Part shown: one piece after another, positions 1 through 64,000 of the stretch
Position numbering within the stretch: the stretch's first letter is position 1
How the letters are laid out: every line of letters begins with the position of its first letter
Origin: Owenia fusiformis
Lineage: Eukaryota > Annelida > Polychaeta > Sabellida > Oweniidae
Direction of reading: 5' to 3'
Length of the DNA: 64,000 bases
NCBI GenBank assembly: GCA_903813345.2
Contig: CAIIXF020000002.1
Span: 658,001 to 722,000, forward strand
Position numbers and translations under genes: made by a program
Notes under the pieces: generated by a model
What the model was told of the DNA's origin: nothing
The model's input: the letters and a program-made list of their open reading frames with translations, nothing else
The model's database searches: none

Positions 1-130
1 CTATCGCAATGTGGACATTGAAACTTCCTGGTTTTGGTTTCTTGATGGAGGTGTGGGGCTTGGAAGGTGATATCTCCATAACTGTTTGGCTGATCATATC
101 GATGTTTGAACAGCTGTGATTGGCTCATCC
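1..130 (-). CDS. Two-finger C2H2 terminal exon, copy 1 (cut by window edge)
   Basis: Minus-strand terminal exon truncated by the window start. The acceptor AG lies at 132-131; the exon opens with two nucleotides (GG) and then reads MSQSQLFKHRYDQPNSYGD and onward to the first finger, which breaks off after FQCPHCDR. It is nearly identical to the exons at 15840-16117 and 34181-34458, and one residue before the finger differs (QAP instead of QGP). The second finger and stop lie outside the window. It belongs to the series of alternative zinc-finger 3' ends described in the summary, and sits just upstream, on the other strand, of dehydrogenase copy A. Confidence 0.75.
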
Positions 131-1976
131 CTGAAACAAAATAAAAAAATATATTTTAAATTCATATATTCATGTGATACATTCATATAACAAAAGAAAA
201 TATATGTGGGCATCAACACTTTCAATGGATTACATAATGGCACATCATATTTACTACTCGTATGAAACTTTTTTAGTTCGGGCAAAATTTAAAAATCTCA
301 TATTTCAGAAAAATGCAAATTTCGGGATTATATTATGACCTACACGTATCAGTTGAAATTTGTCATGGTGTTTCTTTTCAGTAATTTTATGATTTCTCAA
401 TATGAGTTTTTAATACCACTTCATACATGTCATATATACTCTTGTAGCAGGTTTTTTCCTCCGCTTGAATGCTCATAATATACCGTATGCAAGGTTAAGA
501 AAATGTAAATAAGAACTCAGGGGCAAAGTGAAGTGATGACAAAGAAACCTACACAGAAAGTTGCACTTTTCTGGAAATTATGCAGCGGGCTTCAGGAATT
601 TACTTCACTTTGAAGCGATACATAAAGACATACATACATAAAGACTGCATTGAGATGTAGACACACCCCTTAGATATATTCTCGGTGAACACCTGTGATG
701 TTACTATTTATGTATACACATATTTTTTTCTTTTTTTGTGTTTTTTTCTGTTTAAAAATTAGTTTCAAAGTACCAAATTTACATATCATAAAAAAGCAAT
801 CACAAACAAAAATAAAGTACAGTTTAACAGTTTATGTTGAACACCTTTGACTTGTGAGGTGTTCCTTTTACAATTCAAGGATTACTTTTGCAATACGTTA
901 ATCGGGAGAGGTAGATCTAAAAGTGGTCGACTCTGGAGGTACGTGTATGTGTCCTGCTTTCAGAGCTAAAGGCATATCACTCAACATGTTTGCTGTAAGT
1001 ATATTCAAAATATGATTTATCTAATTACAGGTATATTAGTCTTAGGTTACAAAGATATAACAAAATTCCAACTAAAATACGTTTTTGTTTATTTATTATT
1101 GAATGCAGAATTAAGAACACAAATATGCTTGTATAACGATGATGCATTTTAATTACTCTAACTACAAGTTAATTTTACAAAAGTATAATAAGAAAACAAG
1201 TACTTACATTACTAATATCACATTAGATGGTGCTACTCTCTTAAGGATAGTAGCAAAATGACCTAAACTATAAATTTAAATCAATATTTCTGCCATTATA
1301 TTATTAAATTAAATTTGACATAAATTATAAAATCGAGGTCTTTGATCCGATTCTAATATGATAAACAAACAAGAAACACAACTATTTGCATATATGAATT
1401 TAAGCGGTCATACATACTCCAATATAGAACAGAAAATAAATTGTTCTAGCTATTGTGACATCACGTATCATATTAAAATATGAATTATATCAGTTGTCTC
1501 TGGAAACGGGGATACTAGTATATGGTATAAATCACAAGTTTAGACTTACTCAAAAACAAACCAAATATTTTTCTATTTATGTCCATGTTAATTGACCCTT
1601 TATTTAAGGAGCACCTGCCATCTGGGAACAAGGAAGACGGGTTTGTGGTGAATTTTGAAAATTCACTTATTCACAAAGAGCATTGATAATTGTTTACAAC
1701 TGACAGACTAAATTGTATCCTCTCCTACACTCTTTTGGTTATGCATTCTTTTCACAACCGATTTATGGGTCACTGGATGCTATTTAAATATGTAATGTTA
1801 AGTAAAACGTTTAGAAGTAAACCATTTAATGAATACAATAACTACCGTGATAAATTATCGCTTTACTTAAAAAGTTAAGTTTATCAGTAATGTAAGGTTT
1901 ATGAAAATTGCAAGTGTTTGAAAATTAAACATTTTTTGAAATCATCTTCGTATTTAATGGTCAGTGCATACCGACA
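131..1976. other. Non-coding: zinc-finger intron and 5' flank of dehydrogenase A
   Basis: About 1.8 kb of AT-rich sequence duplicated at 16118-17962 and, up to about position 1548, also at 34459-38523. Short ATG-less or poorly supported ORFs here (for example 1690-1878) are repeated unchanged in copy B only because the whole segment was duplicated. No clear TATA box or core promoter could be assigned. Position 1311-1316 holds the intact AAATTT that serves as the empty site for the MITE at 37443-37807. Confidence 0.6.
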
Positions 1977-4900
1977 ATGAAAATAGAGGGAAGCATTGCC
2001 GTGGTAACCGGAGGAGCTCGTGGAATAGGGAAATCGATAGTGACATCTCTACTCAAACTTGGAGCAAAAGTAAGTTCACGGTACTCTTGATGTTAGTTTG
2101 ATATGTACTCTGATAATTTCGAACCAGTATTAATTTAGGTTTCTAATAGTTTTTCTCTAAACATATTCTAGACCGGTGTAAAAGAAACTATGGTCCCCTG
2201 GGGATTATGGTCCCCTTTCTTAAAGGCCCCGATTGTGGATACGATAATAAGGGAAAGAGTTGTATTTAGGTCACCATATAAATCAATGGAAAGTAGGACC
2301 ATAATTTGATAGGACCTCCTACCCTTTTACACCGGTCCATATGGATCACCACTATGACGTCACACATTTCTAAGGTCGATATAGTAAAATAAATGCCTTC
2401 TAAACTAGCACTAAAACCCCTAGAACTGACCCGACAAGGTGGTAATAATGCCACAAGTCATATAAACATAAATGTAACATATGTAAGATGGGCGTGGAAG
2501 GACCGTGGGTGGCAAATAAAATATAACAGAAACCTATGATTTAAAATGTCTAAAAAGTCTATTTCAAAATCTGATACATATATCTCGTCAACAATTGACT
2601 AACTACCTGACTTACTGGGCAACACCCAAACTCAAATGAGTGAGTGTGTTTCACCATAGAAGGAATATAAAAGAATATAATATACGCAGAGTATGGACTA
2701 CAATAAAACAGGTTTTAAACAAAAGGTGAAGTGATTAGAGAGGTTAAGCTACACGTATTTAACAAAACTTGAACGTGAACTTCAATGCGCGCGCAGATAA
2801 ATGACGTCAGATTTGTTTATTTCCTGTGGGCCAGCGTGAAGTTTACAGGTTTTTACATGAGATTATCATATTCGTGCAATTTACAGACGCGTATTCAACA
2901 AAGCATGAACGTGTACTTCTATGCGCGCGCAGGAAAATGACGTCAGATTAGTCTACTTTCTTCAGGTAAGCGTGAAAGTTCCAGGTTTTTACGTGTAGAT
3001 GAGTGATTACACGTCGCTCATTACGTGATTGATTTTAGCTATGTTCTAGGATGGCCCTGGAGCCCATGTTTGACACAGACAATCTTGCTTGTTATATTGG
3101 TAAACCCCAATCCTTAATTGGAAATAAGAATACATTAAAATTGGTAAATGACAACTTGAAATGTGATCGCTTGTTCATTCCGTACAATATAAATTGACAA
3201 GACCAATTTGATGCCCGGGGCTTAGTACAATATGTAAACTAAACGAAATGAAATGACAACCAGGGCAAGAAAGGATCTAGTGTGCTATGATCTCCCCATG
3301 AACAAAAATAAATTCATCTGATTTTTCAAAAAAATATACTGCTTTTATTATTTCATTTATATGTACACTAGAATTCAGCACTGTATTGATGAATGGGCCA
3401 CTTATTAGGGCCAATATTCAATCATAAAGTGTACAGGGGTTGAGATGCCAAACCATGAAACCTTTTTGTGTCTTCCAAAATCCATTTGCATCCTACACAT
3501 CCCTACATCTTATCCAAATATGTTATTTATTAATGAAACATAACAGTATAATCTTTGTATTTACAAAGTTGTATGGGATTTCGTAAGTGTAAAAGTTGCT
3601 TTTGAAGCATTTTTCTATAGCCATTTTGTAGGAAAAAAATGATGAAAAATGATGAAAAAATGTATTATCTTTTAATTTGAAGTTTGACATGAATCGCTTG
3701 CAAACTTTTTATTTGCACATCTGATGTGATATACCATTTGTGTCATATTGTGAAATTATTTAATTTGCAATTAATTCAGGTCATAGTGTATTTTTAGGAA
3801 AATCAAACCAATGGCCTCCATCGGAATCTGATGGTATCAACATGTTAAGTCAATAGAACACATCCAATGCCAAGTCAATATACCCTTGCAGAACTTAATG
3901 ACCCCAATCTCAGCCAATGTGGGTCTAAACGCTTAAATATTTTTCAAAGTATTATGTGACATTGTATTCTTTATGATATACAGTTAAAAATGAATCATTT
4001 TGTTCATGGGGAAATCATAATGGAAAGTGCACTGGACCCTTCAATTGTGATTGAATATGAAATAAAAAAAATAAATAAATAAATGTTTTATTGCGACAAG
4101 ATTCGAACCCAGGCCTAACGGACATACGTGAAGTGCTAGATTGCCGAAGTGCTATCCATTACACCATACGGACATGACCTTTAGACACAGTCGCCACATA
4201 AATATAGCTCCACGTCCACTGACATGGTTTCAGACGTGTGGCTTAACTGAAAAGTTTCTTTAACGTGTACTTGAGCGTGGACTTACGCGTTCAGGTTCAC
4301 GGTTTGCATTTATACGTGTAGCTTAACCTCTCTAATAATATAAAGCACGTATATGTATGTATAAACAACGGGATTAACTGTTTGACATTGCCATAAAAGG
4401 TATTAAAAGGGACCCGTTAAAATGAGATGAAGGGATTGATCAACATAAAAATGACTGTGTTACATTCACCCGGACAACGTCTTGTTGCGTCCCGCATTAA
4501 CCAACTCGGCCATAAATAGAAAACATAAAGGATACGTATCAAAAACGATTAATTTAACTTAAATTTTAAGTAATTTTAAATTGTGTAATACATCTGTATA
4601 AAAATGAGCATATTCCTCCCCTAATAACATCGACGATGGTCAACATTATAAAGCAAATTCGAACCCCAGTTAATACATGTAATGTGTGACGTCATAACGG
4701 TGGATCGTAGGAATGGCAGACCATGATGAGTATTCGAAACAATTTGGTGAGTTTTCATATTCGAGTCGTAATATAGACCTCAGCGCAGGGGTAATATCAT
4801 CAAATACACTCCTTGGGGCTAGGCACAAAATCTTTCGAACCCCTCAGTCCCTTCGGTCGTTCGGGGTACAGAAAACGTTTGTGCCTAGCCCTGCGGGGTG

Positions 4901-7900
4901 TATTCGTCGATATTACCCATGCCTTTCGGTCTATATTTCTTACGTATAACATAATTCTAAAGCATAAAATATTGACTAAAATTAAAAGCCATTGCAGTTC
5001 CAAAAAAACGTATTAAGTAAAATCATTAAGGCTTAATTAACACCATGTGAGGCAAAATATAACACCATATAGGCTATTGTAACCATACTAGGCAAATATA
5101 CACCATATAGGCTAATGAATAAACATCAATTTAAGACAAATACACCATGAAAATTGATTGCTGAATAGGTTTGATTGGCACATTGTTGTAAAAGGCTAGT
5201 CACTAACAATATATGTATATCTGATGTCATGAAAGTCAATTGAAGATCAGTGAAGATAAAAGTTGTTCCAGATTATGATATTTTAGTAAATATGCATAAG
5301 TTGAAGAAGTTAATACACATATATCTTGTAGTTGTAGGTCATGACATATCACATACTAGTATATAAATCAAACATCAAATTTGTGATGATTTGGTGTCTT
5401 TCCTTTCCGAAATAGATGTTTTCCTAATTGTTTCCATAAAGTTGAAGATTCAGTTGGTCCCACTCTAGTTAACATTTGATCCAATTTTTCTTGCTGCGTT
5501 TTTATCACTGTTTTGTAATTCAATTGTTTCTGATCGTTCCTTGAGTTGATTCTTATTATCAATGATCGTATTAGGATGTTTATCACAAGAAGCTGTCAAT
5601 GAATATATTCTCACCTCAGAATCTGTCAGATCTGATTTCAGTTTAGAGATGGTTTTATCATCCCTAGTTGTTCGATCAGAATATTCCAATAAGTCCTTTG
5701 TAATTCTTGGATCTGTTTGTCTTGAGCTTTAATTACCGCTAAAATGTTAACGTTCTGTGATTGTAGGGTCTGGATGCGTTCTTTGTATATTCGATTGCCA
5801 TTCTTCTGTCCATATAATTCACTCCCTTTGTGTTTGTAGTTGTCAATGTTGTATTTATAAATATCAATGTTTACAGTTGTTGTTTCGCAATGTTTATTAT
5901 GTTGCTTTGGTTGCTCATTTGATTTTAAAAGTTTTGCTTGTGGTGAAGCAGACTTGGTTGATTTTACAAAATGTTGCTGAATTGTTGGGCATTCCTGGTG
6001 ATCTCTATCACGGTGTCCATATATTTTGCATTTTGAACAAAAATCCCTTAAAAGGTTCACACTGTCGCTTGGTGTTGTTTACAGATTTACAAAACCAACA
6101 TCGTTTCACAAATGAGGTACATTTCGTTGCGACTTCCATTTTAGAAAGTATATTATTGTTTCAAACGAACAATAATATAGCTGAGCTCTAATGTATGTCA
6201 CTGTCGAATATCCCAAATGTTCAAGAATATTTTCCTACAGTCAAAACAGTAATGTTTGTGAGTACTTTGAATTTAAAAAATAAGCAATCAAATGACCATA
6301 TTGAAACAGTTTATGTAAAAATAGAAACATTTATATTTATCCTAACTTTTGTATCTTTGTGTCTCTGTACCCAACTTGACCAATTGTGCTAGTTTATATA
6401 ACATCTCAGAGCTATTTCACAAGATTTTACTAAGAAGAGAGTTTCTTTGTCAATCTTGACAGGTGCTTCAAAATTTAAGATGCATACCATCCTTTAAAAT
6501 CATTAATACTCTCATGGTTCCATTCCACAATTTTACTATACTTCCTGACTGCCCCCCCCCCGACTCCCCCGGTTACCATTGCAACTATGATATGTACTCA
6601 AAATCTTAATTTTGTTATGAAACATACCAATTTTCAGCCAAATTCATAAAAATCTTTTTGAATTAGAATAAAAATTGCAAGACTTATAGGACAACCTTCG
6701 TATATGCTAAAAATATATAGCAAAACACAGGAAACTGTTTTTATATGGTCAATATTAAGGAACAGTATAAAATAACACGCATAAAATGCTTGTCATTTTT
6801 CAAAATGGGCACTCACAAGCTAGCCAATTTATAAGAAAATGTAAAATGCTTCTAATATATCACATTTTAATTTCATCAAAATTTTATGTTAATATATTTT
6901 CTCAAGAATACAAACATTTAAATTATTTTTCAAAACTTGATAGGTATGCAGTGTTGATGTAAACAATGCGGATGGTGAAAAAACAGTTGAAGACTTGAAG
7001 CAAATTTACGGAGACAGTGTGATATTTCAAAAATGTGACATCACAAAGGAAAATGAAGTCAGAAGTAAGATAAATGTTTCACTTTTTTTTGCACTCTGAT
7101 TAAAATTTTATACAACAAAAACATCCAATACATATATTACAGTGGCGGATCCAGGAATCAACGGGGGGGGGGGGGGGCAAAAATAAAAACTTCCGCCCAA
7201 AAAATTTTTGTGTCCTTTATTTAAGAATTTGGGCCCAAATTTTCAAAATATTATGGACCGACCAAACATTTTTGGGCCCTAATTTTCTTAATTTGGGCCT
7301 AAATCACAAAATTGAAGGCCAAACTTTTAACATTACATGTTGCATCGTCCTCTTGAACGTTGGGGACCAACAAAATCTAAATCTAAATCGACGTTTATCT
7401 GCAAATATCTACACAAAATAACCAAAACAAATGGATGACAACATCGTCTAGAATGTTCCCCTGCACTATAGCCTAATTAATAGAAGCTTACCAGATCCTG
7501 GCTAGTGGGAAATCACAACAGGTAGTGTTGGAAGGTGAATCAAGTTCAAAAACTCCAGTAAAATCAGGAGTTCCTCAAGGAACAGTTCTTGGACCACTCT
7601 ATTTCCTTGATTATATCAATGATATTGGGCAATAACCTATCATTCACAGCCAGTCTTAAGCTATTTGCAGACGACAGCTTTTTATTCATGACAGTCAAAA
7701 GCAAGCAAGATATATAAACACTACAGGAGAATCTTTATAAACTGGTCTCCTGGGTATCAACATGGCAAACGAAATTCCATCCATCATAATTATCACAAAG
7801 GTAAATCCCCTATCATTCACAATTACACAATGCTAGTGGAAAACCTTAAGTCGGTAACACACATCCCATACCTAGGTATTTACATCACAAATAACTTACG

Positions 7901-10900
7901 CTAGACTACACATATTCAAACTATTGTATCAGAAGCCAATAAGGTGCTTGGATTTCTCAGGCACAACCTTCATCAATGCCCTTAAAAGTGAAGGCTCGGG
8001 CGTATAACACCCCAGTCACATTTGTCGTACGGCGGCCGTAAGTCGACTGCAGATCAATTAAATCAGTGAATTTCTGCGGCGAGCCCGCCTTGCAGTCTCC
8101 GTGCGGCGTATCCAGTTTTTTACAGGCCGCAGGGAGGGCGTAGAAATTATAACTCTAACTTATAATATTTGTTCATTTCTGAAGTCCCCGTTGCTAGACC
8201 ACAGAACAGTCCCACGGTGGCCGCACGTTGACTTGCGCATGCCGTAGTGTTTTGATGCGTCATATACATTTGGAAACAGTTTGCTGTCTTATGTTTGCTC
8301 TGAACACAGCGTAATAGGTATGCTGTTTGACGTATTACCATAGCAACCTATACTACAAAAGATTAAGTTACTAATGGTCAATGTAACATTCAGCACTTTC
8401 TATTTGATACTATAAACTAGCACTGTAAATGACATTTATGAATTGCACTACTGTAAATACATTAAAAATAAACAGTAACGTTTATCGATAGAAATTCAAA
8501 ATTCGCCATGCGGCTGCCGCAGGAAATGTTACTGTAAAAGTATCCGACTGCAGAAATTCCACGGAGAGCATAGAAATGTTACTGGCCGCAGAAATGACAG
8601 ACCGCACGGTCATCGTAGGAAATGTGACTGGGATGTTAGTCACTAGTCCGGCCTAATTTAGAGTATGCCAGTTCGGCATGGGATCCATACCGACAAAAAG
8701 ATATTGATATGTTGGAACAGGTACAAAAAAGAGCAGCCAGGTTTGTAACCAAATGTCACTCAAGGGAACCAGGCTGCGTCACCAAAGCTCTTCAAGACCT
8801 ACAGTGGGAGCCACTGAAGGAGCGTCGAGAGGCTGCTAGTGTTTTCCTTTTCTACAAAGGAAAGCAGAACCTAGCAGCCATCGACGTGCCTCCATACTTC
8901 CGCCAACAGATCAATACCAACACTAGGTTTTATCATCCTCCTAAGTTCATACAACCATCAACTAGAACGGATGCATACAAATTTAGCTATTTCTTTAGGA
9001 CAATAGCTAAATGGAACACTCTACCTGGTGACATCTTAGACTGTGACAGTCTAAGTAATTTTAAATCAACATACTATAGACTACTATATGCCTATGTCAA
9101 TAACTGCAACTAAATAGGTGTGTTTTTAATATAGATCTATGTTTTAATGTAAAAAGTTCCCAGTGCACAGCAACAAGCCTGCACTACTGGTAAAGAGGGG
9201 TGGTGTCAACGCGGTAGCCTGACAGTCGCCCCAGGGTATTTCAACATAAAGGGACTTCCTAGGGGGGTACAGGGGCCAACCAGGAAAGTTCCTTTCAATT
9301 TTAATGAGTTGTAAACCATAGATCTATTTCTAAATGTTAAGGTTTTAAATTATATTCTATTCAAATTCTATCACTGTTAAATTATATATCTGCTTTATAT
9401 GGGCTTATTAGCCTTTTGATGTCAATTAGATTATTGACATCATAGGCATAGACAAATCTTACCGATTGCTTCTTATGGACTGCATTTTAAAAAATCTATC
9501 TGACCGGAAGTTGAAAGAACCAATGAGAATCCCCGGTTCATGGTACGTAGTTAGTCCAGTGCAACCAACTACCTTTCTGTTTCCGGTGTTGATGATTCAG
9601 TGACATTGTTATTCTATTTAACAATTAGTAGGGGCGACGTCAATTTGGGCATTGAATAAACTTATTAACAACCAAAAATCCATTTAGGGTCCGGAATCAA
9701 AACTTATAGGGGCCTGGTTTCATTTGTTCAGGGCCCAGAATGCAAACCAAGGACCCAACTTTTGTATTGCCATTTCTTGGGCCCCACGCTCCCCCCCCCC
9801 CTTGACCCGCCACTGTATTATAAAGTAAATAAAGCTTGACATCTAGTAAACCGTGTGACATATTGAATAACATAAATGTTAACTATTTTAATGCGTTTGT
9901 CGGGTTTTTACCATAAAATAATATAAATATCTACAGCATAGATTGGTTTGGTTAAACTTGGTAGTTTTTTCCGGACAGTTTGATAAATTGCGCAAAAGTC
10001 ATAATTATGTACAACATAAAATTACAATGTTTCCGTTAACGATCCCTTTATAATTGTATATAAGCAATGCAAATCTTCTTTGTAGATGCACTAAAGGTTG
10101 CGAAAGACACACTTGGTGACGTCACGATAATGGTGAACAACGCAGGAATCATGGATGAACATAATATATCTTGCACTATTGCAATCAACCTAGTAAGTTA
10201 TTCAAAGAATTATAAACAGTTAAAAACAATTGATTATCAATTAATTCTAGAACACTGCACAGCCATGCAAAAATAGGGCTGTAGTAGCTTCATGTTGATT
10301 CTTAAAATACTCAAAACCGTTTATTGATCGCAGGACTAAATAATTATTAAGAACCATTTACATTGTGTTTGGAAATATAAACATTCATATATGTGTCTAG
10401 AAATCATTTGAAGAATAAAATTCGATGTTGATATTGCAAAATGTGTATCATTTTTTGTTTAGGAGGCCCAGATACGATGTACAATGATTGCACTGGAGTT
10501 CATGGGTCGCAACAATGGGGGAAACGGAGGTGTTGTGGTATTTACCTCTTCAGTAGCCGGTAAGCTTTGGTTCAGAAGTTACAAGGATCAAGATATCCAA
10601 TAGTTGATATTGATGTCCAAATGGGCTGCTTGATGATTTCTAGTAAGAATTTATGGGTCGCAGCAATGGAGAGGAAACTGGCGCCAATGCGTCATAGTAT
10701 ACCGACTTCGTCATCTAAATACTAGAACTTGAGATCACATTTACAATTTAACTAAAACCCGACTGACTAACTACTGAGAATAATATTCCAGGTCTAACAC
10801 CATTTGGGGGAGTGTCAGCGTATGTTACATCGAAACATGGACTTGTCGGCTTCGTTCGTAGTATGGCGGTAAGTTGTAATTCTTGAAGTACACACCTTTC

Positions 10901-13900
10901 TAAATGCAGGCTCCATGTAAACTGTCCACATGCCAGTGAAATTCAGACTCGTTGGCTTCGTTTATAGTATGGTGGAGAGTAGTGCATTTTCTAAATGCAT
11001 GCCCTGTACGCTCTTTGTACACTGTCATTACCTACTTATACAGCAGCGACCATTGACTTGTTAGCTCCGTTCGTAGTTCGCATCATTAAAGATATTGATA
11101 AAAAAAAATAACAAAGAATGTATGTCTTTTGCATAACAGCATCGTGTTCCCTCAACTATATATTTTCGATATACATATGTTGATATTGTTTTTCTTTAGT
11201 TGAGTCCAAGGATTAACGATTGGGGTGTACGATTCAATTGTGTTTGTCCAACCCCGGTAGATACACCAATGATGAGCACAGATTACTTACGTAAAGTATT
11301 GCATCCAGATGATTTTACTTCGTCCGTGGAAATTGTAGAACAGTTCAGGAAAACGAACACTATGCTACAGTAAGACAGTACTGCATACTTAAACTTTATT
11401 AAATGTAAAAATGATTTGTTATTCAATGTAATGGTGTTATGGTTCACCCCTTCGAGTTTAATGCATCACTTAATTGCATAAGAACTCAGTGTTTGAATAT
11501 CCATTCATATATGTTGAGTGAAACTTGTTTTTATGCATGACCAAAGGTGATTAGATGACTTTGGAAGTTAGAGTTGAGACACTGAAGAAGTAACAGTAAA
11601 ATGTGCAATAACACACTACCCTACCACGTGACGACGTTTAAAAGGGAAACAGGGTACAGCTTAGTTGCAAATGGAGCACGTGGGTTTAATTCCATATTTC
11701 TGAACGTAAAATACATTTTAGATTTATTTCTAGTGTTCTACCAGACATAGAATTGATTCATCAAGCAGTGCGTAGAATATTGTTGGAAAAAACCACTATA
11801 GGCAAAGATAGATAATAGTGGGCGCAGTGAAGCAAAACACGAATGCAATACACGATACATTTCAGTAAATCTATCAACGTACAGGGAGCATGTACGTTTC
11901 CCTTCGAAAATGTTACATTGATATGTAACAAAAAAACCAGTTAACTGTTATTTAAACTGCGTGTCATCGTGTTATAGGTGGATACGTTTTCTAGTATGTT
12001 AGTCAACTGTATTTTTGTGAATTTGAATAAAACATTTTGAATGATCGGTTTTTGAGGACGGTAGTGAATTAGACCATTCAAGGGGTTCTATAGAAAGATT
12101 CTTCACATGTAGTTCAGGCAATTTTAATTTTTCTGAGTAGCAGATAGTCATTAATACTGAGAGCGGATAGTCATTTATCATTAACGTGTTAATATTTAAT
12201 TTCGTTATTTTATTTCAATTTGATACCTTAGTAACACGTATAATCTAGCGTTTTTGTTAATTTAATGACTAAAATGCATACGACCTGAAAGGCCGTGTCT
12301 AAATCTACAAAATAATGTTTACTTTATTTGGATTAAATAACAATTGATGACACCTCAAAGCATCAACAGGCGGCCTTTTTAGCATTACTTTCACTGTTTG
12401 CAACGTAAATGTACATGAGGTCGGGACATAGTATGTCTGTATAATCAGCTTACTTTCTCGCTCCCTGTACTATTGAACAATTTACATTCCTTGTACCCTG
12501 TATTGATCAACTTTTGCAACTGTGTACCGTGTACTATGACATATCAAATATTTTAAAATATAAAACGATATTATTTACATTCTTTCTTCAACTATCATAT
12601 ACTAGTAACTTGGAACATGGACTTCACTATTGCACCACTGAAGTGTAGCGAATAGCAATATTGACTCACTCCGAGCACCAAACGTATTAACCTTTTGACT
12701 AAGCAGTCGATATACTCAAAAGCGACCTGGTTGAAAGCCAAAAGATTCGCGAATGCGCGATCGAGGTAGGGTAGTGTGAATAAAAACCAAATATATAAGC
12801 ACTAGTGCCAAAGGGAAAGGACCAGAAGTTGTAATGGAACTTTGCAAGAAAAAGCAAACTCTAAGTGCATACCAGTTAGGAAAAAACAAACCCCATATAG
12901 CCCAAAACCATGATCTAACATGAAAAGAAACAATGTCTAATACCCAAGAAATATAAGTTGATTTTAGAAAGAAAGTAAAGTTTTATGTATTTATTTATGC
13001 ATGGGACACTTTTGCTCCGATTCATCAGTCGGCGCCCACCCGATTGAGTATTTAGTTCTAAATTGTATACAATTTGGACAAGAACACTCAATCGGCCGGG
13101 CGCCGACCGATGAATCGGAGCAAATGTGACCCAGGCATTATCATGAGGTGATTAGATACCTTTCAACATCTCTACATTCACATATAACAGATGTTGAGAC
13201 TCTAAATATTAACCTCTACTCCATTTTCCCTGAACTCTTCTGGTTTTAAAGTGCTATGAAAGTTAACAGGAAATGACAAAACAGGAAGTGACAATTTTTT
13301 TGCATTTTCAGACATTTTTTGAACAAAGATAACAGAGTTCTGTTTTGACCTCCAGTCAATTCAACTTGTTTCAAATAACATTTACAGGTCCAGGGTCACA
13401 ATGTTCATGGCCAGAATAACCCTAAACATGATGAAATAACTTTTTCAGCCCTATGAAAATGTGACTGAAAATAGCTAAAAATATGAGGTTGGAAAGGTCA
13501 CAGGACAGAAAATGTGCCCAATATATTGCTCTAAATTATACAATCTTTGAAAATTTGATATCATTCTGAGAGGACCCTGGGGCAATAGTTAAATAATAAC
13601 AATCAAATCACAGGGGAAATACGTTTAACTAAAAACAAAATCAGGGCCGTCAGTTAATGGGGGAAAAGTAAACAAATAACAATTGGTAGCGTGACAAGTA
13701 AATATGGGGGCAAATGAAATAGATACAATAACAATGAATGGTAGCGTGGAAATTTGGAAAGTAAATTGGAATAAGCGTAATTTAAATCAATGGTAGCGTG
13801 GAAGTTAAAATAGTTAAATTAAAGTGAATGTTCAATTTATATGAAAGGGCACTAAAGTGTATAATATGAAATAAATTAAGAAACAAATAGATTAAAGTTT

Positions 13901-15276
13901 AATAAATCTATTGTAATCAAAATAATACTCAAATATACTAGCACAAATAAAGAATATCAGTACAAATACAATATTACAAAAACACACCAGAATACATTAA
14001 GTGGCTTACCCATTGTCACTGTCGTTTCCTTTGTTCAATGATATCCAACATGTTTTAGCTTATGTCTAAAAATGTGTAGAAACCAAGTGTTCCAGTCAAG
14101 GTCTGGTGTAAAAGTGTCTCTTGACCAAAGGAAACAGACAGTTTATATTCTAAAAGTTGCCAAATTACCATATTATTGTACCCCACCTGGCCCTGGGACC
14201 AGGCACTGAACAAAGGGATGATTCTTACAGCTAAGGGATTATCTAAGAAAGCCAGACTGTAACTAATTGTCTATTCAAAAAGTTTGAATAGAGTTCACTT
14301 GGTTCAGACTAAAGCTCTGCTATAGCAGCAGCATATAGACTGTACTGAATGAACAGGTCAAAGGGTCACAAAGTACAATGCAAAACTTTATGAAGGAAAA
14401 ATGTGAAACGAAAATGTAATTTTAAATATTAAAACATGGAAATAACATTGCTATAATTAAAACTAAATATAATACATTGATATTAAGAAGGATTTAACAC
14501 GATGACAAGTGATCAGAAAACAAGGGTATACCACCTTTGATCACGGGTCATCACAATTCATAGAAAAAGAAAAAAATGAAAAAACTGATTTGAAAAGTGA
14601 TCTATTTTCCTTTTTATGACCATTTTTGTTTAAGACAATTTTCTAAAATTTCAAAGATTGTATCAGTTAGAGCATTATATTGGGCACATTTTCTGAAAAA
14701 TTCTGAAAAATGTATAAATGTGGAAATAGTTAAATTGACTGGAGGTCAAACCAGAACTCTGTTATCTTTGTTCAAAAAATGTCTAAAAATGCAACCTTTT
14801 TTGTCACTTCCTGTTTCGTCATTTCCTGTTAACTTCCATGGCACCTTAATTGAGCGTGTAGGCTACTATAACACCATCATGAGAAATTTTTCTTTTTCTC
14901 AGTCATTTCGCATATATTGCCAATGTTCACTTGATGTAATATACTATTTGGTTTGAATTATCAATGATCTAAAGGTTGGTTAGTGATATGTACTGTTACG
15001 TCGATTGTTTCCCGTGTAGTCTAGAGTCACATTTGATTTGATTGCTTTATTGTTGCTATTGAAGAAATATATTGAATGTTATACGAACTTGATCAGCATC
15101 GTCATCATGATATTTATTGCTTAACAATATGACTTAGCCATACATGTTTTTGCAGGCCATCTGAAGTAGCTGATGCGATGATTAAGCTGATAGAAGATGA
15201 CACATTGAATGGAGCGTCATTATTAGTTACGAAGGGCAAAACAATCTTAGTCGATCCACCAGCCTTGGACATATAA
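1977..15276 (+). CDS. Short-chain dehydrogenase, 15-PGDH-like, copy A (7 exons)
   Basis: Exons 1977-2069, 6944-7064, 10086-10192, 10463-10559, 10792-10868, 11200-11369 and 15156-15276, all with GT..AG borders and matching phases, give 786 nt and a 261-aa protein (human 15-hydroxyprostaglandin dehydrogenase: 266 aa). Visible classical SDR motifs: TGGARGIG (residues 11-18, dinucleotide loop), D36 at the end of strand 2 favouring NAD over NADP, NNAG (89-92), S137 in TSSVAG, and YVTSK with Y150 and K154. The catalytic spacing is one residue off the human enzyme (S138, Y151, K155). Expected role: cytosolic NAD-dependent oxidation of a hydroxy-lipid or related alcohol; the actual substrate is not readable. 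The start is the first ATG ahead of the Rossmann strand. Introns 1 and 2 are swollen by transposons. The gene lies opposite to the zinc-finger transcript. Family assignment is strong, prostaglandin specificity is inference. Confidence 0.9.
2171..2337. mobile_element. 167-bp MITE with 14-bp terminal inverted repeats
   Basis: The ends GACCGGTGTAAAAG and CTTTTACACCGGTC are perfect inverted repeats. The copy at 18157-18323 shows that it predates the duplication; a related, opposite-orientation remnant lies at about 44912-45010. It lies in dehydrogenase intron 1 and has no coding content. Confidence 0.8.
2735..4335. mobile_element. 1.6-kb TIR element present only in copy A
   Basis: Inserted into intron 1 of copy A. 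Ends are inverted repeats of about 22 bp beginning TTAGAGAGGTTAAGC. The equivalent spot in copy B (about 18720-18721) is empty. Near the left end a unit of about 136 bp with GCGCGCGCAG and TGACGTCAGATT is repeated twice (about 2753 and 2889). No transposase ORF is visible, so it is non-autonomous. A tRNA-like SINE fragment lies near its right end. A clean target duplication could not be read. Confidence 0.8.
4091..4180 (-). repeat. tRNA-derived SINE-like fragment
   Basis: Minus strand carries an A-box-like TGGTGTAATGGATAGCA and a B-box GGTTCGAATCT (plus-strand positions 4099-4109), spaced as in a tRNA promoter, followed by an AT-rich (ATTT)n-like tail. The acceptor and T stems do not pair properly, so this is a tRNA-related SINE head or pseudo-tRNA, not a working tRNA gene. 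It sits inside the 1.6-kb insertion. Confidence 0.5.
4767..4944. mobile_element. Foldback/palindromic MITE, copy A
   Basis: Two arms of roughly 75-85 bp are inverted copies (for example GGGGCTAGGCACAAA against TTTGTGCCTAGCCCTGCG, and GGGTAATATC against GATATTACCC). The overlapping short ORFs on both strands here are products of the palindrome. The same element lies at 19159-19336. Confidence 0.75.
5368..6170 (-). pseudogene. Frameshifted zinc-knuckle/coiled-coil coding remnant
   Basis: Minus strand, inside intron 1 of dehydrogenase A. An ATG at about 6140 begins [20 protein letters not shown]; this frame soon stops. Another frame continues with [18 protein letters not shown], a Cys/His cluster resembling a zinc knuckle, and then a Lys/Glu/Gln-rich coiled-coil-like tail ending near HHKFDV at 5368. 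At least three overlapping frames must be chained, so the sequence is broken and probably dead. I do not recognise the parent family; a transposon-linked nucleic-acid-binding protein is possible. Copy B keeps only the 3' third. Confidence 0.5.
6944..7064 (+). CDS. Dehydrogenase A exon 2 (marker exon)
   Basis: Listed separately because it defines cofactor preference and divides the transposon-rich introns 1 and 2. It opens [18 protein letters not shown], with the Asp (D36) after strand beta-2 that usually binds the adenosine ribose of NAD. AG at 6942-6943 and GTAAGA after 7064. In copy B the exon (20297-20417) carries K44E and D55Y. Confidence 0.88.
7495..9113 (+). pseudogene. LINE reverse-transcriptase fragment, copy A
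   Basis: Contains the RT motif region [11 protein letters not shown] followed by a frameshifted FADDS block, then, after a MITE insertion at 8011-8632, the typical RT C-terminus ([10 protein letters not shown], then [19 protein letters not shown] and WNTLPGDIL), ending at a stop at 9111-9113. The 5' endonuclease and most of the palm are missing, and stops break the first part. It resembles Jockey/CR1-type elements in style; the clade is not settled. It is more decayed than copy B. Confidence 0.8.
8011..8632. mobile_element. MITE inside the LINE fragment, copy A
   Basis: Terminal inverted repeats CCCAGTCACATTT and AAATGTGACTGGG. The interior is GC-richer than its surroundings (GGCGGCCGTAAG, CTGCAG). 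It splits the LINE C-terminal coding region between AYNT and LVTSLVRP. Copy B (21413-21941) lacks about 95 internal bp. Confidence 0.75.
10945..11085 (+). repeat. Decayed duplicates of the exon 5 end in intron 5
   Basis: The last part of exon 5 (GGCTTCGTTCGTAGTATGGC at about 10848) recurs in degenerate form at about 10950 (GGCTTCGTTTATAGTATGG) and 11065 (AGCTCCGTTCGTAGTTCGC), a period of roughly 105 bp. The later copies have lost the GTAAGT donor. Copy B shows the same pattern, so it predates the duplication. Confidence 0.55.
13011..13124. repeat. Short palindromic element, copy A
   Basis: TTTGCTCCGATTCATCAGTC pairs with the inverted GACCGATGAATCGGAGCAAA across a loop of about 40 bp. It could form a strong hairpin. 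An identical-looking copy lies at 31354-31467 in intron 6 of dehydrogenase B. Confidence 0.75.
13259..14836. repeat. 1.6-kb element with ~105-bp inverted arms, copy A
   Basis: The arm at 13259-13364 (AGTTAACAGGAAATGACA, then AACAAAGATAACAGAGTTCT) is inverted at 14733-14836. The interior has three GGTAGCGTG repeats near 13686-13802. The ORF at 14597-14956 lies across the right arm and has no recognisable domain, so it is not called as a gene. Copy B: about 31603-33178. Confidence 0.6.
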
Positions 15277-15839
15277 AGTCTTGGTTATATAATGTATAAT
15301 AAACTTAGTTTTGTCACAATATAATAGTATACAGTGACAGTATATATGACAGTTATAGTGATTTTGTGAAACAACGTTTAGATAGGACCACAAACAGAAA
15401 ATTGAATAAAGTTGCTTGTTACTTCACTATTTACATTGCTGTTTACAATCGAGTTGTGTGAGGCAGATCTGTGTATTGCAAGTCAAAAATTGGTTAAATA
15501 AAATTGTATTTAGAATCGGAATTAAAGTGTTCCGTCCATATAATGTCAAATTGAAAATATTTACTGCCTTGTTCAAATAAAGTCCATTTCATTGCAATTA
15601 AAAATGAACTTAAGGTGAAGAAAAAATTATTAAAGTGAAGAGCTCTGCTCTCTATCGTAATATAGATCGACATCCCTTTGTTTAGTATTTGAGAAAACAG
15701 AGAACAAATATTGTATGCGAACTTATGAATATTCTTATAAGCTCATTGTCTTCATAAAGTTCGGACTATATTTATTTAATATTATCAATATTTAATGCAA
15801 AATGATTAATAAAGATTGGACTATGCAATTGACCAATGT
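15277..15839. other. Convergent 3' flanks between dehydrogenase A and zinc-finger exon
   Basis: Dehydrogenase A (plus) and the zinc-finger terminal exon (minus) converge here with about 560 bp between their stops. Apart from plus-strand poly(A) signals there is a minus-strand AATAAA (TTTATT near 15770). Nothing else recognisable. The segment is duplicated at 33620-34180. Confidence 0.5.
15298..15303 (+). promoter_or_regulatory. Poly(A) signal of dehydrogenase A
   Basis: AATAAA 22 nt after the stop codon. A second AATAAA lies at about 15403. Both are conserved after copy B. Which one is used cannot be told from sequence. Confidence 0.55.
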
Positions 15840-16117
15840 CTAATTTTTCAGTTTATGGTACTGCCTGATGTGTCTTCTCTTTGTTGACAATTGTGTAAAG
15901 CCTTTCCTACAGATCTCACACGTATATGGTTTTTCTCCAGTGTGAGAATTAAGGTGATCTTTTAGGTGCAGGCCCGCTTTAAAAGATCTATCGCAATGTG
16001 GACATTGAAACTTCCTGGTTTTGGTTTCTTGATGGAGGTGTGGGCCTTGGAAGGTGATATCTCCATAACTGTTTGGCTGATCATGTAGATGTTTAAACAG
16101 CTGTGATTGGCTCATCC
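15840..16117 (-). CDS. Two-finger C2H2 terminal exon, copy 2
   Basis: Acceptor TTTCAG at the right, then GG + MSQSQLFKHLHDQ and onward. Finger 1 CPHCDRSFKAGLHLKDHLNSH, canonical linker TGEKPY, finger 2 CEICRKGFTQLSTKRRHIRQYH, then KLKN and a TAG at 15842-15840. The spacing is CX2CX12HX3H and CX2CX12HX4H. Length 278 nt (2 + 92 codons), so it needs an upstream exon that supplies one nucleotide; the BEN exon donor at 58567 fits. The fingers read as identical to copy 3 (34181-34458); only the linker differs (HLHD against HRYD). Likely nuclear, sequence-specific DNA binding. It could instead be the last exon of a separate local gene, but no local 5' exon is evident. Confidence 0.8.
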
Positions 16118-17962
16118 CTGAAACAAAATAAAATATATATTTTAAATTTATATTTATGTGATTCATTCATATAACAAAATAAAATTAATATAAGTGGGCA
16201 TCAACATTTTCAATGGATTACATAATGGCACATTATATTTACTACTCGTATGAAACTTTTTTAGTTCGGGCAAAATTTAGAAATCTCATATCTCAGAAAT
16301 ATGCAAATTTCGGGATTATATTACGACCTACACGTATCAGTCGAAATTTGTCATGGTCTTTCTTTTCAGTAATTTTATGATTGTTCAATATGAGTTTTTA
16401 ATACCACTTCATACATGTCATATATTCTCTTGTAGCAGCTTTCCTCCGTTTGAATGCTCATAATATACGCAAGGTTAAGAAAATGTAATTAAGAACTCAG
16501 GAGCAAAGTGAAGTGATAACAAAGAAACCCACAGAGAAAATTGCACATTTTCTAGAAATTATGCAGTGGGCTTCAGGAATTTACTTCACTTTGAAGCGAT
16601 ACTTCAAGTGCATACTATGATGACAAAGACTGCGTTGAGATGTAGACACACCCCTTAGATATATTCTCGTAATCACCTGTGATGTTACTATTTATGTCTA
16701 CACATATTTTTTTCTTTTTTGTGTTTTTTTGTGTTTAAAAATTAGTTTCAAAGTACCAAATTTACATATCATAAAAAAAGCAATCACAAACAAAAATAAA
16801 GTACAGTTTAACAGTTTCTGTTGAACACCTTTGACTTGTGAGGTGTTCATTTTACAATTCAAGGATTACTTTTGCAATAAGTTAATCGGGAGAGGTAGAT
16901 CTAAAAGTGGTCGACCCTGGAGGTACGTGTATGTGTCCTGCTTTCGGAGCTAGAGGCATATCACTCAACACGTTTTGCTGTAAGTATATTCAAAATATGA
17001 TTTATCTAATTACAGGTATATTAGTCTCAGGTTACAAAGATATAACAAAATTCCAACTAAAATACGTTTTTGTTTATTTATTATTGAATGCAGAATTAAG
17101 AACACAAATATGCTTGTATAACGATGATGCATTTTAATTACTCCTTACTACAAGTTAATTTTACAAAAGTATAATAAGAAAACAAGTACTTACATTACTA
17201 ATATCACATTAGATGGTGCTACACTCTTGAGGATAGTAGCAAAATGACCTAAACTATAAATTTAAATCAATATTTCTGCCATTATATTATTAAATTAAAT
17301 TTGACATAAATTATAAAATCGAGGTATTTGATCCGATTCCAATATGATAAACAAACAAGAAACACAACTATTTGCATATATGAATTTAAGCGGTCATACA
17401 TACTCCAATATAGAACAGAAAATAAATTGTTCTAGCTATTGTGACATCACGTATCATATTAAAATATGAATTATATCAGTTGTCTCTGGAAACGGGGATA
17501 CTAGTATATGGTATAAATCACAAGTTTAGACTTACTCAAAAACAAACCAAATATTTTTCTATTTATTCTCATGTTAATTGACCCTTTATTTAAGGAGCAC
17601 CTGCCATCTGGGAACAAGGAAGACGGGTTTGTGGTGAATTTTGAAAATTCACTTATTCACAAAGAGCATTGATAATTGTTTACAACTGACAGACTAAATT
17701 GTATCCTCTCCTACACTCTTTTGGTTATGCATTCTTTTCACAACAGATTTATGGGTCACTGGATGCTATTTAAATATGTAATGTTAAGTAAAACGTTTAG
17801 AAGTAAACCATTTAATGAATACAATAACTACCGTGATAAATTATCGCTTTACTTAAAAAGTTAAGTTTATCAGTAATGTAAGGTTTGTGAAAATTGCAAG
17901 TGTTTGAAAATTAAACATTTTTTGAAATCATCTTCGTATTTAATGGTCAGTGCATACCGACA
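16118..17962. other. Non-coding flank, second unit
   Basis: Duplicate of 131-1976, differing by scattered substitutions and small indels. No convincing exon. It keeps the AAATTT empty site near 17297. Confidence 0.6.
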
Positions 17963-20900
17963 ATGAAAATAGAGGGAAGCATTGCCGTTGTAACCGGAGG
18001 AGCTCGTGGAATAGGGAAATCGATAGTAACATCTCTACTCAAACTTGGAGCCAAAGTAAGTTCACTGTACTTTTGATGTTAGTTTGATATGCATTCTAAT
18101 AATTTCGAACCAGTATTAATTTAGGTTTCTAATAGTTTTTCTCTAAATATATTCTAGACCGGTGTAAAAGAAACTATGGTCCCCTGGGGATTATGGTCCC
18201 CTTTCTTAAAGGCCCCGATTGTGGTTACGATAATAAGGGAAAGAGTTGTATTTAGGTCACCATATAAATCAATGGAAAGTAGGACCATAATTTGATAGGA
18301 CCTCCTACCCTTTTACACCTGTCCATATGGATCACCACTATGACGTCACACATTTCTAAGGTCGATATAGTAAAATAAATGCCTTCTAAACTAGCACTAA
18401 AACCCCTAGAACTGACCCGACAAGGTGGTAATAATGCCACAAGTCATATAAACATAAATGTAACATATGTAAGATGGACGTGGAAGGACCGTGGGTGGCA
18501 AATAAAATATAACAGAAACCTATGATTTAAAATGTCTAAAAAGTCTATTTCAAAATCTGATACATATATCTCTGCAACAATTGACTAACTACCTGACTTA
18601 CTGGGCAACACCCAAACTCAAATGAGTGAGTGTGTTTCACCATAGAAGGAATATAAAAGAATATAATATAAGCAGAGTATGGACTACAATAAAACAGGTT
18701 TTAAACAAAAGGTGAAGTGAATAATATAAAGCACGTATATGTATGTATAAACAACGGGATTAACTGTTTGACATTGCCATAAAAGGTATTAAAAGGGACC
18801 CGTTAAAATGAGATGAAGGGATTGATCAACATAAAAGTATAATTGAAAATGACTGTGTTACATTCACACGGACAACGTCTGGTTGCGTCCCGCATTAACC
18901 AACTCGGCCATAAATAGAAAACATAAAGGATACGTATCAAAAACGATTAATTTAAGTAATTTTAAATTGTGTAATACATCTGTATAAAAATGAGCATATT
19001 CCTCCCCTAATAACATCGACGATGGTCAACATTATAAAGCAAATTCGAACCCCAGTTAATACTAGTACATGTAATGTGTGACGTCATAACGGTGGATCGT
19101 AGGAATGGCAGACCATGATGAGTATTCGAAACAATTTGGTGAGTTTTCATGTTCGAGTCGTAATATAGACCTCAGCGCAGGGGTAATATCATCAAATACA
19201 CTCCTTGGGGCTAGGCACAAAATCTTTCGAACCCCTCAGTCCCTTCGATCGTTCGGGGTACAGAAAACGTTTGTGCCTAGCCCTGCGGGGTGTATTCGTC
19301 GATATTACCCATGCCTTTCGGGCTATATTTCTTACGTATAACATAATTCTAAAGCATAAAATATTGACTAAAATTAAAAGCCATTGCAGTTCCAAAAAAA
19401 CATATTAAGTAAAATCATTTAGGCTTAATTAACACCATGTGAGGCAAAATATAACACCATATAGGCTGTTGTAACCATACTAGGCATATATACACCATAT
19501 AGGCTAATGAATAAACATTAATTCAAGACAAATACACCATGAAAATTGATTGCTGAATAGGTTTGATTGGCACATTGTTGTAAAAGGCTAGTCACTAACG
19601 ATATATGTATATCTGATGTCATGAAAGCCAATTGAAGATCAGTGAAGATAAAAGTTGTTCCAGATTATGATATTTTAGTAAATATGCATAAGTTGAAGAA
19701 GTTAATACACATATATCTTGTAGTTGTAGGTCATGGCATATCACATACTAGTATATAAATCAAACATCAAATTTGTGATGATTTGGTGTCTTTCCTTTCC
19801 GAAATAGATGTTTTCCTAATTGTTTCCATAAAGTTGAAGATTCAGTTGGTCCCACTCTAGTTAACATTTGATCCAATTTTTCTTGCTGCGTTTTTATCAC
19901 TGTTTTGTAATTCAATTGTTTCTGATCGTTCCTTGAGTTGATTCTTATTATCAATGATCGTATTAGGATGTTTATCACAAGAAGCTGTCAATGAACATAT
20001 TCTCACCTCAGAATCTGTCAGATCTGATTTCAAGACTTATAGGACAACCCTCGTATATGCTAAAAATATATAGCAAAACACAGGAAACTGTTTTTATATG
20101 GTCAATATTAAGGAACAGTATAAAATAACACGCATAAAATGCTTGTCATTTTTCAAAATGGGCACTCACAAGCTAGCCAATTTATAAGAAAATGTAAAAT
20201 GCTTCTAATATATCACATTTTAATTTCATCAACATTTTATGTTAATATATTTTCTCAAGAATACAAACATTTAAATTATTTTTCAAAAACTGATAGGTAT
20301 GCAGTGTTGATGTAAACAATGCGGATGGTGAAGAAACAGTTGAAGATTTGAAGCAAATTTACGGATACAGTGTGATATTTCAAAAATGTGACATCACAAA
20401 GGAAAATGAAGTCAGAAGTAAGATAAATCTTTCACTTTTTTGCACTTTGATTAAAAAACATCCATTAAATATATTACAGTGGCGGATCCAGGAATCAACG
20501 GGTGGGGGGGTAAAAATAAAAAGTTCCGCCCAAAAATTGTTTGTGTCCTTTATTTAAGAATTTGGGCCCAAATTTTCAAAATATTATGGACCGACCAAGC
20601 ATTTTTGGGCCCTATTTTTATTAATTTGGGCCTAAATCACAAAACTGAAGGCCAACCTTTTAACATTACATGTTGAATCGTCCTCTAGAACGTCGGGGAC
20701 CAACAAAATCTAAATATGAATCGACGTATATCTGCAAATATCTACACAAAATAACCAAAACAAATGGATGACAACATCGTCTAGAATGTTCCCCTGCACT
20801 ATAGCCTAATTAATAGAAGCTTACCAGTTTATTTTGATATATAATACGATTTGCATAGCAAATAATAACTTGAACTTGTTCAGATCCTGGCTTGTGGGAA

Positions 20901-23900
20901 ATCACAACAGTTAGTGCTCGATGGTGAATCAAGTTCAAAAACTCCAGTAAAATCAGGAGTTCCTCAAGGAACAGTTCTTGGACCACTCTGTTTCCTTGTT
21001 TATATCAATGATATGGGCAATAACCTATCATTCACAGCCAGTCTTAAGCTATTTGCAGACGACAGCCTTTTATTCATGACAGTCAAAAGCAAGCAAGATA
21101 TATTAACACTACAGGAGAATCTTTATAAACTGGTCTCCTGGGCATCAACATGGCAAATGAAATTCCATCCATCAAAATGCTACGTGCTAATTATTCACAA
21201 AGGTAAATCCCCTATCATTCACAATTACACAATGCTAGTGCAAAACCTTAAGTCGGTAACACACATCCCATACCTAGGTAATTACATCACAAATAACTTA
21301 CGCTAGACTACACATATTCAAACTATTGTATCAAAAGCCAATAAGGTGCTTGGATTTCTCAGGCACAACCTCCATCAATGCCCTTAAAAGTAAAGGCTCG
21401 AGCGTATAACACCCCAGTCACATTTGTCGTACGGCGGCCGTAAGTTGACTGCAGATCAATTAAATCAGTGAATTTCTGCGGCGAGCCCACCTTGCAGTCT
21501 CCGTGCGGCGTATCCAGTTTTTTACAGGCCGCAGGGAGGGCGTAGAAATTATAACTCTAACTTATAATATTTGTTCATTTCTGAAGTCCCCATTGCCAGA
21601 CCACAGTCCCACGAATAGCGTAATAGGTATGCTGTTTGGCGTATTACCATAGCAACCTATACTACAAAAGATTAAGTTACTAATGGTCAATGTAACATTC
21701 AGCACTTTCTATGTGATACTTTATCCTAGCACTATAAATAACATTTATGGATTGCACTACTGTAAATATATCAAAAGTAAGCAATAACGTTTATCAATAG
21801 AAATTCAAAATTCGCCATGCGGCTGCCGCAGGAAATGTGACTGCAAAAGTATCCGACTGCAGAAATTCCACAGAGAGCATAGAAATGTTACTGACCGCAG
21901 AAATGACAGACCGCACGGTCATCGTAGGAAATGTGACTGGGATGTTAGTCACTAGTCCGGCCTAATTTAGAGTATGCCAGTTCGGCATGGGATCCATACC
22001 GACAAAAAGATATTGATATGTTGGAACAGGTACAAAAAAGAGCAGCCAGGTTTGTAACCAAATGTCACTCAAGGGAACCAGGCTGCGTCACCAAAGCTCT
22101 TCAAGACCTACAGTGGGAGCCACTGGAGGAGCGTCGAGAGGCTGCTAGAGTTTTCCTTTTCTACAAAGGAAAGCAGAACCTAGCAGCCATCGACGTGCCT
22201 CCATACTTCCGCCAACAGATCAATACCAACACTAGGTTTTATCATCCTCCTAAGTTCATACAACCATCAACTAGAACGGATGCATACAAATTTAGCTATT
22301 TCTTAAGGACAATAGCTAAATGGAACACTCTACCTGGTGACATCTTAGACTGTGACAGTCTAAGTAATTTTAAATCAACATACTATAGACTACTATATGC
22401 CTATGTCAATAACTGCAACTAAATAGGTGTGTTTTTAATATAGATCTATGTTTTAATGTAAAAAGTCCCCAGTGCACAGCAACAAGCCTGCACTACTGGT
22501 AAAGAGGGGTATTGTCAACGCGGTAGCCTGACAGTCGCCCCAGGGTATTTCAACATAAAGGGACTTCCTAGGGGGGTACAGGGGCCAACCAGGAAAGTTC
22601 CTTTCAATTTTAATGAGTTGTAAACCATAGATCTATTTCTAAATGTTAAGGTTTTAAATTATATTCTATTCAAATTCTATCACTGTTAAATTATATATCT
22701 GCTTTATATGGGCTTATTAGCCTTTTGATGTCAATTAGATTATTGACATCATAGGCATAGACAAATCTTACCGACTGCTTCTTATGGACTGCATTTTAAA
22801 AAATCTATCTGACCGGAAGTTGAAAGAACCAATGAGAATCCCCGGTTCATGGTACGTAGTTAGTCCAGTGCAACCAACTACCTTTCTGTTTCCGGTGTTG
22901 ATGATTCAGTGACATTGTTATTCTATTTAACAATTAGTAGGGGCGACGTCAATTTGGGCATTGAATAAACTTATTAACAACCAAAAATCCATTTAGGGTC
23001 CGGAATCAAAACTTATAGGGGCCTGGTTTCATTTGTTCAGGGCCCAGAATGCAAACCAAGGACCCAACTTTTGTATTGCCATTTCTTGGGCCCCACGCTC
23101 CCCCCCCCCTGGACCCGCCACTGTATTATAAAGTAAATAAAGCTTGACATCTTGTAAACCGTGTGACATATTGAATAACATAAATGTTAACTATTTTAAT
23201 GCGTTTGTCGGGTTTTTACCATAAAATAATATAAATATCTACAGCATAGATTGGTTTGGTTAAACTTGGTAGTTTTTTCCGGACAGTTTGATAAATTGCG
23301 CAAAAGTCATAATTATGTACAACATAAAATTACAATGTTTCCGTTGTAATGATATACATGTAATGTGTGAACAATCCCCGGGATTGTCATGATTGTCATT
23401 TGATAAACGTTTCGTCCAGTACATACATCCGGGTTATAGAGAGTGAGAATAAACGCCATTACAAATGAACCCAAGGTTTTATGTCTGATGGTTATTGAAC
23501 CAAATGATCAGTTCGCATGGTGTCAGATTAATGGATTCAGTCGTCAGAGGATAGAACTATCTATCAAGATCTCGTAGGCTTTAGGATAAAAGCTGAAAAG
23601 CACTGACGGAGAAGAAATTAAGGACTCAAGTCTGAGAATTCACAGATATTCCAGCGGAAAATTCCCAAAAACTGTCGTACAACGTCACACGTGAACTTCT
23701 CGTGATAGAACTTCGCGGAGAGGAAGTGAACAGTGAATTTTATGCTTCGCGGATCACTGGATTTACATTTTGGAAACAGTTTACAATTTAGCGGTGATAT
23801 ATTGCATTGCAAGTAGACTATATGACTATACTACATTTATGTACAACTGTAGTGTTAATATTTCTAGTGATCATGGCTAAGTTTTCACCACCTTCAGAAT

Positions 23901-26900
23901 TTAAGTTCGACAGACCAGCAGAATGGCCAGCTTGGAGAGATAGATTCATAACATTCCGCCAAGCTTCAAAACTCCACAAAGAGGATGAGGTAACACAAAT
24001 TGCTCAATTATTATACACTATGGGGCCACAGGCAAATATTATTTACAAATCGTTTCAATTTGCTGAACCTGTAGAGCCTGTTGAGGGTGCGGAAGCAGCA
24101 CAGCCTCAAGGTGATTTACGCACATATGATAATGTTTTGAAGCGATTTAATGACTACTTTATACCCAAGGTGAACGTGATACATGAACGCAAAACATTCG
24201 GATTGCGCTCTTGGGATAGGAATAATGAAAGCATTGAAACATTCATTGAGAGCTTGTATGAACTAAGCGAGCACTGTGAATATGAAAACAGAGATGAACA
24301 GATTAGGGATAGGATAATTCTGAATGTTGAAGATGAATTTCTCTCGGAGAAACTGCAGACATTGGCGATGGATAACCCCCTGACTCTCTCAAGAACAATT
24401 GAAATAGTTCGTTCTCATGAATTGATTAAGGGACAATCCAAGAAACCTACTCCTGAAAATAATGTAGACCGTCTCAGCTATGGCAGCCGTAGGAGCAGAG
24501 CTAAGCCAAGGTCCAATCAGAAACAGCCAACAAACAATGATGACAAATCAAGATCATCAAAGAAATGTTCCAGATGCGGCTACAATCATTATGATGGAAA
24601 ATCTTGCCCAGCACAAGGCAAAATCTGTAATAAGTGCAAAAAGAAAAATCATTTTTCTTCAGTGTGTAAAAGCAAAAGCAGCCATGTTCAAGGTGTCAGT
24701 GTTGAAGCTTACGATGTAGATCAGTCTGAGCATGATGATTCTTCTGAATTTTTCATTGGAGAAATATCTGATAATTCACATATGCAAAGTCATGAGCCTC
24801 CTTGGCGTGTTCAACTTCCAATACATGATCGTAAGCTAAGCTTCAAGATCGACACCGGGGCTGATATAAATGTAATATCAAATGATTCATATGAGAGGCT
24901 GTCTCCAAGGCCAAAATTGACCAAGTTCAACGGCATAATAAAGACTGTGGGAGGTAGTGTGTCGTCAAAGGGATCCTTTATAGCTAAAAGCTCTTTGAAT
25001 GGTAAAAGGTTCTCTATGAGGCTGTATGTGGTTGATCGAAAGTCAGATAATCTTTTGAGCAGAAATTCGTCAAAGAATTTGAATCTGATTCAGTTTAATG
25101 AAGCCCAAGGCAATATTGAACAAAGTCACACTCCCAGTAACACAGTGTCAAATCTCAATGTATCTGACAGAGCTCAACCAGGTACTATATCTAGTAACAA
25201 TGTTACTCAAAGTATACATGATATTGATAAGGTTACTCAGGGTACACAAATGTCAGGTCACAATGATATTGATAAGATTATCCATGACCCAGATTTATAT
25301 GGTGAGGTTGGTAATATGAAATGCCCCCCAGTGAAAATAAAAATCAAAGATGATGCTACCCCATATAGTATAAATGTGCCACGACGTGTACCATTTCCAT
25401 TGATGAAAAAATTACGCGAAACTCTTGACTTAATGAAAAAACTTGAAATCATTGCCCCAGTGCGAGAACCAACAGAATGGTGTTCACCAATGGTTCCGGT
25501 ACTTTCTAAGTCAGGTAAGCTCCGGATAACAGTCGACTATAGACGGCTAAATGAATCAATATGTCGCGAAAGATATATGCTACCTACAGTAGACACTATT
25601 CTGCAGAAGTTAACAGGTAGTAAAGTATTTACTTCATTAGACGCGACCAGCGGCTTCTATCAGATGCCCTTGTCTGAAGAGAGCCAATACTTGACAACTT
25701 TTATCACGCCATATGGTAGGTACGTTTTCAGAAAGCTACCTCAGGGAATTTCGATCGCTCCGGAAATTTTTCAGAGAGAGATGTCAAATATTCTGGATGG
25801 TATCCCAGGCGTTGCTGTTTTCATGGACGATATAATTGTCCACGGTGATTCTGAAAAATCGCACAATGAAAACCTTGAGAAAGTTTTAAAGAGACTAAAT
25901 TCAAGAGGAGTCAAACTCAATAAGAACAAATGTAACTTCAAGAAAACGGAATTAGCTTTTCTAGGCTACCGCGTTTCAGATCGAGGCATCAAGCCCGATC
26001 CAGACAAAGTTGAAGCTATTTTGCAAATGGAAGCGCCTGCGAATGTCGAGCAATTGCGCCGGTTTTTAGGCATGGTGAACTGGCTTTGCCGCTTTGTACC
26101 AAACTTGTCAACCATTCTAAGTCCATTGAATATGCTTCTCCGGAAAGAGTCAGCCTGGACTTGGGATGAAGCTCAGATGAGTGCTTTCAACTTGATAAAG
26201 GAGAAAGTAAGTAGCTCACCAACTTTGAAATTTTACGATATCTCCAAAGAAACGAGAGTCTCTGCAGATTCTAGTTCCTTTGGACTCGGAGGTGTTTTGG
26301 AACAGAAACATAAAGATGAGTGGTTTCCTGTACATTATTGTTCCCGGACACTCAATAATGCAGAGAAACACTATGCCCAAATTGAAAAAGAATTATTGGC
26401 TAGTACGTGGGCCTGTGAAAAGTTTAGTCAGTATCTAGTCGGGTTAGAGTCATTTAGGCTAATAACTGATCATAAACCTCTAGTTCCCTTGATAAACCAA
26501 AAGAGTCTTGATCAAGCCCCCATTAGATGCCAGCGTTTACTCATTCGCTTGATGAGATTCAACTGCAAAGCTGAGTATAGACCAGGGAAGACTCTTATCA
26601 TATCTGATACACTGTCCAGAGCCCCAGTAACATCCACCATAAATGAAACAGTGGATAGCGTAGCCCAACATGAAGATTTTGTCATTGAAAATTTGCCTGT
26701 TTCAAAGTCACGCTTAGACAAAATACGCGATGCTTCACAGGTAGATAAACAAATCTCAACAGTCATAGAATATGTTATTGAAGGTTGGCCAACATACTAC
26801 AAAGATGTTGACAATGCAGCAAAGCAATTTTATGACTTAAAAGGAAGTCTCAGTGTTGTAAGTGGTATTTTAATGTATGAAAATCGTATCGTGATTCCGA

Positions 26901-29900
26901 TGTCAATGAGAAATAGCATACTCGATACCATACATGAAGGTCATTTTGGTGTAGAGAAATGTCGCGAGCGAATACATCCGTATTTTGGCCCGGCATAACC
27001 AAACAGATCAAAGAATTAGTAGAAAATTGTTCTCACTGCCAAGAGAAGAAAGCTACAAATCGTTCTGAACCGATGATTAGTTCCATATTACCAGATAGAC
27101 CTTGGCAGAAAATAGCGACAGACCTATTTGAAGCTGCAAAGAAGCATTATATGGTAGTCGTAGATTATTATTCTCGTTATTTAGAGATAGCACATCTTGC
27201 CCAAAATACCACCTGCGAGCAAGTTATAAAGAAATTGAAAGAAATCTTTTCCCGCAATGGAATACCCGAGGTAGTATATTCTGACAACGGTCCTCAATTC
27301 TCATCGAAGCTTTTCAAAGATTTTGCGCGAGAATATGATTTCCGTCATGTAACCTCGAGTCCTAGATATCCTCAGTCAAACGGTCTTGCGGAGAAATTTG
27401 TCCAAACAGCAAAGCGTATGTTATTAACGGAAGATCCGTTGTCAGCGATTATGAACTATCGTGCAACTCCTACTTCCATGACCGGATCAAGTCCTTCTCA
27501 ATTATTGTTCGGTAGACAGATTAGAACAAAGTTGCCAACAAGTCCTGAAAACTTAAAGCCTAACTGGCCCAGTGAAAGTAAAACTAAGTCTAATGATTTG
27601 AATGCCAAAGTTAAACAGGAAAGGTATTTCAATAAATCCCATGGGGCCAGAAACCTCAGTAAGTTAGCACCAGGCCAGTCGGTGAGAGTTAAGCTTGATA
27701 ATGATAAATCTTGGAGTGATCCTTATCTTGTTATGGGAAGTAGCGACTCTCCAAGATCATATCTTATCAGATCCAGAAAAGGGTCTATCTTCCGCAGGAA
27801 TAGGAAGCATTTGTCCTCAACTAATGACAAACCTATGCCTGTAGAAAGACCTCTTTTGTATGTTCCAAGTGAAAATGTGAAACTAGTAGATAAACCCCAG
27901 TTGTCAGTTCCGTTGCCAGGGTTAATTAGTCCTCAACCCAGTACTGTAGAACAGATTCCTTCTCTGAGGAGATCTGCTAGGGTTACAAAGAAGCCAGAGA
28001 GGCTTATAACAACTATGTAGTGTTTTGATATTAGTGGATTACCATATTCATTGTAAAAGAGACAATGACTTTTTGTTCAGAGAAGTTATTACATGTAGTA
28101 CCATATTCATGGTAAAGAATATAAGACATTATTTTGTGATGTGTTTGTTAAAATGTACTCTTGAGATACATATGATATTTTATTTGTTTGTTAACAGACT
28201 AAAAGGGGAGATGTAATGATATACATGTAATGTGTGAACAATCCCCGGGATTGTCATGATTGTCATTTGATAAACGTTTCGTCCAGTACATACATCCGGG
28301 TTATAGAGAGTGAGAATAAACGCCATTACAAATGAACCCAAGGTTTTATGTCTGATGGTTATTGAACCAAATGATCAGTTCGCATCCGTTAACGATCCCT
28401 TTATAATTGTATATAAGCAATGCAAATCTTCTTTGTAGATGCACTAAAGGTTGCGAAAGACACACTTGGTGACGTCACGATAATGGTGAACAACGCAGGA
28501 ATCATGGATGAACATAATATATATGGCACTATTGCAATCAACCTAGTAAGTTATTCAAAGAATTATAAACAGTTAAAAACAATTGATTATCAATTAATTC
28601 TAGAACACTGCACAGCCATGCAAAAATAGGGCTGTAGTAGCTTCATGTTGATTCTTAAAATACTCAAAACCGTTTATTGATCGCAGGACTAAATAATTAT
28701 TAAGAACCATTTACATTGTGTTTGGAAATATAAACATTCATATATGTGTCTAGAAATCATTTGAAGAATAAAATTCGATGTTGATATTGCAAAATGTGTA
28801 TCCTTTTTTGTTTAGGAGGCCCAGATACGATGTACAATGATTGCACTGGAGTTCATGGGTCGCAACAATGGGGGAAACGGAGGTGTTGTGGTATTTACCT
28901 CTTCAGTAGCCGGTAAGCTTTGGTTCAGAAGTTACAAGGATCAAGATATCCCATAGTTGATATGGATGTCCAAATAGGCTGCTTGATGATTTCTAGTAAG
29001 AATTTATGGGTGGCAGCAATGGAGAGGAAACTGGCGCCAAGGCGTCATAGTATACCAACTTCGTCATCTAAATACTAGAGATCACATTTACAATTTAACT
29101 AAAACCCGACTGACTAACTACTGAGAATAATATTCCAGGTCTAACACCATTTGGGGGAGTGTCAGCGTATGTTACATCGAAACATGGACTTGTCGGCTTC
29201 GTTCGTAGTATGGCGGTAAGTTGTAATTCTTGAAGTACACACCTTTCTAAATGCAGGCTCCATGTAAAATGTCCACATGCCAGTGAAATTCAGATTCGTT
29301 GGCTTCGTTTATAGTATGGTGGAGAGTAGTGCATTTTCTAAATGCATGCCCTGTACGCTCTTTGTACACTGTCATTACCTACTTATACAGCAGCGACCAT
29401 TGACTTGTTAGCTCCGTTCGTAGTTCGCATCATTAAAGATATTGATAAAAAAATAACAAAGAATGTATGTCTTTTGCATAACAGCATCGTGTTCCCTCAA
29501 CTATATATTTTCGATATATATGTTGATATTGTTTTTCTTTAGTTGAGTCCAAGGATTAACGATTGGGGTGTACGATTCAATTGTGTTTGTCCAACCCCGG
29601 TAGATACACCAATGATAAGCACAGATTACTTACGTAAAGTATTGCATCCAGATGATTTTACTTCGTCCGTGGAAATTGTAGAACAGTTCAGGAAAACGAA
29701 CACTATGCTACAGTAAGACAGTACTGCATACTTAAACTTTATTAAATGTAAAAATGATTTGTTATTCAATGTAATGGTGTTATGGTTCACCCCTTCGAGT
29801 TTAATGCATCACTTAATTGCATAAGAACTCAGTGTTTGAATATCCATTCATATATGTTGAGTGAAACTTGTTTTTATGCATGACCAAAGGTGATTAGATG

Positions 29901-32900
29901 ACTTTGGAAGTTAGAGTTGAGACACTGAAGAAGTAACAGTGAAATGTGCAATAACACACTACCCTACCACGTGACGACGTTTAAAAGGGAAACAGGGTAC
30001 AGCTTAGTTGCAAATGGAGCACGTGGGTTTAATTCCATATTTCTGAACGTAAAATACATTTTAGATTTATTTCTAGTGTTCTACCAGACATAGAATTGAT
30101 TCATCAAGCAGTGCGTAGAATATTGTTGGAAAAAACCACTATAGGCAAAGATAGATAATAGTGGGCGCAGTGAAGCAAAACACGAATGCAATACACGATA
30201 CATTTCAGTAAATCTATCAACGTACAGGGAGCATGTACGTTTCCCTTCGAAAATGTTACATTGATATGTAACAAAAAAAACAGTTAACTGTTATTTAAAC
30301 TGCGTGTCATCGTGTTATAGGTGGATACGTTTTCTAGTATGTTAGTCAACTGTATTTTTGTGAATTTGAATAAAACATTTTGAATGATCGGTTTTTGAGG
30401 ATGGTAGTGAATTAGACCATTCAAGGGGTTCTATAGAAAGATTCTTCACATGTAGTTCAGGCAATTTTAATTTTTCTGAGTAGCAGATAGTCATTAATAC
30501 TGAGAGCGGATAGTCATTTATCATTAACGTGTTAATATTTAATTTCGTTATTTTATTTCAATTTGATACCTTAGTAACACGTATAATCTAGCGTTTTTGT
30601 TAATTTAATGACTAAAATGCATACGACCTGAAAGGCCGTGTCTAAATCTACAAAATAATGTTTACTTTATTTGGATTAAATAACAATTGATGACACCTCA
30701 AAGCATCAACAGGCGGCCTTTTTAGCATTACTTTCACTGTTTGCAACGTAAATGTACATGAGGTCGGGACATAGTATGTCTGTATAATCAGCTTACTTTC
30801 TCGCTCCCTGTACTATTGAACAATTTACATTCCTTGTACCCTGTATTGATCAACTTTTGCAACTGTGTACCGTGTACTTTGACATATCAAATATTTTAAA
30901 ATATAAAACGATATTATTTACATTCTTTCTTCAACTATCATATAACTTGGAACATGGACTTCACTATTGCACCACTGAAGTGTAGCGAATAGCAATATTG
31001 ACTCACTCCGAGCACCAAACGTATTAACCTTTTGACTAAGCAGTCGATATACTCAAAAGCGACCTGGTTGAAAGCCAAAAGATTCGCGAATGCGCGATCG
31101 AGGTAGGGTAGTGTGAATAAAAACCAAATATATAAGCACTAGTGCCAAAGGGAAAGGACCAGAAGTTGTAATGGAACTTTGCAAGAAAAAGCAAACTCTA
31201 AGTGCATACCAGTTAGGAAAAAACAAACCCCATAGGCCTATAGCCCAAAACCATGATCTAACGTGAAAAGAAACAATGTCTAATACCCAAGAAATATAAG
31301 TTGATTTTAGAAAGAAAGTAAAGTTTTATGTATTTATTTATGCATGGGACACTTTTGCTCCGATTCATCAGTCGGCGCCCACCCGATTGAGTATTTAGTT
31401 CTAAATTGTATACAATTTGGACAAGAACACTCAATCGGCCGGGCGCCGACCGATGAATCGGAGCAAATGTGACCCAGGCATTATCATGAGGTGATTAGAT
31501 ACCTTTCAACATATCTACATTCACATATAACAGATGTTGAGACTCTAAATATTAACCTCTACTCCATTTTCCCTGAACTCTTCTGGTTTTAAAGTGCTAT
31601 GAAAGTTAACAGGAAATGACAAAACAGGAAGTGACATTTTTTTTGCATTTTCAGACATTTTTTGAACAAAGATAACAGAGTTCTGTTTTGACCTCCAGTC
31701 AATTCAACTTGTTTCAAATAACATTTACAGGTCCAGGGTCACAATGTTCATGGCCAGAATAACCCTAAACATGATGAAATAACTTTTTCAGCCCTATGAA
31801 AATGTGACTGAAAATAGCTAAAAATATGAGGTTGGAAAGGTCACAGGACAGAAAATGTGCCCAATATATTGCTCTAAATTATACAATCTTTGAAAATTTG
31901 ATATCATTCTGAGAGGACCCTGGGGCAATAGTTAAATAATAACAATCAAATCACAGGGGAAATACGTTTAACTAAAAACAAAATCAGGGCCGTCAGTTAA
32001 TGGGGGAAAAGTAAACAAATAACAATTGGTAGCGTGACAAGTAAATATGGGGGCAAATGAAATAGATACAACAACAATGAATGGTAGCGTGGAAATTTGG
32101 AAAGTAAATTGGAATAAGCGTAATTTAAATCAATGGTAGCGTGGAAGTTAAAATAGTTAAATTAAAGTGAATGTTCAATTTATATGAAAGGGCACTAAAG
32201 TGTATAATATGAAATAAATTAAGAAACAAATAGATTAAAGTTTAATAAATCTATTGTAATCAAAATAATACTCAAAAATACTAGCACAAATAAAGAATAT
32301 CAGTACAAATACAATATTACAAAAACACACCAGAATACATTAAGTGGCTTACCCATTGTCACTGTCGTTTCCTTTGTTCAATGATATCCAACATGTTTTA
32401 GCTTATGTCTAAAAATGTGTAGAAACCAAGTGTTCCAGTCAAGGTCTGGTGTAAAAGTGTCTCTTGACCAAAGGAAACAGACAGTTTATATTCTAAAAGT
32501 TGCCAAATTACCATATTATTGTACCCCACCTGGCCCTGGGACCAGGCACTGAACAAAGGGATGATTCTTACAGCTAAGGGATTATCTAAGAAAGCCAGAC
32601 TGTAACTAATTGTCTATTCAAAAAGTTTGAATAGAGTTCACTTGGTTCAGACTAAAGCTCTGCTATAGCAGCAGCATATAGACTGTACTGAATGAACAGG
32701 TCAAAGGGTCACAAAGTACAATGCAAAACTTTATGAAGGAAAAATGTGAAACGAAAATGTAATTTTAAATATTAAAACATGGAAATAACATTGCTATAAT
32801 TAAAACTAAATATAATACATTGATATTAAGAAGGATTTAACACGATGACAAGTGATCAGAAAACAAGGGTATACCACCTTTGATCACGGGTCATCACAAT

Positions 32901-33619
32901 TCATAGAAAAAGAAAAAAATGAAAAAACTGATTTGAAAAGTGATCTATTTTCCTTTTTATGACCATTTTTGTTTATGACAATTTTCTAAAATTTCAAAGA
33001 TTGTATCAGTTAGAGCATTATATTGGGCACATTTTCTGAAAAATTCTGAAAAATGTATAAATGTGGAAATAGTTAAATTGACTGGAGGTCAAACCAGAAC
33101 TCTGTTATCTTTGTTCAAAAAATGTCTAAAAATGCAACCTTTTTTGTCACTTCCTGTTTCGTCATTTCCTGTTAACTTCCATGGCACCTTAATTGAGCGT
33201 GTAGGCTACTTTAACACCATCATGAGAAATTTTTCTTTTTCTCAGTCATTTCGCATATATTGCCAATGTTCACTTGATGTAATATACTATTTGGTTTGAA
33301 TTATCAATGATCTAAAGGTTGGTTAGTGATATGTACTGTTACGTCGATTGTTTCCCGTGTAGTCTAGAGTCACATTTGATTTGATTGCTTTATTGTTGCT
33401 ATTGAAGAAATATATTGAATGTTATACGAACTTGATCAGCATCGTCATCATGATATTTATTGCTTAACAATATGACTTAGCCATACATGTTTTTGCAGGC
33501 CATCTGAAGTAGCTGATGCGATGATTAAGCTGATAGAAGATGACACATTGAATGGAGCGTCATTATTAGTTACGAAGGGCAAAACAATCTTAGTCGATCC
33601 ACCAGCCTTGGACATATAA
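17963..33619 (+). CDS. Short-chain dehydrogenase, 15-PGDH-like, copy B (7 exons)
   Basis: Exons 17963-18055, 20297-20417, 28439-28545, 28816-28912, 29139-29215, 29543-29712 and 33499-33619. Exon lengths equal those of copy A (93, 121, 107, 97, 77, 170, 121), all splice sites are kept, and 261 aa are encoded. Catalytic S137, Y150 and K154, TGGARGIG and NNAG are unchanged. Differences seen from copy A: K44E, D55Y, S100Y, C101G and M190I; the rest are silent or intronic. S100-C101 follows the NNAG strand, so the YG pair of copy B could affect the active-site region. Intron 2 is about 8 kb and holds the hAT/LINE/MITE composite plus a complete LTR retrotransposon 51 bp upstream of the exon 3 acceptor region, which may affect splicing. 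Both copies look functional. Confidence 0.9.
18157..18323. mobile_element. 167-bp MITE, copy B
   Basis: Same element as at 2171-2337; one TIR mismatch has arisen at the right end (ACACCTGTC instead of ACACCGGTC). Confidence 0.75.
19159..19336. mobile_element. Foldback/palindromic MITE, copy B
   Basis: Counterpart of 4767-4944 with the same inverted arms around GGGGCTAGGCACAAA. The overlapping ORFs on both strands are palindrome shadows. Confidence 0.75.
19760..20032 (-). pseudogene. 3' remnant of the zinc-knuckle/coiled-coil pseudogene
   Basis: Matches 5368-5640 of copy A, including the tail TPNHHKFDV. The sequence then jumps directly to what is 6680 in copy A, so about 1.04 kb with the zinc-knuckle part is missing. 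The junction shows only a CA shared at both breakpoints, which points to a deletion in this copy. Confidence 0.5.
20914..22422 (+). pseudogene. LINE reverse-transcriptase fragment, copy B
   Basis: A 130-aa open stretch (20914-21306) has [17 protein letters not shown] and the catalytic FADDS. After a stop and a MITE (21413-21941) the RT C-terminus (22018-22422) follows with [12 protein letters not shown] and ends YAYVNNCN. It is 5'-truncated and split, so not active, but less damaged than copy A. The 3' UTR runs to about 22610. Confidence 0.82.
21413..21941. mobile_element. MITE inside the LINE fragment, copy B
   Basis: Same TIRs (CCCAGTCACATTT) as 8011-8632, but shorter because of an internal deletion of about 95 bp around 21610. 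Confidence 0.75.
23340..23344. repeat. Target-site duplication, left (TCCGT)
   Basis: Matches 28385-28389 exactly; the unoccupied version in copy A has it once. Confidence 0.92.
23345..23517 (+). repeat. 5' LTR
   Basis: 173 bp, TGTAATGATATAC to GATCAGTTCGCA. No difference from the 3' LTR was seen. AATAAA near 23450 is a candidate poly(A) signal for the element RNA. Confidence 0.93.
23518..23530 (+). promoter_or_regulatory. Primer binding site (tRNA-Leu type)
   Basis: TGGTGTCAGATTA starts directly after the LTR. TGGTGTCAG is complementary to the CTGACACCA end common in tRNA-Leu; the tRNA identity is inferred. Confidence 0.7.
23873..26998 (+). CDS. Gag-Pol polyprotein (Gag, PR, RT, RNase H, start of integrase)
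   Basis: The open frame begins at 23807, but the ATG at 23873 (MAKFSPPSEF) is the likelier start, because the preceding residues are a hydrophobic run unlike a Gag start. Counting from 23807: Gag with zinc knuckles at about 254-267 (CX2CX3HX5C, slightly off) and 274-287 (CX2CX4HX4C); protease DTGAD at 349; RT with LPQGIS and the FMDD catalytic pair D674-D675; RNase H with ADSSSFGLGG (D821); then the two His (1043, 1046) of the integrase HHCC finger. The frame stops at 26998, inside integrase. The rest lies in the -1 frame, overlapping by 40 nt. Either programmed -1 frameshifting or a lesion explains this. Confidence 0.92.
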   Translation: MAKFSPPSEFKFDRPAEWPAWRDRFITFRQASKLHKEDEVTQIAQLLYTMGPQANIIYKSFQFAEPVEPVEGAEAAQPQGDLRTYDNVLKRFNDYFIPKVNVIHERKTFGLRSWDRNNESIETFIESLYELSEHCEYENRDEQIRDRIILNVEDEFLSEKLQTLAMDNPLTLSRTIEIVRSHELIKGQSKKPTPENNVDRLSYGSRRSRAKPRSNQKQPTNNDDKSRSSKKCSRCGYNHYDGKSCPAQGKICNKCKKKNHFSSVCKSKSSHVQGVSVEAYDVDQSEHDDSSEFFIGEISDNSHMQSHEPPWRVQLPIHDRKLSFKIDTGADINVISNDSYERLSPRPKLTKFNGIIKTVGGSVSSKGSFIAKSSLNGKRFSMRLYVVDRKSDNLLSRNSSKNLNLIQFNEAQGNIEQSHTPSNTVSNLNVSDRAQPGTISSNNVTQSIHDIDKVTQGTQMSGHNDIDKIIHDPDLYGEVGNMKCPPVKIKIKDDATPYSINVPRRVPFPLMKKLRETLDLMKKLEIIAPVREPTEWCSPMVPVLSKSGKLRITVDYRRLNESICRERYMLPTVDTILQKLTGSKVFTSLDATSGFYQMPLSEESQYLTTFITPYGRYVFRKLPQGISIAPEIFQREMSNILDGIPGVAVFMDDIIVHGDSEKSHNENLEKVLKRLNSRGVKLNKNKCNFKKTELAFLGYRVSDRGIKPDPDKVEAILQMEAPANVEQLRRFLGMVNWLCRFVPNLSTILSPLNMLLRKESAWTWDEAQMSAFNLIKEKVSSSPTLKFYDISKETRVSADSSSFGLGGVLEQKHKDEWFPVHYCSRTLNNAEKHYAQIEKELLASTWACEKFSQYLVGLESFRLITDHKPLVPLINQKSLDQAPIRCQRLLIRLMRFNCKAEYRPGKTLIISDTLSRAPVTSTINETVDSVAQHEDFVIENLPVSKSRLDKIRDASQVDKQISTVIEYVIEGWPTYYKDVDNAAKQFYDLKGSLSVVSGILMYENRIVIPMSMRNSILDTIHEGHFGVEKCRERIHPYFGPA
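26959..28020 (+). CDS. Integrase (main part), -1 frame
   Basis: 353-aa frame carrying the two Cys of the HHCC finger (24 and 27), then the DDE core D55, D109 and E145, with the D-35-E spacing of retroviral-type integrases (SDNGPQF and QSNGLAEKF are visible). A C-terminal basic tail (RRSARVTKKPERL) follows. The ATG at 26959 falls within the integrase fold, so independent initiation would give a protein without half its zinc finger; expression as a fusion with the previous frame is expected. A short GCGA tandem at the overlap is compatible with slippage loss. No chromodomain recognised. Confidence 0.9.
   Translation: MSRANTSVFWPGITKQIKELVENCSHCQEKKATNRSEPMISSILPDRPWQKIATDLFEAAKKHYMVVVDYYSRYLEIAHLAQNTTCEQVIKKLKEIFSRNGIPEVVYSDNGPQFSSKLFKDFAREYDFRHVTSSPRYPQSNGLAEKFVQTAKRMLLTEDPLSAIMNYRATPTSMTGSSPSQLLFGRQIRTKLPTSPENLKPNWPSESKTKSNDLNAKVKQERYFNKSHGARNLSKLAPGQSVRVKLDNDKSWSDPYLVMGSSDSPRSYLIRSRKGSIFRRNRKHLSSTNDKPMPVERPLLYVPSENVKLVDKPQLSVPLPGLISPQPSTVEQIPSLRRSARVTKKPERLITTM
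28201..28211 (+). promoter_or_regulatory. Polypurine tract
   Basis: AAAAGGGGAGA immediately precedes the 3' LTR, where plus-strand DNA synthesis is primed in LTR elements. Confidence 0.85.
28212..28384 (+). repeat. 3' LTR
   Basis: 173 bp, reads the same as 23345-23517 and is followed by the second TCCGT. Confidence 0.93.
31354..31467. repeat. Short palindromic element, copy B
   Basis: Counterpart of 13011-13124, same arms TTTGCTCCGATTCATC. Confidence 0.72.
31603..33178. repeat. Element with ~105-bp inverted arms, copy B
   Basis: Counterpart of 13259-14836; arms 31603-31707 and 33076-33178. It occupies much of intron 6 of dehydrogenase B. Confidence 0.6.
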
Positions 33620-34180
33620 AGTCTTGGTTATATAATGTATAATAAACTTAGTTTTGTCACAATATAATAGTATACATTGACAGTATATATGACAGTTACA
33701 GTGATTTTGTGAAACAACGTTTAGATAGGACCACGAACAGAAAATTGAATAAAGTTGCTTGTTACTTCACTATTTACATTGCTGTTTACAATCGAGTTGT
33801 GTGAGGCAGATCTGTGTATTGCAAGTCAAAAATTGGTTAAATAAAATTGTATTTAGAATCGTGTTCCGTCCATATAACATCAAATTGAAAATATTTACTG
33901 CCTTGTTCAAATAAAGTCTATTTCATTGCAATTAAAAATGAACTTAAGGTGAAGAAAAAATTATTAAAGTGAAGAGCTCTGCTCTCTATCGTAATATAGA
34001 TCGGCATCCCTTTGTTTAATATTTGAGAAAACAAAGAACAAATATTGTATTCGGAATTATGAATATTCTTAAACTCATTGTTTTCATAACTGTCAGACTA
34101 TTTTTATTTATCAATATTTAATGCAGAATGATTAACTAAATAAAGATAATAAAGATTGGACTATGCAAAACGACAAATGT
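33620..34180. other. Convergent 3' flanks after dehydrogenase B
   Basis: Duplicate of 15277-15839. AATAAA at about 33641 serves as poly(A) signal. Otherwise nothing recognisable. Confidence 0.5.
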
Positions 34181-34458
34181 CTAGTTTTTCAGTTTATGGT
34201 ACTGCCGGATGTGTCTTCTCTTTGTTGATAATTGTGTAAAGCCTTTCCTACAGATCTCACACGTATATGGTTTTTCTCCAGTGTGAGAATTAAGGTGATC
34301 TTTTAGGTGCAGACCCGCTTTAAAAGATCTATCGCAATGTGGACATTGAAACTTCCTGGTTTTGGTTTCTTGATGGAGGTGTGGGCCTTGGAAGGTGATA
34401 TCTCCATAACTGTTTGGCTGATCATATCGATGTTTAAACAGCTGAGATTGGCTCATCC
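34181..34458 (-). CDS. Two-finger C2H2 terminal exon, copy 3
   Basis: Acceptor TTTCAG then GG + MSQSQLFKHRYDQ and onward. The two fingers (CPHCDRSFKAGLHLKDHLNSH and CEICRKGFTQLSTKRRHIRQYH) are the same as in 15840-16117, and a TAG ends the frame at 34181. 278 nt, same phase. The linker (HRYD) matches the cut copy at 1-130 better than copy 2 does, hinting at conversion or at the order of duplication. No dehydrogenase follows in this third unit. Confidence 0.8.
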
Positions 34459-35082
34459 CTGAAACAAAATAAAAAATATATTTTAAATTCATATATTCAT
34501 GTGATACATTCATATAACAAAATAAAATTAATATAAATGGGCATCAACATTTTCAATGGATTACATAATGGCACATCATATTTACTACTCGTATGAAACT
34601 TTTTTAGTTCGGGCAAAATTTAGAAATCTCGATCATATCTCAGAAAAATGCAAATTTCGGGATTATATTACGACCTACATGTATGTCGAAATTTGTTATG
34701 GTCTGTCTTTTCAGTAATTTTATGATTGTTCAATATGAGTTTTTAATACCACTTCATATATTCTCTTGTAGCAGCTTTCCTCCATTTGAATGCAAGGTTA
34801 AGAAAATGTAAAAGAACTCGGGAGCAAAGTGAACTGATGACAAAGAATACTACACAGAAAATTGCACATTTTCTGGAAATTATGCAGTGGGCTTCAGGAA
34901 TTTACTTCACTTTGAAGCGATACTTCAAGTGCATACTTTGATGACAAAGACTGCGTTGAGGTGTAGACAAACCCCTTAGATATATTCTCGGTAATCACCT
35001 GTGATGTTACTATTTATGTATACACATATTTTTTTTCTTTTTTCTGTGTTTTTTCTGTTTAAAACTTAGTTTCAAAGTACCG

Positions 35083-36902
35083 GTACCGTCCCAACAGACC
35101 CCCTTTTCTGCCCCCATCAGAATCAAACTTATTTTGCATCTAGAGTATCCTCACAAATGTACTTCACAATAATATTTCAAAATCAGGTCAAATGATGAGC
35201 CAAAGAGGTCACTGGGTGCAAAAAGGTCAAGTTGGTAAAATCAGTCTCATGATCAAGTAATTTCCTTAAACATACCTAAATAAAATAAAACCATGAGTTA
35301 AACCTGACTCTACATTTATTTCCATGGGGAATAGGTAATATCTTAATAGCCTTTGACATGTTTGAGTAGTATTTGCACCATACTTAACACAAGGAAAATG
35401 TTTGAAAATGTTTTAGTCAAAATACATGTACTGGTATACTGTCGAAATATTGTATTGTAATATATTTGATATTAAAGAGAGAATCAGATATAGCGAGCAG
35501 GCTAAACAAAAAATTGTTTTCAATTTTAGAACATTTTTGGCTCATGTCATTCCTTGTCATGTCTATTTTCTAAAAATCACAAGAGCGCATATTTTATTCC
35601 AGGAAAACTAAAGATTTTTACAATAAAGTATTATTTTTCTATAAGAATGGTTACCATTCTTTTATTTGGGAGAATTTAAACATTTTCACTCATTTTTGCA
35701 CTTTGAATCATTAATAACTTCACCAATTTATAACATATTGTGAATGTTTTGGGAGATATTGTATTTGATATTGTAAGGAATATATTGGTAGGTCAATTAT
35801 ACATGTTGCGTTTAATTTTGTCACCCCCTATAGATCAGACTCTGCCTTTAATATTCTAAAGCGTTGATACAACATATTAGTATTTATTGAATTTCTATGG
35901 GTACCAATAGGTACAGTTGCTGAAAGTTGAATGTACAGTTTCTAAGGGCTCGGGTCAAAATATCGATGTTTGTCAAAAAACGTAATTAATTTATTTAGGT
36001 CTTAACACCCCCCCCCCCCCTCTCCCCTTGTGACAAAACCAAAAATCTTGATAATTGAAATTCCCAGGAAAACGAAAATCGACGTCCGTCACCTAATGAA
36101 ATCAGTGTTTGACCCCCTCCCCCTTATGAAATTAATTACGTTTTTCGATTGACATCGATATTTTGACCCATCCCTTACAGATATTTTAGTTATTTTAAAA
36201 CTATTCCATGTCAGTATCACTATCCTCGGATAAAGGTAAGTCTTTGGCATCATGGAGTCACATAGGAAATCTTTTGAAAATTGATAGCCTTCATGTCTGG
36301 CAACTCCCAAATAGGTGGCATTGTATCCAAAATGGTGGCAGAAACGTTTTAGAAAAAATACCAAAGAAGTCCAAAAACTATATGAGCTATGTTCTCCACC
36401 ACTTTTTTGCAACTGAAAAAGTTGCCTAATTCAATTTTGGATCTGCACAGCTAAAAATAAAAGTGGTGGAGAACACGGCTCACAGTGAATTTGTCCATTC
36501 AATGAACCATGGTTCATGTTCAATTGAGACGGTGGGGGTCTGGATTATAATCCCTTTATTATGCCACATATCATGCATCATCACACATAAATCTGCTGGA
36601 TACATTACAGTAGGGATTACATTATGCATAATTCACTTGAATACTACTTGAAGATTGTTTTTAAGGCTTTATTTACTACATTTTCTAAAGAACACTAGAT
36701 TTCACAAATAATCTGCCATGATGGGAGTGGTTACAGAAATGGGCCAGAAATCATATTTTTACAAAAATATTCACTATATTTTTCAAGAAAATGAAAATAC
36801 ACATATCAGTCAAGAATATTTTGAATTTACTTTTTCAAAAATCTATAATTGCGTTTTCATGAAATTTTCTAAGTCCTTAAACAAAGGAATCCCAATAAGA
36901 CT
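35083..36902. mobile_element. 1.8-kb insertion private to the third unit
   Basis: Against AAGTACCAAATTTACATATC in unit 1, unit 3 has AAGTACC, then about 1.8 kb, then TTTACATATC. The ends start GGTACCGTC and GGTACAGTC (right end reversed), a weak terminal inverted repeat, with GTACC at both borders. Part of the interior (35580-35790) recurs inverted at 53735-53920. Small ORFs (35426, 36089, 36208) show no domains. Confidence 0.55.
35943..36177. repeat. Foldback repeat with poly-C loop
   Basis: GGGTCAAAATATCGATGT is inverted as ACATCGATATTTTGACCC, and ACGTAATTAATTT as AAATTAATTACGT. It lies within the 1.8-kb insertion. Confidence 0.65.
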
Positions 36903-37442
36903 GTACCTTTACATATCATAAAAAATAGCAATCACAAACGAAAATAGAGTACAGTTTAACAGTATCCGTTGAACACCTTTGACTTGTGAGGTGTTCCATT
37001 TACAATTCAAGGATTACGTTTACATTAAGTTAATCGGGAGAGGTAGATCTAAAAGTAGTCCACTTTGGAGGTATGTGTCCTGCTTTCAGAGGCATAACAC
37101 TCAACAGGTTTTGCTGAAAGTATATTCAAAATATGATTTATCAAATTCCAGGTATATTAGTCTCAGGTTATAAAAATATAACAAAAATCCAGCTAAAATA
37201 CTTTTTTGTTTATTTATCATTGAATACAGAATTAGGAACACAAATATGCCTGTACAACGATGATGAATTTTAATTACTCTAAACTACTCTTAACTACAAG
37301 TTTATTTTACAAAAGTATAATATGAAAAACAATTATTTACATTACTATTATCAGATTAGATGGTGCTACTTCCTTAAGGACTGTAGCAAAATGACATAAA
37401 CTATAAACTTAAATCAATATGCCATCCTATTATTAAATTAAA

Positions 37443-37807
37443 GGAGCACGTAGGTTATTGCAAACAATTTCAAACAATTCTAACTTGAATTATGAATATT
37501 TTCTGATCATGAATCATTTTCTTTCAAGAACTATTTGATACATCAAAATAAAGAATAGTAATGCATTAAACATTGTAAAAAATGATTGCATTTTTGGTGA
37601 AAATGGGGTCAACATCTTTGAAAAAGTGTGTTGATGGGTTAATTGCTAGTTAAATATCTCCAAGTTAGTTTGAATTTATTATTACTGTGCATAATTTTCT
37701 TTGAGATAATGAATTGATCTAAAAGATAAACTTGTCTTCATTGTCAGAAAATAGTCATAATCCAAGATATAACTTCCTGAAATTGATTGCGATAACCCAC
37801 GTGCTCC
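37443..37807. mobile_element. Spy-type MITE inserted in AAA^TTT without TSD
   Basis: Terminal inverted repeats of about 30 bp with three mismatches, starting GGAGCACGTAGGTTAT on the left and GGAGCACGTGGGTTAT on the right end reversed. Left flank ends AAA, right flank starts TTT, and units 1 and 2 have the intact AAATTT at about 1311 and 17297. Insertion precisely between AAA and TTT with no duplication is the described behaviour of Spy transposons. 365 bp, no transposase. Confidence 0.82.
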
Positions 37808-37977
37808 TTTGACATAAATCATAAAATCGAGGTCTTTGTTCCGATTCTAATATGATAAAAACATACAAGAAACACAACCATTTGCAATTATGAATTTAGG
37901 CTCCAATATAGAACAGAAAGTCAATTGTTCTAGCTATTGTGACATCATGTATCATATTAAAATTAAGGAATAAAGAC

Positions 37978-38132
37978 CTCGATTCTATGATTTATGGCGC
38001 AATATATGACCGAAATTTTTATTCTGTTCATTGTTAAAAGACCGAAATCGCGTAGCGATTGAGGTCTTTGGCAATGGGCAGAATAAAACTTGAGGTCATA
38101 TATTTGCCATAAATCATAGAATCAAGGTCTTT
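37978..38132. repeat. Inverted duplication around a unit-specific sequence
   Basis: AAGACCTCGATTCTATGATT is mirrored by AATCATAGAATCAAGGTCTT about 115 bp later. The arms derive from the sequence seen at about 1328 (AAAATCGAGGTCTTTG) in each unit. Confidence 0.55.
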
Positions 38133-38523
38133 GTTACGATTCTAACATGATAAAACCTAAGTTTCTTCCGATTTGATTATTTTCAATCTGAAAAATTCTA
38201 ATATTTTGGACATTCTATTTACCGGATTTCCTCCTAGCTAAAAGTTTGCAAAAATATCAATACTGAAACTGACGTCACATATTGACATCTGTCATGTCTA
38301 TATTGTGACTGAATTGGTTCAGAGGGGGTGAGTATGCAATTGTAATAGTCATTACATTTTTTGGTCCATTGAAATTTACAGGTCATACATACCCCAATAT
38401 AGACCAATAAATCAATTGTTCTTGTCATTGTGACATCACATGTCATGTTAGAATATGAATTATATCAGTTGTCCCTAGAAACTGGGATATATGGTATAAA
38501 TCATAAGTCTAGACTTACTCACA

Positions 38524-38930
38524 GCTTGGGAATATCATTCTTCATTATACCACTGTCATATTCCTCATTATATCATATAATTTTAGGATGGTCACAACCA
38601 AAATAAATGGTACTTTATATCCACATTTAATAACTACAGGTGTATGTAGAGGAAGAAGATAATTACAGAAAATTAAAAAAGTATAGAAGTTTGATCTGGT
38701 CAATAAATTATTGGCACGGACAATTATAGTTGTCATACAAAGCCAGGATAATATCACACGTTTTTATGAAAAAACATCAAACATCAACAATAAAACAGCA
38801 AGTGCAATAAAAAAAAATTAGAACGAAGTTACATTTTAAAGCAAAGCCCATTGTCAATCATTGGTTGAGCTAAACAGATGACTTGGAACACTTACAAATG
38901 ATACAATCTACTGATCCTCAATAAATACCT
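38524..38930. other. Non-coding, nothing recognised
   Basis: AT-rich sequence left of the next zinc-finger exon. Short ORFs without features. Confidence 0.4.
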
Positions 38931-39247
38931 TTATGGTTGTGTCTTTTTCACTGTACTAATACGTATTCCATGTACTCTCTTTAAATGCATTTGCTTATGC
39001 ATAGTCGAAGCAAATCTCTTGAGGCAGATCTCACATTTGTATGGTTTTGCCCCAGTATGCATGTTAATATGGGCGTCAAGGTGAGACTGCTGCCTGTACT
39101 TCTTGTCACATAAAAGACATGGATAACTGTAGTTATACTTCCAGACTTTTTTCGTCCTCCCTTCTGTTTGGTAATCTGATGCGTTGTTTTGCCTTCTTGA
39201 TTTTTTGGCAGCTTTCTTTGGTCTACCTCGACCTCGTCGTTTCTTTC
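38931..39247 (-). CDS. AT-hook plus two-finger C2H2 terminal exon
   Basis: Acceptor TTTTTGCAG, then GA + KKRRGRGRPKKAAKKSRR, an AT-hook-like basic stretch with the GRP core. Next come finger 1 CLLCDKKYRQQSHLDAHINMH, linker TGAKPY, finger 2 CEICLKRFASTMHKQMHLKRVH, and the tail RISTVKKTQP with TAA at 38933-38931. 317 nt = 2 + 105 codons, the common module phase. It is closely related to the exon at 45871-46142 and to the broken one near 41.1 kb. The AT hook would add minor-groove binding and nuclear retention. Confidence 0.82.
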
Positions 39248-41075
39248 CTGCAAAAAATGAAGTTAAAGTACAATAGGGTTTCAAAAACACACAAAAGTAC
39301 AACGATACTGTACTGTTCATACATTACCTACACAGTAAATAAAAGCCACTATATGCCAAGCCATTTGTGACAGCAATGGATCAATTAGGTTAACTTCTGG
39401 AAGCAATCTGTTCCATTATTACATTAGTTAAAATCAAAACCTAATACCTGAAAAGGACTCGATACAGCCAAACAAATATAGATGTGAAACACAAAATAAT
39501 ATCCTTATACAATTGCAAAAGAAAACTTAGAATAATTAGATTAATTGTATCTTTTTTGCTATACTAAATTTTCCACCCTAGTCAAAAGGCTAAGACAAAA
39601 TCTAGTGGAATTTGGTTGAGAAGAAATTATCATGTCAATACATTTTTGTGGGGTTTCTTTTGTGTAGACATAGAGGAGAGTTATATAATTATTTGTAAAT
39701 GGATGATCTTAAAGCCCCCGATAAATCGGGCTACGTATACCGCCGTGTTTACATTAGGGGATTAGAAGAGTTTATTTTTTACTTAGGTATGCAAGCAATA
39801 TCAATATTAGGCCTTCATGCATGTACTCGTGTGTACAATTAGCATGCCCTTCAATATTATATAAGCCAGGCTATTCAAGTACAACATAATGTGCACTATT
39901 TATGTGTGTACTACATTGGAATACAATTCCCTGGGAAACAAAACACAAATACTTTTTATATGTTCAAAATGAGCCATTTGATTGATGCATACACTTAATA
40001 CCTTCACATATAAACATCTACAAAGTATATCTAATAGTTATTTTCAATTCCAATGTTAAAACTTGCCTGGTTACGATTATACGGGAAATCAACACGGGAC
40101 GATAGTTGTACACCTTCCTGGCTTACCTCTGAAGCCTGTACCCTGTAATCTCTTTATATAGGTTAGCGAGAGCGCTGCACCTGCGCAGTTTTAAATTTTA
40201 GCGCACACTTTAAGCTTACATTTTTCAAATTGAATTGAAACCAGGGCAGTGCCAGAACTGCCAGTTCAAGTAAAAATAAAACCACCCACTATATAAGTAC
40301 GACAGAATTATTTATCAATGGCAAAACAATAAAATTGTACAGTATATTTCTTTATATTCGTGCAGTTACAACATCGATAGTCATTTCAATTCGATGTGAA
40401 GCCTATATGTTTTTACTCCTGTTTGAAACCCTGCAAAATGTATTGAAAAGGCGTTACGTGGAATGGATATCCAACTTGCTCAATTTTAATCGTAAGGCAA
40501 ACCTTTAAATTGTGCATAACTAGTAAAAATTCAAGCTACCTTCAAGTGAAATAGGCCTCAACAAAACACTATATTATTTCTGAACTAAACATTTAAATGC
40601 TATTCTATGCTTTGTCTAAACATCAAATTAGTAAAATATGAAGAAATACATATAACTGCCTCATCTTAATTACATGTAACTAACGATAATAATAATTGTA
40701 GTTGATATTGGTTTTGTCAACCAAAAACGCTGGTACTAGTTAATATCCACATACAATAACACTGTTAGTTCTAGATACATCACTGTCCATGTCAATAAGA
40801 CATAGCATAAGTATCACAATTTTTCATCAAAAAATTCAAAACGGTGGCCAAGTTATAAAATCGCATTACCATAACCACAAGAATGCAAGAAGACCATTGT
40901 CGCTTTCCACTGAGTCTAAAGAGGTAAGGAGCAACCGAAACACTTTGAAAAAGTACAATAAAAGTCCATAATGTGGCTACATTTTAAACCAATGCCTGTG
41001 CCTGTGCTAAATATTGGTACAATGACTTTGAACAATCACCCCATTATACAATCTGCTCAAACCCGATAAATACCT
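39248..41075. other. Non-coding intron, nothing recognised
   Basis: Intron of the minus-strand locus. No splice-competent ORF with a recognisable domain; the ORF at 40789-40971 has none. A small GC-richer patch at about 40130-40200 is unexplained. Confidence 0.4.
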
Positions 41076-41340
41076 TTATGGTTGTGTCTTTTTCACTGTT
41101 CTCGTGTGCATTCCATGTACTCTCTTTAAATGTCTTTGCCTATCTATACACGAACAAAATCTTCTCAGCCATATCTCGCATTTGTATGGGTTTGCCCCAG
41201 TATGCATGTTAATATGGGCATCCAAACGAGGCTGCTGTCTGTACTTTTTGTCACATAAAACATGGCTACTGCCAGTACTATGGTAGCCAGTTCTGGGAAT
41301 TTGGGAAACCTTTATTTTGTTGTTTATCACCTGTGACCTC
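41076..41340 (-). pseudogene. Decayed two-finger C2H2 terminal exon
   Basis: Clearly a relative of 38931-39247: LCDKKYRQQPRLDAHINMH, linker TGANPY, then KCEIWLRRFCSCIDRQRH and the same tail VKKTQP. The first Cys of finger 1 is gone (HVLC instead of PCLLC), and the second Cys of finger 2 is Trp (CEIW). The AT-hook part is missing, and the only plausible AG upstream would enter in the wrong phase for the shared donor. Neither finger should bind zinc. Best read as a dead module. Confidence 0.75.
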
Positions 41341-41494
41341 ACGAGGTGCAGACGATCAAAAACACACAACAGTACAAATGTTCCATGCAAACATTATTTA
41401 TGAAGTAGTTAGTCACTAGAGAGTTTAAGATATATATATTTAAGATACATATTTTTCAGAACGTAACCGTGAAAGCAAAGCCAATGAATCAAAA

Positions 41495-44400
41495 CAATAT
41501 AGTAGATGGGTTAACTACATTTGGACTTCATTGTATGATGCAAATGTCCCATTTGGCATGGAAGTACCTTAGGGAAATAGAAATAAATTTATCCAAAGAC
41601 ACAAGCTAGATGGCGCTTTATATTGGAAATATACACATTTTTCAAAATGGCTGCCAAAAATACATCAGAGACAATATATTTGCTTCTGTGCATGCTACAA
41701 TTATAAGATTGGTGTCAAAAAATACAGTGATGTAGTCGTAGAATCTATTTTATTAGATCTCGAGTCTTGAAAATTAAGATCTTCCACTTAATATTCAAAA
41801 TATACGCGTTTTTCAAAATGACTGCCAGAAATATAACAAAGAAGATATCTTACCTTACGAATACTTACAATTAAGATATCTTACCTTACAAAATGCCCCC
41901 TTTGGCATGGAAATACCTTAGGGCAATAGAAACAAAGTTATTCAAAGACACAAGCTAGATGGCGCTTTATATTGGAAATATACACATTTTTCAAAATGGC
42001 TGCCAAAAATACATCAGAGACAATAGTTTTGCTTCTATGCATGCTACAATTATAAGATTGGTGTCAAAATATACATTAATGTAGTTGTAGAATCTATTTT
42101 AATTAGGTTCTGAGTCTTGTAAATTCAGCACTTGCACTTAATATTCAAAATATATATGAATTTTTCAAAATGGCTGCCAGGCTGTCAAAGTATACATTAA
42201 TATTGGGTTGTAGAATCCATTTAAATAGGTCTTTCATAATAGGAATTTTCACTTTATTGGAAATTATGTGTTTCTAAAAATGGCCACAAGAAATATAACA
42301 ATGATGATATCTTCACATCAGTACATGCTACACTGATACGATAGGTGTCAACATTTTATATTTATGGGGTAGGAGAATCAATTTCATTAGGTCTTGTGAG
42401 ATTATAGTTTTCACTTTATATTGGGAATATATGCAGCTGAAAATATGACAAGGATTGTATCTTTGCTAACAAAGATTATACCTTTGCTAACAAAGATTGT
42501 ATCTTTGCTAACAAAAATTGTATTTTTGCGAAAAGTTTCTTTGCTTCTGGGCATAATAATTCATAACATTGGCTTCAAAATCTATATTTTGGGGAATGTA
42601 AAATCTATTTAATTACTCAGATGCAAGTAGGTAGTTACCATTTTCCCCACCAGGTGGTTATTTCAGGTGAAATAACATTGCAGGGTATTACAAAGTTCCC
42701 TTAAACTTGAATATTCTTAATTTTCAGTGGTTCACATTTCATGTTATTCTTTTGTATCTGATAGTTGAACAAATTAAAATATCTCCAATAAAAGAAAATA
42801 TTATCTGCACAACACAAGAAAGGATATTTCACTCTTTGTCTTTTACAACACGGGGACTATGGGGAATCTCCCTGACCTAAATGTCACATTTTCGAAGAAA
42901 ATTCAATTTTAAAGTTGATGGACTCATTTCAAAACCACATTTTTCAATGTATCTTTTCATGATGATTCCAAATTCAACATCAATTTGACTGAATTTTGAA
43001 TTTTTAATCACAAAAATAAAGATTGTTACTACTCGCATCTTGCTAATTGGATTATGAGCTTTAAACATTATCGTTTTCGCCTTTACACAGCAAATGTGTA
43101 TTTATCTTACAATGTTCTTTTTACTCAAATTCACCAGAAAGACCAGAGTCTCTTTAATAACTTGCAATAAACATGCATCTGCAATGGTAGTGCAACTTTA
43201 GTTGTTGCAATGCAACATACATAAGAGAGAAATGTGATACTTGGATAGAAACCACGAAAGACCTTTAGTTAGAAAGGGCCAGAAACCTTTTGGCGAGAGA
43301 AAATCTTGAAGATCGGAATAGATATCAAGGGCTGCATATTATGACAGTATTGCAGAACCCTTTTCATCTCCTCTCACCAAATCATGGACGATGCCTCTGT
43401 TTACCGAGTCTTCCACTAATCCAACCAACAAACTTTTAAGCTTGTTGTTGATTGGCAACCATTTTGAAAAGGACATGTATATATAGACATACAGCACTGA
43501 ATATTGTCATATTGAGAAAAATATTCTTATTTTCTCATTTGAACATTAAGAGATTAAGATTTTAAAATTTTAAACGGCAATATGTCTTTCACCATGAGTA
43601 CTTTCTGGCCATAAATACAGTGTTTATTATTAAAATTAAAATATGAATCCAACTTTCTGGAAAATTATGGACTAGGATCCCACCTTGGCACTTTTTAAAT
43701 GTTAAGCTTATTTTGTAAAAATATGATCTTGTTTTTCTCAATTAAAACATATCAAAAGTTTCTTCCCTTTATATCAACAATTACTTAAAAGGGGATGGCA
43801 TTTGAAATGCGCTGAAGTTGAAGACCACATCTCTCATGCTATCCATTGTTTTCAGCATAGTTTCCGTCACCGCAAATTGATATTCAAAACTACACTTTCA
43901 AACTATTCTACTTTTGAAGAAGTTTATGAGCCCTTGTTAGATATAAGTTTTTGTAATATTTTCCACAGCCATTGAGAAAAAAGCATACATTTTCGATAAG
44001 ATGTGAAAATGTTTGTTAACTAATAGACATAAAGTACAATATCAGAATTTCCGCTGAATTAAACATTTTGGTGACCATTTAGTCAATGCTAAAAATCATA
44101 TTTAGACAATAAAATTTGAGATCTAACTTAATATAATGTAACCATACTTTGACGGCATATCTAGTAAGTAATAGCTAATCAACTACTTCTCTGGAGCATT
44201 TTGAATTTTCTGAGGCATTAATCATAAAATTAACACCATCTTCAATTTAACTGAGTATATATGGCCATACTTTGAAGGAATCTGAAAATAATTGCAAAGC
44301 ATACATAAGACAGACAATGGACTGACAGACTGACGGACGGAGGGCTTTACTATATCCCCACTGAACTTTCTCCGTCGGGAAATAAAGACTATAAACCTTA

Positions 44401-44835
44401 TCAAATGGATTCTACCACCCATTAGTGTATACTTGGACATCAATCTTACTATTGTAGCATGCATACAAGTGAAGATATCATCTTTTTTACATCTCTGGCA
44501 GCCATTTTGAAAAAGGCATAATTTTTTATATAAAGAATAAGTTCCTAATTTTCAAGACTCAAACCCATACTAAATTGATTCTTTACCCACAAAATGTATA
44601 TTTAGGCACCAATCATACATTATAGTATGCATAGAAGAAAATATATTGTCTACGTTGTATTTTTGGCGGCCATTTTGAAAAATGTGAATATTTCCAATAT
44701 AAAGCGCCATCTGACGTGTGTCTTTGGATAAATTTGTTTCTATGGTCCTAAGGTACTCTCATGTCAAAGGAAACGTTTGCATCATAGATTGAAGTCCAGA
44801 CCCCCTAAAATGCAGTTAACCCATCTACTAATAAT
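41495..44835. repeat. Repeat block with direct and inverted copies
   Basis: A segment with CAAGCTAGATGGCGCTTTAT and CAAAATGGCTGCCAAAAATA occurs at about 41580-41760 and again at about 41930-42110 in the same direction. A reversed copy lies at about 44560-44835 (AAAGCGCCATCTGACGTGTG). A further relative lies near 42160-42430. The block also contains GACTGACGGACGGAGGGC at 44328, a repeat style frequent in molluscs (from memory). No genes found; minor ORFs are not supported. Confidence 0.6.
42453..42535. repeat. ~21-bp tandem repeat, four units
   Basis: TTGTATCTTTGCTAACAAAG is repeated about four times with small changes. Confidence 0.75.
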
Positions 44836-44911
44836 GTATATGACGTGCATACAAAACAAGCACTTCTTAGTCTACTTCAAATACCCGATCAGCTTCAGAG
44901 CTGTGTTTAGA

Positions 44912-45010
44912 ACCGTGTAAAAGGGTAAGGGGTCCTATCAAATTATGGTCCTACTCTTCATTGATTTATATGGTGACCCCTTTCCCTTATTATCTTATAC
45001 ACAATCAGGT
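44912..45010. mobile_element. Remnant of the 167-bp MITE family, reversed
   Basis: ACCGTGTAAAAGGGTAAGGG followed by a hundred bases matching the reverse complement of 2230-2337 (for example ATTATGGTCCTACTCTTCAT). The other end is lost. Confidence 0.6.
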
Positions 45011-45314
45011 TCTTTCACTCCATTGGTGTCAACGGTAAACACTATACCCATGTCTATTGAATACTAAGCTGGCAATTTTGTTTTAATGTATAGTACAGGA
45101 CCCCAAAAACCATATAAGGGTTAAGGAGAAAATACAAAGTGGCCAGTTGTATGTCATGTTATATATAAACATTAAGGTGGTGTCATCACAGAAATAAGAA
45201 TCTTAAAAGGAAAAGAATCTTACCAGTATGTACTTCGGCAGTGGCTTGTAAGGACTTGTCTTATGCTTATAGATGTCTTCTGGGGTAAGGTAATTGGTTG
45301 TTTATTTTTTATTA

Positions 45315-45480
45315 TAATATGATACGTGACGTCACAATAACTAGAACAATTGATTTACTGGTCTAAATTGGAGTATGTATGACCACTAAAATTCATAAAT
45401 GCAAATATTTGTTTTTCTTGTGCGTTTATCATATTAGAATCGTAACAAAGACCTTGATTTTATGATAATGATTTATGATC
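45315..45480. repeat. Inverted copy of the unit 5' flank sequence
   Basis: Matches the reverse complement of about 1325-1480 (ATACGTGACGTCACAATA, then TAGAATCGTAACAAAGACC). It shows that this stretch of the duplicated unit is itself a dispersed repeat. Confidence 0.55.
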
Positions 45481-45870
45481 TGGGCATCACTGTTTCTTTA
45501 ACAGCGCTGTATGGTGCTGTTTTAGATCGGAAGTGTATCATATTGGGCAATTGAAGGCAATCAGAATTTTGTAGCACCATTCATATGCCTTATTGTTTTC
45601 CTGAAACAGATTGAATAGAGCATGGTTTTTCATGTATGGAGAAATAATGAATGTTCATTATTGGCTTGCTGCATTCTGATTGGTTGTGAAATTCAATAAG
45701 ATCATGGATATGGTTGAATATTTATTTACAGTTATATTAGTCAAAATGTAATCAAAATGAAAAGTTTATTGATATCTGAATGAGAATCAACCAGCTCGAT
45801 TGATTCTTACTATTTATTTTTCAACAAAGACAAATGTGGTTGGGCAATGATTCAGTAGAGTACATCCAGT

Positions 45871-46142
45871 TTATGACGGTTTCTTCTTAGAGAGTATACC
45901 ATGTACTTTCTTTCGATGAATTTGCCTATCTGCAGTGGAACAAAAGGTTTTCAGACATATCTCACATTTGTATGGTCTGGCCCCAGTGTGCATGTTTATA
46001 TGGGCATCAAGCCGGGACTGCTGTCTAAACTTCTTGTCACATAAAAGACAAGGAAAACTGAAGCTATATTTCTGTACTCTCTTTGTATTCTCTTTCCTTG
46101 ATGCTTTGTCAGCTAGTCTTGGTCTGCCTCGTGGTTTCTTAC
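45871..46142 (-). CDS. AT-hook-like plus two-finger C2H2 terminal exon
   Basis: Acceptor CTTGCAG, then GT + KKPRGRPRLADKASRKE, with the AT-hook core RGRPR. Then finger 1 CLLCDKKFRQQSRLDAHINMH, linker TGARPY, finger 2 CEICLKTFCSTADRQIHRKKVH, and a tail ending SKKKPS with TAA at 45873-45871. 272 nt = 2 + 90 codons, same phase as the other modules. A paralogue of 38931-39247; the main differences are in the finger helices, so targets may differ. Confidence 0.82.
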
Positions 46143-48888
46143 CTGCAAGAATAGAGTTTACATTAAATAGGTGCAAATATTTCTTGTATTGACTCTAGAA
46201 GGGGATTGTGATCTCATTTCTTAATTTTTCACAAAGTTCTGTATTCGAATGAATACACTAAAATAGTATAGTAATAAAATAGTTTAAACATATAATAATA
46301 TACTGCATATATTAATAAGCCTATATTTGTGAACTCATATTCATGACACCATTTTTTGGTAAAAGAAACATTCATAATTTCGATTGTTGTCCGTGAAATG
46401 AATATTTTTTGTAGGGATCCCTTGATATTTGGTCAGAGAGTTGATCATATATAGTTCATAAAGTTCATAAACAGACATAAGTTATATTATTTGTCGATGC
46501 TATTTGTTTGTACCATATAAAAGATAAGATAGCTCAAGATTAGCTCCATTTGGGTATATTCATAAGAGCACATAAAGGAACATCTCTTAAGAAAGATTTA
46601 CACGGATTGTTCTAAGAAATGTTTTATTTAAAAAACTCCCAGATAGCACCTACAATTCACTATGTTAAACTATAGGTGGCAGCAAAAGATATTTATAAAA
46701 CATTTGAAGCATAACCTGTTCCATGAAAATGTTTGTAAAAGACATGAACACATCGTTGAACATCAAGGATCCTATGTTGCCTGCCCGCTGTATAGTATGA
46801 AGCTCTTTTTGCCCGGAATAGTGTAAAAATGATCATGTGCTAAACCTTTCCAATAAACCCTGATCGATTTTTGAGAAACTATCATTTTGGTTCTCTCATC
46901 ATTGCTAGTACCTATACATTATAGAGCATTCAGTCTCAAATGATGTTGGATCACAAATCCAGTATCAACGTCCATATGTGTGTCAAAGGGTCAACATCCA
47001 TTTGCAGAGACGTCATGACACCATAGAACAGAATAATTTACAATGGTCATCAGGAGAAAACTACAAGCTGATCTCGATCTATATTTCTCAACCATCAAAT
47101 TGATGATCAATTCAAAGAGTTACCACAAATCGAGCAAGTAGATCTGGACAGATTCTTTTCACTTGGAAGATGGGGAAATGCAATTGATAGATTGGCCCTA
47201 GAACAACAAAACAAACAACAAATACTGTATAAGTGGTAATTTTGCCTAATCATTTAATTTGCCTATTTCCTAATTTTTGCCAGGTTCGGAAAATTAAATG
47301 TCGGAAATATTGTCTTTATAATGTTATCCAATGGGAGGTTTCTTGTAATTAGGAAAATTAAAATTAGGAAAATGATGAAATTTGACCATTCGGAAAATTA
47401 ACCACTCGGAATTAAATACCACTTATACAGTATATTAACACTAGTGCCGAAGGGAAATGACCAAAAGTTGTAATGGAACTTAGCAAGAAAAAGCAAACTT
47501 TAAGTGTTTACCAGTCAAGAAAAACAAACCCCATATAGCCCAAAACCATGATCTTACATGAAAGGAAATAATGTCTAATACCCACTTTCCCCCAACATTC
47601 AAGAACCAATTTCACAATCCAAGACCAGAAGACCAAGAATTTCTCAATTAATAATTTCTTGAACTAATCTTATTTTGTCTAGCTTTAAACTCCTATAATT
47701 GTGAAAAATGAAGAATAACATTGAACTGTCTTACACAAAATTGAGTTGAAGCAACATATGCAAACTATAAAATACTTTGAATATAAACATTTTATCATTG
47801 TCGCTTTAATTAATAATCATTATCTGAACATAATTGTAAATCAACTAAAGGGACATTAATGTTTGTTCCAATTACAGAGCTTCATTTTACATTAAGTCAA
47901 TTGGTACCAGGACCCTGAAAAGTGTTCAGAAACTAGTTTCGTTTCACTTTTACTGTACTATACAATATCTCTTTTAAATGATCTACGATAAAGAATTTGG
48001 TGGATTGATTTTCAGAGTGTAAAAATAAACAGGACCACTACCTTTGCTATTGTTCAAACTGGTTTAAACCAGGTACCAGGTTTATAACCTAATAAAAAGG
48101 CTTATAAATTCTTAACACGTTATCCATGATAATTATGTACAGTAAGTCATAGAACAATTAGGACATTGATTTCTATATCTATGTTATCTATTTCACTACT
48201 AAGAAAAATGTTTGAATAAATACAAAAATCAAAAATATAATGTTCATGGTCTATACAATTTCTAACAACAATGTATTTTATCAGAACTGCCAAATATCCC
48301 TGTATAAGAATCATTGCATGGTGTGGGTTGTCTTAGAATTAGCAGCCATGTTGCAATGTTTCTGGTTAAAATTAGAATGCTATAAATTGCACATACAATA
48401 GAGATTTAATCAAAGCTACACCTAATGCTGGTTACAAAAAATGGTTGATATAGCAATACATTATACTAGATACAAGAAATTACTACTCACTACTACTAGT
48501 GCAATACCATCAATGCGCTCATTTAAAAACTAATATTGTGGTTCATTGAAATCACAGTTTGATTAATTCCTCAATTAACTCGATGTTTCACAAATCGTAC
48601 AACCACTTTGCATGTAAACTAAATATGACCTTCATATTATATTCTCATCTTTGAAGTACACAACTTTATTGTGATATCGGCTTCAACAGCAGTGACAACA
48701 ATTTTCTTTTAATATAATGGCATAAGGTTCATTTTCAGCATGCACATGGTAATTTCTTCTGGTTGCTTATAACAAAACACCCTGCTGTTTAAAAGAATTT
48801 GTTGAAAATACAATTGTGGTCAGAAATTCTAATTACATGTAGATCAAAGGAGGTGTTAAACACATACAACATGAATCCTGTCTTTTAT
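46143..48888. other. Non-coding intron with dispersed repeats
   Basis: Holds a MITE at 47224-47432 and, at about 47440-47590, a repeat (GCAAGAAAAAGCAAACTTTA, then CCCCATATAGCCCAAAACCA) also found at about 12790-12955 and 31130-31310. Nothing coding seen. Confidence 0.5.
47224..47432. mobile_element. MITE with TACTGTATAAGTGGTA ends
   Basis: TACTGTATAAGTGGTAATTT is mirrored by AAATACCACTTATACAGTA; TA at both borders suggests a mariner/Tc1-type target. About 209 bp, no ORF. Confidence 0.7.
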
Positions 48889-49256
48889 TTAGAGCTTATT
48901 TATTTTCCTGGACTTGCTTGTTGCAACCCGATGAACATTCCGAAGATGCAAATTCAGACTGGATGACTGAGTAAATCCTTTCAAACAGAATGTGCACTTA
49001 TATGGTCTATTGCCTGTATGAACATTCATGTGTACTTTCAAATGTGAGCTTGAGCCCATCTTCTTATGGCAGATTTCACATTCATAACCAAACTGACTTT
49101 TAGATTTTGCTATCCTGGTTTCATTGTTGCGGATTCGAGAATTATTCATTGTTTCTGCTGATGTTACACCAGAAGTCCATCTTCTTGTCAGCGCAGAGTA
49201 AGCTGGTTGAATCTTGCAAGTGCTGTCTCCAACGCTGCCTCCATCATATAGATATT
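48889..49256 (-). CDS. Two-finger C2H2 terminal exon
   Basis: The coding exon extends right of its first ATG. After the acceptor (GATTTCAG, 49259-49257) come AA and then YLYDGGSVGDSTCKIQPAYS and further open sequence to the fingers. Finger 1 CEICHKKMGSSSHLKVHMNVH, linker TGNRPY, finger 2 CTFCLKGFTQSSSLNLHLRNVH, basic tail KSRKINKL, TAA at 48891-48889. 368 nt = 2 + 122 codons, the common phase. Closest to 49866-50212 (FTQ(S/T)SSLNLH in finger 2), its neighbour and likely tandem duplicate. Confidence 0.82.
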
Positions 49257-49750
49257 CTGAAATCAGAGAAATGAATATTCAATTTTGTATTATAGCTGAA
49301 AGCTAGAGAATGTGATATATGCATTACACACCTAGCGAAGCATTTTTATGGAATTCAATGGGAAAGTTATATCAAAAGACAATGCCCATTTACATCCAAC
49401 ATTCCACACTTTCTTTAATAACCATGGCAATTTCATAACATCATGATTTATTTCCATAAAATTCCAACAAAATAATGGGATTGCAAGCACAAATCAGAAC
49501 AACAGAAAATACACACATCTAACAAATGGTATACAAAAAGTGGCAGTATACATGCATATTTTGAAAAAGAAAAATTGCATAGAAAGTAAACAATGTACCT
49601 AGGCCTATGTATAACTGTATATGTTTTATTCTTGAAATATAGTTTAAAAAAGGTATACTAGAACTTGGGTATATTTAAAAAAAACTTCAGAATGGTATAT
49701 GTGAAGGCAGAAAGTTACTAATATAGCCAAATATGATAAATATAAACACA

Positions 49751-49826
49751 CAGGGTGTCCATAAAGTTTTTTATCACTTAATATCAACTTTGTATTGTAT
49801 TTGTAAAGATACTTTATGGACACCCT
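49751..49826. mobile_element. Tiny hairpin MITE
   Basis: CAGGGTGTCCATAAAGT and ACTTTATGGACACCCTG are perfect inverted ends 76 bp apart; mariner-like ends. Confidence 0.75.
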
Positions 49827-49865
49827 GTATATATTCTTATCCTATTGATTAACTTAATGTACCTT

Positions 49866-50212
49866 CTAATCTTGTTTTCTACAATTGTTTCCTCTCTTTA
49901 CTATGTCCACATTTAATTGATGCACTCTCCGCTGATGTAAATTCAAGCTTGAAGTTTGTGTGAATCCTTTTAGACACAGTGGGCATTTGAACGGTTTCTC
50001 ACCAGTGTGAACATTTTTGTGATTATTTAGATGGGTGATCGAAATAAACTTTTTTCCGCAGATATCACATGACCACTTTGTTTTTCTCTGCTTAGCACTT
50101 TCATGTCTTTCATAAATACTTTCATATGGTTCCTTGTTGAATCTGATATTGGTGTTTGTAGAGTTTTGATATTCCCCTGACTCAACTTTAATATATCCAG
50201 ATGTGTAGACTG
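49866..50212 (-). CDS. Two-finger C2H2 terminal exon
   Basis: Acceptor GATTTCAG, then CA + VYTSGYIKVESGEYQN, a polar linker, finger 1 CDICGKKFISITHLNNHKNVH, linker TGEKPF, finger 2 CPLCLKGFTQTSSLNLHQRRVH, tail NNCRKQD, TAG at 49868-49866. 347 nt = 2 + 115 codons. IKVE in the linker resembles a SUMO-attachment site (psi-K-x-E); that is a guess from a four-residue motif. Same phase as its sister exons. Confidence 0.83.
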
Positions 50213-51258
50213 CTGAAATCAAAAACATTGATGAAATTAAAATTCTTATTTGATATTGGTCTTCATTTTCAAGTATTAAAATGGATATAGAGTGCTGAAA
50301 TCAAAAACAAATAAGAAACAAAAACTTTTTTATGATATTGGTATTTCCACTTTTTGATATTGGTCTGTCTTTCTTCTTAAGTCTTCAACGGTACTCCCTT
50401 GTCGCTATGCATCAGCATATAAAATATGAACCACATCCCTGGTTTTTGAGAAGTTGTCCAATGGGTAAAATATTAGGATGTTTACGAAAAATGGCTGCCT
50501 CAAACAAGCCTTAAAATGATGATATTTAATACAAATTAACAATGCCTAAAAACCAGCACCCCCTCCCCCTCAAAGATTGACCTGTCGAACATGGTATTTA
50601 TCATATACACTCACTTAAAAGTCATGAGTGGACAAATCCTCACCAGCTAAAAGAAACAATGTCTAACATCTGTACTCCCCAAATAAAATAATGACCAGTT
50701 AAACATGTTATTCATATGTGATCGCTTTAAAGCCTAATATCCTCATAAACTAAAACATTTACGGCAAATATATGTTACAATAATGTTTATTAAAATAAAG
50801 AACTTGTATTTCAGACACTCAAAATGTCTGATAAACACAGAATCTTACATATCATAAATTGAAATAGTGTTAAAAACTCAAGCAAAACTAATAATTTAAA
50901 AAATGGATTATATTCATCAACAAATGAGGTATTCATATCAGGATAACTTGAAAGTGATTTATTTATATTAATCCTTATAAGGGAATATCATATTGTCAAA
51001 TGTCTTGCAAGTCTTCATGCTCCTGAAGTGATCGTTTGTGTCCATGATCCCTATAAGCCCTGGCCATTTCAAGCATATCATCAAATGTTTTGCAAATCGT
51101 CATACACCTAAAGTGACCCCTGATGTATATCCATGACAATGGATTAAAACCATCCTTCATGATCCCTATCAAATCTTTTGCAAATCCTCATGCACCCTCA
51201 GTGACCTATGGTGTATATCCATGACAATTGATTCATAAAAGCATCTCTTTCATGTTCC
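50213..51258. other. Non-coding intron with imperfect repeats of finger-exon sequence
   Basis: At 51000-51240 short stretches such as CAAATCGTCATACACC and CAAATCCTCATGCACC, next to AAGCATATCATCAAAT, recur about every 90 bp and resemble the 3' end of the exon at 51259. They look like decayed duplicates. No open frame. Confidence 0.45.
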
Positions 51259-51549
51259 TTAAAAGGGAATATCAAGCATATCATCAAATTTTTTGCACTT
51301 CTTCATGTGTCTGTCAAGTGATCCTTTATAGCCATATACCACGTGGCAAAAAGGACATTCAAATTTAATATGTTCATGTTTGGCCTGTATGTGTCTTCTC
51401 ATATTATTCGGAAGAAACACTCCATCACAATGTCTACATTTGAGACTCTCTTTGTCCTTCTCCTCCGAATGCTTCATTAATATGTGTTGATGAAGACTTT
51501 CACTCGTTCTGTACTGTCTGGAACACTTGTCACACTCATATTCTTTATG
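51259..51549 (-). CDS. Multi-finger module, last exon (fingers 3-5)
   Basis: Acceptor CTTCCAG at right, opens HKEYECDKCSRQYRTSE. Three fingers: CDKC..HILMKH, CRHC..HIQAKH, and CPFC..HMKKC (a C2HC variant). Ends DDMLDIPF with a stop at 51259. 291 nt in phase 0, joining the previous exon (51796-51959), which ends SSHTN, so that the linker SSHTNHKEYEC spans the splice. The finger sequences are less uniform than in the two-finger exons. Confidence 0.83.
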   Translation of the reverse strand, partial: HKEYECDKCSRQYRTSESLHQHILMKHSEEKDKESLKCRHCDGVFLPNNMRRHIQAKHEHIKFECPFCHVVYGYKGSLDRHMKKCKKFDDMLDIPF

Positions 51550-51795
51550 CTGGAAGCAAATTTAGTGATTTAAATAATGACATTCATAATAGTCGATCTA
51601 ATATATCTCACCTTATCCACATCTGAAATATTTCAATTCTATAACTGAAACTTTTCATATTTTTTCTACTCTCAAGTGGGTGCAATTAAATTCTAAATTG
51701 GGTGAAAATTTTGTTTGACATGTTGACTGGTTGCAATTCATTTGTAATTTAATCCATAGAGAGATCATTGGAGTGATCCTTTAAACTGGTCTTAC

Positions 51796-51959
51796 ATTTG
51801 TATGAGATGATTTATGAGCTACGTATCTTTCATGTCTCTGGAAAGCCTTTCCACAGCCATCAACTGTACATGTAAACTTTGCTTTCCCTCCGTGTTTGAG
51901 AACGATGTGATCGCATAGTCCACTCTTTGACAAGAATGGCTTACCACAAAATGAACACA
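51796..51959 (-). CDS. Multi-finger module, middle exon (fingers 1-2)
   Basis: Acceptor TTGTAG, then TG + CSFCGKPFLSKSGLCDHIVL; the next finger is CTVDGCGKAFQRHERYVAHK (CX4C type). Donor GTAAGA after HTN. 164 nt = 2 + 54 codons. Its entry phase fits the preceding exon 52266-52361 (one T left over) and would also fit the shared donor directly, so the first exon might be skipped. Confidence 0.82.
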
Positions 51960-52265
51960 CTACAATAAGACAGCATAACTATTAGTCATTTACATGTAGG
52001 CAAAGTTTAGTGTTTTGTTTAAAATTATTGTGTAAAATATTGCATCTAAATTATGCCAATTTAACTAACATTAACCATATTGAAACAAAACATATGGAAA
52101 CCTCCTTCAAAAGTTTGAAAGCACCAACTCTGAATCTAAATAAATATCTTTTTAGTTTTCAAGAGAACATAAATGAGTTAAATCTATTCAATCAAATATC
52201 ATTAAGCCTCAACAACTATTCTTATGCTTTAGGGGTTAGGGTAAGGGGAATAAAAATCAACTTAC

Positions 52266-52361
52266 AATTAGCATGTTTTTTGTGACCTGCTTTCGATTTA
52301 ACCAGTGCTTTGGATAGAGTTGCTTTCGTAATGGAGTCCTTTGGCAAAAATCTGTGTTTTT
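52266..52361 (-). CDS. Multi-finger module, first exon (basic linker)
   Basis: Acceptor ATTTTCAG then AA + KHRFLPKDSITKATLSKALV, basic, ends KKHAN plus one nucleotide before GTAAGT. 96 nt = 2 + 31 codons + 1. No finger; it forms the linker between the shared body and the five fingers. The phase at both ends is consistent, which supports it as a real exon. Confidence 0.7.
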
Positions 52362-52786
52362 CTGAAAATGTAATGAACAAATGCACATTTTCTTTTTGAG
52401 ATTGTGATAAGGGGGAGTGGGTCTTAGACATTGTTTCTTTGTGTACTTAATCAGTATTCACCTGAAGATTTTTCAAAATAAAAGGAATGTTCCAATATTG
52501 AAATAACCGGAAGTCAGATTTCAATGCTGAATCCTGAGAAAATTTCCAAATATAGTAATACCTCACACATTGAATTGAGAGAAGTTGACTGCAAAAGCAA
52601 ATACTTTCATTAAGTTGGCTTAAATATTCCTCTTCTGTTGCAGACTAGCAGCATCGTCTTCTTTCAATAGGCTCCCATTGCAGAGTAGAATGACTGCGCA
52701 AAGAGGTTTAATATGCGATTAGATAAATATTAAGGTAATTATACCACCATCTAAGGTAAACTGAGTCACCAATTCTACCAGTTCAT

Positions 52787-53030
52787 TTATTGGAGAAATT
52801 GGAATATTTCTGTTATTTTGAACCAAAAAACTGTATACCAACCACAAAATTCAATGCAAAATGTTGACACATTTGAACTTTCCATTGATTCATTCAAACT
52901 TTCTGTTGCCTTATTTATGTTTTCTGTTGGCTTATTTGAATTTTCTCTAGGCTCATTTAAACTTTCTGCTTTTCCAGTATAATTCTCTCCTGTGTGTAAT
53001 TCCTCTGCAGAGTTAAATCTCTCTGGCATG
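52787..53030 (-). repeat. Mixed 21-bp/18-bp minisatellite
   Basis: Minus strand reads degenerate units such as GAAAGTTTAAATGAG / GAAAATTCAAATAAG (21 bp) beside units of the 18-bp kind also seen at 61.1 kb. Although open for 80 codons (AEELHTGENYTG then ESLNE-type repeats), the composition is that of a tandem repeat, not a gene. Confidence 0.6.
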
Positions 53031-53734
53031 TACTCTCAAGCTGTGTTGAGCGAAGTTATTGTAATTGAAAATGTGTCTCGGCAAATCAAGCAGTTGAAAA
53101 TCTCTTTAGGGACATCAACTGAATTTATCAGAAAACTTGTGTAAAAATATAAATACATGCAAAGTTCCTAAGCCAAAAGTTTCTCCAAAATAACTAAGAG
53201 AAAAGCCAAAATGATACAACAAACTGATACATAAACAACACCTTTTGAATACCGTAAAGTTCCAAAATTATCAGCTCCAGAAAGTGTCACTAAATTGGCT
53301 CTTTGACATGTCTACTTATATAACAAACATAACATGTTTGCATTCACACTTTTTAACTTCCAATAAAAATGATAAATTAAATATAGGATTATCTTTTCAA
53401 TAAATCAATCACACAAAACACAATTAAAATAGAAAAAAAATAAAACTGAAGTGTGCTGTAACTGCATTGTAACTGCTTTCACATTTTTTTTCAAAATAAA
53501 AGTATATATAAGAAAAATATACTAAACAGAATACATTTCATGAATTTATTATTGAGAATACAATTTATTTCAAAACATATTATTTACAATGTAATGTTTA
53601 ATGAGCACACAAATTGCCAATTGTCACCAGTCATCACAAACATGATATATTTAAAAGCAGAATCAGCAAGGGAGTTGACAAAATTGCAAGCAATATGTAT
53701 ACTTGATCTTTCATTGTGTTCCTTACAAGCTCAA

Positions 53735-53920
53735 ATATGATATCTCCCAAAAGATCTGTGATATGTTATCAATTGGTGAAGTTATTTAACATTAATGGTG
53801 CAAAAATGGAGGGAAAATATTTAAATTCTCCAAAATATTAAGAATTGCAACCATTCTTATAGACAAATTATTGCGTTGTTGTAAAAATTCTTAGTTTCTT
53901 CAAATAAAGTATTATATACT
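53735..53920. repeat. Dispersed repeat, inverted copy of 35580-35790
   Basis: Shares, in reverse, TAACATATTGTGAATG-like and ACCATTCTTAT segments with the 1.8-kb insertion of the third unit. Confidence 0.5.
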
Positions 53921-54105
53921 CAGGGGCAATATTATAGGCCCAAAATATTTTTAAATTGAAACAATTTTCGTCAAGATGAAGCATCAAAGTCACCAAAGTA
54001 AATGCTAGATCTAATTCTGCCTTTAATACTTTTAATGGTCGTTTAATGTCGCATTTAAAATAAAGAACAAGAGATACATAAAGAGCCTAACAAGAAACTG
54101 AATAT

Positions 54106-54580
54106 TCACTTGTGCTCTTTTCTCTTGTGTTTTGAAAGCATTCCTCTGTACGCAAATTTTTTACCACATACTTTGCAAGTATAGACAGGAATCTCTGGAG
54201 AATGTTTAAATTTTATGTGTTCTTTTAGGTACCGTTTCGACTTAAAAGCTTTTCCGCATTCATGGCATTTGGCATCCCTAGCTGTCTTTCCACACAAGTC
54301 TTTGTGTTCTCTAAGACTTCTAGCGTGGGCAAACTTCTTGGGGCACTTTGGACATTTAAATTTTAAATTCATATGCATCATCTGGTGATCTATAAAGACG
54401 TTTTTGTATGAGAAGCCCTTCCCACATATGTCACAGAAATGACTATAGTTGCCAGTGTGTTCAGCTTCGTGTCTCCTAAGTCCAAGTAATGTCTTGTAAG
54501 TCTTGCCACAAGTTGAGCACTGTATGCTTCCTGGAGTGTCTATACAACTGTGTTGGTCAAGTGCACTCTTTTGCCCAAAA
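54106..54580 (-). CDS. Seven-finger module, second exon
   Basis: Acceptor TATTTCAG, then T + FGQKSALDQHSC, which completes the finger begun in the previous exon. Then CSTCGKTYKTLLGLRRHEAEH, CDICGKGFSYKNVFIDHQMMH, CPKCPKKFAHARSLREHKDLC (C2HC), CHECGKAFKSKRYLKEHIKFKH and CVCGKKFAYRGMLSKHKR-type fingers (the last reads CKVCGKKF). Stop at 54106. 475 nt = 1 + 158 codons. Most proximal and largest finger set in the series. Confidence 0.85.
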
Positions 54581-54867
54581 CTGAAATAAGCAAATCAAGA
54601 TTATTCAAAAGTACAAAATAATTCGTATCAAATATTTCCACTCAAAAACTTAATGAGAGACAATGTATAATTAAACACATGTCCTTTCTAGAAGATAAAT
54701 GTCATATCCTGATACTGAGATTTTGCCAGTTAAATTGAGTCCAACACTTAAGAAGATAGTCACTCATTCCAACTAAATTTAATTTTCCAATTCCTCATTC
54801 TATGAATATTAACAGAATAAATAAAACTGACACCATATGTCACTACAATTATCAAATTTTGACTAAC

Positions 54868-55144
54868 CATTTTCCACAATTATGACACACATATCTTTTA
54901 GAGTGGGTATGTTTGTGTCTGTATGCTGTCCACATTTTCTCCGTTTTGAAGTTGCAGGCTGAGCATGCAAAAACCTGTTTATCGTTTGCCACAGATTTTA
55001 TTATTTTTGGCAGAACATCATTGTCTGGTTTTTCCAACTCTATCGGTTGTTCAAGAACATTATGAGCTACTATGTTCTTTTGTTTGTCACTGTTAATAGA
55101 CTTCAGCCAAACGCCATCAGGGTCATTACATGCACTCACAATAT
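54868..55144 (-). CDS. Seven-finger module, first exon
   Basis: Acceptor CATTCCAG, then AT + IVSACNDPDGVWLKSINSDK, an acidic/polar linker, then finger CSACNFKTEKMWTAYRHKHTH and the start of the next (CHNCGK). The donor GTTAGT splits that finger. 277 nt = 2 + 91 codons + 2. Entry phase fits the shared BEN donor. Loosely conserved donor (GTTAGT). Confidence 0.8.
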
Positions 55145-55555
55145 CTGGAATGATAAATATATGTTTAACTTCTGTCAAATTACCAAACAGAGCCTTCCTG
55201 TTGAAATAAGTTGCCAAATTCTGTTGATTTTGTATAGGAGTAAGTGGGGAAATCTACGAGCAAAGGTGGTTTTAAACAGATGTTTGATCCCTATCCCAGG
55301 AGTCCTATCCACTTTTCAATTTGGATTATTTTACACAGAATCACAATAAGGTTAGAGATACCCAATAAGTTGAATTGCTTTGTCACAAAGCTATTTAACC
55401 TGCTGTGTAGCAGAGTACCAATGACACACCAAAACAGTGTACTAGTATATTTTAAAATACTAATTCATCTTTATTAAAATGTTACACTGTTACATGAAAT
55501 ATGAAACTCAGCATATCCCAATTGAAAAAAGCCTATGGAAAATCATCTCCAATTA

Positions 55556-55930
55556 TCACCTAACTTACTCTTGATAATGAGTTGAAAGTTAGGTGAATAA
55601 ATTCACATGCAAATTATCTAACTAAACTAACGCTTAATTAACGCTTAATTTGCAACTTTATTAACGGTTAACTACCATCAATATGCAAATGAACTATATA
55701 GTGGTAGATTGTCACTGATTTACGTAAATAAGGTGAAAGTTAGTCGTAAGTTTGATACAAGTTAATCTCTACGTATCACCTAACTTAATATTGATAATTA
55801 GTTGAAAGTTAGGTTTCACATGCAAATAAGCTAACTATCACCTCTAATTAACAATTAACTTTCACCTTAATAAACCATTTATCATCACCATTATGCAAAT
55901 GAGCTAAACAATGGTCCATTTTACTGGTTA
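55556..55930. repeat. Two-unit ~231-bp repeat with four ATGCAAAT octamers
   Basis: ATCACCTAACTTA followed by TTGATAAT(G/T)AGTTGAAAG recurs at 55556 and 55787. CACATGCAAAT and TATGCAAATGA each appear once per unit. ATGCAAAT is the classic POU-domain octamer. Could be enhancer-like or simply repeat DNA. Confidence 0.6.
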
Positions 55931-56589
55931 CCATAAATTAGGCGTTAAATGTGCTCCAACTTACACTTCATCTACGAAACAGTATAAAAAGCTGTTGTCA
56001 TCATTGTTATACAGTCAGACAGTACATAGCTATTTATTTTCACATTTTCGCAACGAGGCATTTAAATGCAAGATGTCACCATTTGTTACATTGTGAGTCA
56101 TTTGTTACAGACACCGAGGTACGAACACTTAACACTGTTTACTATTTTTCATTTGTTTTGAGACTAATAACAGGTGAGGAATTGGTGACATAATAAACAA
56201 AAACACATGGTTCCTACCAACACCATTGTCTAGTAAACACCCTTCCGAGCACTTACTGTATTAAATAACCTCTGTAAATAACCTCTGTTATGAACACTTA
56301 CATTTCTGAGGCTCCATAGGTTTTCACTGTACAAAGGTTTTACTTAATGTATATTTTTAGTTATGTTGGCTAGAAGTAATAATATTGAGCTTAAAGGTGC
56401 ATTATATTCCTGGACATTTCATGATGTTATTAGGCTTTAAAAAAGCAAGATTGTAATATAGCCGAATTGAACATCTACCACTGCCATCTATTTTTATGAT
56501 ATATCAAGCTCAAACACTTAATTTCACCGTCATGTATCAAATCACTTTATTCCATGTGCATACATAATAAGTGCTGTATACATTGTAAA

Positions 56590-57040
56590 TAGCGTTTCAA
56601 TTGTTTCAACTGTTTCAATCGTTTCAATCAGTTCAATCGTTTCAATGCTTGCATCATTTCCTCCGTTTCAATGCTTGCGTCATTTCAAGCATTTCAATCG
56701 TTTCAATCGATTCGCCTTTGAAATTAATTTAAAGTTTCGCTGTTTGCGCCTGTTTCGCCGTTTCAAGCATTTCAATCATACGACCAATTCATGGAGAAAC
56801 GGGCGAAACGATTGAAAAGAAAAACGAACATGCACGTTTTTTGTTTCAAGCATTTCGCCGGGGCTTTTCAACCGTTTCAATCGATACGCCTTTGAAATGA
56901 AATTACTGTTTCGCTGCTTTCTTCTGTTTCGCCGTTTCAAGCATTTCAATCAATTCGCCTAAGCTTTTTCACATTCTCTTTCATTTCAACCATTTCAAGC
57001 ATTTCGGCCTTTTCGCCCCCCGTTTCAAGCATTTCGCCTG
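56590..57040. repeat. Degenerate GTTTCAATC minisatellite
   Basis: Many units like GTTTCAATC, CATTTCAAGC and GTTTCGCC in mixed order. The 62-codon minus-strand ORF here is a by-product. Confidence 0.75.
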
Positions 57041-57699
57041 CCAGTGTATACACCCCTATACATATACTGGTAAATGCAGTGATCTCCCAAGGATTTTTCT
57101 CAACCGGGTGCATAATTCTTAAAAAATTTGCCACACGTTGATTGCAGTAACTACCCAGGTAGCAAACTTTTACAAACTATTACATTCTAACTAATCACTG
57201 CAACACGTTAAAATATTGTTATCATGGAAACTGAATGTATCTATATGCTTCTGAATTTTAATCTGCTGGGTTGGCAGCCATACTTTCATTTTCTCATCTA
57301 TTTTAATTGATTAAGTGAACTAAACATTGATTAAGGTTCCCATGAGGACTTTAAACTCTACTTTGATTAAGTCGTAGCCATAACTATAATCCATGACTAT
57401 AAAAATGACGTTAGTCAGTATAGTCATTGATATAATATGTGAATTACCAAAATGTTATTCTCAGAAATGCCTCAAAAGCTACCAACATGTACAACTGGAA
57501 GTTCAGCTTTACTTCCAGTTAATTTCTGGGAAATTTTCAAGTGGGCCCTCAACTGTTTTCAATTGGGCGCAGAGCATTAATCGTGTGTGTTAACAAGTTC
57601 AACTGTGCATAGCTTCCAGTGCAAGGCCCTGAGGAGATCATAGATGTATAGTATATATATAATACAATATTGAACACCCAACTCCAAACACTATACAGC

Positions 57700-57895
57700 A
57701 TTATCATATAATAAAGATGTATTTACAGAACAAGTTCAAACGTCGGACACTTAAATTGAAAATCCCTTCTATTATATGTCTCTAGAGCATCATCATATCG
57801 TAAAGATTTATGTACGGAACAAGTTCAAACGTCGAACACTATAGTTGAAAATCCCTTCTTACATAGAGTTCTGTCTCTAGAGCGTCTTAAAAATT
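57700..57895. repeat. ~110-bp direct repeat, two units
   Basis: GAACAAGTTCAAACGTCG followed by GAAAATCCCTTCT and TGTCTCTAGAGC occurs twice. Confidence 0.7.
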
Positions 57896-57917
57896 TACTG
57901 TAGTCTTCTACTTAATA

Positions 57918-58021
57918 TTAGTCTACCAATCCAATTTTTTTAATAATGTTCCTATTCGCTGCAACTTTTTCATTAAAGATTCTCGTAAAATTGTTGTAAT
58001 GTAGTATTGTTTCTGTGTAGC
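57918..58021 (-). CDS. Candidate fingerless terminal exon
   Basis: Next to the BEN exon: pyrimidine tract and TATTTTCAG, then GC + YTETILHYNNFTRIFNEKVA and onward to LVD and TAA (57920-57918). 104 nt = 2 + 34 codons, again the shared phase. If used, it would end the protein after the BEN region without zinc fingers. No homology recognised, and such a short ORF could be chance (34 codons). Confidence 0.35.
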
Positions 58022-58566
58022 CTGAAAATACAAAACCATGGAAATGAAACACCTACCAGATAAAGTCATGAACTTATAATATGTGAGAATTATTAAGAAT
58101 TAAATAATAAGGCATTAACATGACAAAATGTCACCACTTGGAAATTGCAAAATTTGTCGTGTAGTGTAAGTGTAGTCATTAAGGGCAAAATAGAGATTGG
58201 TCAAATGAAACAGGCTTACAAATAATTCTAGTATATAAATCTTTCAAAGAACAACACAAAAATGATCAATTCAACAGCCCTGTTATGCTCTGGTCTGTTA
58301 TTTCCACACACAATGGCTTCAGCCCTTATTAGTGTTATTAAGGCATGACAAAATGTCACCACTTGGTACCACAAGTTATGTTGAAGTAAGCACTCCTCTC
58401 AAAGCTATTCATTGCAAGTTGTAAAAATTTGTTACAGATGCCAATCACCAACCACAAAGAAACTTGGAGACTGCAACAATATGTCACCTGAGTAATAAGC
58501 ATGTCATCTAAGTTGGTAACATAACGATAATATGGCCATTTTCAAAAAAACTAAAATTGAAGTTAC

Positions 58567-58831
58567 CCTTGACTGCTAGTAGAATAGGTCCTTTCTTTTT
58601 GTCTTTGGTGTAGAATCCCAATCCACCTTTTCCACTCAACTCTTCTGGCTCAAACAACCCATCCAGAAGTGCCCTACAGATCTTACCTGGATCTGCAGGA
58701 CACTCTTGTCTGGATTGCTTTTTCGTCTTTGATTGTATCAGAATTTGTGCAAGCCAAGCTTTAGGAACTGCTACATCCATATGTTGAACTAGTCTCATCC
58801 ATTCTGGTTTTGGCAATTCATCTTTTGAGAG
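58567..58831 (-). CDS. Shared exon: probable BEN domain
   Basis: Acceptor GTTTAG, opens LSKDELPKPEWMRLVQHMDV, then KICRALLDGLFEPEELSGKG, which resembles the first half of a BEN domain (helix with L-L-x2-L-F, then EEL and a Gly), ends GPILLAVK plus one G before GTAACT. 265 nt, 88 codons + 1. BEN domains bind DNA or mediate chromatin contacts and often follow a coiled coil, as here. The second half of the domain is not obvious in this exon, so the assignment is tentative. This donor is the common partner of all the terminal modules. Confidence 0.62.
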
Positions 58832-59289
58832 CTAAACAAAAAGTCATTTTAATTATTAAGTACCCGATAAAATGAATCCCAAGGTGTATGACATGTATTA
58901 TATATGGCAAATTAGCTCAAATCTACCGACATAAACATTGAGTCAGTAAAGCACGTGACTTTCTCATTGGTACAAGGCGGTGATAAAAGAAATCAAAATA
59001 AGTAAAAGCGACCGACTTGGGCAAGGCTAGGGATGTCGCCAAATTCTGCTAATGGGACGGAGCAGATCAAATTATTAGACAAATTTCCTGCAAAAGCACA
59101 ATGAAATTAGAATCGCATGTGCTGGTTTGATGTTATCCTCTAACAAGCAGCTTTTCATTTAAAAAAACATTTGTGTGAAAATATTGAAATATGCTCCGTC
59201 CCATTAGCAGAATTTGGAGTTGGCATCCCATGGTGATGATGATGGACGACACTTTCTCATGAATCTGCATGTGAATTATCAAAACCTAC

Positions 59290-59375
59290 CATTACTGGAT
59301 GGCACAGTGGAAGTGGACTCCTCGTCTTCGGTCTATATCTCCTCTCCCTTAATGTGTTCTCTCTTTCCGAAACCT
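59290..59375 (-). CDS. Shared exon: basic linker
   Basis: Acceptor TTTCATAG, reads (E)VSERENTLRERRYRPKTRS and ends LCHPVM before GTAGGT. 86 nt; one nucleotide from the previous exon plus 86 gives 29 codons, so it leaves phase 0 for the BEN exon. Arg-rich, possibly nuclear localisation. Confidence 0.65.
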
Positions 59376-59780
59376 CTATGAAACACAATAACAAGAAAAT
59401 GTTATCATTTTCATAAATAATATAGCTTTTACATTTTATTTATCATGTACTTCTTGATAACCATTTAAATCATGTTTGAATAATTGCATGACAATTTCAA
59501 CAGCAATTCAACAGTACTCAATATTTAAAGTTACTTTGGCTAAAAAATGAGATACATATATTCTTTTAAATAAAAATATCTTGAAATGAGGAGGGTTACT
59601 TTCTTTAACCTAATAACAAAAATGTGAGAAGGGAAGATCAAAATATTACAGTCTACTAGTATATACCATGTTTCTCACTGCCTGAATTAAAAAAAAACAG
59701 AACTGAATTTCAGATTTTCAAGGTTGAGAAGTATGGTATTACTTATGGTAGCTATGAATAAGATAAGAATTCTTGGTTAC

Positions 59781-59870
59781 CTTCACTTGAACTGCCTGTT
59801 TGCTTTTGGCTTTGTCTTAGTATCTGATTCTCTCTGTCAAGAGAACTTATTCGGGCAAGTAAGCTCTGAA
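59781..59870 (-). CDS. Shared exon: coiled coil
   Basis: Acceptor TTATTTCAG, TT + QSLLARISSLDRENQILRQS, with heptad spacing of L/I (L-L-I-L-I-L), then polar QKQTGSSSE and donor GTAACC. 90 nt. Likely dimerisation segment. It needs one nucleotide from an earlier exon, which I could not find in 59871-64000, so the 5' end of the gene is probably outside the window. Confidence 0.68.
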
Positions 59871-60192
59871 CTGAAATAACATTGATTTTGAAATGCTAAG
59901 CAAATATAATGCTAATATAATCTCGAAATAAGAGACACACTTGAACGGATATATTGCTAGTCTATTTAAATGTCACCAACTCTGTAAAAAGCATGCAGAG
60001 AATGCATTCAAGAAAAGTATAGAGGGAAAAAACAAAGAGCAACCTAATAATAAAAAAAGCCAAAGCAGAGAAGTAGTACCAGGCCGTCCAACTGTCCCGC
60101 AATTTGCGTATTTGTCATGCATTTGCTGGAAAATATGAAGTCACGCCATTTTTTTGGGTGACAGAATATGTCACGAAAATACGCATTTTACC

Positions 60193-60341
60193 TGATTATT
60201 GTCCAGCCAAAATATTACTGTAGAAAAACTTCCAAAAAATGATCGCCGATACAGCACAAAACCGAACGCCGAAAAAAATGAACGCATTTCAAAACCGTAT
60301 ATGTCATGCATTTTCCTTGAAATTTTCCCTACATACCCCCC
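60193..60341 (+). repeat. 145-150-bp direct repeat, left copy
   Basis: GATTATTGTCCAGCCAAAAT through TTTCCCTACATACCCCC; repeated at 60828-60972 with few changes (AAAAAATG/AAAAAACG). Confidence 0.85.
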
Positions 60342-60624
60342 CCCCCCCCCCGTTGACTGAACGTGAGCGAAGCGAGAGCAAAGCGAGAGCGGAAATTTTG
60401 AGGTGTCTTAAGTTTGGTCATTTGCAATAAAATTTGAACCAAGATGCACAAAATGTGGCCAAGGTGTTCAGATTTGGACCAAGGTGTCCAAAATTTGAAC
60501 AAAAAGATTCAACATTTGTAGGTCACTCATGTTAGGTGTCCCAAGTTGACAGGCATGTAGTACTGTTGAAACAGGTGATATACAAGATGCAAATAACAGT
60601 TATGGTTTTAAAGGACCATCATTC

Positions 60625-60830
60625 TTGATGTTTTGTTCACCATTTGACATAGTTCGTGGAACATCAATTGACTATATGCTTCAAGTACTCATGAACATCA
60701 CCAGAAACTTTCTTAAACTTTGGTACACATCTGCCCATTCCTCAGAAGAGTACTCCCTCTATTCTTTGGCTAGTGTGGTCAGTGACCGTATTGAAAAAAT
60801 CAAGCCTCCTAGCACAATCAGTCGAATGAT
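60625..60830 (+). pseudogene. CACTA/En-Spm-like transposase-associated fragment
   Basis: Reads CSPFDIVRGTSIDYMLQVLM and onward to LKLWYTS and IEKIKPPSTISR. It resembles the SPFDxxxGxxxDYMHxVxxG segment of Tnp2-associated proteins of CACTA elements (from memory of the family); the usual His after DYM is Leu here. Coding homology ends exactly where the right direct-repeat copy starts, so the ORF tail to 61077 is not part of it. Confidence 0.55.
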
Positions 60831-60972
60831 TATTGTCCAGCCAAAATATTACTGTAGAAAAACTTCCAAAAATGATCGCCGATACAGCACAAAACCGAAC
60901 GCCGAAAAAAACGAACGCATTTCAAAACCGTATATGTCATGCATTTTCCTTGAGATTTTCCCTACATACCCC
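60828..60972 (+). repeat. 145-150-bp direct repeat, right copy
   Basis: Second copy of 60193-60341. The two bracket the transposase fragment, as long terminal or recombination-derived repeats would. Confidence 0.85.
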
Positions 60973-61087
60973 CATCATTTAGGAGTGCTTGTGGAATTAT
61001 TGTTGGTACAAGGCCTGGGGCTGGTAATTATATTAATTTCCACCAGAGGTTTGCTAATATGCCCATCTGGAAATTAATTTTGCATGG

Positions 61088-61365
61088 ATATTTATTTGAA
61101 AATGTTTTCTCCAGTGTGCAATTTCTCACCAATATGTAACTTCTCGCCAGTGTCCAATTCCTCTCCAGTGTGTTATTTCTCTCCATTGTGAAATTTTCTC
61201 CCTGGTGTTTCATTCCCCATGAGTATATAACTTTTCATCAGTGTTTAATTTTGTGTGTAATTTACATCCAGTGTGTAACTCCTCACCGGTATATAAAGTA
61301 TATACATTTTCTCCAGTGTGTATTTCCTCTCTAGGTTTTAATTCCTCTCTAGTGTGATATTTCCA
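61088..61365 (-). repeat. Degenerate 18-bp minisatellite
   Basis: Around fifteen units near TTCTCCAGTGTGTAATTC. On the minus strand one frame reads (E)ELHTGE-like hexapeptides, superficially like zinc-finger linkers, but there are no Cys/His pairs. Confidence 0.65.
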
Positions 61366-62630
61366 ATAAACATGATACATGTTAAGGATCATTTATTCAT
61401 TCAATCAAATCACAATTAAACCAGACTTAACAGAAGATATTTTGTAGTTAAAATTAGAAATGAATTTATTTTTAAAAAAATTGACTGAGATGCTCACATT
61501 ATATATAATAAGAGTACAGTTTTATGACATATGTTATTACAATTAATTAGAATAAAAGAAATTTATAATATAGAACCTATCAAAATAAATAATATTGTTC
61601 TACCGAAAAGGAATTTCACTTTTTAAATTTTATAACATGGGGACTATGGGGAATCCCCCCCCCACAACCTTCACAGTCACATTTCCAAAGAAAATTAAAT
61701 TTTTCAAAGTTGATTTATGAAGCCACATTTCAATATATATAACTAACTATATATATATAACTTTCTTTTGGCTCAATTGAACTTTCTTCATATATCAATA
61801 TCATATTTTTTAGGCATATGACCTTTTTAAATCATTTCATATTTGTGTGAAACATTGGATACATATTTCATACTTCACATTTTTTCTCCTGTGCGGACAG
61901 GCCTTTGATTTACACCATCTTTCTTATAATAATACATCTGTTGACACATATCACAACAATGATTTTTGGACAGGGTATCATTTAAAATTTCTGTTAGCTC
62001 ATTTGAACTTTCATTGTTCTATTTAAGCTTTCAACTAGACAACAGCAACGACAAAGCGTAGCAAATCCCATTGAACAGCCATGGCTGGCATTTTTACAAA
62101 TAAAGTATATAGTAAAAATGGCAGCCATTTTTCAAAATGACCACCTACCACAAGTGTCATTAAACAGTCTGCCATGCTTGTAGTATTCACATACCAAATA
62201 TGAACAGAATCGCTCCACTACTTTTTGAGATATAGTAAAAGAGGATAAAATGGTGGCCATTGTAAAAAATGGTCGCCTTCTGTCAAAAGTGTTATGAGAC
62301 AGTGTGCCATGATTATAGTATTCACATACCAAGTATGAACAAAATCGCTCCATTTTTTCCAGTTATAGTAAAATATGTTAAAATGGTGGCCATTTTGAAA
62401 AATGGCCACCTTCTACCAAAAGTGTCATTAGACAGTGTGCCATGCTTATAGTATTCAAATACCAAATATGAACAAAATTGCTACACTACTTTTCGAGTTA
62501 TAGAAAAATACATTAAATGGCAGCCATTTTTCAAAATGGCCACCTTCTACAAAGGTATCATTAGAAAGTGTGCCATGCTTATAGTATTCACATACAAATT
62601 ATGGACAATTATTTACATTTAAAACATATA
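61366..62630. repeat. Dispersed repeat sequence
   Basis: 61620-61740 matches about 42835-42960 (GGGGACTATGGGGAATC, AAGAAAATT). At 62070-62560 the motif AAATGGC(A/G)GCCATTTT with ACAGTGTGCCATG is repeated about every 120-170 bp. No gene; overlapping short ORFs on both strands come from the repeats. Confidence 0.55.
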
Positions 62631-63626
62631 CAGGGTGGTCCAAAAAAAGTGAACCCCTGCAACGGCCCATATTTCCCTTATTACTGGCAGGAATTCTTTT
62701 TTATTTTCACATGTTGTAGAGAAAGGTCTAAAATTTATGTTGGTACCATACATTTTTTTAGTCTTGAAATTAGCGGAAATTATAAGCCCTAACCAAATAT
62801 TACTGAAAATGGACAAAATGTGATTTTCAATATCCGTGATTCTTCAACCCTTCAACACCTTTCCCCTGAGTATTTTTTAAGCTGCAGTCTTAAAGTACTA
62901 ATATTTTCTGACTTTGTTCAATTTTAAATGCTGCACATTATGGCTAAAAACTAGCATCCTACCTTTGTTAGTTGCAAAGTTATTGTGATCCAAAGAAATG
63001 TGCTTAGCTTCCACAGACGAAAACATTTTCCAGTGAAATCATGAACATACCCCTATATGATCTTGAAATGTCAATATCTTCATAAATCATGGACCAATTC
63101 TAATGAAATATGGCTCAAAACATTGAATATTGGATTTTCTTTTGATTTTTTAAAGATATTTGATGAAGGGCTTATCAGATTCCTGGTCACAGGGGGCAAC
63201 TTCCTTCCATAAGAGGCCCCCTCTAACTGTTGGTGTAGGTAACATACCCCTGAACTGTTGATCAGTAAAAATGCTTCAAAACGATCAATGAAAGTGTGAA
63301 ATGTGTTTTCTGCTTAATAGTGTCCCTCTTGTCATATGGTAGGGTTTTAAACTTGTATATCTCTAACTGAAAGCTGTTTAAGATCATCCAATGTGTTTCA
63401 ACAATTTCCGTGAATCACATTTGTAAAATTTTGTACAATATCTAATTTTCAGGCATGTTTGTTAAACTCTTGTAATTTCTTGAATATTTAAGACTGAGAA
63501 TAGATTATGGCATCAACTAAAATTTTAGACCTTTCTCTACAACATGTCATAATATGAGCCAATTCATGCATGTATTTAGAAAAGTATAGGCTGTTGCAGG
63601 GGTTCACTTTTTTTTGGACCACCCTG
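62631..63626. mobile_element. Non-autonomous mariner/Tc1-like element
   Basis: 996 bp, ends CAGGGTGGTCCAAAAAAAGT and reverse complement, with about 35-bp TIRs (GTGAACCCCTGCAACGGCC inside) and TA on each side (62629-62630, 63627-63628). A second inverted segment (ACATGTTGTAGAGAAAGGTC at about 62708 and 63530) extends the symmetry. No transposase ORF. Confidence 0.85.
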
Positions 63627-64000
63627 TAGCTATTACAGTTTTACATATTGTCCCTAAATAACTGTAAAAACGGCACTCAAATGGCTGCCATTTTTGAATG
63701 AGCGGCCATTTTGAAAATCGGCTTTAAAGCAGAACTTCTACCCACATAGGGTACAGTTTATGTTTACAAAATATGAACAAAATCGGGCCAACCGTATTTT
63801 AGTTATTGCCCGGACGGACATCTTGTAATATATAGATACACTGTCCCACATGTTTTGTTAAAGAGCAACTGAAGCATACAATCTTTCCACAAAGATAACA
63901 GACGGATGCATTCCCTATATCCCTTCCAAACTTGGTTCGATACCAAAATTTCTTTGCACTTTTTGTCGCCTTACTTGAATCTCTTTATATTTTTTGAATC
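63627..64000. other. Non-coding right edge
   Basis: Begins with the right TA of the mariner-like element and a further AAATGGCTGCCATTTTTG repeat (about 63680). A TTGCCCGGACGGACATC string at 63806 is again repeat-like. No exon identified. Confidence 0.45.

Follow-up and report, generated by a model that had tools for sequence, protein, structure and literature searches.

A minus-strand locus of Owenia fusiformis with shared 5' exons and a row of candidate alternative zinc-finger 3' ends

How many different endings can one gene use? This question is raised by the window analyzed here, a stretch of 64,000 nucleotides from the annelid Owenia fusiformis (contig CAIIXF020000002.1, positions 658,001 to 722,000). 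On its minus strand, a few shared exons precede nine complete alternative endings: eight carry C2H2 zinc fingers and one (58021) is finger-less (Table 1). With such a layout, one gene could possibly encode a whole range of distinct gene-switch proteins. We put the probability at roughly 0.6 that the donor at 58567 joins the shared body to one of many alternative finger ends, as in Drosophila lola. The layout, the reading frames and the public protein for the 58021 end are established, whereas the junctions to the finger exons are predicted.

When the shared exons joined to one finger end served as the query, a protein-database search recovered a 180-aa NCBI entry titled "unnamed protein product, partial [Owenia fusiformis]" (hereafter P0001). 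Its sequence is identical to the minus-strand exons 59870-59781, 59375-59290, 58831-58567 and 58021-57921. Thus, donor 58567 and its phase belong to a public gene model, and the shared minus-strand exons ending in this phase-1 donor, as proposed in an earlier sequence-only reading of the window, reappear as the start of P0001. The entry is 5'-partial, with residue 1 falling at the first visible exon (59870-59781). In the public model, the phase-1 donors in the window are 59781 and 58567; a further phase-1 donor upstream can be deduced from the acceptor at 59870. Since the donor of shared exon 1 is also phase 1, the finger endings need not use 58567. The finger-less exon is the only end with a public model; the sequence-only reading listed the finger ends but overlooked this one. 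Its phase equals that of the finger ends, and its acceptor is strong (simple score 5.04). In the Owenia genome paper (PMC9977687), genes were predicted with the help of RNA-seq junctions, using Mikado, Augustus and PASA; of 31,903 transcripts, 31,678 are reported to have RNA-seq support, and 5,779 repeat-overlapping models were removed. This gene set is the probable source of P0001. Protein-database searches found no protein joining 58567 to a finger exon; the sole public protein found joins 58567 to 58021. A search with pieces of seven complete finger endings (H, which is nearly identical to G, was omitted) gave 4 proteins among 85 candidates; they represent readings of D, of C, of the first exon of A and of F.

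Table 1. Features of the locus. Positions are those of the window; the endings are candidate 3' ends
Feature	Positions	Strand	Description
Tandem units	1-34328		Two units, about 1-15987 and 15988-34328; edges arbitrary, window begins inside one
Ending I	1-130	-	Cut by window edge, acceptor at 130; third copy of G/H
Ending H	15840-16117	-	One exon, 2 fingers; 35.4 bits
Ending G	34181-34458	-	One exon, 2 fingers; 34.8 bits; tandem copy of H
Ending F	38931-39247	-	One exon, 2 fingers; 33.8 bits
Dead ending	41076-41393	-	Related to F; 12.5 bits (Pfam cut-off 25.2)
Ending E	45871-46142	-	One exon, 2 fingers; 35.2 bits
Ending D	48889-49256	-	One exon, 2 fingers; 39.1 bits
Ending C	49866-50212	-	One exon, 2 fingers; 42.8 bits
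Ending B	51259-52361	-	Exons 52361-52266, 51959-51796, 51549-51259; 5 finger motifs; zf-C2H2 27.3 and 37.7 bits
Ending A	54106-55144	-	Exons 55144-54868, 54580-54106; 6 C2H2 motif matches; zf-C2H2 81.9 bits in exon 2
Finger-less ending	57918-58021	-	Coding 58021-57921, stop 57920-57918; P0001 = shared exons + this exon
Shared exon 3	58567-58831	-	Orphan region; last common donor, phase 1; in P0001
Shared exon 2	59290-59375	-	Basic linker; phase-0 donor; in P0001
Shared exon 1	59781-59870	-	Phase-1 acceptor, phase-1 donor; identical to P0001 from residue 1

To the left of these exons, the window was said to hold nine intact or cut finger modules and one dead one, and we found exactly this: eight are complete, I is cut with its 130 visible bases in frame, and the copy at 41.4-41.1 kb is dead, lacking one metal-binding Cys in each finger in comparison with F. 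The modules C to H consist of one exon, that at 55144 comprises two exons and that at 52361 three. Each complete ending begins with AG plus two nucleotides and ends in its own stop, and all eight are in frame from 58567; joined to the visible body, A to H would give proteins of 396, 329, 261, 268, 236, 251, 238 and 238 aa, respectively. At least one exon of each exceeds the curated Pfam cut-off for the C2H2 zinc finger (PF00096; 25.2 bits, observed 27.3 to 81.9), ending I having been scored in a frame other than its finger frame. The C2H2 pattern has 23 matches in the window, all on the minus strand; 22 lie inside the endings and one (63900) outside. At what we take to be the DNA-contact positions of C2H2 fingers, the predicted residues vary among the ending families, and G and H have an identical set. 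The start of ending E is AT-hook-like at a level under the Pfam cut-off (E 0.056), and that of F is basic and AT-hook-like by eye.

The quoted acceptors were evaluated with a simple score. In six of the eight finger endings, the phase-1 acceptor is the best AG of its frame. That of A (55144) ranks third, just behind two other AGs, and that of C (50212) scores below 50294 and 50209; we count both against the joining to 58567. The minus strand has 116 strong AGs, behind which frames of at least 85 codons open 8 times in the required phase and 4 times and once in the other two phases; behind the 124 strong AGs of the plus strand, the corresponding counts are 4 for this phase and 1 and 2 for the remaining two. 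The 8 openings in the required phase represent 7 endings (50212 is also counted as 50209); one of the 4 in another phase is the third exon of B, and F shows up in two phases. This AG count is a description and not a blind test, because the cut-offs (score 2.8, length 85 codons) were fixed with the scores of the endings already known. For all six ending families, the 58021 end included, to have phase 1 by chance would have a probability of 0.0014 were the phases free. However, paralogues can keep their phase by descent, so that the endings amount to few independent witnesses, which we also count against the joining to 58567.

A possible alternative is that the finger ends, while part of the shared gene, are reached from another phase-1 donor, either 59781 or one upstream of the window, with exons 2 and 3 skipped. 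The finger proteins and P0001 would then have only an N-terminal part in common, and exon 3, kept together with its 58021 partner, would remain whole. The equal phases of donor 59781 and acceptor 59870 fit such skipping, and so does the fact that the exon 3 region would not be severed from its 58021 continuation. However, 58567 is the last donor before all of the ends, and in the public model it is joined to a terminal exon of the AG-plus-two type; we regard the use of another donor as improbable. A docking-type pairing of the last common intron with the nine acceptors was no stronger than at 150 control places (0.21 to 1.0 of the controls were as strong), and we count this against the joining to 58567. 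AATAAA or ATTAAA is found within 303 bases of the scan start for each of the eight finger endings and at 635 for the 58021 ending (where the scan began about 20 bases early), but such motifs are too common in A+T-rich DNA for these signals to carry weight.

Start codons bear on whether the endings could stand alone. In A and E, there is no Met in frame before the fingers, and thus an upstream coding exon is required. B, C and F lack a Met after the acceptor but have one upstream of it. A Met does follow the acceptor in D, G and H, which we count against the joining to 58567. If the finger ends were instead the last exons of several separate zinc-finger genes, each with its own promoter and first exons, the 58021 model would be a small separate neighbor gene. 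Such an arrangement would be in line with the only public protein found, whose last exon is that at 58021, with the four single-exon finger readings of the window in the protein database, and with the wide spacing between the left-hand ends. However, only 610 bases separate the stop of C from the acceptor of D, and A to D lie within 7 kb, leaving little space for first exons of their own; furthermore, one phase is common to all of the ends. Separate genes are therefore unlikely, though a little less so than the use of another donor.

The endings are not independent of each other: G, H and I are tandem copies, and E and F as well as C and D are alike (39 of 50 and 33 of 50 residues identical in the two-finger block, with 20 to 24 in the other pairs). 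Between G and H, 7 of 278 bases have changed; 5 of these changes are synonymous, and the 2 nonsynonymous ones both precede the fingers (dN/dS 0.09, P 0.004). Their exon identity (97.5%) is hardly higher than that of the flanks (96.2%), which again counts against the joining to 58567. The ratio for E and F is 0.15 (P 8e-5), and for C and D dN is 0.25 with dS saturated. The finger codons are thus under purifying selection in the tested pairs G/H and E/F. The dead copy compared with F still gives 0.27 (P 0.02), which indicates either that it decayed recently or that the constraint is owed to F; thus, a low dN/dS alone is no proof of present use. Alternatively, all the finger exons might be duplicated copies from a zinc-finger gene that are decaying and yield no product, as the one dead copy and the repeat-rich left half with its LTR element might suggest. 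With eight complete frames behind intact acceptors and the low dN/dS in G/H and E/F, we consider this highly improbable. Taken together, strand, phase, acceptors, missing start codons and selection are best explained by the lola-like plan of one shared body with many alternative finger ends.

The origin of new ends may be visible in the left part of the window, where I, H and G are located in tandem copies. The units 1-15987 and 15988-34328 share blocks that are 94.2 to 98.4% identical, with insertions in each; the segment 34329-38521 is an older partial copy (82.9 to 88.3% identity). The LTR element occurs in the second unit only, and the left half of the window is rich in repeats. The best reading of these similarities is that the row is still growing through tandem duplication of units of 16-18 kb. 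The units also contain short-chain dehydrogenase-like exons on the plus strand, so that a transcript reaching H would run antisense across them.

The visible shared body is an orphan. Shared exon 1 is helical with leucine-zipper-like spacing (L3-I7-L10-N14-L17), but its heptad count was not above that of shuffled sequences (0.41 of 20,000 shuffles equal it). The shared exons had been thought to contain a probable BEN domain; a Pfam search found no match to BEN (PF10523) in the body, in P0001 or in its last 122 residues (E up to 1 and 10), and no family at all for shared exon 3 alone (E up to 1). PDB sequence searches with the body gave matches only at E above 1. For the five-helix BEN fold, a single-sequence structure model was too poor (mean pLDDT 41) to judge by, and of 12 matches in a fold search with it none had E of 0.001 or lower. 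As relatives of the body alone, just P0001 was found among 104 candidates of 99-315 aa (E up to 10). The body plus end C as the query gave P0001 and 39 proteins with zinc-finger Pfam domains, which cover at most 35% of the query (candidates of 143-457 aa). Both searches would overlook a longer protein that includes the body. We have dropped the BEN label for now, since neither Pfam nor PDB nor protein-database searches support it. By eye, the order of short helices resembles that of BEN-domain proteins (NACC1, BANP, BEND3 and Insensitive), with the last helix in the 58021 exon, but the Owenia body lacks any match in Pfam, PDB sequences or the protein database. DNA is read by alpha5, the final helix, in the BEN domains with solved structures (PMC11472053). 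If the body were BEN-like, a finger ending would swap the DNA-reading helix for fingers, which is speculation. BTB was not matched in the visible shared exons either; P0001 is 5'-partial, and exons upstream of base 64000 lie outside the window.

The comparison with Drosophila was made in the sequence-only reading as a lola or mod(mdg4) plan with a BEN body. The plan itself is present in the DNA (strand, phase and stops), in that shared 5' exons are followed by phase-compatible finger 3' ends (8 of 8, plus 58021), but the BEN body has no support. As published, 17 of 20 lola isoforms differ in C-terminal C2H2 fingers, and the TTK-type BTB of the lola and mod(mdg4) bodies is reported only in Arthropoda in a survey including Annelida (PMC11426971); mod(mdg4) combines its common exons with any one of numerous alternative 3' exons (PMC12692577, PMC4667647). 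The Owenia layout, known from the DNA alone, resembles that of lola (longitudinals lacking), with shared 5' exons and many alternative C2H2 3' ends. However, the lola body is a TTK-type BTB, whereas in Owenia the visible body is an orphan that lacks BTB. The ends of mod(mdg4) have FLYWCH fingers, lie in part on the opposite strand and are trans-spliced, whereas those of Owenia have C2H2 fingers on one strand. In the open-licence literature, among the titles and abstract openings listed, we found no BEN, spiralian or non-arthropod counterpart of such a locus, which is weak evidence of absence.

From these comparisons, we propose the following mechanism. One minus-strand gene with shared 5' exons and the last common donor at 58567 (phase 1) would be spliced to one terminal exon of the row, each with a phase-1 acceptor, a stop of its own and, presumably, a separate poly(A) site. 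First in the row would be the finger-less end at 58021, followed by at least nine zinc-finger ends further downstream; use of the first would give a finger-less protein, and reading past it would give finger proteins. The chosen end would then set the DNA address, and the shared part would supply all the proteins with the same partner or effector surface, as in Drosophila lola. Since all the ends are on one strand, ordinary cis splicing would be enough; trans-splicing is possible but would not be required. New ends would arise from exon duplication and from tandem duplication of 16-18 kb units.

A bolder version of this proposal, which we offer tentatively and hold to be rather doubtful, is that the annelid locus arose independently of the insects and without BTB. 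Its orphan body would receive one of ten or more ends, of which the first would complete the C-terminal helix of the body and a finger end would replace that helix with a zinc-finger DNA address; units of 16-18 kb would still be duplicating in tandem and adding ends, and the repertoire may differ between individuals. The locus suggests that standard annotation can shrink such a row to one finger-less gene. The near-identical tandem copies would allow the birth of new ends to be watched. If the lola-like plan is true, a non-arthropod case with another body would mean that evolution has converged on rows of exchangeable terminal exons as a route to many transcription factors per gene.

The second of the two tandem units that carry finger endings G, H and I is the only one with an LTR retrotransposon, whose two 174-base repeats are identical to each other and whose target duplication is 5 bases (TCCGT). 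The element has a pair of long frames, at 23798-26998 and at 26938-28020, that by eye have a gypsy-like appearance. Short-chain dehydrogenase-like exons in both units run antisense to the finger endings; the Pfam adh_short matches there (E 0.00097 and 0.028) are both under the family cut-off, and no later exons of such a gene were found.

Repeats and other features around the finger endings
Feature	Position	Strand	Remark
Dehydrogenase-like exons, unit 1	1977, 10121	+	adh_short resemblance
Dehydrogenase-like exons, unit 2	17963, 20306, 28474	+	adh_short resemblance
LTR retrotransposon	23345-28385	+	two repeats, target duplication
349-base tandem repeat	41542-42180		1.8 copies, 90%
18-base tandem repeat	61108-61201		HTGE-like on minus strand
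133-base tandem repeat	62107-62608
Cys-rich tail	63984-63799	-

The 349-base repeat has inverted relatives at 44.4-44.8 kb. Right of the shared exons, the 18-base repeat in its minus-strand reading resembles finger linkers, and the Cys-rich tail near the window edge looks like the terminus of a piggyBac-type transposase.

Ending E, a single exon with two fingers, has the acceptor TTGCAG|GTAAGA at 46142 (minus strand); judging from these bases, splicing here would restore a donor, as at recursive splice sites.
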